DNA of 64,000 nt from an uncultured Litoreibacter sp. (lineage in GTDB: Bacteria; Pseudomonadota; Alphaproteobacteria; Rhodobacterales; Rhodobacteraceae). The first letter of the stretch is position 1; every line of letters begins with the position of its first letter. Position numbers and translations under genes: made by a program. The notes below the pieces were generated by a model, which was not told where the DNA came from, did no database searches, and was given only the letters and a program-made list of their open reading frames with translations. Shown here one piece after another: positions 1 to 64,000 of this stretch. The stretch is taken from the NCBI GenBank assembly GCA_947504205.1, contig CANNGL010000001.1, forward strand, positions 620,001 through 684,000. The letters run 5' to 3'.

Positions 1-2
1 CC

Positions 3-266
3 AGCCGGATGGGAATGATCTGGGAAGCTGTTGCCGACAAAGAGTTTGAACAGCGCTGGAAAGACCGGGCGGCTTATCTGGCAAGCGGGCCGACGCAGGC
101 CTATGCGCGGGTCAAAAAGGTGATGCGTGGCAGCTTTGAGAATAGTCTGGAGCGTCAATTGCTTATGGAAGCAAAGCTTCAGGGGGAATGCGGCAAGACC
201 CATGATTTTCGTGAAGGTGTGTTGGCGTTTTTGGAGAAGCGCGCTGCGAATTACGAGGGGCGCTGA
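3..266 (+). CDS. Enoyl-CoA hydratase/isomerase family protein, C-terminal part
   Basis: The gene enters from the left edge; the reading frame is open from base 3 and ends at TGA 264-266, so only about 87 C-terminal residues are visible. The start MGMIWE, the central KKVMRGS stretch and the helical end with FREGV.AFLEKR resemble the C-terminal helical part of crotonase-fold enoyl-CoA hydratases of the PaaG type, which carry the trimer contacts. The catalytic part is outside the window, so substrate and exact family cannot be decided. It converges on the next gene and overlaps it by 16 bp. Confidence 0.7.
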   Translation, partial: SRMGMIWEAVADKEFEQRWKDRAAYLASGPTQAYARVKKVMRGSFENSLERQLLMEAKLQGECGKTHDFREGVLAFLEKRAANYEGR

Positions 267-742
267 AGCGTGAAATAGACGCTGTCTGACCAGACATCGT
301 TCACGCAGAACGTGTTTTTCTCGAAGCCTGTTTCCTTGAAGCCGAGTGACTTCAAGCATGCCACCGAGGCCGTATTGTTCGGGTCGGCGTCTGCCGTCAA
401 TTGCGTGAACCCGCCATCGCTGAAAAGCCACGGTATGAGGGCACACATCGCCTCGGTCATGAAGCCTTGCCGCCAGTATCGCTTGTTCAGAATGAAGCCA
501 ATTTCATCGCGCTCATGAACGCCGCCAGCACCTATTGCTGTTTTGTCGTGCTCTAGAACGAAATATGTTCGGGGCTCCGGCGCTATCGCCATTGCTGCCA
601 GGCGCGAACGGGTTGTTTCCACATCCGGGTCAGGCACGCTCGACCAGTATTTCATGACATCGGCGTCGCCATACACCTCGAACAAGGCGTCGGCGTCGTT
701 CTCTTGAGGCGCGCGCAGCAATAGGCGTTTGGTTCTCAGCAT
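251..742 (-). CDS. GNAT family N-acetyltransferase (RimJ/RimL-like)
   Basis: This 163-residue protein begins MLRTKRLLLRAP, the usual N-terminus of RimJ/RimL-type acetyltransferases that move an acetyl group from acetyl-CoA to an amine. A central RYWRQGFMTEA stretch fits the acetyl-CoA binding loop (usually QxxGxG/A). The later DPNNTASVACLKSLGF is the typical C-terminal GNAT motif. The frame is open 13 codons further upstream, but that extension would lie inside the gltA terminator hairpin, so ATG at 742 is preferred. It lies just behind gltA on the same strand and could receive read-through. The substrate is unknown. Confidence 0.8.
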   Translation of the reverse strand: MLRTKRLLLRAPQENDADALFEVYGDADVMKYWSSVPDPDVETTRSRLAAMAIAPEPRTYFVLEHDKTAIGAGGVHERDEIGFILNKRYWRQGFMTEAMCALIPWLFSDGGFTQLTADADPNNTASVACLKSLGFKETGFEKNTFCVNDVWSDSVYFTLQRPS

Positions 743-745
743 GAC

Positions 746-775
746 AAAGAAAAAGGCCGCCCTTGCGAGCGGCCT
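746..775 (-). terminator. Rho-independent terminator of gltA
   Basis: A perfect 7-bp stem (AGGCCGC 754-760 with GCGGCCT 769-775, 8-nt loop) lies 7 bp beyond the gltA stop. On the minus strand it is followed by TTTTTCTTTG. This is a textbook intrinsic terminator. Confidence 0.88.
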
Positions 776-781
776 GTTCAA

Positions 782-2071
782 CTAGCGATTTTCGATATCG
801 ATGTATTCGCGGGTGTTTTCGCCCATATAAAGCTGGCGTGGTCGACCGATCTTGAGCTTTGGATCGGAGATTTGCTCCTTCCATTGCGAAATCCAACCCA
901 CCGTCCGGGCGAGGGCAAAAATTGGCGTGAACATGGAGGTCGGGAAGCCCATCGCCTCAAGAATGATGCCGGAATAGAAATCGACATTCGGGAACAGCTT
1001 TTTCTCGGCGAAATACGGATCTTCAAGCGCCTGTTTTTCCAGTTCCTTGGCAACCTGCAGTTTCGGATTGTCCTCGATCCCGAGCAAATCCAGCACTTCA
1101 TCGGCAGATTGTTTCATAACCTTCGCGCGTGGATCAAAGTTCTTGTAGACGCGGTGCCCGAAGCCCATCAGGCGGAACGGATCATTCTTGTCTTTGGCGC
1201 GCGCAATGAATTCAGGAATGCGATCTACAGTTCCAATCTCCTCCAGCATCTCAAGACACGCTTGGTTGGCACCACCATGTGCAGGTCCCCAAAGGCAGGC
1301 GATGCCAGCAGCGATGCAGGCAAAGGGGTTTGCGCCAGACGAAGACGCAAGTCGCACCGTTGAGGTCGAGGCGTTTTGCTCATGATCGGCGTGCAGCGTG
1401 AAGATGCGATCCATGGCGCGGCTCAGGATTGGGTTCACCTGATAGTCCTCCGCTGGCACACTGAAGCACATCCGCAGGAAGTTTGACGCATAGTCGAGAT
1501 CATTGCGTGGATAGATGAATGGCTGACCGATGGAATACTTGTACGCCCATGCCGCGATCGTTGGCATCTTGGCAATCAGACGATGAGACGCGATTTCGCG
1601 CTGCCGTTCGTCAGCAATATCGGTCGAGTCATGATAGAATGCTGACATAGCGCCGACCACACCAACCATGATGGCCATCGGGTGAGCGTCGCGACGGAAC
1701 CCACGGAAGAAGTTGACCATCTGCTCGTGCAGCATGGTGTGGCGGGTGATTGTGGCTTCAAATTCTTCCAGTTCCGACGCTGACGGCAATTCACCGTAAA
1801 GCAGCAAATAGCAAACCTCGAGGTAGTGCGACTTCTCGGCCAATTGGTCGATTGGATAGCCGCGATGCAACAGCTCACCTTTGCCGCCATCGATGAACGT
1901 TATGGTCGAGTCGCAGGCCGCCGTAGACGTGAAACCTGGATCATATGTGAAGACTTTTCCCTGAGCATAAAGCTTGGTGATGTCGATGACGTCAGGGCCG
2001 ACAGTCGGAGAAAGAACTGGCAGATCAATCTCGAGATCGCCCAGTGTCAGCTTCGCAGTTTTTTCAGTCAA
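782..2071 (-). CDS. gltA: Citrate synthase
   Basis: This 429-residue type II hexameric citrate synthase condenses oxaloacetate and acetyl-CoA at the entry of the TCA cycle. HADHEQNAS (227-235), WGPAHGGAN with His265, GFGHRVYK with His306 and PNVDFYSG with Asp364 are all present; the last three residues are the catalytic triad positions of the family. Length is normal. It lies 107 bp downstream of gltX in the same direction and is closed by a strong intrinsic terminator. Confidence 0.97.
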
Positions 2072-2178
2072 TTTACATCCTTTCCCAGAGATCCGTTCGG
2101 GCCAAATGCCAAAACGGCGTCAGCTTGCCATCAGACCAGCCGAAGTGTTTCCAGTCGCAGCCAAATGGCTCGATGGGG

Positions 2179-3567
2179 TTAGAGATCGTTGATCCGTGCG
2201 AGGGTCTCGTCACGGCCAATGACCATCATCATGTCGAAAACGCTCGGGGAAGCGGCACTGCCCGATATTGCGGCTCTTAAGGGGCCAGCGAGCTTGCCCA
2301 GCTTGAGATCTTTCGCCTCTGCAAATTCGGTAACCGCGGCTTCCAGCGGTTCGCGCTCCCAGCTAGCATTTTGCAAGTGCGGCGTCAATTCTTTGAGTAT
2401 ACCACGGGATACAGGATCAAGGGCTTTTGATGCGCGTTCATCTAGCGTGAGCGGATTTTTTTCGAGTACAAACCGTGCCTTATCCAGAAGTTCGCCGAGT
2501 GTCTTCGCCCGGTCTTTCAGACAAAACAGCGCTGAACTAAGATCATCTTGCTGCGTCGCAGAAAGCGCTTCTCTCTTTGTGTTCTCAAGGAAATTTTCGA
2601 GGTCGGCCATCAATGTTGTATCATCGCTCATCGCGATATGCTGTGCGTTGATGTGTTCCATTTTCTTGAAATCAAGACGCGCAGGTGCCTTGCCGATCCC
2701 ATCTACGTCAAACCAATCCTTGGCTTGTTCGGTTGTGAATACTTCATCATCGCCATGTGACCAACCAAGGCGTGCCAGATAGTTCCTCAGACCGGCAGGC
2801 GTGTATCCCATGGCCGTATATTCTTCGATGCCAAGGGCCCCGTGCCGCTTCGAAAGTTTCTTGCCGTCCGGTCCGTGAATGAGCGGGATATGGGCAAAGG
2901 TCGGCACGAGCCAATCCATTGCTCGGTAGACGAGGGTCTGGCGAGCGGCATTGGCCAAGTGATCATCGCCACGGATGATATGTGTAACGCCCATGTCATG
3001 ATCGTCGACGACCACAGCATGCATATAGGTAGGTGTTCCGTCAGACCGCAGCAGAATCATGTCATCAAGGTGTGCGTTTTCCCAAACCACAGTGCCTTGC
3101 ACGGCATCCTCGATGGTCGTTTGCCCCTCTTGAGGCGCGCGTAGGCGGACGACATAGGGCGCGTCTGGGTAGTCTGCTTCTGCGACGTCGCGCCAAGGTG
3201 AGCGGAATAGCGTCGAGCGGCCCTCAGCTTTGGCAGTCTCGCGAAAGGCCGCGATTTCCTCTTGGGTAGAGAAGCACTTATAGGCCGTGCCATTGGACAA
3301 CATCTGTTCTGCCACTTCTACATGGCGCTCCATTTGCGAATGCTGTGATACGGCATCGCCGTCCCAATCAAGGCCCAGCCACGTCAACCCGCTCAAAATC
3401 GCTTCAGTTGCTTCCGGCGTGGAGCGTTCCCGATCCGTGTCCTCGATACGCAGCAAAAATTTACCCCCACGTCCACGGGCATAGAGCCAATTGAATAGAG
3501 CCGTACGAGCGCCGCCGATATGCAGAAAGCCCGTTGGAGAAGGAGCAAAGCGCGTGACAACGGACAT
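2179..3567 (-). CDS. gltX: Glutamyl-tRNA synthetase
   Basis: This 462-residue class I aminoacyl-tRNA synthetase charges tRNA-Glu. The HIGH signature reads HIGG (residues 17-20) in [17 protein letters not shown], and the KMSKS loop reads KLSKRHGA. Length fits bacterial GluRS. Alphaproteobacteria often carry two gltX paralogues, one of which can be a GluQ-charging or non-discriminating form; which one this is cannot be told here. The start lies 85 bp from the divergent comEC start, so both promoters sit between 3568 and 3652. Confidence 0.95.
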
Positions 3568-3652
3568 GAGGAGTCTCCTGATTGGTCAGATCGTTAAGGA
3601 TTTGGAAAGCATGAATTTGGCAATCTGCGAAGGTGTTTAGGCAATCAAACTG

Positions 3653-5755
3653 ATGGAAACAACCCTTCCAGGGCCTGTCGTATCCAACCGGCTAAGTGTA
3701 ACCCACGCAGCGCGCAAAGCCATCGGGGTGTTTGATCGCCAGCGCGGCGCGCTCATGCCATGGTCCGCCGTTTCATTTGGTGCGGGCGTTGGTTGGTACT
3801 TCACGCTGACTTGGGAGCCCGTATCACATCAGCTCTGGATGCTGGGCTTCGTTGCGCTGATGCTATTATGCGCGTCAATGCTCAAGCCGATCCAGCCGGT
3901 TCGCATTCTGGTCATAAGCTTGGTGCTGATCATCAGCGGGTTTTGCGCAGGAGCCTTGCGAACGGCCCATGTTGCGGCGCCTGTACTTGAGTATCGCACT
4001 TACGGCGCTGTTTGGGGGCGGGTTGTCCATATTGATCGGTCCGCTTCAGACAAGCCACGACTGATGTTGGATCAAGTGCACATGGCAGGGGTTGCCCCTG
4101 AGAAAACGCCGAGACGCGTGCGCATCTCACTGCATGGCGACTTGAGTGTCATCACGCCAAGGCCGGGCGATCATGTCATGATGACGGCTCATGTCTCCCC
4201 ACCACCCGGACCTGCGGAGCCAGGCGGCTTTGATTTCCAGCGCCATGCTTGGTTCAAGGGGCTAGGCGGCGTCGGGTATTCACGGCTGCCGGTATTGCGA
4301 TACGCCGCACCTGATACCAGCGCTTGGTTGTTGCGGCTTGCGCGGCTGCGCACGCGTTTGGCCGAGGCCATTCGCCAACGGGTCGGCGGTGCTGAGGGAC
4401 CATTTGCTGCGGCAATTCTGACAGGAGACCGCAGCGCCATCCCAAGGGATGCCCTGGAGGATTTGCGCGCCTCTAACCTTGCGCATCTTCTGGCGATTTC
4501 AGGCTTGCACATGGGGCTTCTGACGGGCGTGGTGTTCGGGGCGATCCGATATGGGTTGGCTCTCATCCCCGCATTGGCACTGCGATGGCCGATCAAAAAG
4601 ATAGCAGCGATTTGTGCGTTGATCTGCGGATTTGCCTATCTAGGTATTTCAGGAGCCAATGTTGCGACGCAGCGGGCCTTCATCATGGTCTCGGTCATGC
4701 TGCTTGCCATCTGTCTGGACAAGCGCGCCTTGACCTTGCGGGCCGTTGCCTTGGCCGCCTTGATTGTCCTTCTCGTGCGCCCAGAAAGCATCTATGGCCC
4801 GGGTTTCCAAATGTCATTCGCGGCAACTACCGCGCTTGTTGCCGGGTTTCGCGCATGGCGGGATCTGGGCCTCGCGATCTGGATGCCGAAGTTTCTGAGT
4901 CCAGTGGTGGGCGTGGCCATGTCGTCCTTGATAGCCGGCCTTGCAACGGCGCCCTTTGCTGCGGCGCATTTCAACATGTTTGCCCAATACGGATTGTTGG
5001 CGAACTTACTGTCCGTTCCAGTGATGGGACTTGCCGTTATGCCGGGAGCCGTTCTGGCTGGGCTTCTGTCTCCCATTGGACTGGAGGCGCCCGGGGTTTG
5101 GGTAATGACACAGGGCCTGGCCTGGATATTGGCAGTGGCGCATTGGGTGGCAGAACTGGATGGATCCGTGACGTGGTTGGCATCGCCCGGAACGCGGGCA
5201 TTGCCAGTGGTCGCGATAAGCGGGCTGTTTCTTTGCCTGTGGCAGGGCTGGTTCCGGCTTGCGGCGCTGCTGCCTTTAGCAGGGGCGTTTGTGCTCTGGA
5301 ATTCCTCACCGCGACCAGATCTGTTGTTGTCGGACACCGGCGGTCTGCTGGGTGTGATGACAGTCGAGGGCAGGGCGCTGAACAAGGAGAAGGGGGATGG
5401 CTTTGCCGCAAGCCTCTGGTTGGAAAATGACGGAGACATTGCGCTTCAGGTCGATGCAGCAGAGCGGGCGGATTTCAATCGAAACCGGGTGATTGCAGAG
5501 TTGGGCGCCAATCTGGTTCTTTATGATCGGCGCAGAGACTGGACCGATGTGGACTTGGCTCAAGCCTGTGTCGACTTTGACTTCGTCTTAGCTGTGCGTG
5601 CGGAAACCGTACTGGGCTGCCCAGGCATCACCGCACCGGAGTTGAAACGCCTTGGTTCTATTGCCCTTTCGACCAAGGAAGGCGGGCTTGAAGTTGTCAC
5701 AGCAAATGGTCTGCGTGGCGCCAGGCCTTGGGTGCCTGGCGCAAAAAATCAATAA
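3653..5755 (+). CDS. comEC: ComEC/Rec2 family competence membrane protein
   Basis: This is a 700-residue polytopic inner-membrane protein. It has N-terminal membrane segments, a soluble DUF4131-like segment (about 110-210), and then the Competence domain with the family hallmark [14 protein letters not shown] near residue 280 and [14 protein letters not shown] near 385. ComEC forms the channel that takes single-stranded transforming DNA across the inner membrane. The C-terminal part (about 560-700) is short and shows no HxHxDH metallo-beta-lactamase motif, so it resembles short alphaproteobacterial forms. Its stop overlaps the convergent lexA stop region by 7 bp. Confidence 0.9.
5718..5742. 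terminator. Hairpin at the comEC/lexA convergence
   Basis: GCGCCAGGC (5718-5726) pairs perfectly with GCCTGGCGC (5734-5742) around a 7-nt loop, inside the last codons of comEC and just beyond the lexA stop. The six A's that follow on the plus strand give no T tract on either strand after the hairpin, so it is not a canonical intrinsic terminator. It may still stop or stabilise one of the two converging transcripts. Confidence 0.35.
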
Positions 5756-6438
5756 GACCGGATCAGCCCAACCAGACGACCTTGTACTTTGACCATATGA
5801 TCTGGCAGGACCCGGGTTTCGTAGGATGCATTCGCGGGCTCCAGGGCAATCGAAGATCCGTGGCGCCGGAAGGTTTTCAGGGTGGCTTCCTGATCTTCCA
5901 CAATGGCCACGACGATATCGCCATTCTCGGCAGTGTTTTGTTCCTGAATGACGACGACATCGCCATCATTGATCCCTGCTTCGATCATCGAGTCGCCTTT
6001 GACCTCCAGCGCGTAATGATGAGCTTGACCTGACAACATCTGGCCGGGAACCGCGACGTGATGAGAGACCTCGCTGATGGCTGCAATCGGCGTACCGGCA
6101 GCGATCCGCCCCATAACGGGAAGTTCCATTGCGTGAATTGCTTCGACCGGGATAGCGGCTGCGGGCGTGTCTGTCTTGTCGCCTTCGATCACACGCGGTT
6201 GGAAACCACCCTTCTTATCAAGCGCGTCGGGTAACTTCACGATTTCTATGGCTCGGGCGCGATGGGCGAGACGCTGAATGAAGCCACGCTCTTCAAGCGC
6301 GGTGATCAGGCGGTGAATGCCAGACTTGGAGCGCAAATCCAGTGCGTCTTTCATTTCGTCAAAAGATGGCGGTACACCATCGCGCTGCACGCGGTCATTA
6401 ATGAATTTCAACAGGTCGAGCTGTTTCTTCGTCAGCAT
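5749..6438 (-). CDS. lexA: LexA SOS repressor
   Basis: This 229-residue repressor has an N-terminal winged helix (residues 1-70) and a C-terminal autoprotease. The Ala-Gly cleavage bond is in GRIAAGTP (Ala114-Gly115), the catalytic Ser in KGDSM (Ser150) and the catalytic Lys in EATLKTF (Lys188). The frame is open 22 codons upstream, but [10 protein letters not shown] at 6438 is the usual LexA start, has AGGGAGCCGGAG before it and leaves the promoter free. An SOS box lies 38 bp upstream, so the gene is autoregulated. Confidence 0.97.
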
Positions 6439-6475
6439 CTGCTCCGGCTCCCTTATGGGTGTTCTGTTCGCAGAT

Positions 6476-6504
6476 GTTCTACGCGTGTTCCCGGTTTGTG
6501 TCAA
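6476..6504 (-). promoter_or_regulatory. lexA promoter with alphaproteobacterial SOS box
   Basis: The plus strand reads GTTC-TACGCGT-GTTC at 6476-6490, an exact GTTC-N7-GTTC LexA operator. On the minus strand a -35 TTGACA (6499-6504), a 17-bp spacer and a -10-like TAGAAC (6476-6481) can be seen, so the operator fills the space between -35 and -10 and overlaps the latter. Bound LexA would exclude RNA polymerase. Confidence 0.9.
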
Positions 6505-6521
6505 ACATTTGTCTGATTCCG

Positions 6522-7697
6522 TCAGATCAGGGGCAAATACTCAACAGGTTCGCCCACAGCTTTTTCGGATTCATGAGGGGGGCGAACGATCAGCACATTA
6601 GCCTCTGCGAGAACGCTCAGAAGGGAGCTGTCTTGCCGATCGAAGGCATTGAGCCCTCCATCTTCGAGCCTGCCGCGCATATAATGCTCTCGCGGCCCGT
6701 TCTGACCGAGGGGGGCGGCAAGCGGCGCGGTTTGACGCGTTCGCGGCCCGGTTGGCTGGCCCAGCATCTTTTGCAACACCGGTAGGACAAAGATCTGACC
6801 ACAGACCATGGCGGAAACGGGGTTGCCCGGAAGCCCGATCATTGCGGCTTCTCCAAGTCGCCCGGCCATCAGCGGTTTGCCGGGGCGCATGGCGACTTTG
6901 TAGAAGGACTGCTTCAGCCCAGCGCGCTCGGCCGCAGGCGCAACCAGATCATGATCACCCACCGATGCGCCGCCAATGCTGATGACGAGATCGGCACCCT
7001 TTGCCAATGAAAACGCGGTTTCAAGAGAGCTCAGCGTGTCGCGGGCGATTGGCAGCAAACGAACATCAGCGCCATGGGTTTCGAGTAGAGCCTTCAAGCC
7101 AAAGCAGTTCGACGCGATGATTTGGTCGGGTTTTGGCGATTCTCCCGGCATGACCAATTCGTCACCTGTGGTGATGATCGCGACACTGGGTGTTCTCGTA
7201 ACAGGAACAACAGCTACATTCATTGCAGCTAAGAGGGCCACATCGTTGGGTGTCAGCAATCGAGGCGCATTCAGGGTCGCTCCTGATTTGAAATCTGCGC
7301 CTGCTGGCCGGATGTGGGTGTTTGCGCCAGCCGCGGCAGTGACGGTGATCGTGTCTCCGTCCCGCGTGACATCTTCCTGAATGATAACGCGCTCAGCGCC
7401 CGCAGGGACAACGGCGCCCGTAAATATGCGGATCGCTGTTCCTGAGCTGACTTCCATGCCGCTGTCATGGCCTGCAGCCGATGTGCCGATCACTTCAAAC
7501 TGCTGACCAAGTTGAGGCTCGTCCCCAGCGATCGCGTAGCCGTCCATTGCAGAGGCTGCAAACGGCGGTTGAGTTCTGCTGGTGGTCACATTCTCGGCCA
7601 AAGTGCGACCGACAGCTTGGGTCAGTGGCACCAGCTCCGCCGCCTTTGGCTCGACAAGATCGAGCAACAAGTTCAGGGCGTCAGAAACCGAGATCAA
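6522..7697 (-). CDS. moeA: Molybdopterin molybdenumtransferase
   Basis: This 391-residue MoeA inserts molybdate into adenylylated molybdopterin. [12 protein letters not shown] at the N-terminus, ASAMDGYA near residue 50, the MoCF-type [12 protein letters not shown] near 240 and [10 protein letters not shown] near 290 are family motifs. It overlaps moaC by 4 bp (ATGA) and is the last gene of the trpG-trpD-trpC-moaC-moeA transcription unit; lexA beyond it has its own promoter. Confidence 0.95.
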
Positions 7698-8173
7698 GCA
7701 GTGGCCTCATAGGTGCCGGATTTGCCGCCATCCTTGCGCAACAGGTGAATGTTCTCGATCTGCATGGATTTATCGACTGCCTTTACCATGTCGTAGACGG
7801 TCAGGCAGGCGACAGAGACGGCGGTCAGCGCTTCCATCTCGACGCCAGTCTGGCCTGAGGTTTTGACCGTTGCGGTGATCGTCACGCCGGGCAGGTCGGG
7901 CGCGGCTTCAAGCTCCACAGAGACTTTGCTCAAGCTCAAAGGATGGCAAAGCGGAATCAGATCGGCCGTCTTCTTGGCCGCCATGATGCCTGCCAGCCGC
8001 GCCACCCCCATCACATCGCCTTTTTTCGCAGTTCCAGATTGGACCAGGTCAAAAGCGTCTTGCGACATTCTGATCTGGCCTGCTGCTATCGCGGTGCGAT
8101 CCGTTGTCTCCTTATCGGAGACATCGACCATATGCGCGTCACCTTGGGCGTTAAAATGCGTGAGTCCTGCCAC
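7694..8173 (-). CDS. moaC: Cyclic pyranopterin monophosphate synthase
   Basis: This 159-residue MoaC converts 3',8-cyclo-7,8-dihydroguanosine triphosphate to cyclic pyranopterin monophosphate in molybdenum-cofactor synthesis. It has the N-terminal [27 protein letters not shown] with conserved Lys and His, and the [13 protein letters not shown] stretch. It starts 3 bp after the trpC stop and overlaps moeA by 4 bp, which indicates translational coupling. Confidence 0.96.
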
Positions 8174-8176
8174 GGC

Positions 8177-8995
8177 TCAGATTCCACCCATCATCTGGGG
8201 TTTGTCGCTTAGGATGTGACGGGTGGCTGCGGCAACATCTTCTTGTCGCATCAGGCTTTCGCCAATCAGGAAGGCGCGGGCGCCATATCTGGCAAGATCA
8301 GATAGGTCGCCTGGTTCGAAAAGCCCGGACTCAGCGACGATGGTTTTTCCTTCAGGGACGATCCGCGCCAGCTGTCTGGTTGTCTCAAGAGTGACATCGA
8401 AGGTATTGAGATCGCGGTTATTTATGCCAAGCAATGGCGACGTCAGGACGGCTGCGCGTTCCAGCTCGTCCGCGTTATGAACTTCAACCAGAACGTCCAT
8501 GTTGTATTCCATAGCGGTCTGTTCGAGCTCCACCGCTTGCTCATCTGACACGGAGGCCATGATGATCAGAATGCAGTCTGCGCCGAGTGCGCGAGACTCA
8601 ACCACCTGATAAGGCTCGTACAAAAAGTCTTTTCGCAGGACCGGCAGCTCGCAGGCTTCGCGAGCCTCCATTAAAAATGCATCGTCGCCCTGAAAGCTCG
8701 GGGTGTCGGTCAGAACTGACAAACAGCTTGCGCCGCCGCTTTCATAGGCTCGTGCCAGGGCGGCCACATCAAAGTCTTCGCGGATCAAACCTTTGGAAGG
8801 ACTGGCTTTCTTGATTTCGGCAATCAAACCGTATCCGGAATGAGCATCGTCGCGCAGTCTGTTGGCAAATCCGCGCGGGGCCGGCGCAGCCTGTGCGCGA
8901 GCGTCCATCTCTTCCAGAGGCACCTCTGCCATGCGTCGCGCAAGGTCTTCGAGCTTGTAGGTCTTAATCTTTTCCAGAATGGATGGCGTGGTCAT
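8177..8995 (-). CDS. trpC: Indole-3-glycerol phosphate synthase
   Basis: This 272-residue TIM barrel makes indole-3-glycerol phosphate in tryptophan synthesis. The family motif [12 protein letters not shown] (catalytic Lys), the central [13 protein letters not shown] and the late [10 protein letters not shown] and VAESG motifs are all in order. It is not fused to TrpF. It overlaps trpD by 4 bp. Confidence 0.97.
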
Positions 8996-10011
8996 GCGGC
9001 CTCCGACGTGAGTTTCGCCAAGGCCTCGATCTTGACCTTCGCCTGTCCGCTATCAATGCTTTCTGCGGCAAGTTCAACGCCTTCTGGCAAAGAAGTCACC
9101 TTATCAGCTACGACCAGAGCGGCCGCGGAATTCAGAAGAACTGCGTCGCGATAAGCGGAGGCTTCGCCTGCGAGCAATGCACGAAACGCTTTCGCATTCT
9201 CCTCAGGGCTGCCGCCGATGATCTCTTCGAAGTCACGGGGGCTCAGGCCCGCATCTTCGGGCGCAATTTCGGTCATTTCAATCTTACCGCCTTCGAGCTT
9301 TGCCACTTTCGAGGGTGCTGAAATTGCCAGTTCATCAGTTCCGTCGCCACCATGGACCAACCACGCTTTCTCAGAGCCCAATTTAGCAAGTGTTTCTGCC
9401 ATCGGGCCGATCAGATCGGCAGAGAATGCTCCGGTTAGCTGGCGTTTTGCTCCGGCGGGGTTGGTCAGGGGCCCCAGAATGTTAAAGATCGTACGTGTGC
9501 CGAGCTCGGCCCGGGTGGGCATGACATGAGCGATCGCTGGGTGGTGCATGGGTGCCATCATAAAGCCGATACCAACCTCGGATAGCGCCTGTTCGACAAT
9601 CTGAGGTCCCACCATGACGTTTATGCCCAACTGGCCCAATGCGTCCGCCGCGCCAGATTTTGAGCTGAGATTGCGGTTTCCGTGCTTTGCAACCGTGACG
9701 CCTGCGCCCGCTACGACAAAGGCTGTTGCCGTTGAGATATTTAACGTCCCCTTACCATCGCCGCCGGTGCCCACGATATCCATGGCGTTGGCTGGGGCTT
9801 TCACCGCTTTGCACTTGGCACGCATCACGGCGGCAGCAGCGGCATATTCATCGACGGTTTCACCGCGTGTGCGCAAGGCCATCAGAAAGCCACCAATCTG
9901 ACTGGGCGTTGCCTCGCCATTGAACAGAGCCTCGAACGCGGTTTCTGCCTCCGGTCGGGTGAGGGGGCGATCGGCTGCTGTGCCGATCAGGGGTTTCAGA
10001 AGATCGCTCAT
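8992..10011 (-). CDS. trpD: Anthranilate phosphoribosyltransferase
   Basis: This 339-residue TrpD transfers phosphoribosyl from PRPP to anthranilate. [17 protein letters not shown] (about 79-95), the following [18 protein letters not shown] and the [15 protein letters not shown] motif are diagnostic. It is translationally coupled to trpG upstream and trpC downstream through 4-bp overlaps. Confidence 0.97.
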
Positions 10012-10589
10012 GCTGGGACCTTCGCCTCATCGAGAAAGTTCTTCAGAAGGGCATGACCGTGCTCTGAGGCGATGCTTTCGGGGTGAAACTGCACGCCGTG
10101 GATCGGTTTCGTTTTGTGCTGCAAGCCCATGATCGTGCCATCCTCAAGCTCGGCTGTGACTTCAAGCGCCTCGGGCAATGAGGCACGTTCTACAACCAAA
10201 GAGTGATAGCGCGTGGCTTCAAAAGGGCTGGGCAACCCTTTGAAAACACTTTTGTTTGAGTGTCGCATGGTTCCCATTTTTCCATGCACGATCTCGGAAT
10301 GGCGGATCACTTTGCCGCCAAACGCCTGACCTATCGCTTGATGGCCCAGGCAAACACCCAGCAGCGGAATATCGGTTTCGGCGGCCGCTGTGGTCAGTGC
10401 GAGACAAATGCCAGCCTGACCGGGGTCGCAGGGTCCGGGGCTGAGAACAATTCCGGCGGGGTTCGTGGCCATGGCTTGCTGCACGTCCAGAGCGTCGTTG
10501 CGGACGACCTTCACATCAGCACCAAGCTCCCCCAGAAAGTGGACGAGATTATATGTGAAGCTGTCATAATTATCTATCAGAAGCAGCAT
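10008..10589 (-). CDS. trpG: Anthranilate synthase component II (glutamine amidotransferase)
   Basis: This 193-residue class I glutamine amidotransferase supplies ammonia to TrpE. The catalytic triad is visible: Cys80 in LLGVCLGHQ, and His169 and Glu171 in VQFHPES. It is the first gene of the trpG-trpD-trpC-moaC-moeA unit. trpE is not in the window; the plus-strand gene at 10845 is divergent, so the operon promoter must lie in 10590-10844. No leader peptide or attenuator was recognised there. Confidence 0.96.
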
Positions 10590-10844
10590 GTAGTCAGACC
10601 TTTGGATCGTCTCGATTGTTCCAGTCAGGCCGCACCTCTCAAAGCCTTGTGTTTCGGGGGTTTTCGCAGGGCGGACGTCGGGTTATACATGGACAGAGGC
10701 ATGCGCCGGGGTCAAGCGTGGTTTTCAGATGTGCAATGTTCACAAGATATCCCGGCAGAATAGAAGCGAGCAGGCGGAGCAAACCGCTATATCTGGCTTA
10801 AACATTTAAGACGATCCGTGGCGTATCACGGGTAGAGGTGGTTT

Positions 10845-12431
10845 ATGACTAAGGGCGTTCTTTCGGGTCTGTTCTGGGGTGTCGTGGTGGCTGGGATTGC
10901 CACCGTGTTTCTGTCTCTTTATGCGCCGGTGCCGGTTCAGGCCGTTGCAACCGATACAGATGATCCGGAGATAACGCAGGATACGACCGAGATGGCTTCG
11001 GCAGGCGCGGCAGAGATCACACAATCCGACGCGTCGGACCAAGCGACTGAAAGTGATGATACGACCAGCGCGGTTGCGGACGCCGAAACGGTTCCCGATA
11101 TCGACGATGAGGCCGATGGCACAACGCCAGAGGTTGACGTCGCTACGACGGAGCAGCCAGTCGCTGACCCGGTTAACGCAGATAGCGCTGTACCGGCCAG
11201 CCCCAGCCTGTCGCAAGCCAGCGATGAAGATACCTTGAAGGCGCCCGAAGCCCAAACGGATGGCACTGTTCTGGCGGAGGCGCCTTTGGCACCGACTGCC
11301 GCTGAGCAATCAGGTCAGTCGCCAGATGTGGAAGCGGGTGACGTGACGCGACCGAACGTGGATCTCGAACTTTCTGGCGTGCAAGATGGAAATCAGACCT
11401 CAGAGACGAATTTCCCAACAATATCAGCGGCGACCGAAGAGACCGAAACAGCATTGGCAGCGGTTGAACCCAGACGTTTGAAAGTCCCGACTTCGCCGAC
11501 TCAAGTGCCACAAACTGGCGATGCACCCGAGCCGTTCAAAGCACCGGAACCTGAAGCGCCTGCTGCTGAGCTGGAGGTGAAGCCATCGACGATTTCGTCG
11601 GACACACCGATTGCCGTGCCGGTGCCCAAAATCGATAATCCTGTTCAGGGTGTTGTCATAAACCGGCTGCCGACGTTGCGGGAGGCTGAGCCGGAAGAGG
11701 AAACGACTGAAGCCGGATTGGAGACGGAGGTTGCCACGCTCGATCCTGCGGAGGTCGGCGCACTTGCCGCTTTCCGGGCGAGTGTGGAGCCAACAGGCGA
11801 CGCGTCGCTGTTTGCCATTGTACTGATTGACGAAGGTGAGAACGGTCTGGCGCGGGATAAGCTTCTGGAACTGAGTTTGCCCGTAACGATTGCACTGGAT
11901 CCGACGGCAGCCGATGCCGCCCAGACGATGAAGGCTTACCGCGACAAAGGCTTTGAAGTTGCGATTATCCCAAAGGATCTGCCTGTAGCTGCGTCGCCTT
12001 CGGATGTGGAAGTTGCGCTGGCCGGATATTTCGAGGTCGTTGAAGAGGCGGTGGCTCTGATGGACCCGCTGGATGGCCGTATTCAATCGAACCGCTCGCT
12101 TCTGCAACCCGTATTGGGTGCACTCAGCGGGTCTGGTCACGGGTTGATCACCTATAACCGGGGATTGAATTCGGCTCAGAAAGCAGCGCGCCGGGAAAAT
12201 ATCCCTGAAGCAACTGTTTTCCGCGTTCTCGACGCCGATCTCGAAAACTCGTCTCAGATCAAGCGTTATCTGGATCGCGCGGCATTTACGGCTAACAAGG
12301 ATGGCCAGGTCGTTGTCGTGGGGCGCAGCTACCCGGAGACGGTAACGGCTCTTCTGGAATGGAGCTTGGAGCGGAAAGATGGTGATCTTGCGATTGTACC
12401 TGTATCGGCGGCTATGGTTCCACTTGAGTAA
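10845..12431 (+). CDS. Membrane-anchored divergent polysaccharide deacetylase family protein
   Basis: The 528-residue protein has an N-terminal membrane anchor or signal (residues 5-27), a long acidic, Ala/Thr/Glu/Pro-rich disordered region (about 30-300), and a C-terminal NodB-like fold (about 315-528). That fold starts FAIVLIDEGENG and contains LPVTIALDPTAADA and an RSLLQPVLGAL segment. This matches the divergent polysaccharide deacetylase (YibQ-like) family, whose exact substrate is unsettled. It is divergent from trpG, with a good ribosome site (AGAGGTGG) before ATG 10845. Catalytic metal ligands are not obvious, so activity is uncertain. Confidence 0.8.
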   Translation: MTKGVLSGLFWGVVVAGIATVFLSLYAPVPVQAVATDTDDPEITQDTTEMASAGAAEITQSDASDQATESDDTTSAVADAETVPDIDDEADGTTPEVDVATTEQPVADPVNADSAVPASPSLSQASDEDTLKAPEAQTDGTVLAEAPLAPTAAEQSGQSPDVEAGDVTRPNVDLELSGVQDGNQTSETNFPTISAATEETETALAAVEPRRLKVPTSPTQVPQTGDAPEPFKAPEPEAPAAELEVKPSTISSDTPIAVPVPKIDNPVQGVVINRLPTLREAEPEEETTEAGLETEVATLDPAEVGALAAFRASVEPTGDASLFAIVLIDEGENGLARDKLLELSLPVTIALDPTAADAAQTMKAYRDKGFEVAIIPKDLPVAASPSDVEVALAGYFEVVEEAVALMDPLDGRIQSNRSLLQPVLGALSGSGHGLITYNRGLNSAQKAARRENIPEATVFRVLDADLENSSQIKRYLDRAAFTANKDGQVVVVGRSYPETVTALLEWSLERKDGDLAIVPVSAAMVPLE

Positions 12432-12511
12432 TAGGATTTGCCTGAGTTGCAACGGTTGAACACCCGCAACGAGGGGCGTATCACCGGCAAGATCGACCAA
12501 AGGACCGTCAG

Positions 12512-13552
12512 ATGACCATTCATTCTTCACTCGCTGATCTCGTTGGAAACACACCACTTTTGCGCCTTAGAGGGGCCAGTGAGGCGACGGGGTGCACGAT
12601 CCTTGGCAAAGCGGAGTTTATGAACCCCGGACAGTCGGTCAAAGACAGACCTGCGCTTTATATCATTCGCGACGCGATTGCCTCGGGCGCGTTGAAGCCG
12701 GGTGGAACGATCGTGGAAGGCACTGCAGGGAACACAGGCATAGGTCTGTCGCTTGTCGGTGCATCGATGGGATACAAGTCGGTCATCGTTATTCCTGAGA
12801 CCCAAAGCCAGGAAAAGAAAGACATGCTTAGGCTGGCGGGCGCGCGCCTGGTTGAGGTGCCCGCAAAACCCTACCGTAACCCGAACAACTTTGTGCGGTA
12901 TTCCGAGCGTCTTGCGAAAGCGCTTGATGCCACCGAACCGAATGGAGCGATCTGGGCCAATCAGTTTGACAATGTCGCCAATCGGCAGGCGCACTTTGAA
13001 ACCACCGGTCCTGAAATCTGGGCACAGACCGACGGAAACGTTGATGGCTTCATTTGCGCAGTCGGGTCAGGCGGTACATTGGCGGGGACGACGATGGCCC
13101 TGCAACCCAAAGGCGTCAAGATCGGCTTGGCCGATCCAGACGGTGCGGGCTTGTTCAGCTATTTCACGAAAGGTGAGATCGTGATGCAGGGCTCGTCCAT
13201 GGCCGAGGGGATTGGTCAGGTTCGCATCACCAAAAACCTTGAAGGTCTGGCGCCAGACTTCAGCTACAATATTCCGGACGCCGAAGGCCTGCCGGTCGTG
13301 TTTGACCTGTTGCAAAATGAAGGGCTCTGTATGGGGCTCTCCACAGGGATCAATGTGGCTGGTGCGATGCGTATGGCCCGTGACATGGGCCCCGGTCATA
13401 CCATTGTAACCATTTTGTGTGATTACGGCACACGCTATCAGGGCAAGCTCTGGAACCCGGGTTTCCTGCGCGAAAAGGAATTGCCTGCACCTGATTGGTT
13501 GGATGCGGATTACGATCCGCTGCCTGAGGTGTTCGAGGAAGTTGATGAGTAA
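12512..13552 (+). CDS. cysK: Cysteine synthase A (O-acetylserine sulfhydrylase)
   Basis: This 346-residue PLP enzyme of fold type II makes cysteine from O-acetylserine and sulfide. The PLP lysine is Lys44 in GQSVKDR, the substrate loop reads EGTAGNTG, and the phosphate loop reads VGSGGTLAGT. It is slightly longer than E. coli CysK, with an acidic tail. Its stop overlaps the next start (ATGAGTAA), so it is coupled to the MscS gene. Confidence 0.93.
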   Translation: MTIHSSLADLVGNTPLLRLRGASEATGCTILGKAEFMNPGQSVKDRPALYIIRDAIASGALKPGGTIVEGTAGNTGIGLSLVGASMGYKSVIVIPETQSQEKKDMLRLAGARLVEVPAKPYRNPNNFVRYSERLAKALDATEPNGAIWANQFDNVANRQAHFETTGPEIWAQTDGNVDGFICAVGSGGTLAGTTMALQPKGVKIGLADPDGAGLFSYFTKGEIVMQGSSMAEGIGQVRITKNLEGLAPDFSYNIPDAEGLPVVFDLLQNEGLCMGLSTGINVAGAMRMARDMGPGHTIVTILCDYGTRYQGKLWNPGFLREKELPAPDWLDADYDPLPEVFEEVDE

Positions 13553-16004
13553 GTCGCTCGCCCGGTCTGGTGTTTTCTTTGTCTTTGTTATCGCCACGCT
13601 GGTTGCGGTGTGGTCGGCGCCTCTGTTGGCGCAAGATACATCATCCACCGCAGCACAGATGGCCAATGCAAGCTCAACGCTTGTTGCCGCAGATGGGCGT
13701 CCGAATTACGCAGATTGGGATCGGACAGCTGCCCGCGCAGAGGACGTTATCGAAGCCGATCAGGCCTCTGATGAAGCGCTTGAAACCTTGCGCGCCCAAT
13801 TGGTCCGCTGGCGTGAACAGTTTCTGACACGTCAAAGCGCCAATAGTGCGCGGATAGAAACACTTCGCTCTCAGATCGACGCGCTCGGGGCGGCGCCGGA
13901 GGGTGATGCCACTGAGCCAGAGCAGATTGCTAACAGGCGGGCAGCACTAAACGAACAATTGGCAGAGGCGCAAGCGCCGGTGCGACGTGCGCAAGAGGCT
14001 TTTCGTCAGGCAAACGGGCTAATCAGTCAAATCGATGGCTTGGTGCGTGATCGCGGCGCTGATCGATTGCTCAGGCTGGATCCGACACCACTTAATCCTG
14101 TGAATTGGGCCGCTGGTATACGTGCGATTGGGGACGCGGGTGAGGTCGTCAGCTCTGAGACAGAGCGCAATCTTGCCTCATCCGGCCAGCAGAAAAATCT
14201 CAAGGATAATCTGCCATTGGCGTTGGTACTGGTATTGGTTGGCCTCATTCTGATCACGCGCGCTGGCGCATGGATCGAGCGATTTATCCAGCGCCTGCGC
14301 CGAAACAGGACAGAAACCCGCGCCAGCTTCCGTGCTGCGACCTTTGTGGGATCTTTGCTAGCTTTGGCGCTGCCCGTTTTGGGCGTCATTCTGATCATCG
14401 GCGCGGTTGATCTGACAGGTATCACGGGCCTGACAGGTGATCTGCTGCTGGAGGAGTTTGCCAGCGCTGTTATCAGCATCGCCGCCGCCAGATGGCTGTC
14501 CCTACGCGTTTTCCCTTCGGCACCAGATGTGCCTGCTCTTATCAACGTCTCACCAATTCAGCGGCGAGAGGGGCGCTTCTACGCGGTCACGCTGGCTTTG
14601 CTTGCGTCACTGAACGAGTTGATCGTGGTGTTGGCGACCGCCAGCCCGGCCTTGCGAGGCTCATTTGATCTGGCTGCGCAATCCGTGTTGCGTTTCCCGC
14701 TTATCCTGATTGCCGGGATTTTGCTGTTTCGTCTTGGCCAGATCTTGGTTGGAGCGGCACGTGGGCGCGCTGCCACGGGTGCTGATGAGGACGGGGCCAG
14801 CGAGAGGCTTTATCTCGGTGAAGATGGCCCGGGACGCGTTATCTTGCGGACGTTGGGGCAGGCGGCCTGCCTGGTTGGCGCGGTCGGGCCTATACTTGCG
14901 GGTATAGGATATGTCGCGGCGGCAAGTGATCTGTTGTTTGCTACTGTTCTAACGATAGGTCTTGTCGGGATTGTCGCGGTTATTCAAAGATTTGCCCGTG
15001 ATATCTATGCGATTGTCATGCGGTCAGAACAGACATCCGCCGCCTTGTTCCCGGTTCTCGTCGATTTTGTCATTGTGCTCTGCGCGTTGCCAATTCTCGC
15101 TTTGATCTGGGGTGCACGAGCCACCGATCTCAGTGAAGTCTGGTCCTACGTCGCCAACGGCTTTCAGATTGGTGAAAGCCGTATCTCGCCGCTCGATTTC
15201 ATGGCATTCCTTCTTGTCTTTGCGATTGGCTACGGGCTGACCCGTTTGTTGCAGGGCACGTTGAGAAGCAGTGTCTTGCCCAAGACCCGTATCGACATCG
15301 GTGGACAGAACGCGCTTGTAGCTGGCACCGGATATATCGGAATATTTCTGGCGGCGATTGCCGCTATTACCAGCGCAGGCCTCGATCTGTCGTCGCTTGC
15401 AATCGTTGCGGGTGCCTTGTCTGTGGGCATCGGTTTTGGTCTTCAAACCATCGTTTCGAATTTCGTGTCCGGTATCATCCTTCTGATAGAGCGCCCGATT
15501 TCCGAAGGAGATTGGATCGAGGTCGGCAGCACGATGGGCGTCGTAAAAGACATCTCTGTGCGCGCAACGCGGGTAGAGACATTTGACCGCCGCGACGTAA
15601 TCGTTCCAAATGCTGATCTGATATCAACCTCGGTGACCAACTGGACCAAGGGCAACCTCAACGGTCGGATCATCTTGCCGGTTGGCGTCGCCTACGGCTC
15701 GGACACCAAGCAGGTGGAAGCAATCCTGCGGGAGATTACAGAGGCGCACCCGGCCGTCATTTTGAACCCGCCACCGGCCATTTTGTTCATGAATTTCGGG
15801 GCAGATGCGCTTGAGTTCGAAATCCGGGCGATATTGCGCGATGTCAGCTATTCGCTGTCTGCTCGCAGCGACATCAATCATGAAATCGCGAAGCGGTTCG
15901 GTGATGAAGGCATCGAGGTGCCGTATGCTCAACGTGACATCTGGATCAGAAACCCGGAAGCTTTGACAGGCGATGAAACCGAAAGTAGCGAGACTGACAC
16001 ATGA
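13545..16004 (+). CDS. DUF3772/MscS family mechanosensitive channel
   Basis: This 819-residue protein has a signal peptide ending near APLLAQ (about 24), a periplasmic alpha-helical DUF3772-type domain (about 45-215), roughly ten membrane segments (215-610) and the MscS pore and beta domain (about 615-800). The MscS part includes VGIGFGLQTIVSNFVSG and the RPISEGDWIEVG segment. The family releases osmolytes on hypo-osmotic shock. The frame is open further upstream, but ATG 13545 gives the signal peptide and overlaps the cysK stop. It ends in a 4-bp overlap with the next gene. Confidence 0.9.
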   Translation: MSKSLARSGVFFVFVIATLVAVWSAPLLAQDTSSTAAQMANASSTLVAADGRPNYADWDRTAARAEDVIEADQASDEALETLRAQLVRWREQFLTRQSANSARIETLRSQIDALGAAPEGDATEPEQIANRRAALNEQLAEAQAPVRRAQEAFRQANGLISQIDGLVRDRGADRLLRLDPTPLNPVNWAAGIRAIGDAGEVVSSETERNLASSGQQKNLKDNLPLALVLVLVGLILITRAGAWIERFIQRLRRNRTETRASFRAATFVGSLLALALPVLGVILIIGAVDLTGITGLTGDLLLEEFASAVISIAAARWLSLRVFPSAPDVPALINVSPIQRREGRFYAVTLALLASLNELIVVLATASPALRGSFDLAAQSVLRFPLILIAGILLFRLGQILVGAARGRAATGADEDGASERLYLGEDGPGRVILRTLGQAACLVGAVGPILAGIGYVAAASDLLFATVLTIGLVGIVAVIQRFARDIYAIVMRSEQTSAALFPVLVDFVIVLCALPILALIWGARATDLSEVWSYVANGFQIGESRISPLDFMAFLLVFAIGYGLTRLLQGTLRSSVLPKTRIDIGGQNALVAGTGYIGIFLAAIAAITSAGLDLSSLAIVAGALSVGIGFGLQTIVSNFVSGIILLIERPISEGDWIEVGSTMGVVKDISVRATRVETFDRRDVIVPNADLISTSVTNWTKGNLNGRIILPVGVAYGSDTKQVEAILREITEAHPAVILNPPPAILFMNFGADALEFEIRAILRDVSYSLSARSDINHEIAKRFGDEGIEVPYAQRDIWIRNPEALTGDETESSETDT

Positions 16005-16717
16005 CGACCCGCCCTCTATTTCGGGAAGATGCCTATTTGCGAGAGGCCGAGGCCGAGGTTGTTCGCTCTGGCGATGGTCAAGTGATCTTGGAGGCATCCG
16101 TGTTTTATGCGCGCGGCGGTGGCCAGCCCGGTGACACAGGCGCGCTACATTGGGCTGGGGGTCAGGCGCGCGTAATTGACACTATCAAACAGTCTGATGA
16201 GTTGATTGCGGTTGTCCTAGAGGACGGGGCCGCGCTGCCCGAGGCGGGGCAACTGGTCACGCAAGATCTGGATTGGGATCGTCGGCACAAATTGATGCGG
16301 GTTCACACGGCATTACATCTGTTGTCAGTCGTGATACCACTTGGTGTGACCGGGGGATCCATCGGTGAAGCTAAAGGCAGGCTTGATTTCGACATGCCTG
16401 AGCCGTTGGAGGACAAGGACAAGATTTCGGCCGATCTGAACGCGCTGATCTCACGTGATTTGCCTGTCACGGAGAGCTGGATCACAGATGACGAGCTGGC
16501 GGCCAATCCGGGCCTGGTCAAAACCATGTCGGTCAAGCCGCCAACAGGGGCCGGGCAAGTGCGCCTTGTCCGGATTGGAGACGGCGACGAGCAGGTGGAT
16601 CTGCAGCCGTGTGGTGGAACACATGTGTCAACAACCTCCGAGATCGGCGAGGTACACCTCGGCAAGGTCGAGAAGAAGGGCGCCCGCAATCGACGGGTTT
16701 ACTTGCATTTGGTGTAA
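16001..16717 (+). CDS. Alanyl-tRNA editing protein (AlaX family)
   Basis: This 238-residue stand-alone editing domain hydrolyses mischarged Ser-tRNA(Ala) (or Gly-tRNA(Ala)). The zinc ligands are visible: HTALH with His102 and His106, and CGGTH with Cys204 and His208. The GGGQPGDTG loop near residue 39 is also typical. It lacks the synthetase core of AlaS, so it acts in trans. It overlaps the MscS gene by 4 bp, and tRNA-Ser(GGA) lies 139 bp downstream. Confidence 0.9.
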   Translation: MTTRPLFREDAYLREAEAEVVRSGDGQVILEASVFYARGGGQPGDTGALHWAGGQARVIDTIKQSDELIAVVLEDGAALPEAGQLVTQDLDWDRRHKLMRVHTALHLLSVVIPLGVTGGSIGEAKGRLDFDMPEPLEDKDKISADLNALISRDLPVTESWITDDELAANPGLVKTMSVKPPTGAGQVRLVRIGDGDEQVDLQPCGGTHVSTTSEIGEVHLGKVEKKGARNRRVYLHLV

Positions 16718-16856
16718 CAATGGTCGCATCCGGCTGCCCTGACAGGACATCAAACACTGTGCCGTCGTATCGTAAATCCCAACTCAAGCAATGACTTCGC
16801 GTCGAGCGCGGAAAAGCCCTTGCATCCCTTAGGGTTGTTTCGATAAACCCACCGGC

Positions 16857-16946
16857 GGAGCGGTGGCCGAGTGGTCGAAGGCGCACGCCTGGAAAGTGTG
16901 TAGGCGGGGAACCGTCTCGAGGGTTCGAATCCCTTCCGCTCCGCCA
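16857..16946 (+). tRNA. tRNA-Ser(GGA)
   Basis: The 90-nt gene has a 7-bp acceptor stem (GGAGCGG 16857-16863 with CCGCTCC 16936-16942), discriminator G and an encoded CCA end. The anticodon stem CACGC/GTGTG carries loop CTGGAAA with anticodon GGA at 16891-16893. A long variable arm (class II) and a T loop TTCGAAT are also seen. It reads UCC and UCU serine codons. Confidence 0.97.
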
Positions 16947-17310
16947 CTTCACATTGGGCAATTTGGTCGAGACTAAACGTAAAGGGCGTTTTCTAGCTCT
17001 ACAGGCGCTTGTGTGAAAGCTGTGCGGGGGGAGGCGGCCAGAACCTTTATAGATTTTTCGTTGCATATCGAAATTACCAGGCCGCAAGTCGCAAGGCTGG
17101 GGACCTGTGGGACAACTTGACTGCGGCATGTGCGGTCCGACTGGCAGGTAGCACAGAATATGCTGTGCAGAGGTTCAACGCTGACCGCTACGTGTTTCAT
17201 TCTACTGCAAGATAAGTGTGACCGAAACTCATGCGCGTGAGCAGCCAATTAGTTGATCTAGAAAAACTTCGATAAATGTGCCGAGGAGTTCCTTAGGCAG
17301 CTTGGCGATT
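16947..17310. other. Non-coding stretch after tRNA-Ser
   Basis: No gene can be supported here. The minus-strand frame 16973-17248 is open but Cys-rich, with no ribosome site and no recognisable family. No integrase gene and no second copy of the tRNA 3' end was found nearby, so there is no sign that an element is integrated at this tRNA. Confidence 0.5.
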
Positions 17311-18261
17311 TTACTGCATAGAAGTGTCGTTCCCGGTCAATTTCTTATGGCGCAGAAGAGCCATCAACTTTCTATCCCGTTCAATTTGCGCGTCGGAGAT
17401 ATTGGCAACGGGTGTTCGTCTGGTCAATTCGGCGACGACTTTGTCCTTCGCGATACCGGCCCAGTCGACACCCTGGTAAGAACCTATTCCAAAGTTGCGA
17501 TACATTCTTCCATATCTCGTGACGTAATCAGTAACCCCTCCAGGCGCGTTTAGGTGAATGGTCTGCATCGGACCCATGAAAGACCACCGCAGCCCAAGTC
17601 CATCGCATACAGCCTTGTCCAGATCTTCCGCAGAAACGATGCCGCTCCCGATCAGCTTGAACGCCTCTTCCAGTAGGGCGCCCTGAAGTCGGTTCACAAT
17701 AAATCCGTCGATTTCTTCATTCAAAACGATGGTTTCGCGCCGACATCGGAGCATCAGATCATTCGCCGTCTTAACGGTGTTCTTGGTAGTCCAAGGCGTT
17801 GGTACAATTTCGACAGCCGGAATGAGATGCGGAGGATTGATCGGATGTACAACCAAACAACGGTGCCTGCCGGGCAAATTCTTACAATAGCGTGATGCCG
17901 AGATGCCGGATGTTGAGCTTGCGATAGGCACGTCTTTTACAGCTATAGAGTCCAACGTTTGTGTGATTTCTCGCTTGATATCAACATCTTCAGGACCGTT
18001 TTCCTGAATGTGGATTGCACCATCCAAAGCGTCTTCGAGACCAGACGCTACCGTGATGCGCCGTAGAATTTGAGGCGCGTCGGATGGTGCGATCAGGTCA
18101 AACTCCACAAGGTCAGAAATCCGGGTTTCCATCGCCTTCAAGGCGCGCTCAGCGGCTTCACCCGAAACGTCATATAGCGCCACGTCCAAACCAGCTTGAG
18201 CAAACACGGCAGCCCAGCCTTGCCCAATCAATCCGGCACCGACGATGGCAATCTTGCTCAT
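17311..18261 (-). CDS. 3-hydroxyacyl-CoA dehydrogenase-like, probable L-gulonate 3-dehydrogenase (lambda-crystallin type)
   Basis: The 316-residue protein has an N-terminal NAD-binding Rossmann motif (VGAGLIGQGWA, residues 7-17) and a C-terminal 3-hydroxyacyl-CoA dehydrogenase domain. The HPINPPHLIPAVEIVP stretch near residue 145 is close to that of lambda-crystallin/L-gulonate 3-dehydrogenase and of L-carnitine dehydrogenase, rather than FadB-type enzymes. The expected reaction is NAD-dependent oxidation of the 3-hydroxyl of a small hydroxyacid. Which of the two substrates is used cannot be settled. It is a single gene with a large inverted repeat 60 bp upstream of its start. Confidence 0.75.
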   Translation of the reverse strand: MSKIAIVGAGLIGQGWAAVFAQAGLDVALYDVSGEAAERALKAMETRISDLVEFDLIAPSDAPQILRRITVASGLEDALDGAIHIQENGPEDVDIKREITQTLDSIAVKDVPIASSTSGISASRYCKNLPGRHRCLVVHPINPPHLIPAVEIVPTPWTTKNTVKTANDLMLRCRRETIVLNEEIDGFIVNRLQGALLEEAFKLIGSGIVSAEDLDKAVCDGLGLRWSFMGPMQTIHLNAPGGVTDYVTRYGRMYRNFGIGSYQGVDWAGIAKDKVVAELTRRTPVANISDAQIERDRKLMALLRHKKLTGNDTSMQ

Positions 18262-18321
18262 AACTCTTCTTCCTTTGTGCGACGAAACCAGGTCTAGAGA
18301 ATTGTTTAGTCGAAGGTGTTG

Positions 18322-18359
18322 TTTGGCAAGAACCTTGTAACCAAGAGGTTCTCGCCAAA
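18322..18359. repeat. 14-bp inverted repeat between dnaE2 and the dehydrogenase gene
   Basis: TTTGGCAAGAACCT (18322-18335) pairs with AGGTTCTCGCCAAA (18346-18359) around a 10-nt loop; the single non-Watson-Crick position can be a G-U pair in RNA from the minus strand. It lies 68 bp beyond the dnaE2 stop and 61-98 bp before the dehydrogenase start. No T tract follows, so it could be a 3'-end hairpin of the dnaE2 mRNA or an operator. Confidence 0.75.
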
Positions 18360-18426
18360 GACAGGTATAGCCACCGCATTAAGCATGTCTGTATTTGAGT
18401 ATTAGATTGCTTCCACACTCATGGCG

Positions 18427-21400
18427 CTAATGAAAGTCACGCGATTTGGGTATGATGCGGGCATCTCGGGGATGGCGGTGGGTGCTGTTCGGCAACGGTT
18501 TACGCACCTCGTCGGCGCGAGCCAATGGCACTTCCATTTGGTCATCTGAGAGTCTGTTCAAAGCGTCACTACGGTCTTCCAAGTGATGTACGACGATATG
18601 CACTACATCATCGCTGCGCTGCACCACACCGCGCACGTCGATCAGGCGTGATTGCATTATGGGCTTGCGGTACGTCTCCATTACCTTAGGCCAGATAACC
18701 AGATTGGCGACACCTGTTTCATCTTCGAGCGTGATGAAGCACACGCCCTTTGCGCTGCCTGGGCGTTGCCGGATCAGGACGATTCCAGCCATCTTGATGG
18801 ACTGCCCATTGCGCATTCTGCCTAAGTCAGAAGCAGGTCGATAGCCTTGTGCCGCCATGCTTTTACGTAAGAATGACATCGGATGAGCACGCAAAGACAA
18901 TCGCAGCGTCTGGTAATCGGCCACCACGTGTTCGCACTTGGGCATCGTGGGCAAAGTGAATATCGCCTCGTCGCCTTCGTCGCGCTTACCTTGAAATAAC
19001 GGTAGATTGGGCGCATCACGCAGCGCGCGTGTGTCCCAAAGCGCCTGCCTGCGGTCCCTTGCAATGGATTGGAATGTATCTGCTGCTGCCAACTTTTGCA
19101 TGGTTCTCGCGTCAATGCGCGCGCGTGTCTTGAGGTCTTTCAAATCAGCGTAGGGTTTTTCGCGCGCGCGCATGAGCCGTTCTGCTGCATCCTGCCCAAC
19201 CCCATCGACCTGCCGCAGCCCTATACGCATGGCAAAGCTGTTAGGGCCATCAGGTTCCAGCGTATTGTCCCAGTCAGAATAGTTCACATCTGCCGCACGA
19301 ATTGCGACCCCGTGGTCGCGAGCATCGCGCACGATTTGCGCAGGTGCATAAAAGCCCATCGGCTGCGCGTTCAGCAGGGCGGTGCAGAACACATCCGGGT
19401 AATGGCATTTGATCCAGCTTGAGATGTAAACCAACAATGCGAAACTTGCCGCGTGGCTTTCGGGAAAGCCGTAATCGCCAAAGCCTTTGATCTGGTTAAA
19501 GCATCGGGCCGCAAATTCGGGGTCATAGCCGCGCGCGATCATGCGTCCGACCATCTTTTCCTCAAGCTCTCCGATGGTTCCGCGCGAACGGAATGTGGCC
19601 ATGGCTTTACGCAACTGGTTGGCTTCGTCGGGTGAAAACTCGGCCGCAACCATGGCAATCTTCATGGCTTGTTCCTGAAAAATCGGTACGCCTTTGGTCC
19701 GTTCGAGGATTTTCTTCAATTCCTCCGGATCGTGATCGGGACCGGGGGATGGGTAATCCTCCGGCTCTTTCTTGCTACGACGGCGCAGGTAGGGATGAAC
19801 CATATCGCCTTGAATAGGTCCGGGTCGGACGATGGCGACCTGAATGACCAGATCGTAGAATTCACGCGGTTTAAGTCGAGGTAGCATGTTCATCTGCGCG
19901 CGGCTTTCGACCTGAAACGTGCCCAGGCTATCGCCTTTGCACAGCATATCGTAGACCGCTGCGTCTTCCTGCGGGACGCTGGCCAGATCATAACACTTGC
20001 CATGATGTGCTGCGATCAGATCAAACGCTTTGCGGATGCAGGTGAGCATACCCAACGCCAGCACATCGACCTTGAGGATGCGTAATTCGTCGATATCGTC
20101 CTTATCCCATTCAATAAACGTCCGGTCGGGCATCGCTCCGTTTCCGATGGGTACAGTCTGGGTCAGTGCCTTTTCGGTCAGGATAAAGCCGCCTACATGC
20201 TGGCCTAGGTGGCGCGGCATTCCAATCATCATATCCGCTAGCTTTATCGTGCGTGCGATCAACGGATCACGCAGGTCAAGACCCGCCTCAGCAGCTTCCT
20301 TTGCACCGATTTCGCGCCCCCAACTGCCCCAGATGGTCTTGGCAAGCGCTGACGTCACATCCGATGATAGTCCCATGACCTTTCCGACCTCGCGCACAGC
20401 CATGCGGGGGCGGTAGTGGATCACCGTCGCACACAGCGCTGCCCTGCCTCGCCCGTATTTATTGTAGATATACTGGATCACCTCCTCGCGCCGCTCATGC
20501 TCGAAGTCGACATCTATATCCGGCGGCTCGATCCGTTCTTCGGAGATGAAACGCTCGAACAACAGATCATTCTTTTCTGGATCGACGGCGGTAATACCCA
20601 GCACATAACAGACGGCGGAATTTGCGGCCGAGCCACGGCCCTGACAAAGAATGGCCGGTGAGACCCTGTGCCGGGCAAACTGGATAATATCGTGGATCGT
20701 CAGGAAATACTGCGCGATATTCATTTTTCCAATCAGTGCCAGTTCTTTGTCCAGCGTTTTGCGAGTCTTGTCTGGTACGCCATCAGGATACCGTTCTGCC
20801 GCCCCGTTCCACGTTAGCTCGACCAGATATTCATACGGCGTGCGTCCTTCAGGAATGGTTTCGTGTGGGTACTCGTAGGACAGTTCAAGCAAGTTAAATG
20901 CACAGGCATCGGCCACATCGCGGGTGGCGTGGATTGCATGTGGCCACTCGGCAAATAAGTTCAGCATCTGAGAAGGAGACTTCAGATGACGCTCGGCGTT
21001 GGCATCCAGCAAGAAGCCCGCTTTGGTGATCGTGGTCTTATGTCGGATGCAGGTCATCACGTCCTGCAAGGGGCGGTGCTCAGGCGCGTGGTAGTGCACA
21101 TCATTTGTGGCGAGGATCGACATATCATGCGCCTGCGCCAGTTGATCGAGAAAGTTGATCCGCGCTCGATCATCGCCGCGATAAAGATAGCTGGCGGCGA
21201 TGTGTTTCAACGTCGGCAAGACGCGAACCAATCGTTTCAACCTGGCTTTGAAATTATTCAAATCATTACTTGGTATAACAATCAGCTGCACATCATGGGC
21301 GTGAGTGGCCAGGTCATTCAGAACGATGTCGCAAGCCCCTTTAAGTTGCCAATTCCCATTCTCATCGTGCATTTTGCTTTTGGACAGCAGTTCGCACAAA

Positions 21401-21729
21401 CGCCCGTAAGCCGCACGATTGCGGGGGTAGGCCAGAAATTCTTCACCTGTCACGAGTTTCAGGCGCGTGCCGATCACGGGGCGGATGCAAGCCTTTGACG
21501 CCTCGGCATGCAGGCGCACAACCCCGGCCATCGTATTCAGATCGGCCACGCCCAAAGCATCATAACCCTGCTCCCAAGCGGTTCGAGCGAGGTCAACGGC
21601 ATCAGATGCCCCATACAAAAAGGAAAAGCAGGTGGTTACGCCCAGTTCCACGAAGTCGGCGCGAGAGTTTGGGGTGAACCCGCCTCCCTCTAGCGTGCGG
21701 CGCGGGCGTTGATTATCCATCTCAGGCAT
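18427..21729 (-). CDS. dnaE2: Error-prone DNA polymerase DnaE2
   Basis: This 1100-residue C-family polymerase works with ImuA and ImuB in SOS translesion synthesis and induced mutagenesis. An N-terminal PHP domain (FSFLYGASDAVDL onward), the polymerase core with PPDIDVDFEHERREEV carrying catalytic Asp residues near 415, and a C-terminal OB fold (MAGIVLIRQRPGSAKG) are seen. The open frame extends 9 codons upstream, but ATG at 21729 overlaps the imuB stop as TAATG and is taken as the start. It is the third gene of an SOS operon. Confidence 0.95.
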   Translation of the reverse strand: MPEMDNQRPRRTLEGGGFTPNSRADFVELGVTTCFSFLYGASDAVDLARTAWEQGYDALGVADLNTMAGVVRLHAEASKACIRPVIGTRLKLVTGEEFLAYPRNRAAYGRLCELLSKSKMHDENGNWQLKGACDIVLNDLATHAHDVQLIVIPSNDLNNFKARLKRLVRVLPTLKHIAASYLYRGDDRARINFLDQLAQAHDMSILATNDVHYHAPEHRPLQDVMTCIRHKTTITKAGFLLDANAERHLKSPSQMLNLFAEWPHAIHATRDVADACAFNLLELSYEYPHETIPEGRTPYEYLVELTWNGAAERYPDGVPDKTRKTLDKELALIGKMNIAQYFLTIHDIIQFARHRVSPAILCQGRGSAANSAVCYVLGITAVDPEKNDLLFERFISEERIEPPDIDVDFEHERREEVIQYIYNKYGRGRAALCATVIHYRPRMAVREVGKVMGLSSDVTSALAKTIWGSWGREIGAKEAAEAGLDLRDPLIARTIKLADMMIGMPRHLGQHVGGFILTEKALTQTVPIGNGAMPDRTFIEWDKDDIDELRILKVDVLALGMLTCIRKAFDLIAAHHGKCYDLASVPQEDAAVYDMLCKGDSLGTFQVESRAQMNMLPRLKPREFYDLVIQVAIVRPGPIQGDMVHPYLRRRSKKEPEDYPSPGPDHDPEELKKILERTKGVPIFQEQAMKIAMVAAEFSPDEANQLRKAMATFRSRGTIGELEEKMVGRMIARGYDPEFAARCFNQIKGFGDYGFPESHAASFALLVYISSWIKCHYPDVFCTALLNAQPMGFYAPAQIVRDARDHGVAIRAADVNYSDWDNTLEPDGPNSFAMRIGLRQVDGVGQDAAERLMRAREKPYADLKDLKTRARIDARTMQKLAAADTFQSIARDRRQALWDTRALRDAPNLPLFQGKRDEGDEAIFTLPTMPKCEHVVADYQTLRLSLRAHPMSFLRKSMAAQGYRPASDLGRMRNGQSIKMAGIVLIRQRPGSAKGVCFITLEDETGVANLVIWPKVMETYRKPIMQSRLIDVRGVVQRSDDVVHIVVHHLEDRSDALNRLSDDQMEVPLARADEVRKPLPNSTHRHPRDARIIPKSRDFH

Positions 21730-23264
21730 TACGCAAACATCCCATGTACAAACCAACGCGGATCACCGCCGCGCCCGTCTTCGTGCAATCCTTCACGGTA
21801 AAGCCACAGGCGCTTGCCGGTCTGATCCTCGATCTTGAAGTAATCGCGCAGCCGTGTGCCGGGGCGGTCTTTCCACCATTCCGGCGCGATCCGCTCGGGA
21901 CCAGCGTAGCGCGTGACCTTATGGGTCTGGCGTCGCCAAATGAATTGCGCAGGCGGACCTTCCGGAACGGCATAAACCACGCGAACCTCTTCGGGTGGGG
22001 TCAGCAGGCGGAGCGGTCGGTCTTTTCTTTGCGCGTCCTGCACCGCAGGCGGTGGGGCGGTCAAAACAGCCCCATTGGCTTGCGCACGTTCGGGGATGTG
22101 ACTGCAACGCAATTCAGGGTGTTTGACGGCGCGCTCACCCAGCCGGGCGACGAGCCGATCAATCAATAAAGGCAAATGCAGATCGGTCTGGTGCTTCCCA
22201 TCAAGTCCGATTTGCACGGTTTCGACGGATTCAACTACACCAGCCTCAAGGGTGATCAGATCAAAGCCAAAACCGGGATTGATTTGCACCAACCGATCCC
22301 TGAACAGGCCGCGCAAATGATCCGGGTCTCGGCTGGGGGCGGCGGTTGCGACGTCAAGTGTGCTGACCTCGCCATCGGTGCGGTAAACGGACAGATGCAG
22401 GCGACGGCACCCAAAGCCATGATAGACCAACTGCGCGCATAGATCAGCGCAAAGGGCGGGCAAATATGCGGTCGGGTCCTGAATTGGGTCTGGTAGGCGG
22501 GCCTGTGCCTTGATGCGAGGCTGCGCTTCGGGGCTGGCCACTGGTTCGGCCAAGTGACCCATTGCCTGATCCAGCCGAAGTTGTGGGTTGGTGTGCAAAG
22601 CTGCACGTGCGAAGCGACGGGTCAGGGACATGCGTGGCACCTTGGCCAGTGCACCGATGGTTTTCAGCCCGAGACGATGCAGCAGAAGTTGGGTGTCGGC
22701 ATCCAGCCGCAGCCCTGCGACAGGCAAAGGCGCAAGCCGTTGGGCGATCTGATCGGGCCCACATATGCTGCGTACCGAACCAAAGCGTGCCAGCGCCCAT
22801 GCCGCGCCCCATGTGGGGGCCACGGCAAGCTGCACAGTCAAACCCAATAGAGACAGACGGGTTTCCATATCAATCAGCATTGCAGCCTCACCGCCTAGCA
22901 GATGATCGGCTCCGGTCGTATCAAGGATCAGACCCTGCGTGCTATCCACCACGGTCCATGGGCACCAGCGGCGTGCCCAGATCATAAGTCGCTTCAGCGC
23001 CGCGCGATCCCCCGCCACATCGGCGTATTCGACCCGCAGGTCCGGACAGATGGCTTTGACATCAACCACCCGCGCACCTTCTGCGATGCCCGCTAGCCGG
23101 GCAGCGCGGTTGGTCGCATGGATCACCGGGCCATGCTGTCCTTCGGTCGCCAACACCACGGCGATATCATCGGGTGGCGCGTTGCCTTGCCGTTCTGTTA
23201 CCCTCTTCCAGCGATCCATCGCGAAATGGGGCAGTGAAATTGAGACGATCCGCCGCCCTGTCAT
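21729..23264 (-). CDS. imuB: ImuB, Y-family polymerase-like mutagenesis protein
   Basis: This 511-residue protein is related to Y-family polymerases but is thought to be catalytically dead; it recruits DnaE2 and binds the beta clamp. The N-terminus RRIVSISLPHFAMDRW lacks the usual DxD pattern, and a little-finger-like region and a conserved C-terminal domain (ending WFVHGMFA) follow. ATG 23264 is chosen because family members begin at this point; the upstream 47 codons overlap imuA and look non-native. The start overlaps imuA by 98 bp. Confidence 0.9.
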   Translation of the reverse strand: MTGRRIVSISLPHFAMDRWKRVTERQGNAPPDDIAVVLATEGQHGPVIHATNRAARLAGIAEGARVVDVKAICPDLRVEYADVAGDRAALKRLMIWARRWCPWTVVDSTQGLILDTTGADHLLGGEAAMLIDMETRLSLLGLTVQLAVAPTWGAAWALARFGSVRSICGPDQIAQRLAPLPVAGLRLDADTQLLLHRLGLKTIGALAKVPRMSLTRRFARAALHTNPQLRLDQAMGHLAEPVASPEAQPRIKAQARLPDPIQDPTAYLPALCADLCAQLVYHGFGCRRLHLSVYRTDGEVSTLDVATAAPSRDPDHLRGLFRDRLVQINPGFGFDLITLEAGVVESVETVQIGLDGKHQTDLHLPLLIDRLVARLGERAVKHPELRCSHIPERAQANGAVLTAPPPAVQDAQRKDRPLRLLTPPEEVRVVYAVPEGPPAQFIWRRQTHKVTRYAGPERIAPEWWKDRPGTRLRDYFKIEDQTGKRLWLYREGLHEDGRGGDPRWFVHGMFA

Positions 23265-23841
23265 AACTTGCCTCCCAAATACCGGGGGCTTGCGTGCGAG
23301 AACGAAACAGCTCGACCCGCCAGCGCGGCGCACCAGGGGCATGGGGGTCGTGTGGATGGGGCATTGAGGCGAGCGAAGCGATACGCCAGCGGTCTCGCGC
23401 CGCACTCAGATCGGGCGATGCTGCGTGGCGCACCAACCAACAGGGCACCTCGTGTGCCTCGGCGCGCATCGCCAGTCGCTTTGTCGCGGTGAATGTCAGC
23501 GCAGGCGGGTCGCCCCAAATTTCGCCAATCACGCAAGATAGCGCCTTGCAGCGCAATCCTTCCTCGACCGCCCAAAGCACATCGACAGGCCGGTTTACAT
23601 CGACACGAATGATCGCCGTATGGTGCAATCCGGGTAAATACGGACTGCCAGTTTCCTTGTAAGATATGCGGTCCTGCACCCACAAAACAGGCGCGTCGTT
23701 CTTTGTAAGTCGAGAAAGAATGAAGCCGATCGTGCCTGCATCTGTCGTCGTGGCAGGAAACGCCTCTGACAAGACAAAAGGGTTTGCGCGCGCGGCCGAA
23801 GGTCTTTGTTTCCGGCGCAGTTTTGCAATGTTTGATATCAT
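23167..23841 (-). CDS. imuA: ImuA, RecA-like mutagenesis protein
   Basis: This 224-residue SulA/RecA-like protein is the first gene of the imuA-imuB-dnaE2 cassette. Recognisable points are PFVLSEAFPATTTDAGTIGF near the N-terminus, the VLWVQDR strand and RLAMRAEAHEVPCWLVRH. No complete Walker A motif is seen, as expected for ImuA. ATG 23841 lies 26 bp from an exact SOS box. No strong ribosome site precedes it. The C-terminal 32 codons overlap imuB in another frame. Confidence 0.9.
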   Translation of the reverse strand: MISNIAKLRRKQRPSAARANPFVLSEAFPATTTDAGTIGFILSRLTKNDAPVLWVQDRISYKETGSPYLPGLHHTAIIRVDVNRPVDVLWAVEEGLRCKALSCVIGEIWGDPPALTFTATKRLAMRAEAHEVPCWLVRHAASPDLSAARDRWRIASLASMPHPHDPHAPGAPRWRVELFRSRTQAPGIWEASYDRAADRLNFTAPFRDGSLEEGNRTARQRATR

Positions 23842-23866
23842 ACACGCACAACGAATCCCAATAGAT

Positions 23867-23907
23867 GTTCACTTTATGTTCTATTTTGAAATATGTAAAT
23901 GTTGCAA
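23867..23907 (-). promoter_or_regulatory. imuA-imuB-dnaE2 promoter with SOS box
   Basis: GTTC-ACTTTAT-GTTC at 23867-23881 is an exact alphaproteobacterial LexA operator. On the minus strand a -35-like TTGCAA (23902-23907), an 18-bp spacer and a -10-like TAGAAC (23878-23883) overlap it, in an arrangement similar to the lexA promoter. Confidence 0.85.
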
Positions 23908-24103
23908 GGGTTGGCTACAACACACCTCAAGACAGGCCATCAGAATAGGAACCGATTTTTTAACGATTGCAGGCCTCGGCCAATTGCAACCAATTCCTTG
24001 CTCGTCGGCCAAGCGAAATAGATTCATGAGTGCATGGACACGGCTGTATGGTAACATGTGCGGCTTCGAACATATCGCGCAGAAGTTGGTGATAGCGCTG
24101 CAT
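23881..24103 (-). pseudogene. Possible coding remnant upstream of imuA
   Basis: Two short minus-strand frames read like protein. One runs 24103-23960 and starts MQRYHQLLRDMFEAAH. The other, from about 24040 to 23881, contains ALMNLFRLADEQGIGCNWP. Joined by a frameshift near 24045 they would form one helical sequence, as in a decayed gene. No family was recognised. The rest of the gap to 24396 shows only the weak leader of the next gene. Confidence 0.3.
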
Positions 24104-24396
24104 CACCGCTGGATATGAGCAAGGCCATGTAATGGAGGGGGAGGCTACCGAACCCCTTATGAGGCGGCAATCGGTGGATCACAGCATCTGACTATGCTGA
24201 CGTTTCGACCGCTCAGCAGGGTACAACAAAGCGTGCATTATCACGCATGGCTTTCGACCTTCAGATCTTATGATTGAAACAAGATTGATTGAACTTGATT
24301 CCGGAGTGATATCCGCTCGACGACGGTTTGCTTTTCTTGGGCTTGCAGGAATCATGTCTCATGACAATTATGAGCAGAGGGTTCTAGGGGTGTTAG

Positions 24397-25746
24397 ATGG
24401 TGAGAAGTTTCTTGTTTATGCTTCTGCTGGCCGGTTTGATGATACCGGATCCTGCTTTGGCCAACAATCTTCTGTGGCAACAGCAGCGCAACAACATGAT
24501 GATGCAGCAACAGCGCATGCAACAACAGCGGATGCAGCAGCAACACCTTCAACAGCAACGCATGCAGCAGCAGCGGGCACAGCAACAGCGTATACAACGT
24601 CAGCGACAAGAGCAGATGCGGATTCGCCAGGCTCAGATGCAGGCACGGCAACAGCAGATACGCGCCCAACAACAGAGAATGTTGCAGCAGCGGCAAGCCC
24701 AGCAACAAAGACGGCAACAGGATCTCAAACGGCGCAAAGCGAGCCGACCCGTAGCTACCCGCAACTTTAATGCTGCGTCGGCTCGGAGCGCTCAGATTAC
24801 CCGCAATCAAGTCTTATCGCGGGAGCGGCAACGGAAGATGGAAGCGATCAATCGCAAATCGCTCCTTAAACGGCAATTTAACAAGGCCGCAAAGGAGCGA
24901 GCCGCAACATCATCCTTGGCTGTCTTAATGCGGCGCGGTGGAACGGCCGCGCGCGCCAGCACTGGCAATCGCTTCAATTCAAGCTCAGCCAAGTTACGCA
25001 CTTTGGGACCGAAATTCGACGCGGCCAAACAGCGGACAACCGCATCGATCCAAAAGCAAAGCGCCAAGGCCCATGCAGATAGGGTCATTGCGGAATTTCG
25101 CAAAAGACAAGCGGTGCGAGGCGCGCGCCAAACCAAAGAAGATTTCAAGAGTGCGGCTAGGCGGTCGCAACCACGCGCCGCGTTTAATCAGTCCGGAAGA
25201 TTGCCTCCTGATCCAAAGCTGACGCAGAAGTTCAGCAATGTCGCACGCCAGAAACTGCCGACGGCAAAGGAAAATGCAACTACAAGCCAAAGCTTTAATA
25301 AGGCTACGGGGAACAGAAGCCCGACACCCAAGTCGCGCATCGCGGAGGCCTCGCGCGTTGTGAAGCCCGCGCCAAGGACGATTTCTGATAACGCCAGACG
25401 ACTTCCGGACCGACGGCATTCGGCGGAGGCATTGCGGCGGGTGAGAGAAATCCGAGGTCCGAAGGCTGTGTTAGGAAGGTATCCCGAATACAAAGGCATC
25501 GGTAGATTGGCCGACACCCGGCGTTTTGTGGTTAGAAATGACCGCTATTCGAAGATGAGCAGCGTGATGCAGTGGCGGTTCAACAAGCGCTTTCTCGACA
25601 AGCAGATCAAGGACAAGGCGCGCATTGTCCTGACCACGCCGGCGCGTCAGGCCTCGCCTGGGAGCATCTACGCGCGTGAACTTAGCTATCTGCGTAGCAA
25701 GGGGTATGTTGTCTCAAAAGACGGGATGGAAATGGTTCGCCGCTAG
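24397..25746 (+). CDS. Secreted Gln/Arg-rich protein with toxin-like C-terminal domain
   Basis: The 449-residue protein has a signal peptide (1-22, ending PALANN), a Gln/Arg/Met-rich coiled-coil-like segment (28-114), a long basic, Arg/Ala/Ser-rich linker (115-350) and a compact C-terminal domain (about 365-449). That last domain contains LGRYPEY, QWRFNKRFLDKQI, GSIYARELSYL and a final KGYVVSKDG. From memory, this pattern resembles C-terminal domains of RHS-type and other polymorphic toxins; this is not confirmed. No immunity-like gene follows. Its TAG shares a CTAG with the stop of the convergent gene. Confidence 0.6.
   Translation: MVRSFLFMLLLAGLMIPDPALANNLLWQQQRNNMMMQQQRMQQQRMQQQHLQQQRMQQQRAQQQRIQRQRQEQMRIRQAQMQARQQQIRAQQQRMLQQRQAQQQRRQQDLKRRKASRPVATRNFNAASARSAQITRNQVLSRERQRKMEAINRKSLLKRQFNKAAKERAATSSLAVLMRRGGTAARASTGNRFNSSSAKLRTLGPKFDAAKQRTTASIQKQSAKAHADRVIAEFRKRQAVRGARQTKEDFKSAARRSQPRAAFNQSGRLPPDPKLTQKFSNVARQKLPTAKENATTSQSFNKATGNRSPTPKSRIAEASRVVKPAPRTISDNARRLPDRRHSAEALRRVREIRGPKAVLGRYPEYKGIGRLADTRRFVVRNDRYSKMSSVMQWRFNKRFLDKQIKDKARIVLTTPARQASPGSIYARELSYLRSKGYVVSKDGMEMVRR
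24478..24738 (+). repeat. Low-complexity CAG/CAA-rich tract
   Basis: Repeated QQQRM, QQQRA and QQQRI units (residues 28-114 of the host gene) are encoded by imperfect CAG/CAA/CGx repeats. The tract keeps several other frames open on both strands, which explains misleading Ala/Thr-rich and Leu-rich reading frames. Such tracts can change length by slippage. Confidence 0.85.
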
Positions 25747-28148
25747 AACTCTTTGCGGGCGGTCCATCTCGATCCGGATTTGGTGAATTTCAGGAACATG
25801 GGGTCCGTTCTTGAGGGGCATGACGCCTCGGTAAGACCGGACAAGAACCGCATCACAGGATCGGATCCCATTCGTACTTCGCAGCGCATACGCAGCACAA
25901 GTTCACAGGAAAATGCGTCTGCGGAAACCTGCATGCATTCCTTCCGGTGAACACCTGTTCGGACTGCGCATGCGCCGAAGCCGCCTAATCCTTCGCAGAC
26001 CTTTCGTTTGACTGTGTTCATGATTTCGGTATCTGTCGGCGGCGGGATTTCCCGCCAAATCTCTGCGCCAGGTGGTATCAGCGTCGCCAACTCTTCCTTT
26101 GCCGGAGCGTATCCGGCGCTGGATGACGCCGTGAACAGATCTATTGCGTCGAAGAACGCATCGTCGCCTTCGTCGTGTGTCAGTTTTGCCATGGCCAAAG
26201 CGTGCTGAGCCGGTGGGTACCCCGCAGAAGAGGCGGTTGTGAAGTAATCTCGAGCGCTGTCGGTTTCACCGACTGCTTCCAGAACGCGAGCCAGTTGGAA
26301 AATAGGTCTTGGATCATCCGGCGTTACCTCCGCCGCAGCAATGCAGGCGTCGATAGCACGCTCAAAGTCATAATTCGCCGGGACCGTCGATAAATCCGTG
26401 CCAACGCTGATTGCCTTATCATTTGGATCGCCCGCTAAAATATCGCATTCAGTGTGGCCGTTGTGGTCAGGCAAACCCGTGGGCGGTCGAATGATTAACT
26501 CGGCCAGTCGTGCCTCCCATTGTTTGCTGTTGCCGTCTGGTGTGTCGCTGAAACGGATACCGTCTGCGGACTTAGTGGCCACGAGCTCCGCGCTGGTAGT
26601 GCCGGTGCCGACGACCTCGATCTCTAGTGTTGCCTCGTTCCCGCTCCAACTGACTGAGAAATTGGACAGCTTGTGGCCGTTTGTCAGCAACTGGCAGGAC
26701 AATTCTTCTAGCGGTAGCGACGAACTTTTGAACTCCAGAACATGGTCTCTGTGGCGTTCGCCTGCGGCCTCGACGGTTTCTGACCAGCATAGTTTTTGCG
26801 CCCAATCTGAGGCTGCTGTCTCGGAAATATCTGCGTATTCGTTGAATTGAGGAAAGTCGTGTGACAACGACGCATATACCTCAACACGATCCTTCAAATC
26901 TTGCAAACCGGCACGGCTTGGCTCGGTGTTTCTGAGTTCTAACTGAAGATCGCGCATGCCCGCATTGAGGAGGTCGTCAATTCGGTCTGCAGATGCTTGC
27001 ATGATTGATTGTGCCTGGGCCGAAAACCCGGCAACTTCGAACTTGTCCGCCAAGCCGCTGCCGACCTCGAATACGGCGTCCAACTCTGTTGGGTCAGTCC
27101 CCGTCTCTAAGATGAGTTGATGCGCATCTGCTTCTGCTTCTTCGAGCAAGATAGCGACAAAATCTGTGTACCAAGCGAGCGCATCTGCGCGATAAATTTT
27201 GGTTTCCGGCCATTCATCTCCGAACTCGGCCTCCTTTAGTTCTGCTAGAAAATCGGTGTGCGCCTTCAGCTCTTCAAGCGACGTTCCAGGATAGGTACTT
27301 TCGTGAGCTTCAACTTGTTCAGAGAGCCAAACAACAACCTTGGCGTCGGAACCCAATGGAGGAGTTCCCTGCTGATCACGCAGTCTATCTGCTACTTTCG
27401 TTATGGTACTATCGCTGGTTAGAGCCGTCTCCAGCAGCGTGACCCATTTTGCCGTGGCGGCCTGTTTCTTCAGGGTCTCAAACCGACTTTGTAGTACGGG
27501 CAAAAGGTCTGGGCGGTATGACCCGAACGCATCGAGCACTGGCCTCATTGCCGCAGTTGGATTCCCTTTTTTCTCAAGCAAAGCATTGGCATGCGAGTCA
27601 AAATCTCCAATGCCCCGTAACACAAACGCATTCAAGACAGCTTGAGCTTTCTGAAAATAATCGGAATACCACGTCGTTTCTTTGATTCCGGGGACCTTTT
27701 CGAAGCGAACCAATGGAGAGCGGAGTTTCTTTAGGTCACCGTAACCCGTCACACGCCTTCCGAGTTGGTTCGCATCTTTCTGAAGCTCTGGGACCTCCAG
27801 ACGAAGTGTCCAGGCATCTTGAGCCTCGGATTTGCCTTTCAGAACGGTGACAGAATTGACTTTGCCCACCATCCGAACGGTACTGAGCTTGTTACACGTG
27901 ACGAACGCGTTGTTCAGTCCCGCCGCGAACAAGGCGCCCATTTCCTGCAGGCGACGGTCGAAGAAGGACGCATCGCTGGCGGTCAGCGTCAGAGTGGTGG
28001 CCGTTGTGCAGCGAAAGGTGTCGGAAATCGTAACTCTGGCGGACTTGTCCTGCATCACGGCCAGTTCCCGCGCCCGGGCCTCTGAGCAGAAAATCCAAAG
28101 GATCATCGGTAAAATGAGAAACACTCGTTCGATCGGAAGACTCATCAT
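25743..28148 (-). CDS. Secreted 801-residue protein of unknown function with Sel1/TPR-like repeats
   Basis: The protein begins with a signal peptide (cleavage near EARARE, about 27). A mixed N-terminal region (30-180) with two cysteines, a long helical acidic middle (180-500), and a beta-rich segment (510-600) follow. After these come two or three helical repeats of Sel1/TPR type (about 635-715: ARDYFTTASSAGYPPAQHAL and the later LFTASSSAGYAPAKEEL), then a Cys-rich tail. The repeats point to protein binding in the periplasm. No enzyme motif was seen. It ends tail-to-tail with the Gln/Arg-rich gene. Confidence 0.65.
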   Translation of the reverse strand: MMSLPIERVFLILPMILWIFCSEARARELAVMQDKSARVTISDTFRCTTATTLTLTASDASFFDRRLQEMGALFAAGLNNAFVTCNKLSTVRMVGKVNSVTVLKGKSEAQDAWTLRLEVPELQKDANQLGRRVTGYGDLKKLRSPLVRFEKVPGIKETTWYSDYFQKAQAVLNAFVLRGIGDFDSHANALLEKKGNPTAAMRPVLDAFGSYRPDLLPVLQSRFETLKKQAATAKWVTLLETALTSDSTITKVADRLRDQQGTPPLGSDAKVVVWLSEQVEAHESTYPGTSLEELKAHTDFLAELKEAEFGDEWPETKIYRADALAWYTDFVAILLEEAEADAHQLILETGTDPTELDAVFEVGSGLADKFEVAGFSAQAQSIMQASADRIDDLLNAGMRDLQLELRNTEPSRAGLQDLKDRVEVYASLSHDFPQFNEYADISETAASDWAQKLCWSETVEAAGERHRDHVLEFKSSSLPLEELSCQLLTNGHKLSNFSVSWSGNEATLEIEVVGTGTTSAELVATKSADGIRFSDTPDGNSKQWEARLAELIIRPPTGLPDHNGHTECDILAGDPNDKAISVGTDLSTVPANYDFERAIDACIAAAEVTPDDPRPIFQLARVLEAVGETDSARDYFTTASSAGYPPAQHALAMAKLTHDEGDDAFFDAIDLFTASSSAGYAPAKEELATLIPPGAEIWREIPPPTDTEIMNTVKRKVCEGLGGFGACAVRTGVHRKECMQVSADAFSCELVLRMRCEVRMGSDPVMRFLSGLTEASCPSRTDPMFLKFTKSGSRWTARKEF

Positions 28149-28492
28149 GACGTGAACGATACCTCCGCATCAGCCTTTGAGAAGAGTATTTTTTGGCTTG
28201 AGGACACTTTCCTAAGAGCAATCAACCTTGCTTAAGATGAACTGCCGTTTTTGAGGCGCTCTGGTTGATTTTGGTCGTGGCGGATCTGGTCTCCTAGTGC
28301 GTTCAGCATCTCGCGAATACTTCGTGTAGTGACCTTGAGTTCGACTATTGGACGCGTGGGTTGCCGCTTCTACATATCTCATAAGGTGACTCCCACCAGA
28401 GACCGGTAGTTCATCTGAATCGCCAGGGCATGAAAGGCACATCATCGGAGCGCAGACCCATCTGCTCGACCTGGGCAAGCCACGTATCTGCG
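28149..28492. other. Intergenic stretch with remnants
   Basis: No complete gene is supported. A minus-strand frame (28212-28478) contains GHYTKYSRDAERTRR, faintly like the C-terminus of a tyrosine recombinase, but no catalytic Arg-His-Arg-Tyr set is present. The left part holds the promoter region of the 801-residue protein gene. Confidence 0.4.
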
Positions 28493-28515
28493 CTAGTAAT
28501 TCCAGAGAGTGCCAT
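28411..28515 (-). pseudogene. Short protein-like frame overlapping the end of the manD-type gene
   Basis: A 34-codon frame (MALSGITSAD start, VPFMPWRFR end) overlaps the last 23 bases of the ManD gene in another frame. Its tail (WLAQVEQMGLRSDDVPF) reads like a real C-terminus, so it may be the relic of a gene cut off by rearrangement, or a chance frame. Confidence 0.25.
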
Positions 28516-29719
28516 CTTCCAATCTTACTACAGGGTGGCTTCCAGGCGCATAGTCGTAGCGCTTTGCCATTTCTTCGTTGAAGTCTACACCAAGGCCGGG
28601 CGCATCACTCACGAAGAACAGACCATCTTCATGCCGGTGCTCTGATGGAAACATCTCGTCGCATTCTTGGGTGCCAAGCACCAAGTATTCCTGAATGCCA
28701 AAATTCGGAGCCCATGCATTCAGATGGGCCTGTGCCGCCATGGATATTGGCGAATGACTGGGGGCGCCGTGGAATCCAGTGCGGATGTTGTGCAGACCCG
28801 CAAGATCGACGATGCGCTTTACGTGGGTGATGCCACCCGCGTATGTGACAGCCACGCGAATGAAGTCGAAAAGCTCTTCTTCAATCAGTCTGTTGCAGTC
28901 CCAGATCGAATTGAACACCTCGCCTACGGCAATCGGTGTCGTAGAATGCTTTCTGATCAGGCGTAGTACATTCTGATCCTCGGCTGGTGTTGGATCTTCC
29001 AGCCAATAAAGTCCAATCGGCTCAACCTCTTTGGCGAATTGCGCCGCTTCGCGCGGGGTCAGGCGATGATGCACGTCGTGCAGTATTTTCAGTTCAGGCC
29101 CGAAACGGTCACGGATTTCCGCCAGAGCTTGCGGCATGAAACGCGTGTAGAGGTCGGTGTTCCAGACCTCCGTTTTAGGGCGGATGCCGCTAAAGTCTGT
29201 GATCAGGTCGTCAGTTAGGCCCTTTTGATCCGGGACAGCGTAGCTGGCCGTGGGCATTCCCGGAATGCCACATTGAACGCGGACCGCTTTGTAGCCCTGC
29301 GCGATGTAGCGTGTAACGCTGTCAATAAGGTCGGGCAGATCAGCGCCAGTGGCGTGGGCATAGGTCAGCGCACCTTCGCGGGATTTACCGCCAAAAAGTT
29401 GGTAGAGCGGCATATTCGCTAGTTTGCCCTTGATATCCCAGAGCGCCATGTCGATGGCGCCGAACGCTGCCATTGCGATTGGACCACGACGAAAATACGC
29501 CCCGCGATAGAAGAACTGCCATATGTCTTCTGAGTTGCGGGGATCCATGCCGATGAGGTTTGGGATCAGATAGTCCTGCAAGTAGATTGCAGGCAGCGTT
29601 TCACGATTGTTCAGGGTGGCGTCACCAAGTCCGTAAATCCCCTGATCCGTCATGATCTTCAATGTGACGTAGTTCTTTCCGGGACCACCGACAAAGATTT
29701 TAGCATCTGTGATCTTCAT
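28493..29719 (-). CDS. manD: D-mannonate dehydratase family protein (ManD, enolase superfamily)
   Basis: This 408-residue enolase-superfamily enzyme has an N-terminal capping domain and a TIM barrel. YAHATG (near 137), KILHDVHHRLTP with metal-ligand-type Asp (near 210), WLEDPTPAEDQ (near 236), AVGEVFNS (near 262) and TGFHGAPSHSP (near 312) follow ManD of Novosphingobium and relatives. The reaction would be D-mannonate to 2-keto-3-deoxy-D-gluconate; some members prefer gluconate or do neither. It lies 13 bp behind the MATE gene in the GntR-MATE-manD unit and feeds the same product as the lyase pathway. Confidence 0.85.
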   Translation of the reverse strand: MKITDAKIFVGGPGKNYVTLKIMTDQGIYGLGDATLNNRETLPAIYLQDYLIPNLIGMDPRNSEDIWQFFYRGAYFRRGPIAMAAFGAIDMALWDIKGKLANMPLYQLFGGKSREGALTYAHATGADLPDLIDSVTRYIAQGYKAVRVQCGIPGMPTASYAVPDQKGLTDDLITDFSGIRPKTEVWNTDLYTRFMPQALAEIRDRFGPELKILHDVHHRLTPREAAQFAKEVEPIGLYWLEDPTPAEDQNVLRLIRKHSTTPIAVGEVFNSIWDCNRLIEEELFDFIRVAVTYAGGITHVKRIVDLAGLHNIRTGFHGAPSHSPISMAAQAHLNAWAPNFGIQEYLVLGTQECDEMFPSEHRHEDGLFFVSDAPGLGVDFNEEMAKRYDYAPGSHPVVRLEDGTLWNY

Positions 29720-29732
29720 ACCGCTTGCTCCT

Positions 29733-31106
29733 TCACGCTGCGACGTCCGCGCGCTTCCATGCTCCGTGCCACAGGCGTCTGTGGAAGGCAGGGAATTTTA
29801 TGATCTCTTCCCAAAACATAAGAGATAACACCCAGACCGGTGGAATCTCGAGATAGAGCACTGCGACAGCTGTTGCTGGTACACGAAAGAGCCATTGGGA
29901 CCATACGAAGACGTGCATGACGTATATCGTGTCGCCGCTCGCGCGCAGCGTATTGCCACAGATGGCATTGGACTGTTTCGGGAAGGGCAGCACCAACAGC
30001 ACGATCACGAAACTCATCAATATAGTGCGGGTCTCAGGCGACAGGGCGGGGTAAAGCACGCCCGGCAAAAGGCAAATCACAGCATATAGAAGCGCCACGA
30101 TACCTGCGGCAACGAAGGCCATGCGCCATGCTGTTCTCAAAAACTGATCAAGCTCGGATTCGTTGCGCCGTTCGCCCAGAAGCTGAGCAACGATAATGCC
30201 AGTCGCCTGCGCCCATTGCATGCCAATAGTCCCTGCAACCATGACCCAGGGCATGATTAGCGTCATGGCCGCAAAGGCAGCAAGGCTCATTTGCGCGTAG
30301 ATCAGCATGCAAACCCGCGAGGCGAAATTCGCGCTGGCAAATGTAACCGCGATGGGCCAAGCGAAGACGAAATGCCTGCGCAGTGTCTGGGCAAAAGTCG
30401 CGTTGTGCCAACCTTCCGCGTGGCGTAGATGTCCGTCGGTGCGGCGCAGTTGTACGATCAGGTAGAGCGCTTGAACCGTGAGGGCGAATGCGCTGCCCAT
30501 TGCGGCACCGGCCACGCCGAAAGCGGGTACACCCCAAAGCCCGTGGATCAGTACGACACTGGCCAAAATATTGATCGGGATGGAGAGGCAATATCCATAA
30601 AGGGGTAGCTTGGCTTGTCCACATCCGTTGAAGTAGCTTGCTAAATTCTGGCCGATCGCCTCTGCCATGATCACAATTAAAAAGATCGATAGATACGCCC
30701 AGGCCTGTGCCGCTACGGTCGGGCTAGGGGCCATCATGCTGATCAGCGCTTCGCCCAGCGTTAGGATCGCCAAGACACCTATGACTCCGATGGTGAGGCC
30801 GACTGTCAAACCAGAGGCGAGCACAGATTTCAGAAAGACCGGGTCCTTCGATCCATAGGCCTGAGCGGTCCGGAGCTGCAAGGCATTAGAGAAAGCAAAC
30901 AAGACACCGGACACAAACCCTCCGATGGCCGCTGCAAGCCCCATGGCTGCGAGTGAGCCTTCGCCGAGAGATGCCACCAGCCAGCCGTCGATCACCACTG
31001 TGCCGTGTAAAAACACCGCCTTAAGCGTCATGGGCCATGCAAGTGCTACCACGTCGCCCGCGCCCGGGACGGGCTTGGCAGACGCGTTATCATCAGCGGT
31101 GGTCAT
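29733..31106 (-). CDS. MATE family efflux transporter
   Basis: This 457-residue polytopic protein has about twelve membrane segments in two similar halves, with PMTLKAVFLHGTVVIDGWLV at the start and the LQLRTAQAYGSKD region typical of MATE/NorM carriers. These export organic compounds using Na+ or H+. It sits between a GntR regulator and the ManD gene, 60 bp and 13 bp away, so it is most likely co-transcribed with uronate catabolism. The substrate is unknown. Confidence 0.85.
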   Translation of the reverse strand: MTTADDNASAKPVPGAGDVVALAWPMTLKAVFLHGTVVIDGWLVASLGEGSLAAMGLAAAIGGFVSGVLFAFSNALQLRTAQAYGSKDPVFLKSVLASGLTVGLTIGVIGVLAILTLGEALISMMAPSPTVAAQAWAYLSIFLIVIMAEAIGQNLASYFNGCGQAKLPLYGYCLSIPINILASVVLIHGLWGVPAFGVAGAAMGSAFALTVQALYLIVQLRRTDGHLRHAEGWHNATFAQTLRRHFVFAWPIAVTFASANFASRVCMLIYAQMSLAAFAAMTLIMPWVMVAGTIGMQWAQATGIIVAQLLGERRNESELDQFLRTAWRMAFVAAGIVALLYAVICLLPGVLYPALSPETRTILMSFVIVLLVLPFPKQSNAICGNTLRASGDTIYVMHVFVWSQWLFRVPATAVAVLYLEIPPVWVLSLMFWEEIIKFPAFHRRLWHGAWKRADVAA

Positions 31107-31166
31107 GGACCTTGTCCTGTTTGCTCAGGTGCTGCGCAAGATCGTTTCATGAGCCAGCGGAGCGAC

Positions 31167-31856
31167 CTAGTCAGCGGGCTCGAAATAGTTGGCGTTGGTC
31201 GCTGATATCCGCTCAATTGTCTGATCAAGACGGGACAGATGTATCATAGAGGCCGCAATGGAGCCTTCTGCATCATTTGCCTTGATAGCGTCGGCGATCT
31301 TGCGATGGTCGTTGATCAGTTCGGGCAAACGCTGTTCTTTCTCAAGTCCCAGCATGCATAGTCGGTCTATCTTCGACTTTTCCTTCTGGATCACTTCGAA
31401 GGCATAATCTGCCTGAGCAATCGCACAAATCGCTTTGTGGAAGTCGTAGTCCAGACGCCCGAAAGTCTCCACATCGCCGTTTGCGACAGCGGTCTCTTGC
31501 AACATCAGGGCCGCATTCAGCCTTGTGGCTCCGGCAGCATCACATCTTGTCGCAGCGCGGCGGAGCACTTCTTTTTCGATGGCTTCGCGAACAAATCGAG
31601 CTTTCTCGATTTCACGTTTAGAAAACCCGCGGACTTCTGTGGCGCGCTGTGGACGGATCAACAGGAGATCCAGATTGGCGAGGCGGCTGAAGGCATCCCG
31701 CACCGGTTGGCGGGACACTCCGAATTGTGCCGCGATCTCTGCTTCAGAAATGCGATCTCCCGGTTTCAACCGAAGTGTAGCGATCTGTTCATGCAGGTGA
31801 TCAAAGACATCGTCGACGCTGGTGCGTCGTTCGCTAAGTGTGGTCGGCTGCGCCAT
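31167..31856 (-). CDS. GntR family regulator, FCD type (first of two paralogues)
   Basis: This 229-residue FadR-subfamily regulator has an N-terminal winged helix with EIAAQFGVSRQPVRDAFSRL (about 38-57) and a C-terminal all-helical FCD ligand domain with metal-ligand-type Asp/His in DYDFHKAI. The frame is open upstream, but ATG 31856 has GGGAG before it and begins MAQPTTLSERR. It is clearly paralogous to the regulator at 39737-40420. It reads away from the ABC operon, and two copies of a palindrome-like motif lie between. Likely effector: a uronate-derived sugar acid. Confidence 0.9.
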   Translation of the reverse strand: MAQPTTLSERRTSVDDVFDHLHEQIATLRLKPGDRISEAEIAAQFGVSRQPVRDAFSRLANLDLLLIRPQRATEVRGFSKREIEKARFVREAIEKEVLRRAATRCDAAGATRLNAALMLQETAVANGDVETFGRLDYDFHKAICAIAQADYAFEVIQKEKSKIDRLCMLGLEKEQRLPELINDHRKIADAIKANDAEGSIAASMIHLSRLDQTIERISATNANYFEPAD

Positions 31857-31921
31857 ATGAAAACTCCCATTTCGGGTCGGGACATGCACTGCTCCTACCA
31901 GAGACCACACAGCAGCACCAG

Positions 31922-31955
31922 ACTAGTATTCCAGTTTTGTTACTAGTATACCAGT
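31922..31955. promoter_or_regulatory. Tandem putative GntR operators before the ABC arm
   Basis: ACTAGTATTCCAGT (31922-31935) and ACTAGTATACCAGT (31942-31955) differ at one base and are spaced 20 bp, about two helical turns. The core TAGTATACCA is close to the dyad TGGTATACCA typical of FadR-type GntR regulators of hexuronate genes. They lie between the divergent GntR and ABC genes, and a third copy precedes the TRAP operon. Confidence 0.7.
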
Positions 31956-32017
31956 CTGCATAATACGATTCGACCTCGGCGAACCGGGGCGGCACGGAAG
32001 ACCAGTGGGAGGAAACC

Positions 32018-33094
32018 ATGTCCGGTGTGAACCTGAGCGGGATCGTAAAGGCTTATGGTGCCGTGGAAGTCGTGCACGGGATCAATCTGGATGTGGCGGA
32101 AAAAGAGTTTGTTGTGCTCGTTGGGCCGTCCGGCTGCGGCAAGTCCACCACGTTGCGAATGATTGCTGGTCTGGAAGAAATCACTGCTGGCAATCTGATG
32201 ATCGACGGCCGCCGGATGAACCGAATTGCTCCGAAAGACCGCGATGTCGCGATGGTGTTTCAGAACTACGCGCTTTATCCACATCTCAATGTAGCCGACA
32301 ACATGGCGTTTGGTCTGCGCATTCGAAAAATGCCAAAGGCCGAGATTGCCACAACCATCGCTGATGTGGCCGAAATCCTCGGGTTGACCAACTATCTCGA
32401 GCGCCGTCCCGCTGACTTGTCAGGTGGGCAGCGTCAGCGCGTGGCGATGGGGCGAGCAATCGTTCGGCACCCCAAGGTGTTTCTGTTTGATGAACCGCTC
32501 TCAAATCTCGATGCAAAGTTGCGCACGCAGATGCGGGCGGAGATTAAGCGGCTCCATAACAGATTGGGTGTGACCTCAATTTACGTCACCCATGATCAGG
32601 TCGAAGCCATGACGCTTGCGGATCGTATCGTGGTCATGAACGACGGTGCGATCGAGCAAGTCGGCACGCCGATGGAATTGTTCAATCACCCTGCCAATAC
32701 ATTTGTCGCTGGCTTCCTTGGCTCTCCGCCGATGAACCAGATGAAGGGTGTTCTTACTGAACATGGGGCGAAGATCGGTGACACGGAAATCAAGTTTGAC
32801 GGATTTGCCAATGGTCAGGCCGGACGCGACGTGATCGTGGGCATACGCCCTGAACACGTGACGCTGGCAGCGGGTGAGCAGACCTCTGCGCTGCCTATCG
32901 AACTTGACCTGGTGGAACCTCTTGGTTCCGAAGCGCTGCTGCACGCGCGTTTTGGCAACGATAATGTAGTTTTCAAAGCGGATACCAAGGGCGACATTCA
33001 GCACCTTTCCGGCGTTGGAGAGGTTTATGTGCCAGCACCTCTGATCAAGCTTTTTGATGCCGAAACCGGCCACGCGCTGAACGCGAAAGGCTGA
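32018..33094 (+). CDS. ABC transporter ATPase, AlgS/UgpC type
   Basis: This 358-residue CUT1/MalK-type ATPase has Walker A GPSGCGKST (near 38), Q-loop FQNYALYPH, signature LSGGQRQRVAMG (near 135), Walker B VFLFDEPLSNLDA and the H-loop in VTHDQVEA. A C-terminal TOBE/OB regulatory domain (about 240-358) follows. It energises uptake by the two permeases downstream. An excellent GGGAGG site precedes ATG 32018. Gap to the next gene is 5 bp. Context with an AlgQ-type binding protein points to AlgS. Confidence 0.92.
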   Translation: MSGVNLSGIVKAYGAVEVVHGINLDVAEKEFVVLVGPSGCGKSTTLRMIAGLEEITAGNLMIDGRRMNRIAPKDRDVAMVFQNYALYPHLNVADNMAFGLRIRKMPKAEIATTIADVAEILGLTNYLERRPADLSGGQRQRVAMGRAIVRHPKVFLFDEPLSNLDAKLRTQMRAEIKRLHNRLGVTSIYVTHDQVEAMTLADRIVVMNDGAIEQVGTPMELFNHPANTFVAGFLGSPPMNQMKGVLTEHGAKIGDTEIKFDGFANGQAGRDVIVGIRPEHVTLAAGEQTSALPIELDLVEPLGSEALLHARFGNDNVVFKADTKGDIQHLSGVGEVYVPAPLIKLFDAETGHALNAKG

Positions 33095-33099
33095 AGCGA

Positions 33100-34098
33100 A
33101 TGGTCCAAGGGAACACTCCTGCACCCGGCTCAGCCATCGAAAGCGTGGAGGACACGCCTGACACACTACACGACACTTTCACCGACAGCCGCGGTTCGCG
33201 TCTCTACGATCACTTTAAACGTGAATGGCAGATCTACGTCATGCTGCTGCCCACAATCGTGTGGTTTCTCGTTTTTCTCTACAAACCGATGTACGGCCTG
33301 CAGATTGCGTTCAAGGATTACTCGATCTTCCGCGGCGTGGCGAACAGCCCGTGGATTGGGTTGGAGCATTTCGAGACGCTATTTTCGAACGATCAATTCA
33401 TCCGTGCGGTGACCAATACGATAAAGATCTCGGCGTTGAACCTGCTCTTTGGATTTCCCGCGCCGATTATTCTGGCTTTGATGTTCAATGAAATACTGCA
33501 CGCGACCTACAAGAAGACCGCGCAAACGATCGTCTATCTGCCTCACTTCATCTCATCGGTGATCATCGCCGGTATCGTGATCACGGCCTTCTCTCCGACG
33601 GCAGGGATCGTCAATACGATCATCGGATGGTTCGGGCTCGATCCCGTCTATTTCCTCACGCAGCCACAATGGTTCCGTCCAATCTTTGTAGGCACCGGGA
33701 TATGGCAGGAAGCTGGTTTTGGCTCGATCGTGTTTCTGGCGGCAATCGCGGGCGTCAATCCATCACTTTATGAAAGTGCTGTGGTGGACGGGGCAAACCG
33801 CTGGCAGATGATGTGGAAAATCACCATCCCGTCGATCCTGCCCACCATCTTGATCATGTTGATCATCCGCATTGGCAATATCATGGAAGTCTCGTTTGAG
33901 CTGGTGATCCTGCTTTATCATCCTGCCACCTATGAAACGGCAGATGTGGTCAATACATGGGTCTATCGGCAGGGCCTTCAGTCTGGACAATACGACCTCG
34001 CTGCGGCTGCCGGGCTGTTCAACGCAGTGGTTGCCTTTGTTCTCGTTATGACAGCCAACACGCTGTCGCGTCGCTTCTCACAGACGTCGTTGTGGTGA
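33100..34098 (+). CDS. ABC transporter permease, AlgM1/LplB type
   Basis: This 332-residue permease has a hydrophilic N-terminal arm (1-45) and six membrane segments. The opening YVMLLPTIVWFLVFLYKPMYG is typical of the LplB/AlgM1 group, and the EAA loop reads YESAVVDGANRWQMMWKITIPSI (about 225-247). It forms the channel together with the next gene product for oligosaccharide import. It lies in the operon ATPase-M1-M2-binding protein. Confidence 0.92.
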   Translation: MVQGNTPAPGSAIESVEDTPDTLHDTFTDSRGSRLYDHFKREWQIYVMLLPTIVWFLVFLYKPMYGLQIAFKDYSIFRGVANSPWIGLEHFETLFSNDQFIRAVTNTIKISALNLLFGFPAPIILALMFNEILHATYKKTAQTIVYLPHFISSVIIAGIVITAFSPTAGIVNTIIGWFGLDPVYFLTQPQWFRPIFVGTGIWQEAGFGSIVFLAAIAGVNPSLYESAVVDGANRWQMMWKITIPSILPTILIMLIIRIGNIMEVSFELVILLYHPATYETADVVNTWVYRQGLQSGQYDLAAAAGLFNAVVAFVLVMTANTLSRRFSQTSLW

Positions 34099-34111
34099 GG
34101 AGGGTGCAAGG

Positions 34112-34993
34112 ATGATGAACTGGAACCTTTACTCTCGCGGTGACAAGTTTTTCGCCATCGTCGTGTCGGTCCTGATCGGCATGTTCACCGTCGCGACACT
34201 ATACCCCTTCATCTACATCGCGGCGGTGTCTTTTAGCTCGGGTTTTGCGGCTCAGGCAGGCAAGGTAGTTCTGACGCCGATCGATGCCACGCTTGAGGCC
34301 TACGGCTACATCATAAAAGACCCGCAATTCTGGATCTCTTATCGCAATACGTTTATTTATACGATTGGCGGCACCTTGATGAGCCTCGCCTTCATCATTC
34401 CCGGGGCCTACGCGCTTTCGCGGCGTCAGCTAAAGGGTCGACGGTTCCTGAACCTCTTCGTTGCGTTTACGATGTGGTTTAACGCGGGCCTGATCCCATT
34501 CTTCCTGAATATGCGCGATCTGAACTTGCTGGATAGCATGTTTGGCATCATCCTCGCGTTTGCGGTCAACGCCTTCAATATCATCTTGTTGCGAAACTTT
34601 TTCGAGGCCATCCCACAAAGCTTTGAAGAAGCCGCGCGCATGGATGGGGCCAATGACTTTCAGGTGCTTTGGAAAGTCTTTATCCCGCTGTCCAAACCCG
34701 CGATAGCCACGATCACTCTGTTTTGCATCGTGTCGCGTTGGAACGGGTTCTTCTGGGCCATGGTTCTGCTGCAAAGCGAGGAGAAGATCCCGCTACAGGT
34801 TTTCCTGCGTCATACGATTGCCAACCTCAGCGACAATGACGAATTCGCAATCGTTCAAACCGATGCGGCTTTCAGCGCGGAGACCGTGACTGCCGCGATT
34901 ATTGTCTGCTCAATTATCCCGGTCCTGATCGTCTACCCGTTTATTCAGAAGTACTTCGAAAAGGGCATCCTGCTTGGGGGTGTCAAAGAATGA
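34112..34993 (+). CDS. ABC transporter permease, AlgM2/LplC type
   Basis: This 293-residue partner permease has six membrane segments and an EAA loop with FEEAARMDGANDFQVLWKV. The C-terminus FEKGILLGGVKE is the near-invariant end of LplC/YtcP/AlgM2 proteins. Length equals that of AlgM2 of Sphingomonas sp. A1 as recalled. A 13-bp gap separates it from the previous gene and 27 bp from the binding-protein gene. Confidence 0.92.
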   Translation: MMNWNLYSRGDKFFAIVVSVLIGMFTVATLYPFIYIAAVSFSSGFAAQAGKVVLTPIDATLEAYGYIIKDPQFWISYRNTFIYTIGGTLMSLAFIIPGAYALSRRQLKGRRFLNLFVAFTMWFNAGLIPFFLNMRDLNLLDSMFGIILAFAVNAFNIILLRNFFEAIPQSFEEAARMDGANDFQVLWKVFIPLSKPAIATITLFCIVSRWNGFFWAMVLLQSEEKIPLQVFLRHTIANLSDNDEFAIVQTDAAFSAETVTAAIIVCSIIPVLIVYPFIQKYFEKGILLGGVKE

Positions 34994-35020
34994 AGAAGAA
35001 ACCGCATATGGGAGGAAAAC

Positions 35021-36583
35021 ATGCGTAAACTTAGTCTTGCTGCGGCCTTGCTGGTCGGCAGTGCTATCACCGCACCTGTGTTGGCGGACGGCCATCTGCA
35101 GATCGTCGAGGGCGACCCACTGGAACTGACAATCCAGATGAACCACGCGCGCTACCCAGTTTATGAGGAGGATTGGCCGGTAGAGCAGAAGGCCCGTGAG
35201 CTGACCAATATTCATCTGAAGGACGTGACTGTTGGTGCGAACATGCGCACTGACGAAAATACGGGTAAGACCGAGGCGCTCAACCTGATGCTGGCCGGAG
35301 GCAATATCCCCGATATCGTGGGCTCCAGCCGGATCAAGGATTTCGTCAATCAGTATGGCCCGGAGGGTGCTTTTCTGCCACTCAACGATCTCATCAATGA
35401 GCACGCGCCGAACCTGAAAGCGTATTTCGAGACCCGCCCTGAAATTGAAGCGGCGATCAAGGCAGCAGATGGCAACATGTATTACATTCCGTATCTGCCT
35501 GACGGCAAATATGGTCGCGCTTATTGGATCCGGACAGACTGGCTCGAAAAGCTGGGTCTCGAAGTTCCACAAACCGTTGAGGAGTTCGAAGCGGCACTGA
35601 GAGCTTTCAAAACTCAGGACCCCAATGGCAACGGCGAAGCGGACGAGGTACCTTACTTTGCCCGTCAATGGCCTGAGCTTATCCGTCTCGTGACACTTTG
35701 GGACGGCCGCTCGTCAGGATCTGACACTTATCACGACTTCTATGTCGATGATGGCCAACTGAGACATCCCTATGCGGGCGAGGGCTATCGCGAAGGCATC
35801 AAGAACCTTGCTCGTTGGTATGCAGAAGGCCTGATTGATGCGGAGATTTTCACGCGCGGTTCATCTGCTCGCGATTTCTTGCTGTCCGAAAACCTTGGCG
35901 GCGCAACCCATGACTGGTTTGCCTCAACCTCGGGCTATAACAAGCTCTCGTCCGAGATTGATGGCTTCGAGTTCAAGGCGATGGCACCACCGGCCTCGAT
36001 CTCCGGCAAGCGCGTCGAAGAGCACCGTCGTATCCCGATCAAGCCCGATGGCTGGGCGATTGGTGGGACGAATGAGCATCCTGTTGAGACCATCAAGTAT
36101 TTCGACTTCTGGTTCACCGAGGAGGGCCGCCGATTGGCCAACTTTGGTGTCGAAGGCATGCATTATGACATGATCGACGGCAAAGCCATCTTCAAGCAAG
36201 AGTTCCTCGACGCTGGCCCGGTTAATCGGTCACTGTACCAAGTTGGCGCACAGCTACAGGGCAGGGGTTATTTCCAAGATTATAACTACGAGATCCAATG
36301 GTCGAACGAGTTCGCGCTCGAGGGCATCGCCCTTTATGACGAAGGCGATTACCTGATCGATCAGTTCTTGGGCGTTGCTTTCAATGCCGAAGAGCAGAAG
36401 GTCTATGACCGGTATTGGGGCTCAATCCGTGACTATATGCTGGAACGCCAGCAAGGTTGGATTCTTGGCAATGGCGACGTCGAAGCGGATTGGGACGACT
36501 ATCAGGCGCAGCTAAAGAAGCTGGGTTTGGATGACGTCCTGGCTGTGATGCAATCGGCCTATGATCGTCAGTATGGCGGCTAA
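35021..36583 (+). CDS. Alginate-oligosaccharide-binding protein, AlgQ1/AlgQ2 type
   Basis: This 520-residue periplasmic binding protein has a signal peptide (1-22, ending PVLADG). Extended similarity to AlgQ2 of Sphingomonas sp. A1 can be recognised by eye: the NIPDIVG region, the QYGPEGAFLPLNDLI region, and the EF-hand-like calcium loop DPNGNGEADE (200-209). The stretches TRGSSARDF, NLGGATHDWFAST and the end MQSAYDRQYGG also agree. AlgQ proteins bind alginate oligosaccharides and larger chains. Whether this one prefers alginate over other polyuronates needs binding data, but the PL15 lyase next door supports alginate. Confidence 0.88.
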   Translation: MRKLSLAAALLVGSAITAPVLADGHLQIVEGDPLELTIQMNHARYPVYEEDWPVEQKARELTNIHLKDVTVGANMRTDENTGKTEALNLMLAGGNIPDIVGSSRIKDFVNQYGPEGAFLPLNDLINEHAPNLKAYFETRPEIEAAIKAADGNMYYIPYLPDGKYGRAYWIRTDWLEKLGLEVPQTVEEFEAALRAFKTQDPNGNGEADEVPYFARQWPELIRLVTLWDGRSSGSDTYHDFYVDDGQLRHPYAGEGYREGIKNLARWYAEGLIDAEIFTRGSSARDFLLSENLGGATHDWFASTSGYNKLSSEIDGFEFKAMAPPASISGKRVEEHRRIPIKPDGWAIGGTNEHPVETIKYFDFWFTEEGRRLANFGVEGMHYDMIDGKAIFKQEFLDAGPVNRSLYQVGAQLQGRGYFQDYNYEIQWSNEFALEGIALYDEGDYLIDQFLGVAFNAEEQKVYDRYWGSIRDYMLERQQGWILGNGDVEADWDDYQAQLKKLGLDDVLAVMQSAYDRQYGG

Positions 36584-36599
36584 GCAAATTTGACACCTA

Positions 36600-36626
36600 T
36601 GAGCGGCGGAATCCTCTCGCCGCTCA
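36600..36626 (+). other. Intra-operon hairpin after the binding-protein gene
   Basis: TGAGCGGCG (36600-36608) pairs perfectly with CGCCGCTCA (36618-36626), 9-nt loop, 17 bp beyond the binding-protein stop. No T tract follows. Such hairpins often protect the binding-protein mRNA end and lower expression of the genes behind. Confidence 0.6.
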
Positions 36627-36652
36627 CTTGCTAATTGACGGGATCCCACTCA

Positions 36653-38953
36653 ATGCCGCGCGATACTCTTCCTGTGCTTGACGAACCGAAAGCTGGACGG
36701 CTGACGATCCAATATGGACCGACCGCTGATACCAAACTCGTCGAGAACCCACCGCGGTTTACGTGGATTCCAGTCATTGAAGAAGAGGCGCGCTACGTCC
36801 TGCGGATCAAGGGGCCGGACGGGGAGCGTGTCTATGACGACATACCCTTAAACTTCTTCACCCCACCTGATGTCTTGGCTCCGGGAGAGTATGGCTGGTC
36901 CTACGCCACCTGGGATGCTGAAGATGCGAAACCGGCCAGCGGTTGGAGTACGACCCGTAAGTTCGTCATCAATGATGAGTTAACAGAAACGCCGTTGCCG
37001 TCTCGCGTTGACCGGCTTGCCAAGCTCGACGACGGACACCCGCGCCTATGGATGACCCAAGAGCGATTGGCGGCGTTCAAATCGGCTGTAAAAGCCGATC
37101 CGGATCATTGCACATGGTCCACTTTCTTCGAGAAATCCGCACTGCCATGGATGGACCGCGATGTGATGGCGGAACCGGCAGGTTATCCAAATCATAAACG
37201 CGTCGCGTCGGTCTGGCGGCAGACCTACATTGATTGTCAGGAGCTGCTTTATGCGATCCGGCATCTGGCCATAGGCGGCAAGGTTACTGATGACGCAGAA
37301 ATGCTGGGCCGCGCCAAAGATTGGCTTCTGGCGGCGGCCTCGTGGGCACCTGACGGTGTGACCTCGCGCGCCTATACCGATGAGTGGGCCTTTCGGGTAA
37401 ACCTCGCGCTCGCCTGGGGGTATGATTGGCTTCACGATCAACTGAATGATGAAGAACGCGAAGCCGTGCGTGTGGCGCTTTTGGCGCGGACACGGGAGAC
37501 GGCGGACCACATCATCCAGAACGCACGCATCCAACTATTTCCATTCGACAGCCATGCGGTGCGTGCGGTGTCCGCTGTGTTGCTTCCCTCTGCGATTGCG
37601 CTGCTCGGGGAAGCGGAAGAGGCCGAAGACTGGTTACATTACGCGATCGAGTTTCTGTCGACCGTTTATTCGCCTTGGGGCGATAGCGATGGAGGCTGGG
37701 CTGAGGGGCCGCATTATTGGATGACCGGAATGGCGTATCTGATCGATGCTGCAAATCTTCTGAAAAGCTACACCGGTATTGATCTCTATCAACGGCCGTT
37801 CTTTCAGAAAACAGGTGACTTTCCCTTATACACCAAAGCGCCAGACACGCGTCGCGCGACCTTTGGGGACGACAGCACAATGGGCGACCTGCCTGCGGTC
37901 AAAATCGGGTTCAACCTGCGCCAGTTTGCCGGTGTGACAGGCAACGGCGCTTATCAGTGGTATTACGATGAGATAAAACGCACCAATCCCGGCACAGAGA
38001 TGGAGTTTTACAACTGGGGTTGGTGGGACTTCAATTTCGACGAACTCACATACCGCACCGATTTTCCCGAGGTAGAGGCGACAGCGCCGAAAGACGGGCT
38101 GCGTTGGTTCGGAGAAGTTGGCTGGGTCGCGATCCAGCAGGATATGAGCAGCCCCGAAGATCACATTCAGTTTGTGTTCAAATCCTCGCCCTTCGGGTCG
38201 GTTAGCCACAGCCACGGGGATCAGAATGCGTTTTGCCTGTCTGCCTATGGGGAGGATCTGGCGATCCAGTCGGGGCATTATGTGGCGTTCAACTCGTCCA
38301 TGCATCGTCTTTGGCGGCGCCAGACCCGTTCAAAAAACGCCGTTCTGATCAATGGAAAGGGGCAGTACGCCGAGAATGACAAGGCCAAGGCGATGGCCGC
38401 AACTGGTAAGATTGTTGCTGCGGAAGAGCGGGAAGATCACATCTTCATTCACGGCGATGCCACGGCTGCGTATCAGAGTCTGGCGCCCGAAGTGACACGG
38501 GTCGAACGCGAAATATACTTCGTTCGAGGCAGTTATTTCGTCATCGTTGATAAGGTGGATGCAGATGAGCCTGTCACCCTGGACTGGCTCCTCCATGCCA
38601 ATACACCGTTTGAGTTAGGCAAGACATCGTTCCGCAACACAGGCGAGAAGGCCGGGTTTTATGGTCAGGTCGTCTGGTCCGAGGCGGGCAAGCCTGAGAT
38701 AACTCAAGAAACCGGTTTCCCTGATGTGGACCCGATCGATTACGACGGGTTGCCGGTCAGTACATTTCTTAGCGCGCGCTACCCTGCCGCCAACCGACAC
38801 CGGGTGGCCACGCTGCTAGTGCCCTACAAGCTCGACGCGCCGAAACGGATTTTCAATTTCATGGACGATCAAGGTTATGACGCCGATCTCTATTTCACCG
38901 ATGCCGAGGAGAACACATTCAAAGTCGTTCTCAAGAAACTCGCCAACTCATAG
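36653..38953 (+). CDS. Oligoalginate lyase of polysaccharide lyase family 15
   Basis: This 766-residue protein is collinear with exolyase Atu3025 of Agrobacterium: an N-terminal beta domain (LTIQYGP onward), an (alpha/alpha) toroid (about 110-440) and a C-terminal beta-sheet domain of heparinase II/III type. His301 (FDSHAVR), Tyr355 (EGPHYWMTG) and His521 (SHSHGDQNAF) fall exactly 10 residues before His311, Tyr365 and His531 of Atu3025 as recalled. It has no signal peptide, so it acts in the cytoplasm on imported oligomers, releasing unsaturated monouronates. ATG 36653 is preferred over a TTG six codons upstream. Confidence 0.92.
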   Translation: MPRDTLPVLDEPKAGRLTIQYGPTADTKLVENPPRFTWIPVIEEEARYVLRIKGPDGERVYDDIPLNFFTPPDVLAPGEYGWSYATWDAEDAKPASGWSTTRKFVINDELTETPLPSRVDRLAKLDDGHPRLWMTQERLAAFKSAVKADPDHCTWSTFFEKSALPWMDRDVMAEPAGYPNHKRVASVWRQTYIDCQELLYAIRHLAIGGKVTDDAEMLGRAKDWLLAAASWAPDGVTSRAYTDEWAFRVNLALAWGYDWLHDQLNDEEREAVRVALLARTRETADHIIQNARIQLFPFDSHAVRAVSAVLLPSAIALLGEAEEAEDWLHYAIEFLSTVYSPWGDSDGGWAEGPHYWMTGMAYLIDAANLLKSYTGIDLYQRPFFQKTGDFPLYTKAPDTRRATFGDDSTMGDLPAVKIGFNLRQFAGVTGNGAYQWYYDEIKRTNPGTEMEFYNWGWWDFNFDELTYRTDFPEVEATAPKDGLRWFGEVGWVAIQQDMSSPEDHIQFVFKSSPFGSVSHSHGDQNAFCLSAYGEDLAIQSGHYVAFNSSMHRLWRRQTRSKNAVLINGKGQYAENDKAKAMAATGKIVAAEEREDHIFIHGDATAAYQSLAPEVTRVEREIYFVRGSYFVIVDKVDADEPVTLDWLLHANTPFELGKTSFRNTGEKAGFYGQVVWSEAGKPEITQETGFPDVDPIDYDGLPVSTFLSARYPAANRHRVATLLVPYKLDAPKRIFNFMDDQGYDADLYFTDAEENTFKVVLKKLANS

Positions 38954-38973
38954 GATGCACAGGAAGGACTGAA

Positions 38974-39717
38974 ATGAAACTTGCAGGAAAAACCGCCATC
39001 ATCACCGGGGGTGGGCGAGATATCGGTGCAGCGGTTGCGATCAAATTGGCCGCAGAGGGTGCGAATGTCGCCATTAATTATTTTGCCAGCAGTGCAGGCG
39101 CGGATAAAACCGTTGCACATATCGAAGCTGCCGGTGGCAAGGCCTTTGCCATGCAAGGTGATCTGAAAAAAGAAGATGATGTCAGCGCGCTCATCGCCAA
39201 AACTGTGGACACCTTCGGCGGTATCGATGTGCTCGTGAACAACGCCGGTGGTTTGGTCGCGCGCAAGAAGATTTCTGAGATGTCACTTTTGCACTGGAAA
39301 GAGGTGTTGGACGTCAATCTTACCAGCACGTTCTTGATGACAAATGCCTGCCTTCAGCACATGAAGTCGGGGGCTATCGTGAATCTGGCAAGTCAGGCAG
39401 GACGGGACGGTGGCGGGCCGGGGGCTGTCCCCTATGCAACGTCGAAGGGTGCCGTAATGACAATGACGCGCGGACTGGCGAAAGAGCTTGGGCCCGACAT
39501 TCGTGTGAATGCGCTCTGCCCGGGCATGATTGATACCGATTTTCATAACATCCACACTCCAGATGCAGGTCGCCGTGGCTTTGAAGCCAACGCACCGCTG
39601 AAGCGTCAAGGCCATGTCGATGATGCGGCGAACCTTGTCCTGTTTCTTGCTTGCGATGACAGCGCCTTCATAACGGGCGCAAACATCGACATTAACGGGG
39701 GAATGTTGTTCTCGTAG
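38974..39717 (+). CDS. SDR family oxidoreductase, probable DEH reductase
   Basis: This 247-residue classical short-chain dehydrogenase has the NNAG motif, Ser-Tyr-Lys catalysis with YATSKGAV, and the C-terminal IDINGGML. The nucleotide loop reads TGGGRDIG, with Asp where most members have Gly. It is the last gene of the ABC/lyase operon, 20 bp behind the lyase gene with AGGAAGGA before ATG. The position matches DEH reductases of alginate pathways, which reduce 4-deoxy-5-hexoseulose uronate to KDG. The activity is inferred from context. Confidence 0.75.
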   Translation: MKLAGKTAIITGGGRDIGAAVAIKLAAEGANVAINYFASSAGADKTVAHIEAAGGKAFAMQGDLKKEDDVSALIAKTVDTFGGIDVLVNNAGGLVARKKISEMSLLHWKEVLDVNLTSTFLMTNACLQHMKSGAIVNLASQAGRDGGGPGAVPYATSKGAVMTMTRGLAKELGPDIRVNALCPGMIDTDFHNIHTPDAGRRGFEANAPLKRQGHVDDAANLVLFLACDDSAFITGANIDINGGMLFS

Positions 39718-39735
39718 CCGGGTTCAGGGGCCCGG
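39718..39735. terminator. Short hairpin between converging operons
   Basis: CCGGG (39718-39722) pairs with CCCGG (39731-39735) in the 19-bp gap between the SDR and the second GntR gene. The stem is only 5 bp and has no T tract, so it is at best a weak bidirectional terminator. Confidence 0.3.
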
Positions 39736-39736
39736 A

Positions 39737-40420
39737 TCAGTCTTCGAAGTAAGACGGGTGTTCCTGCTGCACAGCTTTCAGCGTTACATCCAGACGCGAG
39801 AGATGTTTCATGCCAGCTTCAACGATGGCTGCTTCGTCGCCGCTTTCAAGATGTCGCACGATCTCTGTGTGGTCGCCCAAGAGCTCCCGCATGTGCTCGC
39901 TATCAGCGATACTGAGCAGACATAGCCGGTCGATTTCCCGTTTGGCTTCACCGATTATGTCGAAGGCATAGGGAACCTTGCCTGCGGCACACAGCCTTTT
40001 GTGAAACTGAGCGTCCAGATCATGGAACTTGGTTAGCGCACCATCGGCGATGGCGGCGCGCTGTTGGTCGAGGCACTTATGCAGGCTTTCAAGATCCCGT
40101 TTGGTCCAGTTCGCAACGGCGCGCCTGAGCACCTCACATTCGACCGTCTCTCGGAGAAACCTTGCGGAGGTGATGGCCTTGTTTGAAAACCGTTTCACGA
40201 CGGTGGCCTTTTGCGGGCGCACCAGCAAAAGACCAAGATTCTCAAGTCTGGCGAATGCGTCTCTCACAGGTTGACGCGAGACCTCTAGCTGGCTTGCCAC
40301 ATCTGCCTCAGAAATTTTCGCGCCGGGTAGCAGTTCAAGTGTCGAAATACGCTCGAACAGAAAATCGAATACGTAGTCGGCGGTCGTTTTGCGTCGCATC
40401 AACGGGACAACGTTAGCCAT
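39737..40420 (-). CDS. GntR family regulator, FCD type (second paralogue)
   Basis: This 227-residue FadR-type regulator has helix-turn-helix DVASQLEVSRQPVRDAFARL, with the same recognition helix SRQPVRDAF as the regulator at 31167-31856, and an FCD domain with DAQFHKRL. The two share most of the plan and many residues, including RPQ.AT.V and EVLRRA. It is the last gene of the TRAP/kdu arm but lies 122 bp behind kduD, so it may have its own promoter. Confidence 0.9.
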   Translation of the reverse strand: MANVVPLMRRKTTADYVFDFLFERISTLELLPGAKISEADVASQLEVSRQPVRDAFARLENLGLLLVRPQKATVVKRFSNKAITSARFLRETVECEVLRRAVANWTKRDLESLHKCLDQQRAAIADGALTKFHDLDAQFHKRLCAAGKVPYAFDIIGEAKREIDRLCLLSIADSEHMRELLGDHTEIVRHLESGDEAAIVEAGMKHLSRLDVTLKAVQQEHPSYFED

Positions 40421-40542
40421 GGTCTTCGTCTCTCTCTGGGCGTGCCAAGTCTATGGCCGCTTGCGCATTTCTGAGTGCCCTGAGGCAGGCACGGATTGGT
40501 CAAACAGTCTCTTACTGCCTCTCTGATGTGCTGGCTACCACG

Positions 40543-41268
40543 TTATCTTGCCAGCCAGCCCCCATCGACATTCAGGATCGAACCGTGGATGTACTTGGCT
40601 GCAGATGATGCGAGAAATACCGCGGCTTCCGCGATGTCATCTGGATCACCCCACCTGCCAGCGGGAATCCGATCCAGGATCGCCTTGTTTCGCTCGGGGT
40701 CTGCGCGCAGGGCGGTCGTGTTGTTTGTTGCTATGTATCCGGGTGCGATGGCATTTACGTTGATGCCGCCCGCGGCCCATTCGTTCGCCATGATCTTGGT
40801 CAGGCCCGCCAGACCATGCTTGCTGGCCGTATAGGACGGTACGCGAATGCCGCCTTGAAAAGAGAGAAGGGAAGCAATGTTGACGATCTTCCCTGACCCA
40901 CGAGGCAGGGCAGCCTTTGCGAATGCCTGAGAGGTAAAGAATGCGGCCTTCAGGTTCACATCCATCACCTCATCCCAGTCGGTCTCACCAAAGTTGACGC
41001 TATCTTCGCGTCGAATGATCCCGGCATTGTTGACAAGTATATTGATTGTGCGATCGGCAAATGTATCCTTGGCGGCCATAGGGTTTGCGAAATCGAGGGC
41101 GATCTCCTCGGCATTGTCGATCTGAGCTACGGTCTCGGCACAAGACGACCTGCCGGCGCAAATGACATGCGCACCAGCACGTCCCATTGCGACAGCGATT
41201 GCTTGGCCGATGCCGGTGTTGGCGCCGGTCACAAGTGCGGTCTGGCCTTTCAGGCTAAAGGCATTCAT
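40543..41268 (-). CDS. kduD: 2-dehydro-3-deoxy-D-gluconate 5-dehydrogenase
   Basis: This 241-residue SDR reduces 2,5-diketo-3-deoxygluconate (DKII) to KDG with NADH. It has the cofactor loop TGANTGIGQ (about 14-22), NNAGIIRRED, the catalytic YTASKHG and the end SILNVDGGW. It overlaps kduI by 4 bp, so both steps of the DKI-DKII-KDG route are translationally coupled. Confidence 0.92.
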   Translation of the reverse strand: MNAFSLKGQTALVTGANTGIGQAIAVAMGRAGAHVICAGRSSCAETVAQIDNAEEIALDFANPMAAKDTFADRTINILVNNAGIIRREDSVNFGETDWDEVMDVNLKAAFFTSQAFAKAALPRGSGKIVNIASLLSFQGGIRVPSYTASKHGLAGLTKIMANEWAAGGINVNAIAPGYIATNNTTALRADPERNKAILDRIPAGRWGDPDDIAEAAVFLASSAAKYIHGSILNVDGGWLAR

Positions 41269-42092
41269 CGCAGTTCATCCATGCCCACCATGTCCATATC
41301 GGTGAAGTCGACATTATCACCAGCCATGGTCCAGCAAAAAGTGTAAGCGGCTGTTCCAGCTCCACAATGGATCGACCAAGGCGGGGAGATCACCAATTCC
41401 TCGTTGGCCATGACAAGATGTCGTGTCTCATCAGGCTTGCCCATGAAGTGGAAAATGCGGGCATCTTCTGGTACATCGAAATAGAGGTAAGCCTCCATCC
41501 GTCGGTCGTGCAAATGGGCGGGCATCGTGTTCCACAAACTGCCCGGCTGGAACTGTGTATATCCCATAGCTAACTGACAGGTGTCGCAGACCTCCGGGTG
41601 CAGGAACTGGATGATGGTTCGTTCATTCGCGGTCTCACGGCTGCCGAGGTCCACGCGACGAGCATCACCAAGTTTGATCAGCTTAGTCGGGCAGGTGCGG
41701 TGTGCTGGCGCGGAGGTGATATAAAACCGACCACCACCGGAAAACGTGACTGGTCCCGATCCCATGCCGATATAGAGAAGCTCTCCATTCTCCAGAGTAT
41801 GCTCGTCATCGCCTGCGCTAACTTGGCCTGCCTCACCAATGTTGAGCACCCCCATCTCGCGCCGATCAAGAAAGCCTGCGGTGCCTGTCTCCGCCATATG
41901 GTCCAGCGTTAGAGTGCCGGATCCGGGCACGGCGCTGCCAACGATCAGCCGGTCGTAATGGGAGTAGATCAGATCAATCACTCCTTCTGCGAACAGGTCA
42001 CCGCGATGGAAATGTGACCGCAGGCCATCGGTATCGAGCGTCTTGGTGGTCTCCGGATCAATGGCGTACCGGGTTTCTGTCTTGAGGGTCAT
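41265..42092 (-). CDS. kduI: 5-dehydro-4-deoxy-D-glucuronate isomerase
   Basis: This 275-residue double-cupin isomerase converts 5-keto-4-deoxyuronate to 2,5-diketo-3-deoxygluconate. The metal site is visible as AHLHDRRMEAY (two His and Glu) near 193-203 and a further His in PPWSIHCG near 243. The N-terminal YDRLIVGSAVPG is a family marker. Length matches E. coli KduI. It is 12 bp behind kdgF. Confidence 0.95.
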   Translation of the reverse strand: MTLKTETRYAIDPETTKTLDTDGLRSHFHRGDLFAEGVIDLIYSHYDRLIVGSAVPGSGTLTLDHMAETGTAGFLDRREMGVLNIGEAGQVSAGDDEHTLENGELLYIGMGSGPVTFSGGGRFYITSAPAHRTCPTKLIKLGDARRVDLGSRETANERTIIQFLHPEVCDTCQLAMGYTQFQPGSLWNTMPAHLHDRRMEAYLYFDVPEDARIFHFMGKPDETRHLVMANEELVISPPWSIHCGAGTAAYTFCWTMAGDNVDFTDMDMVGMDELR

Positions 42093-42104
42093 ATCGTTTC
42101 CTTA

Positions 42105-42416
42105 TTAGAGAAAATCATCTCGGCGGGGGGTAAAACCATCAATCAGCTGTCCCGGCTCAAGGCAGATGCAGCCGTGAACTGCCTCGGATGGAATGACAAA
42201 GCTGTCTCCAGGGCCAACTTCAAATTCCTTATCGTCTACAGTGAAGCGGAACCGCCCGCTTTCGACATAGGTGGATTGGACATGAGGGTGATTGTGCAGC
42301 TTGCCTTCGGCACCTGCTTCGGCAAATCGAAATGCTACAACCATCATCTCCTTGCTTTCCGACAGAACCTGCCGTGTTACACCGGGGTCCGTGTCAATTA
42401 CCGGGAATGTGCTCAT
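42105..42416 (-). CDS. kdgF: KdgF, cupin acting on unsaturated uronates
   Basis: This 103-residue single-domain cupin has metal-binding HNHPHVQST (three His near 42-46), ESGRFRFTV and a later VHG. KdgF speeds ring opening of 4,5-unsaturated uronate monomers, from pectin or alginate lyases, to the linear 5-keto-4-deoxyuronate. It therefore links the PL15 lyase to KduI/KduD and the SDR. It lies between the TRAP genes and kduI in the same direction. Confidence 0.9.
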   Translation of the reverse strand: MSTFPVIDTDPGVTRQVLSESKEMMVVAFRFAEAGAEGKLHNHPHVQSTYVESGRFRFTVDDKEFEVGPGDSFVIPSEAVHGCICLEPGQLIDGFTPRRDDFL

Positions 42417-42443
42417 TTGCTGCCTCCTTGACTATTGCCTTTG

Positions 42444-42472
42444 AGCGGCGACGTCGGCTTACCCTCGCCGCT
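42444..42472 (-). other. Intra-operon hairpin between dctM and kdgF
   Basis: AGCGGCG (42444-42450) pairs with CGCCGCT (42466-42472) around 15 nt, just beyond the dctM stop. The stem sequence is the same as in the hairpin at 36600. No T tract follows. Confidence 0.45.
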
Positions 42473-42487
42473 TATTGCATGGGTGAC

Positions 42488-43771
42488 CTAGCCGCTGATC
42501 AGATTTGGCAGGGTCAGTGAAACGGCCGGGATAAAAGTGATCAGCATCAGTGCGAAAAGGATCGCGATGTAGAACGGCCAGATCGTTCGCACTGCTTTCT
42601 CCATAGGCAGTTTGCCAACCGCGCATCCGACGAACAGGCAGGATCCAACGGGCGGCGTGCATAGCCCAAGGCCAAGATTGACCAAAAGGATCATGCCGAA
42701 CTGATGCGGATCGATGCCAATGCTTGTGGCTACAGGTAGGAAAATCGGTGTGCAGATGAGGATCAGGGCGGCCATATCCATGATCATGCCGAGTATCAGA
42801 AGCACGAGATTGATCATCAAAAGAATGAGGATTGGATTGCTGGTGATGTCTGTCATCAGCACCACGGCTTTGCTGGGCACTCGGTAGAATGTCAGCATGT
42901 AGGCGAAGGCTCCTGCGCAGGCGATCAGGATCATTACCATCGCCGTCGTTTTCACCGACTGGGCGACGGCCGTGCAAAAAGACTGCCAACTCACGGCACG
43001 GTAGACGAGCGCCGTTACCAGAAAGGCGTATACCGCTCCAAAGGCACCGGATTCTGTTACGGTGAATATGCCGGACAATACGCCGCCGACGATGATTACA
43101 GCCGTCAATAGCCCTGGAAGGGCGCCGACAAAAGATAGGAACAAGGCCTCAAGCCCAGGAAATTTCTCGGCCCGGTAACCGCGCTTCACGGCGACGAGAT
43201 AGGCTGCAAGAGCGAGGCAAAGGCACATCAGGATGCCGGGAAGGACACCTGCCAGGAAGAGCTTGGAGATTGATACTCCAGTTCCTGCGGCAATGGCGTA
43301 GATGATCATATTGTGGCTCGGCGGAATGATAATGCCCGCGATGGATGATGTTACAGTCACATTGACCGCATAATCGGCCTCATAGCCCTTTTCCTTCATC
43401 ACCGGCACCAGGATGGACCCGAGCGCCGAGATGTCAGCAATAGCCGAGCCGGAGATGCCGCCAAACAACATTGAGGAAAATACGTTCACGATACCAAGAC
43501 CGCCCCGGACCGCACCCACCGCTGCAGAGGCGAAACGGACCAGCCGCGCGGCGATGCCACCGTGAAACATCAGATCGCCTGCAAAGATGAAGAACGGGAT
43601 CGCCAATAGCGCATTGACGTTGATGCCGGAGATAATGCGCTGGAACCCAATCATCAGCGGCAAGCCCTCGAATGCGAAAGCTGAAAGCGCCGCGATCCCT
43701 AATGCAAAGGCTACCGGCGTTCCGATCGCCACACAGAAGGCGAACAGCCCGAGAAGAAGGTAAATTCCCAT
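42488..43771 (-). CDS. dctM: TRAP transporter large permease
   Basis: This 427-residue DctM subunit has about twelve membrane segments. ALLAIPFFIFAGDLM (near 54), the SGSAIADISALGSILVPVM stretch and the IIIPPSHNMIIYA motif (near 150) are typical. It uses the Na+ gradient to move the ligand delivered by DctP. It follows dctQ by 9 bp. In this context the ligand is probably a monomeric or unsaturated uronate. Confidence 0.93.
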   Translation of the reverse strand: MGIYLLLGLFAFCVAIGTPVAFALGIAALSAFAFEGLPLMIGFQRIISGINVNALLAIPFFIFAGDLMFHGGIAARLVRFASAAVGAVRGGLGIVNVFSSMLFGGISGSAIADISALGSILVPVMKEKGYEADYAVNVTVTSSIAGIIIPPSHNMIIYAIAAGTGVSISKLFLAGVLPGILMCLCLALAAYLVAVKRGYRAEKFPGLEALFLSFVGALPGLLTAVIIVGGVLSGIFTVTESGAFGAVYAFLVTALVYRAVSWQSFCTAVAQSVKTTAMVMILIACAGAFAYMLTFYRVPSKAVVLMTDITSNPILILLMINLVLLILGMIMDMAALILICTPIFLPVATSIGIDPHQFGMILLVNLGLGLCTPPVGSCLFVGCAVGKLPMEKAVRTIWPFYIAILFALMLITFIPAVSLTLPNLISG

Positions 43772-43780
43772 GTATGGTCC

Positions 43781-44308
43781 TTATTCGATACTGTCGCGGC
43801 GCATGTCCGCACCCATCGCAAGGCGGATCAGATGGCCAACAGAAAATAGCAAGATTAGTGCGCCACCGATTGTCAGGGGCAGCGAGCGCAGCCCTTCCGG
43901 GACTTGCAATAAGGGAACGAGCGATTCCCATTTGAAAATCGTCAATTTCAGCCCATACCAAAACATAAAGGCGCCGAAGACTGCCATGATGACGTCGGTC
44001 ATCACAACGAGTAAAGCCCTCAGCTTGCGAGGCACCGCCGTCCGCAGCATTACAACTGAAAGATGCGTATTATCGTGCACGCCTACAGCTGCTCCCAGAA
44101 ACGCAATGAGCATGACGAGCAAAAGCGAGGCTTGTTCCACCCAAGTTGGTGTTGCGTTTAGCACGTAACGGCCAAATACGAGCCAGCCACCGATGATCGT
44201 GAGCACCACCAGTGCGGCGCCTGTGAGGATACGACAAATGAATGCCAAGGCATCCAGAGCGCGATCCATCTGACGCAGGCCACTTGGTATGTCTGACGTG
44301 TCTTGCAT
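43781..44308 (-). CDS. dctQ: TRAP transporter small permease
   Basis: This 175-residue DctQ subunit has four membrane segments. The conserved FGRYVLNATPTWVEQASLLLVMLIAFLG-like middle marks the DctQ family. It pairs with DctM in the membrane complex. It lies 82 bp after dctP, with a hairpin in that gap (about 44336-44360), and directly before dctM. Confidence 0.92.
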   Translation of the reverse strand: MQDTSDIPSGLRQMDRALDALAFICRILTGAALVVLTIIGGWLVFGRYVLNATPTWVEQASLLLVMLIAFLGAAVGVHDNTHLSVVMLRTAVPRKLRALLVVMTDVIMAVFGAFMFWYGLKLTIFKWESLVPLLQVPEGLRSLPLTIGGALILLFSVGHLIRLAMGADMRRDSIE

Positions 44309-44390
44309 GATATCAACCTAGTGGATCCCAAGGACCCGACACCAGTATTCTGGGTGCCGGATCACTGGGAGGTTTGTCAGGCCCAATTTA

Positions 44391-45374
44391 TCAGTCTGTT
44401 GCCTGGATAAGTTCAACCAACGGGCGTAGATCTGGATTGGTTGCAAAGTAACCTTCGTAGACTGGTGCCATTGCTTCTTGGAATGGTGCTTTGTCGGCGA
44501 CGGCGTTCACAACAACGCCTGCGGCTTCAACGGCTTTGCGGCTTGCCTCTTCGCGCTTGGTCCAGAGCTCGCGCTGCATCAGCGCCGATTCCTGCGCAGC
44601 TTCCCGAACGGCTGCCTGCATGTCGGCCGACAATGCGTTGAATGTATCGGTGTTGATGCAGACGCATTCGGGGATGATCAGATGTTGAGACAGAGAGTAA
44701 AAGCCTGCGACCTCAAAATGCCCTGTCGATTCATATGATGGCCAGTTGTTTTCCGCGCCATCTACAACACCTGTGCTTAGGGCTTGGTACACCTCTGCGA
44801 AAGCCATCGGAGAGGGGTTGCCGCCCAGCTCTGCGATCATGCCTGTGAACAGATCGTTGTTCATCACCCGCACCTTCATTCCGACGACGTCAGCCGGTGT
44901 GTTGATCGGGCGATCTCCGTTATAGAACGAGCGCGCGCCAGCATCGTACCATGCAAGCGGTGTCAGCCCCTGTTCGGCCATGCCAGCGGCAATCGCGGCA
45001 CCACCTTCACCGTCAAGCACGCGGAACATATGGGCGACGTCTTTAAAGATGAACGGAAGTGACACAACATTTGCGGCAGGAACAATTGGACCAATTGGAC
45101 CCAAGTTGAAGTTGCCTATCTGGAGTCCGCCGAGCCGCACTTGCTCAATTGCATCGGGTTGGCTGCCAAGTGTGCCCCCATGGAACATTTGCAAGTTGAT
45201 TTCGCCGTTGGTTTTTTCCGAAACCAGCTCGGCGAAGGCATCCATCGCAATAGTGTTTGGGTATTCTTCGACGTGAATATTCCAACCGCGCCAATCTTCA
45301 GCAACGGCCACTTGTCCGGCAAATGCAAGCGCGATAGCAGCGCCAGCGACGGACTTGGTGAAATTGGTAATCAT
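44391..45374 (-). CDS. dctP: TRAP transporter substrate-binding protein
   Basis: This 327-residue periplasmic binding protein has a signal peptide (1-25, AGQVAVAED) and a DctP fold. Key stretches are LPFIFKDVAHMFRVLDG, the ligand-arginine region MKVRVMNNDLF with Arg near 170, and VDGAENNWPSYEST near 210. The arginine binds the carboxylate of acid ligands. It is the first gene of the TRAP-kdgF-kduI-kduD arm, and a GntR-type motif lies 114 bp upstream. Confidence 0.93.
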   Translation of the reverse strand: MITNFTKSVAGAAIALAFAGQVAVAEDWRGWNIHVEEYPNTIAMDAFAELVSEKTNGEINLQMFHGGTLGSQPDAIEQVRLGGLQIGNFNLGPIGPIVPAANVVSLPFIFKDVAHMFRVLDGEGGAAIAAGMAEQGLTPLAWYDAGARSFYNGDRPINTPADVVGMKVRVMNNDLFTGMIAELGGNPSPMAFAEVYQALSTGVVDGAENNWPSYESTGHFEVAGFYSLSQHLIIPECVCINTDTFNALSADMQAAVREAAQESALMQRELWTKREEASRKAVEAAGVVVNAVADKAPFQEAMAPVYEGYFATNPDLRPLVELIQATD

Positions 45375-45801
45375 GGTTTTCTCCCTTAATATAGGCGGCT
45401 CGGCGGGTGCCCAACCGATATGTCTGGCTGCCTTCTACGGGCGCTCAGGCTCTAGCGATTCTTGTTTCTCAACAAACATATTAGGAGACTAGCATACCAG
45501 ATTCGTCAACAGTTTTGGTGTCGAGGGCTGATGGGCAGTAAAAGTAATAATAATTCAATGACTTGGTGTGCGGAGCGGCGGCTGGACACGGGTTGAGTAT
45601 TGGATAGGGCATTGCGGTCGAGGGAAGGTTGCTGCAGCCAATCCAATCAACGGGTGTCGTTCAAATCTCTGCAACTTCTTCAACCGAGATCGATCAAGTT
45701 GCGGGTTTGGTCGCAGGGCAGGGGCGTATCGCGAATGTTGGCCGTGCGCCCAAGTCATAGTAAGAGGGATGACGCCCATCGGATAACAGGAAACCTTACC
45801 C
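45375..45801. other. Promoter region of the TRAP arm
   Basis: This 427-bp gap has no supported gene. It contains one putative GntR operator (45488-45501), an AT-rich stretch around 45460-45560 and the leader of the cytochrome gene. Confidence 0.5.
45488..45501. promoter_or_regulatory. Third copy of the putative GntR operator
   Basis: ACTAGCATACCAGA matches ACTAGTATACCAGT at 12 of 14 positions. It lies upstream of dctP, at the head of the second arm of the uronate locus, which makes shared control by one or both GntR proteins likely. Confidence 0.6.
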
Positions 45802-46176
45802 ATGCTGAGACGATATGCATTGACCGCGTCAATTATCTTGTTCGGGACAGCAGCGTGGTCGGACGGCGACGTGTCGGATGCTTCCGAAATCGAAGTGGCT
45901 GAAACGGTTTACGCGGTTGAGGACGTCGATCTTGAAGTGGCAGCAAAGATTTTCCAAAAGTCATGCCGCGCGTGCCATGGCAACAAAGCCCAGGGTGCGG
46001 CCAGCTATCCGAAGCTCTCTGACAAAGAGCCGCAGTATGTGGCGGAGAAACTCGAGATTTACAGGTCTGGCCAGAAAATCGGACCGAACTCAATTCTTAT
46101 GATCCAACACGCGAAGAAGTTGTCTGACGAGGATATCGCGAGCATTTCAGTCTATGTTGCCACTGCATTCGACTGA
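45802..46176 (+). CDS. Secreted c-type cytochrome
   Basis: This 124-residue protein has a signal peptide (1-20, GTAAWSDG) and one haem-binding motif CRACH near residue 57. A distal Met is likely in NSILMIQHAKKLS, and the final DIASISVYVATAF helix is the usual cytochrome c class I end. It is periplasmic. The sugar dehydrogenase gene follows on the same strand 178 bp later, and the cytochrome could accept its electrons. Confidence 0.88.
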   Translation: MLRRYALTASIILFGTAAWSDGDVSDASEIEVAETVYAVEDVDLEVAAKIFQKSCRACHGNKAQGAASYPKLSDKEPQYVAEKLEIYRSGQKIGPNSILMIQHAKKLSDEDIASISVYVATAFD

Positions 46177-46354
46177 CACCAGAATGGCGTTCGCCTGTCG
46201 CAGTCCAAATTTACATTGACCCTACGTCAACCAAAGATGTAGTTTGAACGCCTTGGTCTCCAGGGTCGCTTTTATCACCTTTGACCCATTTGTTTTGCAC
46301 AGTAAATTCGCATTTTTATACCATCCGGAGACTTCCAAGTTAGGGAGGAAAATC

Positions 46355-47647
46355 ATGGTACGTAACTTAACTCTAGCGACGCTGCCCGCTGTTGCATTGG
46401 CGCTTGGTGGCGCTGCGTTGGTCTCTTCATCAGGGCTCGCACAAAGCGGCATGAACACGACCAGCCTTCAAAGCGAAGTTGTTCTTGATACTTTGGAAAA
46501 CCCTTGGGACATGGCGTTTCTCGATGATGGTACAATGCTGTTCACTGAGAAATGCAAAGGCCTGTCGGTTCGCATGCCTGATGGCGCCGTTAACGCTCTT
46601 TATGGTGTGGGCGAGACCGACGGCTATAGTTCGAACGGCTCAGATCTGTTCTGTGAAGGCCAAGCCGGCATGATGGGGGTCGCGTTTGATCCCGATTTCG
46701 ATAGCAATCGTCGTATTTATGTCTATTCGACTTCCAATATGTCCGATCCGCATACCAATCGGCTGATGCGGTTCACTTTGAGTGATGACTTCAGCAGCGT
46801 CTCGGATCGCACAGATATTGTGGATGACGTGCCCTACAAGATGGCAGCGTCGAACCATCCCTTCGGTGGCCCGGGTGCTCATAATGGTGGGCGCGTGCGC
46901 TTCGGCCCGAATGGTGCCTTGTTTTTGACCACTGGCGACACCCATAACGGGCAGGTTCCGCAAAGCCCGACCATGATGGGCTCGAAGGTCATTCGGATTG
47001 ATACCGACGGGAACGCACACCCCGACAACAATCCACCCGACGGTTTCGACAAACGAACTTACACCTACGGGCACCGGAACGTCCAAGGCATTGCATTTCA
47101 CCCTGAGACAGGAGCGGCGATCGCAGCGGAGCATGGGCCGTGGCATTCTGACGAAATCACGATCTTGGAGAACGGTGGCAATGCTGCATGGGATCCACGA
47201 CCCAATATGGCTGGGCGTGGTGATTGTCCGGATGACTACTGCGGCTACAGCCCAAATCAGGAAGACGGTATGAATCGCTACGAGCGAGCCGCCTGGATGC
47301 CAATGACCGATTTCGACACCTATCCGGATGCCATGCCGCCCATCTGGAACAACAACGGCTGGTCGCAGGGCACATCATCAGCCGCGTTCCTCGAGGGCGA
47401 GGCTTGGGGTGACTGGGATGGTGCGATGGTCGTCGGCATTATGGGGATCGGTTTTGGCGGAACCCCGATTGGTCAACGCATCGACGTGATCCAGTTCAAT
47501 GACGACAATACTGATGTGGAAGACGTGACCGAGATGACGCTACCGATGGAGCCAGGGCGTTTTCGGTCCGTTGTCATGGGGCCGGATGGGAGCCTCTATA
47601 CAGCCATTGATGAAGGCATCATCTACAAACTGACACCGGGCAACTGA
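46355..47647 (+). CDS. PQQ-dependent sugar dehydrogenase (soluble GDH/YliI family)
   Basis: This 430-residue six-bladed beta-propeller has a signal peptide (1-30, SSGLAQS). LENPWDMAFLDDGTMLFTEK, GVAFDPDF, GAHNGGRVRFGPNGALFLTTGD with the likely catalytic His near 172, YGHRNVQGIAFHP and the AEHGPWHSDEI segment match soluble aldose dehydrogenases. It oxidises the C1 hydroxyl of sugars in the periplasm with PQQ. ATG 46355 has GGGAGGA before it; the 37-codon upstream extension has no support. A Cys-containing insert (GRGDCPDDYCGY) is unusual and may form a disulfide. Confidence 0.87.
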   Translation: MVRNLTLATLPAVALALGGAALVSSSGLAQSGMNTTSLQSEVVLDTLENPWDMAFLDDGTMLFTEKCKGLSVRMPDGAVNALYGVGETDGYSSNGSDLFCEGQAGMMGVAFDPDFDSNRRIYVYSTSNMSDPHTNRLMRFTLSDDFSSVSDRTDIVDDVPYKMAASNHPFGGPGAHNGGRVRFGPNGALFLTTGDTHNGQVPQSPTMMGSKVIRIDTDGNAHPDNNPPDGFDKRTYTYGHRNVQGIAFHPETGAAIAAEHGPWHSDEITILENGGNAAWDPRPNMAGRGDCPDDYCGYSPNQEDGMNRYERAAWMPMTDFDTYPDAMPPIWNNNGWSQGTSSAAFLEGEAWGDWDGAMVVGIMGIGFGGTPIGQRIDVIQFNDDNTDVEDVTEMTLPMEPGRFRSVVMGPDGSLYTAIDEGIIYKLTPGN

Positions 47648-47655
47648 GCCTGAGC

Positions 47656-47682
47656 AGGCCGCGCGAAATGATCGCGCGGCCT
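47656..47682. terminator. Bidirectional terminator-like hairpin
   Basis: AGGCCGCGCGA (47656-47666) pairs perfectly over 11 bp with TCGCGCGGCCT (47672-47682) around 5 nt, between two converging stops. No long T tract follows on either side, but the stem is very stable. Confidence 0.65.
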
Positions 47683-48067
47683 AATTGACGAAAGCCAGTG
47701 CTTCTGGGATTATGAAGCGCTGATCATCCACCCTTATGCTGAACACGCCGTCAGCCAAGTGCCACTCGGTGTCGGTTCCAACGCCAGACATAGTCGCATT
47801 GCCGCGAAGAAATTCCCGATCATTGAATGTGAGCGTGCGTGCAAAGCCGTTGGGAAATCTTACGACAACCACAGTCGCTGTATCAGCACGCGCAACCTCC
47901 GCGCTGCAGGTGCCGAACGACTGCCCGACCTCCTGCGCGCAGCGAATGTCGCCAGCATCATCAAATGTCCCTGATTTGGCGCGGTCCTTTGCCGTGGCGA
48001 CGTCCGATAACGCTCCGCTTGGCATAAGTGCGGTGATGAAAAGTGCGAGTAGAAAGTTGATCCTCAT
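47681..48067 (-). CDS. Small secreted protein of unknown function
   Basis: This 128-residue protein has a signal peptide (1-22, PSGALSD). Two cysteines (IRCAQEVGQSFGTCSAEV) may form a disulfide, and a short beta-rich end follows (TLTFNDREFL, DTEWHLADGVFSIRV, FIIPEALAF). Similar small periplasmic proteins are common in Rhodobacteraceae, but no function is known to me. ATG 48067 is chosen since the signal peptide starts there. It ends within the hairpin shared with the dehydrogenase gene. Confidence 0.65.
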   Translation of the reverse strand: MRINFLLALFITALMPSGALSDVATAKDRAKSGTFDDAGDIRCAQEVGQSFGTCSAEVARADTATVVVVRFPNGFARTLTFNDREFLRGNATMSGVGTDTEWHLADGVFSIRVDDQRFIIPEALAFVN

Positions 48068-48154
48068 GGCCTCACTCCTTGAGTGCACTACCCGAACAGC
48101 GCCGAATGCCGGTGCGTTGATCTAGTTCTCAGAGTAACAACTGCGTGGCGTGTG

Positions 48155-48179
48155 GGCGAAGGAGGGCCTCTCCTTCGCC
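48155..48179 (-). terminator. Hairpin downstream of the BCCT gene
   Basis: GGCGAAGGAG (48155-48164) pairs perfectly with CTCCTTCGCC (48170-48179), 5-nt loop, 16 bp beyond the BCCT stop. The stem is strong, but no T tract follows on the minus strand. Confidence 0.55.
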
Positions 48180-48195
48180 TACATAGTTTGCTGGT

Positions 48196-49797
48196 TCAGC
48201 GGTTCAGGAACTCCAGTTCGTATTTGTCGACATATTCTGGAGCCGGATTGTCCTCATGCAGGGCTTTCACAATGCCGTAGATCATGAAGAGCAGGATTAC
48301 CGCGATGGGCAGTCCCGCGACGATAGAGGCGGTCTGCAATGCGCTGAGGCCACCTGCCAACATCAAAACAGCAGCCACCGCACCCGCGGTCAAACCCCAG
48401 AAGATGCGGAATTTAACCGGCGGGTGTTCATCGCCCATCGAGAGCATGGTGCACATCACCAAAGTGCCCGAGTCAGAGGATGTGACGAACCAAGAGATCA
48501 GCAGGATCGTGATCAGCACAGTGATGGGGTAGGTCAGCCATGTGTAACCAAAGCCCGCAACTGTCGCGAACACACCTGCGGCGTAGTCGTCGTTGACGGC
48601 ATCCACCACGCCCGCATTGTTAAACAGATCCACTCCGGTGGCTGCTCCGCCAAAGACTCCCATCCAAAGCATCACGACCGAAGTCGGGATGAGCAAAACA
48701 CAAAAGCAGAACTGCTTGATCGTCCGGCCTTTGGAGACCCGTGCGATGAACAGGCCGACGAATGGGCACCATGCAATCCACCAGCCCCAATAGAAGATCG
48801 TCCACCAACCTTGCCATTGCACCTCAGGATCGCCGTTGATCCAGAAGCCCATTGGAATGACGTTCCACAGATAATCACCAAAGCCCGAGATCGTGATGCC
48901 AAGCAGGAAGGCGGTTGGCCCAAGGATAATGAAAAGCACGAGCAGGCCAATTGAGGCCATCACGTTGCATTCCGACAATATACGTACGCCTTTGCCAACA
49001 CCCGATGCGGCCGACGCGGTCCCCAGACAGGTGATTATGGCCACAAGGATCAATTGATTTGTTTGTGTATTCGCCATCCAGCCGAGGTTTTCCAAACCCG
49101 CTGCAATCGGTGTAACACCAAGGCCCAGTGAGGTCGCCAAACCAAAGATGGTTCCAAAGACGCCAATCAGGTCAACCAGATGTCCCCACGGACCGTAAAT
49201 CTTATCTTTCAGAACAGGATAGAGTGCGGTGCGTAACGTCAGCGGCAAGTCTCGGCGGTATGAGAAATACGCGAGGCAAAGGCCCACAAGCACATAAAGC
49301 CCCCAACCATGAAAACCCCAATGGAAGTTCGTGACGGTCACGGCTTTTACAGCGGCGTCAACGCTTCCTGCTTCATACCCGGCTCGTTCCATGAAAGGAC
49401 TGCCCTGAATGTGGAACATCGGTTCGGCCACGCCCCAATAAATAAGACCAGAGCCAAGCCCGGCTGAGAACAGCATGCAGATCCAAGAGAATGTCGAGAA
49501 ATCTGGTGTGTCGTCATCCTTACCCAGTTTGACATCACCAAAGCGACTGATCATCAGCCAGATGACAAAGAACAGTGCGGCGTTGACGACGATCACGTAG
49601 AACCAGTCCATTGTGTTGATGATGAAATTCTTACCCGCCGAGAACACCTCGGAGGAGCGCTCGACATCCATGATCGTATAACCGACGAAGCCCACGATCA
49701 TGATCATCGACAGAATGCCCATAAGCGGGTTCATCCCGGCGAATAACCCAGACTTAGCAACAAGATTGTCGGGTTTGTGTGTTGATTGTTCACTCAT
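48196..49797 (-). CDS. BCCT family betaine/choline/carnitine-type transporter
   Basis: This 533-residue carrier has twelve membrane segments. It has the glycine-rich motif GSGLIYWGVAEP (near 110), the aromatic box segment WWTIFYWGWWIAWCPFVGLFIARVSKGRT (near 325-353), and the late WFVTSSDSGT. BCCT carriers import quaternary ammonium compounds with Na+ or H+. ATG 49797 is preceded by AAAGAGG; a GTG at 49833 would overlap the upstream stop. It is in one operon with a periplasmic binding protein, 32 bp away, which is unusual for this family. Confidence 0.92.
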   Translation of the reverse strand: MSEQSTHKPDNLVAKSGLFAGMNPLMGILSMIMIVGFVGYTIMDVERSSEVFSAGKNFIINTMDWFYVIVVNAALFFVIWLMISRFGDVKLGKDDDTPDFSTFSWICMLFSAGLGSGLIYWGVAEPMFHIQGSPFMERAGYEAGSVDAAVKAVTVTNFHWGFHGWGLYVLVGLCLAYFSYRRDLPLTLRTALYPVLKDKIYGPWGHLVDLIGVFGTIFGLATSLGLGVTPIAAGLENLGWMANTQTNQLILVAIITCLGTASAASGVGKGVRILSECNVMASIGLLVLFIILGPTAFLLGITISGFGDYLWNVIPMGFWINGDPEVQWQGWWTIFYWGWWIAWCPFVGLFIARVSKGRTIKQFCFCVLLIPTSVVMLWMGVFGGAATGVDLFNNAGVVDAVNDDYAAGVFATVAGFGYTWLTYPITVLITILLISWFVTSSDSGTLVMCTMLSMGDEHPPVKFRIFWGLTAGAVAAVLMLAGGLSALQTASIVAGLPIAVILLFMIYGIVKALHEDNPAPEYVDKYELEFLNR

Positions 49798-49829
49798 GTT
49801 ATTAACCTCTTTGTCCTGTTGGTCCGGGG

Positions 49830-50984
49830 TCACCGGGTCGTTCCCGCGGCACCCTGACGAGCGCCCGCCGATATCCAGAGTTGGAACTGCTCTTCAAGCC
49901 GGGCATGATTGGCAGCCCACCATTCCGCATCTGACCGGATGAACGCCTTGTCTTCATAGGCCGGCCCGTTTGGTATCTGAGCCAGCGTCTCTTCGCTGAG
50001 AAGAGCCAATGAAGAGTTGCGCGTCGGCCCATTGGGCAGATACCCGACCATGTCGGCGAGCGCCTGTGTGCCGCTTGCATAGCGAATGAAATCGATCGCG
50101 GCCTCTTTGTTCCGGCTGCCCTTGGGTATTCCGAACAGATCAAGCTCAATCACGCGCCCATCCATGTTGACGGAAAAATCAGCGCCGTCCTCTTCCGAAG
50201 CGGTGGCGCCGGTTGTGGCCCAGATCATCGACATTGCAACTTCGCCGGCATTCAACATCCGCACAGGCTCTCGTCCGGCACTCCAAAGTTGTAAACCTGA
50301 GCGTATGCTATCCATCTTATCAAAAGCCCGTTCGACACCGTCTTCGGTCTCCAGCATCGGATAGACATCCTCGCGCGCTACGCCATCTGCCAGAAGCGCC
50401 CATTCCATGATGACCGAGGGGTCGTTCCGGATCGCGCGCGCGCCAGGATAGGTTTTGGTATCGAAGAAATGCTCGATTGTGCTGGGCGGATTGTCTCCGA
50501 AGTCCGATTTGCTATGCGCAAAGGCAGTCGCCCAAACAATCACGCCGACGCCACAATCGTTCAGTGCGCCCGGCACGAAGTCGTCACGCGCTGCTGTTCC
50601 GTCTGCGCCTTCGGGCAGATCAATATCGGAAAGATCTTCGAGCAGACCTTCATTGCATGCACGTAAACTGTCGGCCTGGGTCAGATCGACGACATCCCAA
50701 ATGACGTTGGCGCTTTCGACCTGATCACGGATTTCGTTTATGCCACCATTGTAATGGGCCACATGCACGCGAGTATTGGTTTCCTCTTCGAAAGGGCGCA
50801 CGAAACCCAGCATCTGGCTGCGCATATAGGGGCCAGTCCAGGAGGTGAATGTGATCTCTGGCGCTACCTCCTGCGGCGGGGGTGACGTGTCCTGCGCGCC
50901 GGACTGGCCGGCCTGAAACGCGAAAAACATCGCCGCGCATGCGGCCAGTCGCCGTCGAGAAACATAGGTTCGACAGTTGAGCAT
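49830..50984 (-). CDS. Periplasmic extracellular solute-binding protein, PotD-like
   Basis: This 384-residue protein has a signal peptide (about 1-30; twin Arg in SRRRLAACAA) and a type II binding-protein fold like PotD/PotF. Key stretches are ITFTSWTGPYMRSQML, INEIRDQVESANVIWDVVDL, IRNDPSVIMEWALLADG and AIDFIRYASG. Such proteins usually serve ABC transporters of polyamines or other cationic compounds. No ABC permease or ATPase is adjacent; instead the BCCT carrier follows 32 bp downstream. Its partner is therefore unclear. Confidence 0.85.
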   Translation of the reverse strand: MLNCRTYVSRRRLAACAAMFFAFQAGQSGAQDTSPPPQEVAPEITFTSWTGPYMRSQMLGFVRPFEEETNTRVHVAHYNGGINEIRDQVESANVIWDVVDLTQADSLRACNEGLLEDLSDIDLPEGADGTAARDDFVPGALNDCGVGVIVWATAFAHSKSDFGDNPPSTIEHFFDTKTYPGARAIRNDPSVIMEWALLADGVAREDVYPMLETEDGVERAFDKMDSIRSGLQLWSAGREPVRMLNAGEVAMSMIWATTGATASEEDGADFSVNMDGRVIELDLFGIPKGSRNKEAAIDFIRYASGTQALADMVGYLPNGPTRNSSLALLSEETLAQIPNGPAYEDKAFIRSDAEWWAANHARLEEQFQLWISAGARQGAAGTTR

Positions 50985-51396
50985 AGATTACCTCCCTATA
51001 GGAATTATCTCTTCTATTCTTGCGGGAGGTGATTGGCCTGCAATGGCATCGCAACCAGCATCACATTCTGGCTGAGCGCAGAGTTGGTCGAAGGAATGGT
51101 CGCCTGATCTGCATAGTGTGGGCGGTCGATAAATCACTGTCCCTATGTAACCATCGACCAAGACTGCCACGGCAAGCAAGGAAAATCCGCCTCCGTCGTA
51201 GGTCCCAGTGGCTTGAGGCGGGCGCTTGTGGCTAGCGCATGGACGTGGCGTTTTGCTTTGGAGCTAGCCAAATTTTACAAGACTGCGATGTCAGGAGCAG
51301 GGGGGTACAAGGTGTAGTTGCTAGCTGGACCTTGTTGCTGCGCAGTTGGGGTATGGCACTATTATCCAATACATTGCTCTAGCAAGTGTCGACGAG
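50985..51396. other. Intergenic stretch
   Basis: No gene is supported. The left end is the promoter region of the binding-protein gene. The middle shows only short open frames without ribosome sites. The right end runs into the terminator of the lipoprotein gene. Confidence 0.5.
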
Positions 51397-51426
51397 AAAA
51401 AGCCCCCAACTGTCGCAGGGGGCTTT
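51397..51426 (-). terminator. Rho-independent terminator of the glycine-zipper lipoprotein gene
   Basis: AGCCCCC (51401-51407) pairs with GGGGGCT (51418-51424) around a 10-nt loop. On the minus strand the hairpin is followed by TTTTTC. It lies 29 bp beyond the stop. Confidence 0.88.
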
Positions 51427-51452
51427 CTTAGAACCATCATGGCGGCGTCGGC

Positions 51453-51710
51453 TTAGGGGCAGGCGGCGGCGAAGCGGGATCCGTCTGCGCGTTGATAGAC
51501 GCAGGTGCCAGCGCTGGTCTTGCCAATGTAATCTCCAGCGATTGCCCCGGCGGTTGCACCAACAAGGGCGCCGGTAACCTTGTCGTCATCGTTTGAAACC
51601 GAAGCTCCGACGGCTGCGCCGGCGGCGGCGCCCGCCAACGTGGTTCCGGTTCGGGTATCACAGGCTGCCAACGCGGCGACGAGTGGGATTGCGAAAAGTA
51701 CTCTCTTCAT
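51453..51710 (-). CDS. Small lipoprotein with glycine-zipper motif
   Basis: This 85-residue protein begins with a lipoprotein signal (LVAALAAC, lipid-bearing Cys17). A glycine zipper follows (LAGAAAGAAVGASVS and LVGATAGAIAGDYIG), then a short C-terminal part with two Cys (GTCVYQRADG, AAACP). Such proteins sit in the outer membrane; relatives include SlyB/OsmB-like proteins, but the role is unknown. ATG 51710 gives the signal peptide. It is monocistronic with its own terminator. Confidence 0.8.
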   Translation of the reverse strand: MKRVLFAIPLVAALAACDTRTGTTLAGAAAGAAVGASVSNDDDKVTGALVGATAGAIAGDYIGKTSAGTCVYQRADGSRFAAACP

Positions 51711-51844
51711 GTCGTCCTCACTTTCATCAAGTTGTTTTGGTAAACGTTCAGGCGCTGATGTCGGTTCCGCAATCAAGCCGGCTAATTTCGCTACAATCCG
51801 CCACTTTGCTCATGTCGAACAAAGATTAAGCGGGATAGTGCCGA

Positions 51845-53587
51845 TCACTTCAAATCTGCGGTCTGTAACAGATTGGTAATTCTGCGGACTGCAGCGCGTC
51901 TGTTTTGTCTCTCGGCCTCTGAGGTCAGGACTTTTAGATTTGCTTCGCCAAACCCCTGAACGACCATGTTTTCGGGTGGCACGTCGAAGTATTCAGTTAG
52001 CGCCAAGGCCACTGACTCGGCCCGTCTGTCTGACAACGCCAGATTGTAACCAGCATTGCCTACAGCATCGGTGTGGCCTTCGATGAGAAACACTTCGTTG
52101 GGGTTTTCAGCAATAAGCTCACGGATTGTCGTTCCCAATTCACTCAGTTCCTCCGCTTCGGTTGCTCTGATGGCAGCGGAGCCGGTGTCAAAATTTACGG
52201 CCTGCAATTCTATTTCAGGAGCCAACTCTCTGACCGCTCTGATCTGTCTGATTTGCTGTAGTGAGAACCGGCGCGAATTGTTCGCAATCTCCCTGGCGGC
52301 CAAGGCCTGTCGCAGATTGTCGATATCGCTCTGATCGGCGCGCGGGGCCATTGTCGGAAGCTCTGATACGATGACGGGCGCAACCTCTTGCGTATCATCG
52401 AATAGGACGACTTCCTGTCCGTCAGTAAGAATACGTGTTCTTTGAAGAACCTGACCGGATGCGGAGCGGATGGTCACGACTTGGGTGCCGTTGGGTTTGA
52501 TGACGGTCGTTCGTGTCGATCCATCGTTGAACGTTTGCGTTCTGACTTCAGAGCCGGGCCGCCGTAACAGCAGATCGTCATCTTTGAGAACCTGTAGCCC
52601 GCCATCGTCGCGTTGAACGACGATACGATCGCCGGAGTTGCTGACGACCTTGTCACCATTCTTCAAAATTGCTCCCACGATGGCCGCGCCAGCCGCGCCC
52701 ACCAGTAGTTTCTCGATGTTGCTCAAGCCGCCCTTCTGTGGCGTGGATTCAGTATTTGAATTAACCTTGGTGTCGAAATCCTCTGTGCTTGAGCGGACCT
52801 CTGCTTCCTCGACGGTTTCCACTTCAACACTGGCACTTTCATCATCCGCCTGTTCCTGAGTTGCCTCCACGGCGGTGGCCGTGTTTGCCGCGTCGGTACT
52901 ATCGGCAGTGTCTGTTTGCACAACTTCTTCTGGTTGCTCGTCCTCAACAGGTTGTGTTTCTTCCTCCACTTGCTCTACGTCGCCGGGCTCAGCGGCGACT
53001 TCTTCGGTTTCCTGATCTGCCGTCTCGGTGTTGGTTGGCGCGTCTTCGGTCGACTGGGCCTCTACTTCTGTTCCACTGGCTTCGACCTCGACATTCACGT
53101 CCCCGGCGTCAGACACCGACGCATCTCCATTTTCCGTAGCGGCGACAGTATCGTGGGTAGTCGATGGTTCTGCCTCGGGGTTCGTTATTTGTTGTTCAGC
53201 GTTCTCCGCAGTATCGGCGTCACCTTGAATATCGTCTTCTGTTTCTGTCGCGTCAGACGTTGCGGCAGTTTCTGCTTGGTCTTCAGACTGCGTGTTTGCT
53301 TCAGTCGTCTCGCTTGTTGTTTCTGGCGCCGCTTCACCATCAATGACCAATGCTCCGTTTGATATGCTGACGGTGTCGCTGACGCTGCCGTCTTCATTCA
53401 AAACGATGGTCCCATTCTCGATAGCTTGTTCGACAAGCTGAACGCATGTCTGGGCGTCTTCGGAGGTTTCGCAAAATACCTCAATTCCTGAAATGTCTGA
53501 CGCCTGCTGCGCGAAAGTGGCATGTGGGGCAATTAATGAGAGGGAAGCAACGAGGGCTGTTGTCGTATTCAGATGCCGCGATTTCAT
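51845..53587 (-). CDS. OmpA family protein with long acidic N-terminal region
   Basis: This 580-residue protein has a signal peptide (1-27, ATFAQQ). A highly acidic Glu/Thr/Ala-rich disordered region (about 70-265), a short hydrophobic glycine-rich stretch (LLVGAAGAAIVGAIL) and a region of short beta repeats (VVQRDDGGLQVLKDDDLLLRR) follow. The C-terminal OmpA peptidoglycan-binding domain (about 460-570) has NFDTGSAAIR, IEGHTDAVGNAGYNLALSDRRAESVA and GFGEANLK. It probably links outer membrane and peptidoglycan. ATG 53587 starts the signal peptide. Confidence 0.87.
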   Translation of the reverse strand: MKSRHLNTTTALVASLSLIAPHATFAQQASDISGIEVFCETSEDAQTCVQLVEQAIENGTIVLNEDGSVSDTVSISNGALVIDGEAAPETTSETTEANTQSEDQAETAATSDATETEDDIQGDADTAENAEQQITNPEAEPSTTHDTVAATENGDASVSDAGDVNVEVEASGTEVEAQSTEDAPTNTETADQETEEVAAEPGDVEQVEEETQPVEDEQPEEVVQTDTADSTDAANTATAVEATQEQADDESASVEVETVEEAEVRSSTEDFDTKVNSNTESTPQKGGLSNIEKLLVGAAGAAIVGAILKNGDKVVSNSGDRIVVQRDDGGLQVLKDDDLLLRRPGSEVRTQTFNDGSTRTTVIKPNGTQVVTIRSASGQVLQRTRILTDGQEVVLFDDTQEVAPVIVSELPTMAPRADQSDIDNLRQALAAREIANNSRRFSLQQIRQIRAVRELAPEIELQAVNFDTGSAAIRATEAEELSELGTTIRELIAENPNEVFLIEGHTDAVGNAGYNLALSDRRAESVALALTEYFDVPPENMVVQGFGEANLKVLTSEAERQNRRAAVRRITNLLQTADLK

Positions 53588-53632
53588 GGGTTTATTCCTT
53601 GTATAGTATCCGCTGCGGATAGGCAGCATTTG

Positions 53633-53938
53633 TCATCCATTGTCGGCTGGCAGTTGTGCGAGAAGCATGTCGGCGTCTAGTTGCGGGCTCCAATTGTCGC
53701 CCTGCGCCAATGCGCAACTTGTTCCGTCAGGCTCATACGTGAGGATCGTCCAAGTGCCTCCGACACCTGAGGCCCAGACGTAGGTATTGTCGCTCTCGCG
53801 CGAGACGGCTGTCTCGCCATACCAGTCGATAAGAGCCGCTTCCATTTCGAGGGATGGCATGCAAACAGGTTCTTCCTGAGCAGATGCTGTAGTGGAGACC
53901 GAGGCTAAGATAGCTAGTAGAGTAGCAAATCGTTTCAT
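53633..53938 (-). CDS. Small secreted protein of unknown function
   Basis: This 101-residue protein has a signal peptide (1-20, TTASAQE). Two Cys (EPVCMPS and GTSCALA) may be bridged around a compact domain with ALIDWYGETAVSR and a TWTILTYEPDG strand. It resembles other small periplasmic proteins of roseobacters; no function is known to me. It lies 45 bp upstream of the OmpA-family gene in the same direction, so it may be co-transcribed. Confidence 0.65.
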   Translation of the reverse strand: MKRFATLLAILASVSTTASAQEEPVCMPSLEMEAALIDWYGETAVSRESDNTYVWASGVGGTWTILTYEPDGTSCALAQGDNWSPQLDADMLLAQLPADNG

Positions 53939-54122
53939 GATGCGCTCCTTTGACGTCAAACGTTTGAAGCTGGGGAGGGTTCCAAAAACCGAAGGCAGGG
54001 TGCGGAACATCTCGCGATTGTGATCGTGTGTTGGCGGCGCTTGTTCACCACCCTCTTCCCTTTCCGCGCAGCTCTCTAATGCTGTTTGGCGTCGTTCATC
54101 GGCGTGAGATTACGTAGACCTG

Positions 54123-54151
54123 AAACGGGCCTGCTTGAAAAAGCAGGCCCG
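54123..54151 (-). terminator. Terminator of the gene at 54166
   Basis: CGGGCCTGCTT (54126-54136) pairs perfectly over 11 bp with AAGCAGGCCCG (54141-54151) around 4 nt, 14 bp beyond the stop. On the minus strand it is followed by TTTCA. The T tract is short. Confidence 0.75.
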
Positions 54152-54165
54152 ATGCAAATCTCATC

Positions 54166-54660
54166 TTACTGAAGCTTGGCGACGATGTTCTCGGCAAATG
54201 CCTCTATCATGCCGTTGTAGTATTCCTTGTCGCTCATAGACACGGTCACGACTGCACCGTCAGTTGTCGGGAAGAAATTCAGAGCTTGGTCATAGCTTAC
54301 CGTCAGCTCGTAGAATTCGCGCTCGGACTGATCCTGCAGGTTCAATATCGACACCTGACCAACGAGGGTCGTGTCTTCGATGCCAAAGTTCTCCTGAAAG
54401 GCACTGGCCAGCGAAAGCTCATTGATATCGACGCTTATCGACGCGCCACCCGTTTCAACGATTTGATCCGTAATGCGAGAAACGATTGCGGTCTCCAGAT
54501 CGTCTGCAATGTCAGTCCAGTACTGTGCCGCACGTTCATTTCCGATCGCGTCTAGGTCTGCGGTGACTTCGACTGATCTAATCTCTGTTTCAGCCAATGC
54601 CGCGCCTCCAAGGGCGATTGCAGAAGTCATCATGCCAGTTAGAATAGCTATACGTGTCAT
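54166..54660 (-). CDS. Secreted protein of unknown function
   Basis: This 164-residue protein has a signal peptide (1-24, GAALAET). A mature alpha/beta domain follows with DLDAIGNERAAQYWTDIADDLETAI, VSRITDQIVETGGASISVDINELSL and the closing MIEAFAENIVAKLQ. The alternation suggests a small periplasmic or outer-membrane-associated domain of the lipoprotein-assembly kind, but no family is recognised. ATG 54660 gives the signal peptide; the 53 upstream codons look non-native. Own terminator follows. Confidence 0.65.
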   Translation of the reverse strand: MTRIAILTGMMTSAIALGGAALAETEIRSVEVTADLDAIGNERAAQYWTDIADDLETAIVSRITDQIVETGGASISVDINELSLASAFQENFGIEDTTLVGQVSILNLQDQSEREFYELTVSYDQALNFFPTTDGAVVTVSMSDKEYYNGMIEAFAENIVAKLQ

Positions 54661-55187
54661 GTTCTTTCTCCTTTGACTCAAGTGGCAGCGCGTCGCCGCC
54701 ATCATGTGTCGAGGTAACAATCTGTGCTCGGTACAAGTTCCGCCGATTTCGTCTTGAACCCCACTTGGGGCGGCTGCCGGCAAGCTGAAAAGCGAAGAAG
54801 GCGCATTCGTGAGCGACACATCATCCGCCGGGATATTGCTTAGATATCCAGGTTGGTTTCTTCATCTGACATTCAGCGGATATGAATTTGAAATAACTAT
54901 ATTATTTGTTGTTGGAGACCGATTTCCAGGCAAGCAAACCAAGGGCGGTGTAAAGCAAGCTTCTCGTTAGCTTTGAACAGAGGGCACCGCGGCTTCAGCC
55001 ATTTTTCGCCATCCCGCGTTGACGTCGGGTAACGTGAACACGTTCTCAAGAACATGACCGAATGTACAAGTTCAACAATCTGAGAAATAGCGCATATATG
55101 CGGTCCACTGCGCCAGGCGTTGTGTGGTTGGGTAGGTGACGCCACTTCTGACTCAGCTTGACCCCAGGCAAAGCTTGGGCTGCCCCG
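54661..55187. other. Intergenic stretch with one coding-like remnant
   Basis: A minus-strand frame at 54967-55071 (34 codons, no ATG) contains FGHVLENVFTLPDVNAGWRK, which reads like the end of a real protein. No family was recognised. The rest shows nothing beyond the leader of the 54166 gene. Confidence 0.35.
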
Positions 55188-55670
55188 TTAGTAATCGTCG
55201 CCCGCGTATCGATTTGGTTGCCCCTTGGCATCTGAGGAGCCGATGAAATCTGCCCAGTCGTCTCCGGGCCGCCAAATGCTTTCCATATTCGCAAGCGCAT
55301 ATTCTACCGATGCTTCAGGGTTGGACTTAGCATATCTATAGAAAAAGGCGCTGACTCTCGCATTGTAGATGCAATGCACATGAATTGTTGACGAGCGAAG
55401 GTCGTCGATCACTTGCTTGAAATCATTATAATTTTCATCGGTCGGATTGTCGAATTCTACTGGGATATAGACATACTCCATACCGAGCGACGTAACGGTC
55501 CCAGCCTCATCATCCAGCGCGCCCTTATTACTATGTGGACCGAGGTTGACCACGTGGGTCACACCCAAACGTTTAATTTCGGCGAGTTGGTCTTCGCTTG
55601 GTTGCCCCGAAGTTGTGATCCGGCTGTTGATCCGCCGCCAATTCAAGATGTCAGATAGATCGGAGATCAT
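55188..55670 (-). CDS. DUF442/dual-specificity-phosphatase-like protein
   Basis: This 160-residue protein begins INSRITTSGQPSEDQL, has LGVTHVVNLGPHSN and then the loop VHCIYNARVSAFFYRY. This is the layout of the DUF442 (BLH-like) branch of the cysteine-phosphatase fold. The loop has four residues between Cys and Arg instead of the CX5R of active phosphatases, so catalysis by the normal mechanism is doubtful. ATG 55670 is chosen over a GTG three codons upstream. It stands alone. Confidence 0.75.
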   Translation of the reverse strand: MISDLSDILNWRRINSRITTSGQPSEDQLAEIKRLGVTHVVNLGPHSNKGALDDEAGTVTSLGMEYVYIPVEFDNPTDENYNDFKQVIDDLRSSTIHVHCIYNARVSAFFYRYAKSNPEASVEYALANMESIWRPGDDWADFIGSSDAKGQPNRYAGDDY

Positions 55671-55685
55671 GGTGCGCACCTTCGC

Positions 55686-55970
55686 TTTGGTGATAAAGGT
55701 ATAGAGGTATCTCTGTTTCGCAAGGTTTGCGATACTTGGATTACGGAGATCTTATCTCTGCGATCGGTTTCAAGATATACGCAGGCGCTGCGATTTTTTG
55801 AAATCGTGCGAGAAAACATCTCGAAACCCACACACAAGCGGTGCTTCCGCGGTTACATTCCCTTGGACTTGGGAGGCATCGATGCAGCCATCGAAATCCT
55901 TGCGCAAAAACAGTTTGCGTTTGCTGCCCAGCCTAAGGTCCATGACAACGCTTATGTTGAGCGCCGCTGA
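55686..55970 (+). pseudogene. Coding-like frame without start codon
   Basis: The plus-strand frame is open from 55659 to TGA 55968-55970 without an ATG. Its end reads like protein (RCFRGYIPLDLGGIDAAIEI, then FAFAAQPKVHDNAYVERR). A GTG at 55806 would give 54 residues. It is probably the decayed end of a gene whose front is lost; no family was recognised. Confidence 0.3.
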
Positions 55971-56001
55971 AAAAACTCTCGACTGCTAGTAACCGCGAGA
56001 G
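55970..56001 (-). terminator. Rho-independent terminator of the ghrA-type gene
   Basis: CTCTCG (55976-55981) pairs with CGAGAG (55996-56001). On the minus strand the hairpin is followed by TTTTTT. The stem includes the last codons and stop of the gene. Confidence 0.7.
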
Positions 56002-56915
56002 ATGTATGTAAGTGCGTCCGGGGTGTGTCCGGCCTCGAGCTTTCGGATGTTGGCAGCGATGACTTTTCCACCAGAGACAGGATCGATCAGGGAAGCTGTG
56101 TGGGGGGTGACCAAAACCCTCGGATGGGTCCAAAAAGGATGGTCGGACGGCAGCGGTTCAGTGTTGAACACATCAAGCGTGGCGTAAGATATCTGGCCTT
56201 TGCCAAGCGCCGCCAACAGATCATCCTCAATCAAATGCGCGCCCCGCGCCGCATTAATCAAAGATGCACCCTTCGGGAGTTGTTCCAGGATAGGCTTGGA
56301 AAGAAAGCCCTTCGTCTCAGGCGTTAAAGGCAGCAAGCAGATCAGGATTTCGCTTTGAGCCAAAAACCGGTTCAAACCACTTTCGTTGAATCCGGTCACC
56401 CCGTCTGGTGCTGCTCCGCTGCGTGACCACCCAGCAACATCAAAGCCGAGTGCAGTCAGAGTGCGAGCCACATGACATCCGAGATGGCCCAATCCGAGGA
56501 TTCCCACCTTGCGATCTGGCGCGGTTGGCGTGACGATCTGATGCCATGCTTTTCTGGTTTGGGCCTTTTGAAGCTCTGGCAATTGCCGATGCAATCGCAG
56601 GACGTGCAAGGCCACATACTCACACATGCGCTGCGTCATGTCTGGCCCGATGGTTTTGATCACTGGAACAGACGCCGGATATTGTGGATCGGCCGCGATG
56701 TGATCAATCCCGGCTCCAATGGATATGGTGGCCTTCAGATTGGGAAAGCTGGCGAGCAACCCTTCAGGCGGTTTCCAGACAACGGCATAGCGAACCGTCT
56801 GAGGGTCTGAGATTTCGGCAGCGTTGTTGATATGGTGATCGGGCAGCAGTTCGCGCAAATGGTCACGCCACCAAACAAGCTTTTCCGGATCGGGGAGTGT
56901 TACCGCGATCGTCAT
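55986..56915 (-). CDS. ghrA: Glyoxylate/hydroxypyruvate reductase A type 2-hydroxyacid dehydrogenase
   Basis: This 309-residue D-2-hydroxyacid dehydrogenase has the NAD(P) motif GILGLGHLG (about 139-147), an active-site Arg in INAARGAHL, Glu in FNTEPLP and His in VTPHTAS. The layout matches E. coli GhrA, which reduces glyoxylate and hydroxypyruvate. It overlaps the upstream gamma-glutamyltransferase gene by 4 bp and ends in its own terminator. The real substrate may be another 2-ketoacid. Confidence 0.88.
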   Translation of the reverse strand: MTIAVTLPDPEKLVWWRDHLRELLPDHHINNAAEISDPQTVRYAVVWKPPEGLLASFPNLKATISIGAGIDHIAADPQYPASVPVIKTIGPDMTQRMCEYVALHVLRLHRQLPELQKAQTRKAWHQIVTPTAPDRKVGILGLGHLGCHVARTLTALGFDVAGWSRSGAAPDGVTGFNESGLNRFLAQSEILICLLPLTPETKGFLSKPILEQLPKGASLINAARGAHLIEDDLLAALGKGQISYATLDVFNTEPLPSDHPFWTHPRVLVTPHTASLIDPVSGGKVIAANIRKLEAGHTPDALTYISRGY

Positions 56916-58504
56916 GCTCGTACACTTTCATCAGTCTTTGGCATGTTCTGAATTGAAAACCGTGCTGGGCCACTGGAGCCACCAGTTGGCTGAGACGGGT
57001 CATTGAGACCGGCCCATTCGCCGCCTTGTTCGGCAACTGCCGAGACGCAGGCATAGAGTTTGGGAAAGACCAAGCGCTGTGCAACCTCCAGATCGTGCGC
57101 CTGCGCCAATGCGTTCAGAACTTCCCGCCCTAGTGCGGGGTCAGCCCGAACAGAGGCGCGGTCAGATGCATCGAGCCGAGGGTGGTTCATCGCCTCTTCA
57201 AGAGACAGTCCGAAATCCAGCATCAGAGCCGTGACTTGGGCCACTGCCGGCATAATGTGATTACCACCGGACGCGCCGATGGCAAACGCGGCTTTGTCTT
57301 TCCGCGTGACAACCGTCGGGCACATGTTGGAGGCGTTGATGCGCTTGCTCGGTGCCATCGAGGTCGGCCAGTCGGGGCGGGGGTCAAAATAGCTGACCGC
57401 GTTATTCATCAGAAGACCGGTGCGTGGCAATGTGACGCCTGATCCAAAGCGATTGAGCAATGTGTGGGTCAAGGCAACCATGTTACCGTCTTTGTCAGAT
57501 GTTGACAGATGCGAGGTGCAACTGCCCTGTTCTGTCGCCCGCCCAATGCGGACGTTGTGGGCGCGGAATGCCGCGTTCAGGCCATTGGCATAGTGTATCC
57601 ATGTTTCAGGCGTAGGTTTGTCGGGTGGGTGCTGGATGTGTTTGGCGCTATAGGCCAGGAAATCACGCAGGCGCGTTCCGCCGCTGACATCGCCCATCAC
57701 ATGAACCGTGGCGCCTCGATGTTCGCAACCGTGGGCGGGTGCCTCCACGACCTGATATGCTGCCAAGTCTTCGGCCGATATTAACGAGCCTCCGTCCTTC
57801 AAGTCCACAGCGATGTCTTTCGCAAGCGGCCCCTTGTAAAAGCTCTCCGCGCCGCCTGCTGCGAAGCGGCTTAGCGTATCTGCTAGTCCACCAATCACCA
57901 TGGGTGTTTCAGGGGCAAGCGGGTGACCGCCCGGCAGGTATATCTCACGGGAGATGTGATCATCGGCAATGACAGAACTGGCCAGCGCGATTTGCAATGT
58001 GGTCACCCAGTTGGCGGCAACGCCTTGACGAGCCAGGCCAATCGCGGGTGCCGCGACGGTGGGTAATGAAAGGCACCCCCAATTGCGGAGAGCATGGTCA
58101 AAACCGGCGGCGGCGCCAGGGATAGTGACCGAGGCATAGCCTTCGATGTTGGCGTTGTTTCGCACCGTCGGAAACCCCATCAGCGTTTCTGGCAGGTCAG
58201 GATCGACGGGGTAATTAGAAAAGGATGTCGCAGACGCGAGAACACCTTGGAAGTCGAGGGTAACAGCGCGCTTTTCTGCCGCGAGCCAGACAACCATCAA
58301 ACCACTGCCGCCCAAGCCGCACATCCAGGGCTCTACAGCGCCCAGCGCAAGTGCCGTTGCGATTGCCGCATCGATTGCGTTGCCGCCTCGTTCCAACATC
58401 GATGCGCCCGCACGCGCGGCAAGAATGTGTTGGGCCGTTACCATGCCATCGGGGTCGATTACCGATGATTTGGAGACTGTCCAGTGTTCCGTGTCATCGT
58501 TCAT
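56912..58504 (-). CDS. Gamma-glutamyltransferase family protein
   Basis: This 530-residue Ntn-hydrolase precursor shows the nucleophile Thr in EQGSCTSHLSTSDKDGNMVALT (near 343), followed by SGVTLPRTGLLMNN and the GASGGNHIMPAV motif near 440. Autocleavage before that Thr would give the two subunits. No clear signal peptide is seen, so it may be cytoplasmic, unlike E. coli Ggt. It is coupled to ghrA by a 4-bp overlap, suggesting a catabolic pair acting on a gamma-glutamyl or related amide compound. Confidence 0.87.
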   Translation of the reverse strand: MNDDTEHWTVSKSSVIDPDGMVTAQHILAARAGASMLERGGNAIDAAIATALALGAVEPWMCGLGGSGLMVVWLAAEKRAVTLDFQGVLASATSFSNYPVDPDLPETLMGFPTVRNNANIEGYASVTIPGAAAGFDHALRNWGCLSLPTVAAPAIGLARQGVAANWVTTLQIALASSVIADDHISREIYLPGGHPLAPETPMVIGGLADTLSRFAAGGAESFYKGPLAKDIAVDLKDGGSLISAEDLAAYQVVEAPAHGCEHRGATVHVMGDVSGGTRLRDFLAYSAKHIQHPPDKPTPETWIHYANGLNAAFRAHNVRIGRATEQGSCTSHLSTSDKDGNMVALTHTLLNRFGSGVTLPRTGLLMNNAVSYFDPRPDWPTSMAPSKRINASNMCPTVVTRKDKAAFAIGASGGNHIMPAVAQVTALMLDFGLSLEEAMNHPRLDASDRASVRADPALGREVLNALAQAHDLEVAQRLVFPKLYACVSAVAEQGGEWAGLNDPSQPTGGSSGPARFSIQNMPKTDESVRA

Positions 58505-58532
58505 CTCAAGTTCCCCGGGCTGTGAAACGCCG

Positions 58533-59102
58533 CTACCTCAGACCGTTTTTCGCAATGTATACTGCAAGATCAAGGATCACCTGTCCGCGTGCGGCAGCGA
58601 TGGCCTGTGGACCTCCCGCCGGATCGAAAGGGGCAACGAGTTCGAACAAGCCTGAGCGCTCGCGCCCGCCACTGGCAACGCTCACAAAGTACTGCCCCGA
58701 CGCTCTGAACTGCCCGTCTGCACCCGCAAGAAGGCTTTCAAATCTGACGTCGAGACGTGCATCGGGGAAGGATTCGAATGGCCAGGGTTCAGACGCTATC
58801 CGCGCGCCAGAGAGACTGGCCAGATTACGTGTCAGCTCCAATGCTACCGCGCGTTCCGGACTGTCGGCCCAGAGAACCGAAGTGTCGGTGATCAGCTTGC
58901 CATCCGCATCTTCAATCGCGATCTCATTCGCACCTGCATAAGTGGGCAGGGACACATCACGGACCTCCACCGAGCGGAAGGCGATGCGCTGTGTTTGCTC
59001 GATTGCCGGGGGCGTAACGGGATAAAGAACCGGTGTGCCTCCGCACGCTGTCAAAGACAAAACCGCGCCACAAGAGAGTAGCTTGAAGATGTTCATGTTC
59101 AT
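58533..59102 (-). CDS. pqiC: PqiC-like outer-membrane lipoprotein
   Basis: This 189-residue protein has a lipoprotein signal (SLTACGG, Cys20) and an ABC-type transport auxiliary lipoprotein fold (DUF330/PqiC type). Markers are YPVTPPAIEQTQRIAFRSVEVRDVSLPTYAG-like N-terminal strands (32-60) and ALELTRNLASLSGARI. In E. coli, PqiC docks the PqiB tube to the outer membrane. It overlaps pqiB by 4 bp and is the last gene of the operon. Confidence 0.85.
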   Translation of the reverse strand: MNMNIFKLLSCGAVLSLTACGGTPVLYPVTPPAIEQTQRIAFRSVEVRDVSLPTYAGANEIAIEDADGKLITDTSVLWADSPERAVALELTRNLASLSGARIASEPWPFESFPDARLDVRFESLLAGADGQFRASGQYFVSVASGGRERSGLFELVAPFDPAGGPQAIAAARGQVILDLAVYIAKNGLR

Positions 59103-61183
59103 CGTCCCCGAATAAGTGTGCTTGGGTTGCGTTCCAACATGCGTGCCAGCGACGCCATGGCATCGGCTGCTTTCGAGATGTCGCGCAGGGCGCTCTGTGC
59201 CTCTCGGCTCAAAACGTCGCCTTTGTTGTAGCCAGCGATTGTCCGGTTGGCCTGATCCAGCACCTCGCGGGCGCGTTTAATCAATGCCGGCAAGTCCTCG
59301 GTGGATGTTGCTACGGCATCTGCCGCCTTCCGGGTCGATGCCAGCGTGGCGTTGACGTTTTCAACAGCCCCGCCTTCGCGCAGTTCACGCAAGGTTGCAT
59401 TGATCTCGTTCAAGGCTGCGCCGAGGTCTTCGGGCAATTGGCGTGCCGCATCGGTGCCAAGAATAGCCTCGGCAGAGGCCGTGAGGGCCGTCAGACGGGT
59501 GGTCAGGTCTTCCAGTGGCAAACTCTCAGCTTTCTCTGCAACCGCCTGAATTTGCGCCATCAGGGCAGGGACCCCTTCGACGGAAGCGGTCACACCGTCC
59601 GCGGCGTTCGCGGCGGCTGCGACGGCGGCAACGAGTTGCGCTGCAAATTTGTCTTTTTCGAGCTCCGCCAACAAGGCGTCAAACCGCTCAAGGGTGTTGT
59701 TCAGGGTGCCTGGGATCGCTTTTACGTCCTCTGATGCCACGACCTGACGCAACTCATCCAGCAGGCTGCGCACAACCTCTGGTGTCTCGCGCAGGTTCTC
59801 GTCGGTGACAAAAGCTTGGGCGCCATTGAGAAATTGGATGGCACTCTCAAGGAGTTCTTCGATGGGCAACGTGTTGATACGCGCGACGACACCCTCAACG
59901 GTTGATGTGACATCTGTGATCTTGCTTTCGGTGGTCGGGATAGCAGGGATAATCCCTTCGCCGGTTTCAATCGTTATGGCTTCGTCGCTCTCAACCTCGA
60001 CCAATTCAATCTTCAATCCACCTGCGATCAGTCCCGCTGATGCAAGGCGCGCCCGCAAACCATCTTGGATACGCTGCGTCAAGAACTGCAGCGCAGCCTC
60101 CGCCGTGGCGTTTTCCTGCAAGCCAAGCCGAGACGGTTGAATATGCAGAAGTGCATTCATCCGCACACGCTGATTGCCTAGCTCATCTGGCTCGATGACA
60201 CCGGACAGTCCCTGAACCCGGCCGATCCGCAGTCCATTCAGCTCCACGGGGGCATCCACAGCCAACCCTGAGACGTTTTCTTCAAACACCACACGCATTT
60301 CCAGAGGCTCGGTTTGCGAGACATTGAAAAGACTGTTGCGTGCCGATGTTTCGTCGGTGAACACCTCGAAAACATTGCCATAAGTTACCGGCGCACCACT
60401 GCTGACGAACGTGTCAAAGGTCAGGCCGCCGCCCAACAAGGTCGCGATCGAGGAGAAGTCAATTTCCGCGCCGCCAGGGCCCACTGAGAACGTAAACCCT
60501 GAAGTGTCCCAAAATCTGGTTGTCGCAGAAATCAGGCGACTGTGGGGGTGATAGATAATCGCTTCGGCGATTGCGAAGTTACCCTGCTGCGATATTTGAG
60601 CTTTGCCAACGCGCCCGACCTCGATGCCTCTGAATGTAATCGGGCTGTTGTCGGTCAAAGTCCCTCCGGTTGTTGTGCGCAACGTGATCTCAAGGCCTTC
60701 TTTGCCATATCTGAACAGAGGCGTATCCTTGAGCCCTTTGAACCGCGACGCAGGCGCTCCAATTTCGCCGTCCCATGCTCCTTCGATGTAGACACCTGAC
60801 AAAACTGTATCGAGACCGCTGACACCTTGTGCTGTCAGCTCAGGTTGAACGACCCAGAAATTTGAACCCACGTCGATATAAGGCGCAACCTCTTTGTCTA
60901 TCCGGACATAGGCCACGACCCCTGACAGCCCCTGAGCGAACCTTACATCTTCAACAATGCCCACCGTCACATCGCGGTAACGCAATTCAGTTTCTCGTTT
61001 GGCGATGCCCGCACCGTTTTCAAACTCTATCGCGATCAAGGGGCCGCGTTCGTTGTAGGTTTGCCACGCAACAGCCAAAGCGATTGCTAGCGCCAGAGCA
61101 GGGATCAGCCAAACGAATGATACGTTCGAGAAAAACGATTTGCGTGCGGGTTCGATCGTCACCGGTGTCGGAGCTTTGGTCAT
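59099..61183 (-). CDS. pqiB: PqiB-like MCE domain protein
   Basis: This 694-residue protein has an N-terminal membrane anchor (FVWLIPALALAIALAVAW, 23-40) and three MCE/MlaD domains (about 45-145, 160-270, 290-405). A long Ala/Leu-rich helical region (about 430-690) follows. PqiB hexamers form a tube across the periplasm for lipid transfer. The helical tail is longer than in E. coli PqiB (546 residues as recalled) and ends ARMLERNPSTLIRGR. It overlaps both neighbours by 4 bp. Confidence 0.9.
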   Translation of the reverse strand: MTKAPTPVTIEPARKSFFSNVSFVWLIPALALAIALAVAWQTYNERGPLIAIEFENGAGIAKRETELRYRDVTVGIVEDVRFAQGLSGVVAYVRIDKEVAPYIDVGSNFWVVQPELTAQGVSGLDTVLSGVYIEGAWDGEIGAPASRFKGLKDTPLFRYGKEGLEITLRTTTGGTLTDNSPITFRGIEVGRVGKAQISQQGNFAIAEAIIYHPHSRLISATTRFWDTSGFTFSVGPGGAEIDFSSIATLLGGGLTFDTFVSSGAPVTYGNVFEVFTDETSARNSLFNVSQTEPLEMRVVFEENVSGLAVDAPVELNGLRIGRVQGLSGVIEPDELGNQRVRMNALLHIQPSRLGLQENATAEAALQFLTQRIQDGLRARLASAGLIAGGLKIELVEVESDEAITIETGEGIIPAIPTTESKITDVTSTVEGVVARINTLPIEELLESAIQFLNGAQAFVTDENLRETPEVVRSLLDELRQVVASEDVKAIPGTLNNTLERFDALLAELEKDKFAAQLVAAVAAAANAADGVTASVEGVPALMAQIQAVAEKAESLPLEDLTTRLTALTASAEAILGTDAARQLPEDLGAALNEINATLRELREGGAVENVNATLASTRKAADAVATSTEDLPALIKRAREVLDQANRTIAGYNKGDVLSREAQSALRDISKAADAMASLARMLERNPSTLIRGR

Positions 61184-61827
61184 TGTGTATCGCTCCGTTG
61201 TCGCCGCGTTTGCAGATCCCAGATCATGCGGCTGTCAAAGGCTTGCGCCGACAGCATCGTGAAGATGACGGACAGTGCAAAAAACAGGCTGGCTCGGCCC
61301 GGATTGACTGCCGCAAGTGCATTTAATTGAACGAGCGACGACATAATCGCAACTACAAAGATGTCGATCATGGACCAGCGTCCAATGTATTCGACCACTT
61401 CATACAGGATCTGGCGATGCTGCTTTGAGACGGTGGACGGGCGTTTTACCGAGATTGCCAAAAATGCGATGGCAATGAATTTGCCTAACGGAATGACGAC
61501 GCTTGCAATCAAGATTATCAGCGCCACCCCGATGGACCCATGGTGTATCAGCTCCACCGCTCCCCCCACGATGGTGTCCTCTTGCACGCTAAGCAATGTT
61601 CGTGTTTGCAGCATCGGATATACGTTGGCGGGCACGTAACACATCAGACCTATCAGCCAGAGCGCCCAGACCCGTTGCAGGCTAAGGGCATCGCGGGCTA
61701 CGATTTTGCTGCCACACCGCGCGCAATCGGACGTGCCTGCTGGCCAAACTTGCGTGCAGCGCGTGCACGCCACCACGCCCAGTTCGCGGGCGCTTATGAT
61801 GTCTGGGTTTTGTCCAGCGATTTCCAT
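61180..61827 (-). CDS. pqiA: PqiA-like membrane protein, second half
   Basis: This roughly 215-residue protein has a rubredoxin-like Cys4 site (ACTRCTQVWPAGTSDCARCG) and a four-helix PqiA domain with VPANVYPMLQTRTL, HHGSIGVALIILIASVVIPLGK and the YIGRWSMIDIFVV motif. E. coli PqiA carries two such units in one chain; here they are separate genes. The start may be 61827 or 61836; either overlaps the upstream gene by 34-43 bp. It overlaps pqiB by 4 bp. Confidence 0.88.
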   Translation of the reverse strand: MEIAGQNPDIISARELGVVACTRCTQVWPAGTSDCARCGSKIVARDALSLQRVWALWLIGLMCYVPANVYPMLQTRTLLSVQEDTIVGGAVELIHHGSIGVALIILIASVVIPLGKFIAIAFLAISVKRPSTVSKQHRQILYEVVEYIGRWSMIDIFVVAIMSSLVQLNALAAVNPGRASLFFALSVIFTMLSAQAFDSRMIWDLQTRRQRSDTQ

Positions 61828-62429
61828 ACCGACCACCTACACAGAAAGTTATCCTGGGCGACAACAAGAACGACAAGGCCCGCGAACATCCAGAATGCCG
61901 GGCCAAATGCCACGTCCGCAAGGTCGCTGATCTTAACCAATGCCACAGCGCAACCTAGGGCGAAAATCTCTGCCATCGACCACGGCCTGAGCGCTTCTGA
62001 CAGACGAAAGGCTTGAGTGGCGCGACGCGCGGGCGGGCGATCGAGAACAATGGGGACAAGCACATAAACCGTCAGCAATACCCGTGCCAAAGGAACAAAG
62101 ATGATCAAAGCCGCTGTCAGCAATGCCAGCGCGAGCAGCGGGCCATCGCTAAACGCGAGTGCCGCGTCGAGGATCGAAACCGAGTTTGTGTTGCCCGCCG
62201 CGGTGATGGACAGAAACGGAAAGACGGTAGCAGCAATGATCAGAATTGTAATGGCAACCGAGATCGCGATGATCTGCAACCCGGCTTTGCGCCGTGGTGT
62301 AATGAGTACAGTTCCGCAGCGTGCGCATCTGGCCCGCTCACCAGCACTGGGACGCTTCAGCGTGTAAGCCGCATCGCAGTGCGTGCAAACAATCAACTGA
62401 TCGAGGGGAATCGGTGAGGCGTCGGGCAT
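61794..62429 (-). CDS. pqiA: PqiA-like membrane protein, first half
   Basis: This 211-residue protein has a Cys4 zinc-ribbon-like start (VCTHCDAAYTLKRPSAGERARCARCG) and four membrane segments of the PqiA domain, with VFPFLSITAAGNTNSVSILDA and the EALRPWSMAEIFALG motif. It is the first gene of the pqiA-pqiA-pqiB-pqiC operon. Both halves together equal one E. coli PqiA. The family is linked to membrane stress and lipid transport. Confidence 0.88.
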   Translation of the reverse strand: MPDASPIPLDQLIVCTHCDAAYTLKRPSAGERARCARCGTVLITPRRKAGLQIIAISVAITILIIAATVFPFLSITAAGNTNSVSILDAALAFSDGPLLALALLTAALIIFVPLARVLLTVYVLVPIVLDRPPARRATQAFRLSEALRPWSMAEIFALGCAVALVKISDLADVAFGPAFWMFAGLVVLVVAQDNFLCRWSVWKSLDKTQTS

Positions 62430-62528
62430 TCGTTTGATTAGCTGATTTTGGAACCGACCGCACCTGCTAGGCTGATCGTTAGTGGGCAGTCGCTTGGGCT
62501 TGGCCTACGCCAAGCAATCCACCGCGAC

Positions 62529-62550
62529 TTGACAAAATGATGCACAATTA
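62529..62550. promoter_or_regulatory. Repeated site, copy 1 (before the GntR gene)
   Basis: The 22-bp site starts TTGACA, has AATGAT in the middle and ends AATTA. It matches the site at 63253-63274 at 18 of 22 positions. It lies 37-58 bp before the GntR start and the TTGACA could be a -35 element, so either a shared promoter or an operator is possible. Confidence 0.55.
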
Positions 62551-62586
62551 TAGAAATATCCAATATTTTTGACATGACGAGGCGCA

Positions 62587-63252
62587 ATGCTGTTTGGTGG
62601 CAGGAAGCATGAGGACGACACAGTTGTGGCAGTGCTGTCCTCGGCTATCCGACGGGATATTTCCTTCGGCACTCTGCGACCGGATCAGAAACTCAAAATA
62701 GAAGCCTTGCGCCAATCCTATGGCGGTTCCAACCATTCGATGCGCGAAACGCTACGGGTCTTGACCGCGGAGGGTATGGTCGAGGCGACCAGCCAACGCG
62801 GGTTTCGTGTGACTTCCGCAACTGAGGATGACCTGCGGGACATCCTTTTCCTTCGATTGGAGACAGAAAAATTAGCGGCCAAGCGTGCCCTGGAATGGGG
62901 AGATGTTGCTTGGGAAAGTCAGGTGATTGCGGCACTTCATTCGCTCAGCCGTGCTGAGGCAGCGGTGCAATCGACACCCGATGACGCGACCGCTCTGGGA
63001 TGGGATGAAGCCTGCAGAGTTGTGACCGCAACGCTTATCTCTGCGTGTCGATCGCCGCGCCTGATTGAGGTCGCAGACAAGTTCTACAATCAATCGCGCA
63101 GGTTCCGTCTCGCGCTATTGCGCGAAGGGCGCATAGATTTTGCCGAGCGCACCAAGCGTCAGGAACGCTTGCGAAGCGCAGTGCTCGAACGTGACGAGGT
63201 CGCTCTGCTTGAAACGATGGACGAAGATATCCACGCTGATCTCGGTGCGTGA
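62587..63252 (+). CDS. GntR family regulator, FCD type
   Basis: This 221-residue regulator has winged helix ALRQSYGGSNHSMRETLRVLTAEGMVEATSQRGFRV (about 39-74) and an FCD domain that starts LRDILFLRLETEKLAAKRAL. It differs clearly from the two uronate-locus regulators in the recognition helix. The downstream binding-protein gene on the same strand is the likely target, and related sites lie before both genes. Confidence 0.88.
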   Translation: MLFGGRKHEDDTVVAVLSSAIRRDISFGTLRPDQKLKIEALRQSYGGSNHSMRETLRVLTAEGMVEATSQRGFRVTSATEDDLRDILFLRLETEKLAAKRALEWGDVAWESQVIAALHSLSRAEAAVQSTPDDATALGWDEACRVVTATLISACRSPRLIEVADKFYNQSRRFRLALLREGRIDFAERTKRQERLRSAVLERDEVALLETMDEDIHADLGA

Positions 63253-63274
63253 TTGACAGAATGATACTTAATTA
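63253..63274. promoter_or_regulatory. Repeated site, copy 2 (before the binding-protein gene)
   Basis: The site starts directly after the GntR stop codon with TTGACA, continues with AATGAT and ends AATTA, 18 of 22 positions as in copy 1. It leaves 12 bp with AGGGAGG (copy edge and ribosome site adjoin) to the ATG at 63287. Confidence 0.55.
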
Positions 63275-63286
63275 GGGAGGACTGAC

Positions 63287-64000
63287 ATGATGAAATTCAA
63301 CAGACGCCAGACTTTGGGACTGATCGGGGCAACCGCAGCAACTGGATTGGCCGCGCCCGCTTTGGCAATGAACAAGAAGGTGAAAGTGGGCGCGCTGCGC
63401 TTCACCTCGCATTCTGCAAGCTTTGTTGCGCTTGAGCGTGGATATTTCGCCGATGCTGGTCTGGATGTGGAGCTTGAGTTCTTTCAGGCCGCGCAGCCGA
63501 TGGCGGTGGCCATTGCGTCAGGTGACATCGATTATGCAGTAACTGCTGTTTCTGGTGGCCTGATCAGCTTGGCTCAGAAGGGTGCGATCAAGGTAATCGG
63601 CGGCGCTCTGAGCGAAGAAGCAGGCATCGATGGTCAGAAATATTTGGCGTCTGATGCGGCATTTCAGGCTGGCGTCAAATCGCCAAAAGACCTTGACGGA
63701 AAGAAATACGCCGTCACCCAAGCCGGATCGTCCTTTCATTATATGGGCGCTAAAATGGCAGCCGCGGAGCGGATTTCTCTGAAGTTCACGCCTTTGCAGA
63801 AGGTCGGCGCCATTATCGGTGCTATGAAGTCAGGGCAGGTCGATGGCTGGTCCATCGTGCCCCATATTGCCAAGCCGCTGGCGGGCTCAGGTGCAGTGCA
63901 CATCATTGGTAACGTCGCCGATTACCTGCCCGACTATCAGGTCACAACTGTTTTCACCTCGGCAAAAAATGCCTCCGATGAACGTGAGATGACCCAAAGC
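63287..64000 (+). CDS. ABC transporter substrate-binding protein, SsuA/TauA/NMT1-like (cut by window edge)
   Basis: About 238 N-terminal residues are visible. The start MMKFNRRQTLGLIGATAATG looks like a twin-arginine signal peptide, ending near PALAM. VGALRFTSHSASFVALERGYFADAGLDVELEFFQ-type sequence (about 33-65), ASGDIDYAVT and the SPKDLDGKKYAV region are typical of nitrate/taurine/sulfonate/pyrimidine-precursor binding proteins. Ligand unknown; permease and ATPase genes presumably lie beyond the edge. A good AGGGAGG site precedes ATG 63287. Confidence 0.88.
   Translation, partial: MMKFNRRQTLGLIGATAATGLAAPALAMNKKVKVGALRFTSHSASFVALERGYFADAGLDVELEFFQAAQPMAVAIASGDIDYAVTAVSGGLISLAQKGAIKVIGGALSEEAGIDGQKYLASDAAFQAGVKSPKDLDGKKYAVTQAGSSFHYMGAKMAAAERISLKFTPLQKVGAIIGAMKSGQVDGWSIVPHIAKPLAGSGAVHIIGNVADYLPDYQVTTVFTSAKNASDEREMTQS

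Follow-up and report, generated by a model that had tools for sequence, protein, structure and literature searches.

The window analysed here, a 64,000-nucleotide stretch of DNA from an uncultured Litoreibacter sp., carries between positions 28,493 and 45,374 two converging gene arms and a smaller operon to their left, and it raises the question of whether these genes form a single pathway for alginate oligosaccharides. On the plus strand, algS-algM1-algM2-algQ-PL15-SDR converges with dctP-dctQ-dctM-kdgF-kduI-kduD-gntR2, and the left operon is gntR1-MATE-manD. A first-pass annotation had read the locus as one for importing alginate oligosaccharides and breaking them down to monomers. Every open reading frame (ORF) of the gene set that it named is in place, with family and structure signatures that agree, the match of dctQ being weak; its list lacked a MATE transporter and two GntR/FCD regulators. 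The lyase, the binding protein and the operon order agree with experimentally studied alginate systems and support this interpretation, and we consider it highly probable that the locus is a GntR-controlled regulon for scavenging alginate oligosaccharides. The core operon is already known, and the system belongs to a known kind, with a regulon that we infer newly here.

The importer and the PL15 lyase

The plus-strand operon opens with genes for an algS-like ABC ATPase with MalK OB and TOBE domains (32018..33094; PF00005, PF17912 and PF08402), an algM1-like permease (33100..34098) and an algM2-like permease (34112..34993), both recognized by PF00528 and synteny, and an algQ-like predicted periplasmic binding protein for alginate oligomers (35021..36583), with intergenic gaps of 5–27 bp. 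AlgQ matches Sphingomonas AlgQ1 (3vlu, 560.7 bits) and AlgQ2 (4tqu, 559.6 bits), and the calcium loop DPNGNGEADE that had been picked out earlier lies at its residues 200–209, aligned with DPNGNGKADE of AlgQ1 and AlgQ2. One ATPase, two distinct permeases and a protein with the DPNGNG-ADE loop, all in one operon, identify an importer of the AlgSM1M2-Q type, whose predicted cargo, judging from sequence similarity, is alginate oligomers.

The next gene (36635..38953, plus strand) encodes the PL15 lyase. Residues 10–768 of this protein align to residues 11–774 of Atu3025 (3a0o), N-terminal domain included, with 1074.4 bits, and it shares 69% identity with the PL15 gene from Falsirhodobacter sp. 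alg1 (locus L051), a reported alginate degrader (PMC4866713). For PL15_1 enzymes, His311 and Tyr365 in Atu3025 numbering are named as catalytic (PMC11921355); their equivalents here are H307 and Y361, which places the lyase in PL15_1. The three active-site residues highlighted by the first-pass annotation are indeed kept, as H307, Y361 and H525 against H311, Y365 and H531 of Atu3025, but not at the constant offset that it described, the differences being 4, 4 and 6. By family profile, the lyase contains a heparinase II/III domain, and heparin is the substrate of PL15_2 enzymes (PMC11921355), as would fit an ABC/PL15 arm whose substrate is a different polyuronate, for instance heparin-like or glucuronan oligomers. 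We regard this as very improbable: the lyase scores 75 bits against the PL15_2 heparinase 6lja, compared with 1074 against Atu3025, and falls outside the BIexoHep-type PL15_2 group; AlgQ scores 560 bits against the alginate-binding AlgQ1 and AlgQ2; and the homologue AlyFRB, the PL15 enzyme of Falsirhodobacter sp. alg1, is exolytic and yields DEH from alginate (PMC4866713). From its homology with AlyFRB, the window lyase would be expected to release unsaturated monomer from alginate exolytically.

PL15 was found in 44 of the 394 family genomes searched and was missing from the sole other genome of the same genus among those searched (G218). AlgQ accompanies PL15 in 78 of 80 relatives. Elsewhere in the window's genome, a second heparinase II/III protein (C2:894532) has as neighbours ORFs that read by eye as purH and an RNA methyltransferase.

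Monomer processing and the source of oligomers

The plus-strand arm ends with a gene of the SDR families (38974..39717), matched in 72 of 80 relatives' loci by tblastn. The SDR scores 125 bits against the DEH reductase structure 4tkl; it is nearer to 4yqy (333 bits) and 3edm (262 bits), which are listed without specific function, and many SDRs are closer to it than 4tkl is. Its position makes it a likely DEH reductase. On the minus strand, a kdgF-like cupin (42105..42416) resembles the characterised KdgF 5fq0 (68.2 bits, E 6.9e-18) and has no NCBIfam match at E 1e-20, and KduI (41265..42092; NF002091, 389.5 bits, cut-off 250) and KduD (40543..41268; TIGR01832, 366.8 bits, cut-off 338.85) both score above their NCBIfam equivalog cut-offs. 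A check for kdgK and eda in the rest of the genome, as had been proposed, turned up eda and a KDG-kinase candidate outside the locus, together with edd. The kinase candidate, for which the kinase of L019 served as probe, stands below the curated cut-off (311.8 of 400), as does the probe itself (218.3).

We propose that oligomers made outside by other organisms would enter the periplasm, be bound by AlgQ and be imported by AlgSM1M2, and that the PL15 enzyme, presumably in the cytoplasm, would trim unsaturated monomers from the chain. KdgF may aid the opening of these monomers to DEH, which the SDR, or possibly KduI and then KduD, would convert to KDG; the KDG kinase and Eda encoded elsewhere would then take KDG to pyruvate and glyceraldehyde-3-phosphate.

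Alginate represents a large pool of carbon. The genome studied here is 99.96% complete, and searches for PL5, PL7/18 and PL6 endolyases (PF05426, PF08787 and PF14592) gave no match in it, which extends the earlier observation that a secreted endolyase is absent to the whole genome for these families. The PF08787 search was able to detect such enzymes, because it gave matches in 17 of 47 relatives' genomes (and in 0 of 14 control genomes); the other 30 relatives' genomes likewise had no PL7/18 match. The absence of PL5, PL6 and PL7/18 is consistent with feeding on oligomers released by other organisms, and the locus, with an oligomer importer, a predicted intracellular exolyase and no endolyase found, has a scavenger genotype. 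Yoonia sp. SS1-5, a roseobacter relative, also has PL15 and no PL5 or PL7, and dependence on other bacteria has been proposed for it; the comparison, as far as the excerpted text of that paper goes, is by gene list, without operon, importer or regulator (PMC11482539).

The GntR regulators and their putative operator

Both GntR/FCD regulators are encoded on the minus strand: gntR1 (31167..31856, with a possible ORF start at GTG 31910; PF00392 and PF07729) and gntR2 (39737..40420). The two proteins are 46% identical and have 41 of 61 residues of the winged-helix region in common, VSRQPVRDAF among them. GntR2 represents a rare type: of the clustered GntR ORFs, it and just two others (with 38% and 30% identity to it) are closer by score to GntR2 than to GntR1. 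Between gntR1 and algS lie two copies, 20 bp apart, of a palindromic putative operator, ACTAGTATACCAGT: the first, at 31922..31935, reads ACTAGTATTCCAGT, and the second, at 31942..31955, is ACTAGTATACCAGT itself. A third copy, ACTAGCATACCAGA, is found upstream of dctP at 45488..45501; no strand is assigned to any of the three. With a motif matrix, the dctP site is the weakest (16.7, the other two scoring 21.1 and 25.9), and no site scoring at least 14 occurs in 102,903 bases taken from elsewhere in the same genome.

The operator is conserved in relatives. Of 75 listed stretches upstream of algS, one of incorrect size (L077) was left out, and 60 of the 74 usable relatives have the operator there with up to three mismatches; in 36 of these 60, a second operator (up to four mismatches) lies exactly 20 bp away. 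Its presence follows the GntR1 gene, as it occurs in 58 of 61 loci with GntR1 and in 2 of 13 without. The exceptions, at up to three mismatches, are three loci with GntR1 and no algS operator (L011, L026 and L074) and two with the operator and no nearby GntR1 (L043 and L053). Outside the algS stretch, a matrix trained on the algS sites found 33 sites upstream of labelled genes, compared with 0–2 for each of ten column-permuted matrices. The operator precedes dctP in 11 of the 14 dctP-bearing loci of relatives and, in fewer loci, kdgF, kdgK, MATE and a ManD-linked reductase; it was found directly before ManD in 0 of 27 and before UxuA in 0 of 14 cases in relatives.

The sites of FCD-type GntR proteins are frequently short palindromes with an AT centre, and the genome holds 6 matches at up to one mismatch, fewer than the 11 for a reversed-pattern control, as could be expected if the operator were a general GntR/FCD site without relation to the alginate pathway. 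Our argument therefore rests on location and conservation, not on number. Both exact degenerate matches of the genome sit at the alginate locus, and the 33 sites, set against 0–2 for permuted matrices, together with a presence that tracks GntR1, make a general site quite improbable. An extension of the regulon elsewhere in the genome was considered and rejected: the two extra one-mismatch sites (L085 and L087) lie in or between genes that look unrelated by eye, and the reversed control is higher.

The conserved operator points to an alginate system that also takes in two transporters and a side branch generally omitted from it and, being common to both arms, supports the unity of the arms that the first-pass annotation had implied. 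One or both GntR/FCD proteins would repress both promoters through ACTAGTATACCAGT until an intermediate is bound. A GntR-family repressor over alginate catabolism is also reported in the flavobacterium Zobellia galactanivorans, as the AusR regulon (cited in PMC8286568). No published record of the operator, or of a GntR operator regulon with an alginate lyase, was found in a search that left most subscription journals outside. With the operator, the regulon can be put to the test, and the TRAP transporter, the MATE transporter and the mannonate branch can be approached through guilt by association.

The TRAP, ManD and MATE genes and related systems

The TRAP genes, on the minus strand, are dctP (binding protein, 44391..45374; NF037995, 228.3 bits), dctQ (small permease by position, 43781..44308; NF007374, 35 bits, below the cut-off of 260) and dctM (large permease, 42488..43771; TIGR00786, 424 bits). 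The best solved relative of DctP, 4ovq (583.1 bits), for which a literature search found no paper, is a protein that we take to bind glucuronate, and UxaC and a fructuronate-reductase-like gene are encoded elsewhere in the genome; TRAP and ManD could therefore serve glucuronate. ManD (28493..29719, minus strand), a D-mannonate dehydratase of the enolase superfamily with ManD relatives in the PDB and a score above its NCBIfam equivalog cut-off (NF043051, 627.8 of 550 bits), is encoded third in its operon, 13 bp after MATE. It could complete a route with those two genes; a tblastn search of the 19.9 kb retrieved around them, using ManD and the UxuA of a relative as queries, gave no match at E 1e-5. 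KduI and KduD, moreover, are well established as the classical pectin-side route to KDG (PMC7953866). The TRAP-KdgF-KduI-KduD arm and ManD might accordingly form a pathway of their own, for glucuronate/galacturonate or pectin-type uronates, and simply be neighbours of the alginate operon, but this is unlikely given that both the window and most dctP-bearing relatives have the operator ahead of dctP, that several relatives, L051 among them, carry dctP immediately next to GntR1 and algS, and that kdgF, as head of kdgF-kduI-kduD, is preceded by the operator in L021, L027 and L077. Within the alginate regulon that we favour, the TRAP transporter would most likely import uronate-type monomers.

The MATE-family transporter (29733..31106, minus strand; PF01554, 103 bits) has a tblastn match in 54 of 80 relatives' fetched loci. 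In relatives, a Gfo/Idh/MocA-like reductase adjoins ManD in 8 of the 9 that have the reductase; the window's genome gave 11 weak matches to it, of which the top one reached 28% along a portion of the protein, so this genome would need another route to mannonate. It is possible, and we suggest it tentatively, that Rhodobacterales alginate loci are one GntR/FCD regulon in which the operator ACTAGTATACCAGT, often present twice 20 bp apart, moves with modules, and that the MATE and ManD branch is truly part of alginate-oligomer catabolism. ManD, together with the Gfo/Idh/MocA reductase in relatives and by way of UxaC and a fructuronate reductase in the present genome, would then salvage the saturated uronate that the exolyase leaves at the oligomer end. 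The cargo of MATE would be not a drug but a uronate intermediate; the transporter might, for instance, vent the reactive aldehyde DEH. Literature searches gave no title on MATE with alginate or polysaccharide utilisation in Rhodobacteraceae and nothing on a mannuronate reductase with alginate, and the excerpted mannonate dehydratase literature describes no salvage route. The idea that ManD and UxuA substitute for one another was dropped, as they show no significant exclusion: among 60 loci of at least 20 kb, 3 have both, 19 ManD only, 8 UxuA only and 30 neither (Fisher P 0.73).

The nearest known system is the alyFRB operon of Falsirhodobacter sp. alg1, which comprises the ATPase, two permeases, binding protein, PL15 lyase and a DehR-like SDR (PMC4866713), with GntR1, MATE and TRAP beside it, as in the window. 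It differs in having a stand-alone PL7 endolyase in the genome (PMC4866713; our PF08787 search agrees), in placing TRAP within the GntR1 arm and in showing no kduI/kduD, kdgF or manD match in the fetched 10 kb flanks. Its gene order is reported to be conserved with the atu3025 cluster of Agrobacterium fabrum (PMC4866713), which, like Sphingomonas sp. A1 with algS-M1-M2-Q1/Q2 and A1-IV, has the same importer type and PL15 lyase as the window. In strain A1, polymer is taken up through a pit and endolyases are present inside the cell (PMC8286568, PMC8778563), whereas the window has no endolyase found among PL5, PL6 and PL7/18 and, unlike both systems, an added TRAP/Kdu/ManD arm. The Vibrio sp. 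C42 locus shares GntR regulators, kdgF, dehR, kdgK, eda and a tripartite transporter in uptake, but uses TTT and SSS importers and eight secreted lyases, its own ABC genes not being alginate-induced; a MATE gene adjoins gntR by locus tag there and, in the excerpted text, is given no role, being called not apparently related and left unstudied (PMC13390454). Also counted in relatives' loci were F16 (glucarate-dehydratase-like, under the cut-off), F19 (RraA-like by eye) and F24 (an ABC protein by eye).

Layout and substrate of the locus

Judged from gene spacing, the alginate-oligomer locus at 28493-45374 of the window is organized in three transcription units: algS-algM1-algM2-algQ-PL15-SDR on the forward strand (gaps of 5-51 bp), dctP-dctQ-dctM-kdgF-kduI-kduD-gntR2 on the reverse strand and converging with it (spacing from a 4-bp overlap to a 122-bp gap), and, divergent from algS and also on the reverse strand, gntR1-MATE-manD. 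Gene families were assigned by Pfam, NCBIfam and PDB searches, and all genes named in the first-pass annotation were present with family or structure matches; the MATE gene and the two regulators are further members that did not figure in its stated reason. The MATE gene of the Vibrio sp. C42 locus likewise adjoins gntR by locus tag, and the accessible text on that locus calls it not apparently related and leaves it without study (PMC13390454).

In PDB searches, the PL15 lyase aligned with Atu3025 over residues 10-768 (1074 bits), compared with 75 bits for a PL15_2 heparinase structure. Its H307, Y361 and H525 stand opposite Atu3025 H311, Y365 and H531, so the three active-site residues are kept, as had been noticed from the sequence. 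AlgQ matched the alginate-binding proteins AlgQ1 and AlgQ2 at 560 bits. The nearest experimentally studied relative is Falsirhodobacter sp. alg1, with a PL15 enzyme 69% identical to that of the window; the accessible reports describe 4-deoxy-L-erythro-5-hexoseulose uronate (DEH) as the sole product of this enzyme, AlyFRB, from alginate, show the same gene order in the alyFRB operon (PMC4866713) and place AlyFRB in PL15_1 (PMC11921355). The alginate reading is thus sound, as lyase and AlgQ are closest to alginate systems and operon order is as in Falsirhodobacter sp. alg1, and the locus is a further example of an already known type of alginate system.

Further ORFs of the window were read by eye. 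Beside dctP, on the forward strand (45802-47647), a 467-aa PQQ-type sugar dehydrogenase-like protein is encoded together with a small ORF of cytochrome-c-like type, and at 48196-50984 a BCCT-like transporter ORF and a PotD-like periplasmic binding protein ORF form an unusual pair with a 4-bp overlap. The stretch at 18427-23841 resembles an error-prone polymerase cassette, DnaE2-ImuB-ImuA, and the ORF at 24397-25746 encodes a 449-aa protein with a signal-like N terminus and a long Gln/Met/Arg-rich low-complexity stretch.

A conserved operator

We found that ACTRGYATACCAGW, at up to two mismatches and on both strands, had seven matches at five places in the window, against 0.76 expected, a count reached by none of 100 shuffles. 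The gntR1-algS interval holds two copies spaced 20 bp from each other, and a third lies 114 bp upstream of dctP; the matches at 28285 and 30802, with two mismatches each, were counted as chance. Genome-wide, six matches at up to one mismatch (four at the locus) compare with 11 for the reversed pattern, so this count alone is uninformative. GntR1 and GntR2 are 46% identical overall, and may both bind the same site, since their winged-helix regions have 41 of 61 residues in common, compared with 45 of 120 for their FCD domains.

A single scan covering 84,980 species genomes yielded 162 stretches encoding a relative, and the loci considered here are the best 80 of these; 60 of the loci span at least 20 kb, and the rest are cut by contig ends. 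A site with at most three mismatches to the full palindrome was present in 60 of 74 usable algS upstream stretches (75 less the mis-sized L077), and 36 of these 60 had a second copy (at most four mismatches) exactly 20 bp away. The site followed the GntR1 gene, being found in 58 of 61 loci with it versus 2 of 13 without (Fisher P = 6e-9, overstated because the loci are related); L011, L026 and L074 have the regulator without the site, and L043 and L053 the site without a nearby regulator.

From the 60 algS sites we built a scoring matrix, which gave 40 sites (score at least 14) when run on the 80 loci with the algS stretch excluded. Of these, 33 fell no more than 350 bp upstream of a labelled locus gene, whereas ten column-permuted matrices gave 1-15 sites each, with 0-2 upstream of labelled genes. 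Sites preceded dctP in 11/14 loci, kdgF in 7/60, MATE in 5/54, kdgK in 4/29, kduI in 1/16 and the putative ManD-linked reductase in 3/9. Six preceded GntR1-type genes, with those of L028 and L071 in or near the gntR1-algS region past the 260-bp training stretch, and single loci had one before GntR2, a GarR-like gene, the SDR or F24 (an ABC protein by eye). At this score none lay directly upstream of ManD (0/27) or UxuA (0/14) in relatives, and a further 102,903 bases of the window's genome contained none. Low fractions are expected because many target genes sit inside operons. The conserved operator tying the arms together is the part for which we found no print record, in a search without most subscription journals.

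Distribution and history of lyase and importer

By record title the 80 loci are mostly from Rhodobacterales, with 12 from Granulosicoccaceae and a few others. In the window's own family the lyase was found in 44 of 394 genomes, its own counted, and not in the single other genome of the same genus searched. Two family genomes (G380, G096) have one TGA within an otherwise full-length PL15 match, and in G326 the match is an N-terminal stretch only (residues 9-302) with one TAG; these may represent decay of PL15 or sequencing error.

At a threshold of at least 38% identity and at least 30% query coverage, the 80 loci gave matches to GntR1 (63), MATE (54), DctP (14), DctM (19), KdgF (60), the SDR (72), KDG kinase (29), KduI (16), KduD (18), ManD (27), UxuA (14) and a GarR-like reductase (20). 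The GarR-like protein, which has a 55% identical homologue elsewhere in the window's genome, may by sequence be a second DEH reductase, since Vibrio DehR-2, 34% identical to GarR, is described in the accessible text as active on DEH (PMC13390454).

AlgQ identity to the window was two-peaked (60-65% in 31 of 78 loci, 75-85% in 28) and showed no correlation with that of PL15 (rho -0.05, n = 78); AlgQ and AlgM2 identities varied together (rho 0.68). Importer genes and lyase thus seem to differ in history. Because the high-identity AlgQ type (81-89%) occurs in 10 of 12 Granulosicoccaceae loci and in the Rhizobiaceae MAG L074, the data suggest that importer cassettes were swapped within the operon; of the other two Granulosicoccaceae loci, L039 has 69% AlgQ identity and L082 is too short.

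A proposed route from oligomers to KDG

Searches of the window's genome (99.96% complete, 10 contigs) with PF05426, PF08787 and PF14592 gave no matches, in line with the first-pass statement that no secreted endolyase is present. PF08787 matched 0 of 14 control genomes and 17 of 47 relatives' genomes (49 of the 80 loci chosen, L007 and L052 left out). The scavenger idea is already in print, as the accessible text on a Yoonia strain with PL15 and lacking PL5 and PL7 proposes dependence on other bacteria (PMC11482539).

In the route we propose, AlgQ would bind oligomers for import by AlgSM1M2, the PL15 enzyme would cut them to unsaturated monomers, KdgF would help these open to DEH, and the SDR would reduce DEH to KDG. 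KduI-KduD could provide a second way to KDG, because isomerization abolishes the stereocentre that distinguishes DEH from pectin-derived DKI. TRAP probably imports uronate monomers. Of kdgK and eda, which the first pass had proposed to look for, eda (234 bits) lies outside the locus, as does edd (959 bits), and a KDG-kinase candidate there is 42% identical to the L019 kinase and scores 311.8 bits with NF052444, below the cut-off of 400 (the L019 kinase itself scores 218.3).

When an exolyase has finished with an oligomer, one saturated uronate is left over. Because D-fructuronate is the ketose common to D-mannuronate and D-glucuronate, UxaC, fructuronate reductase and ManD could take this end unit to KDG; elsewhere the genome has genes for a glucuronate isomerase (508.9 bits) and for a fructuronate-reductase-like protein (263 bits, below the cut-off of 603). 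A mannonate dehydratase of either kind lies within 36 of the 80 loci, which fits a salvage role without proving it. Nine relatives have a protein of Gfo/Idh/MocA type by eye, with no NCBIfam match at E 1e-30. It directly adjoins ManD in eight of them (L005, L010, L014, L017, L018, L033, L034 and L056), and the operator lies upstream of it in three relatives; it is a candidate mannuronate-to-mannonate reductase.
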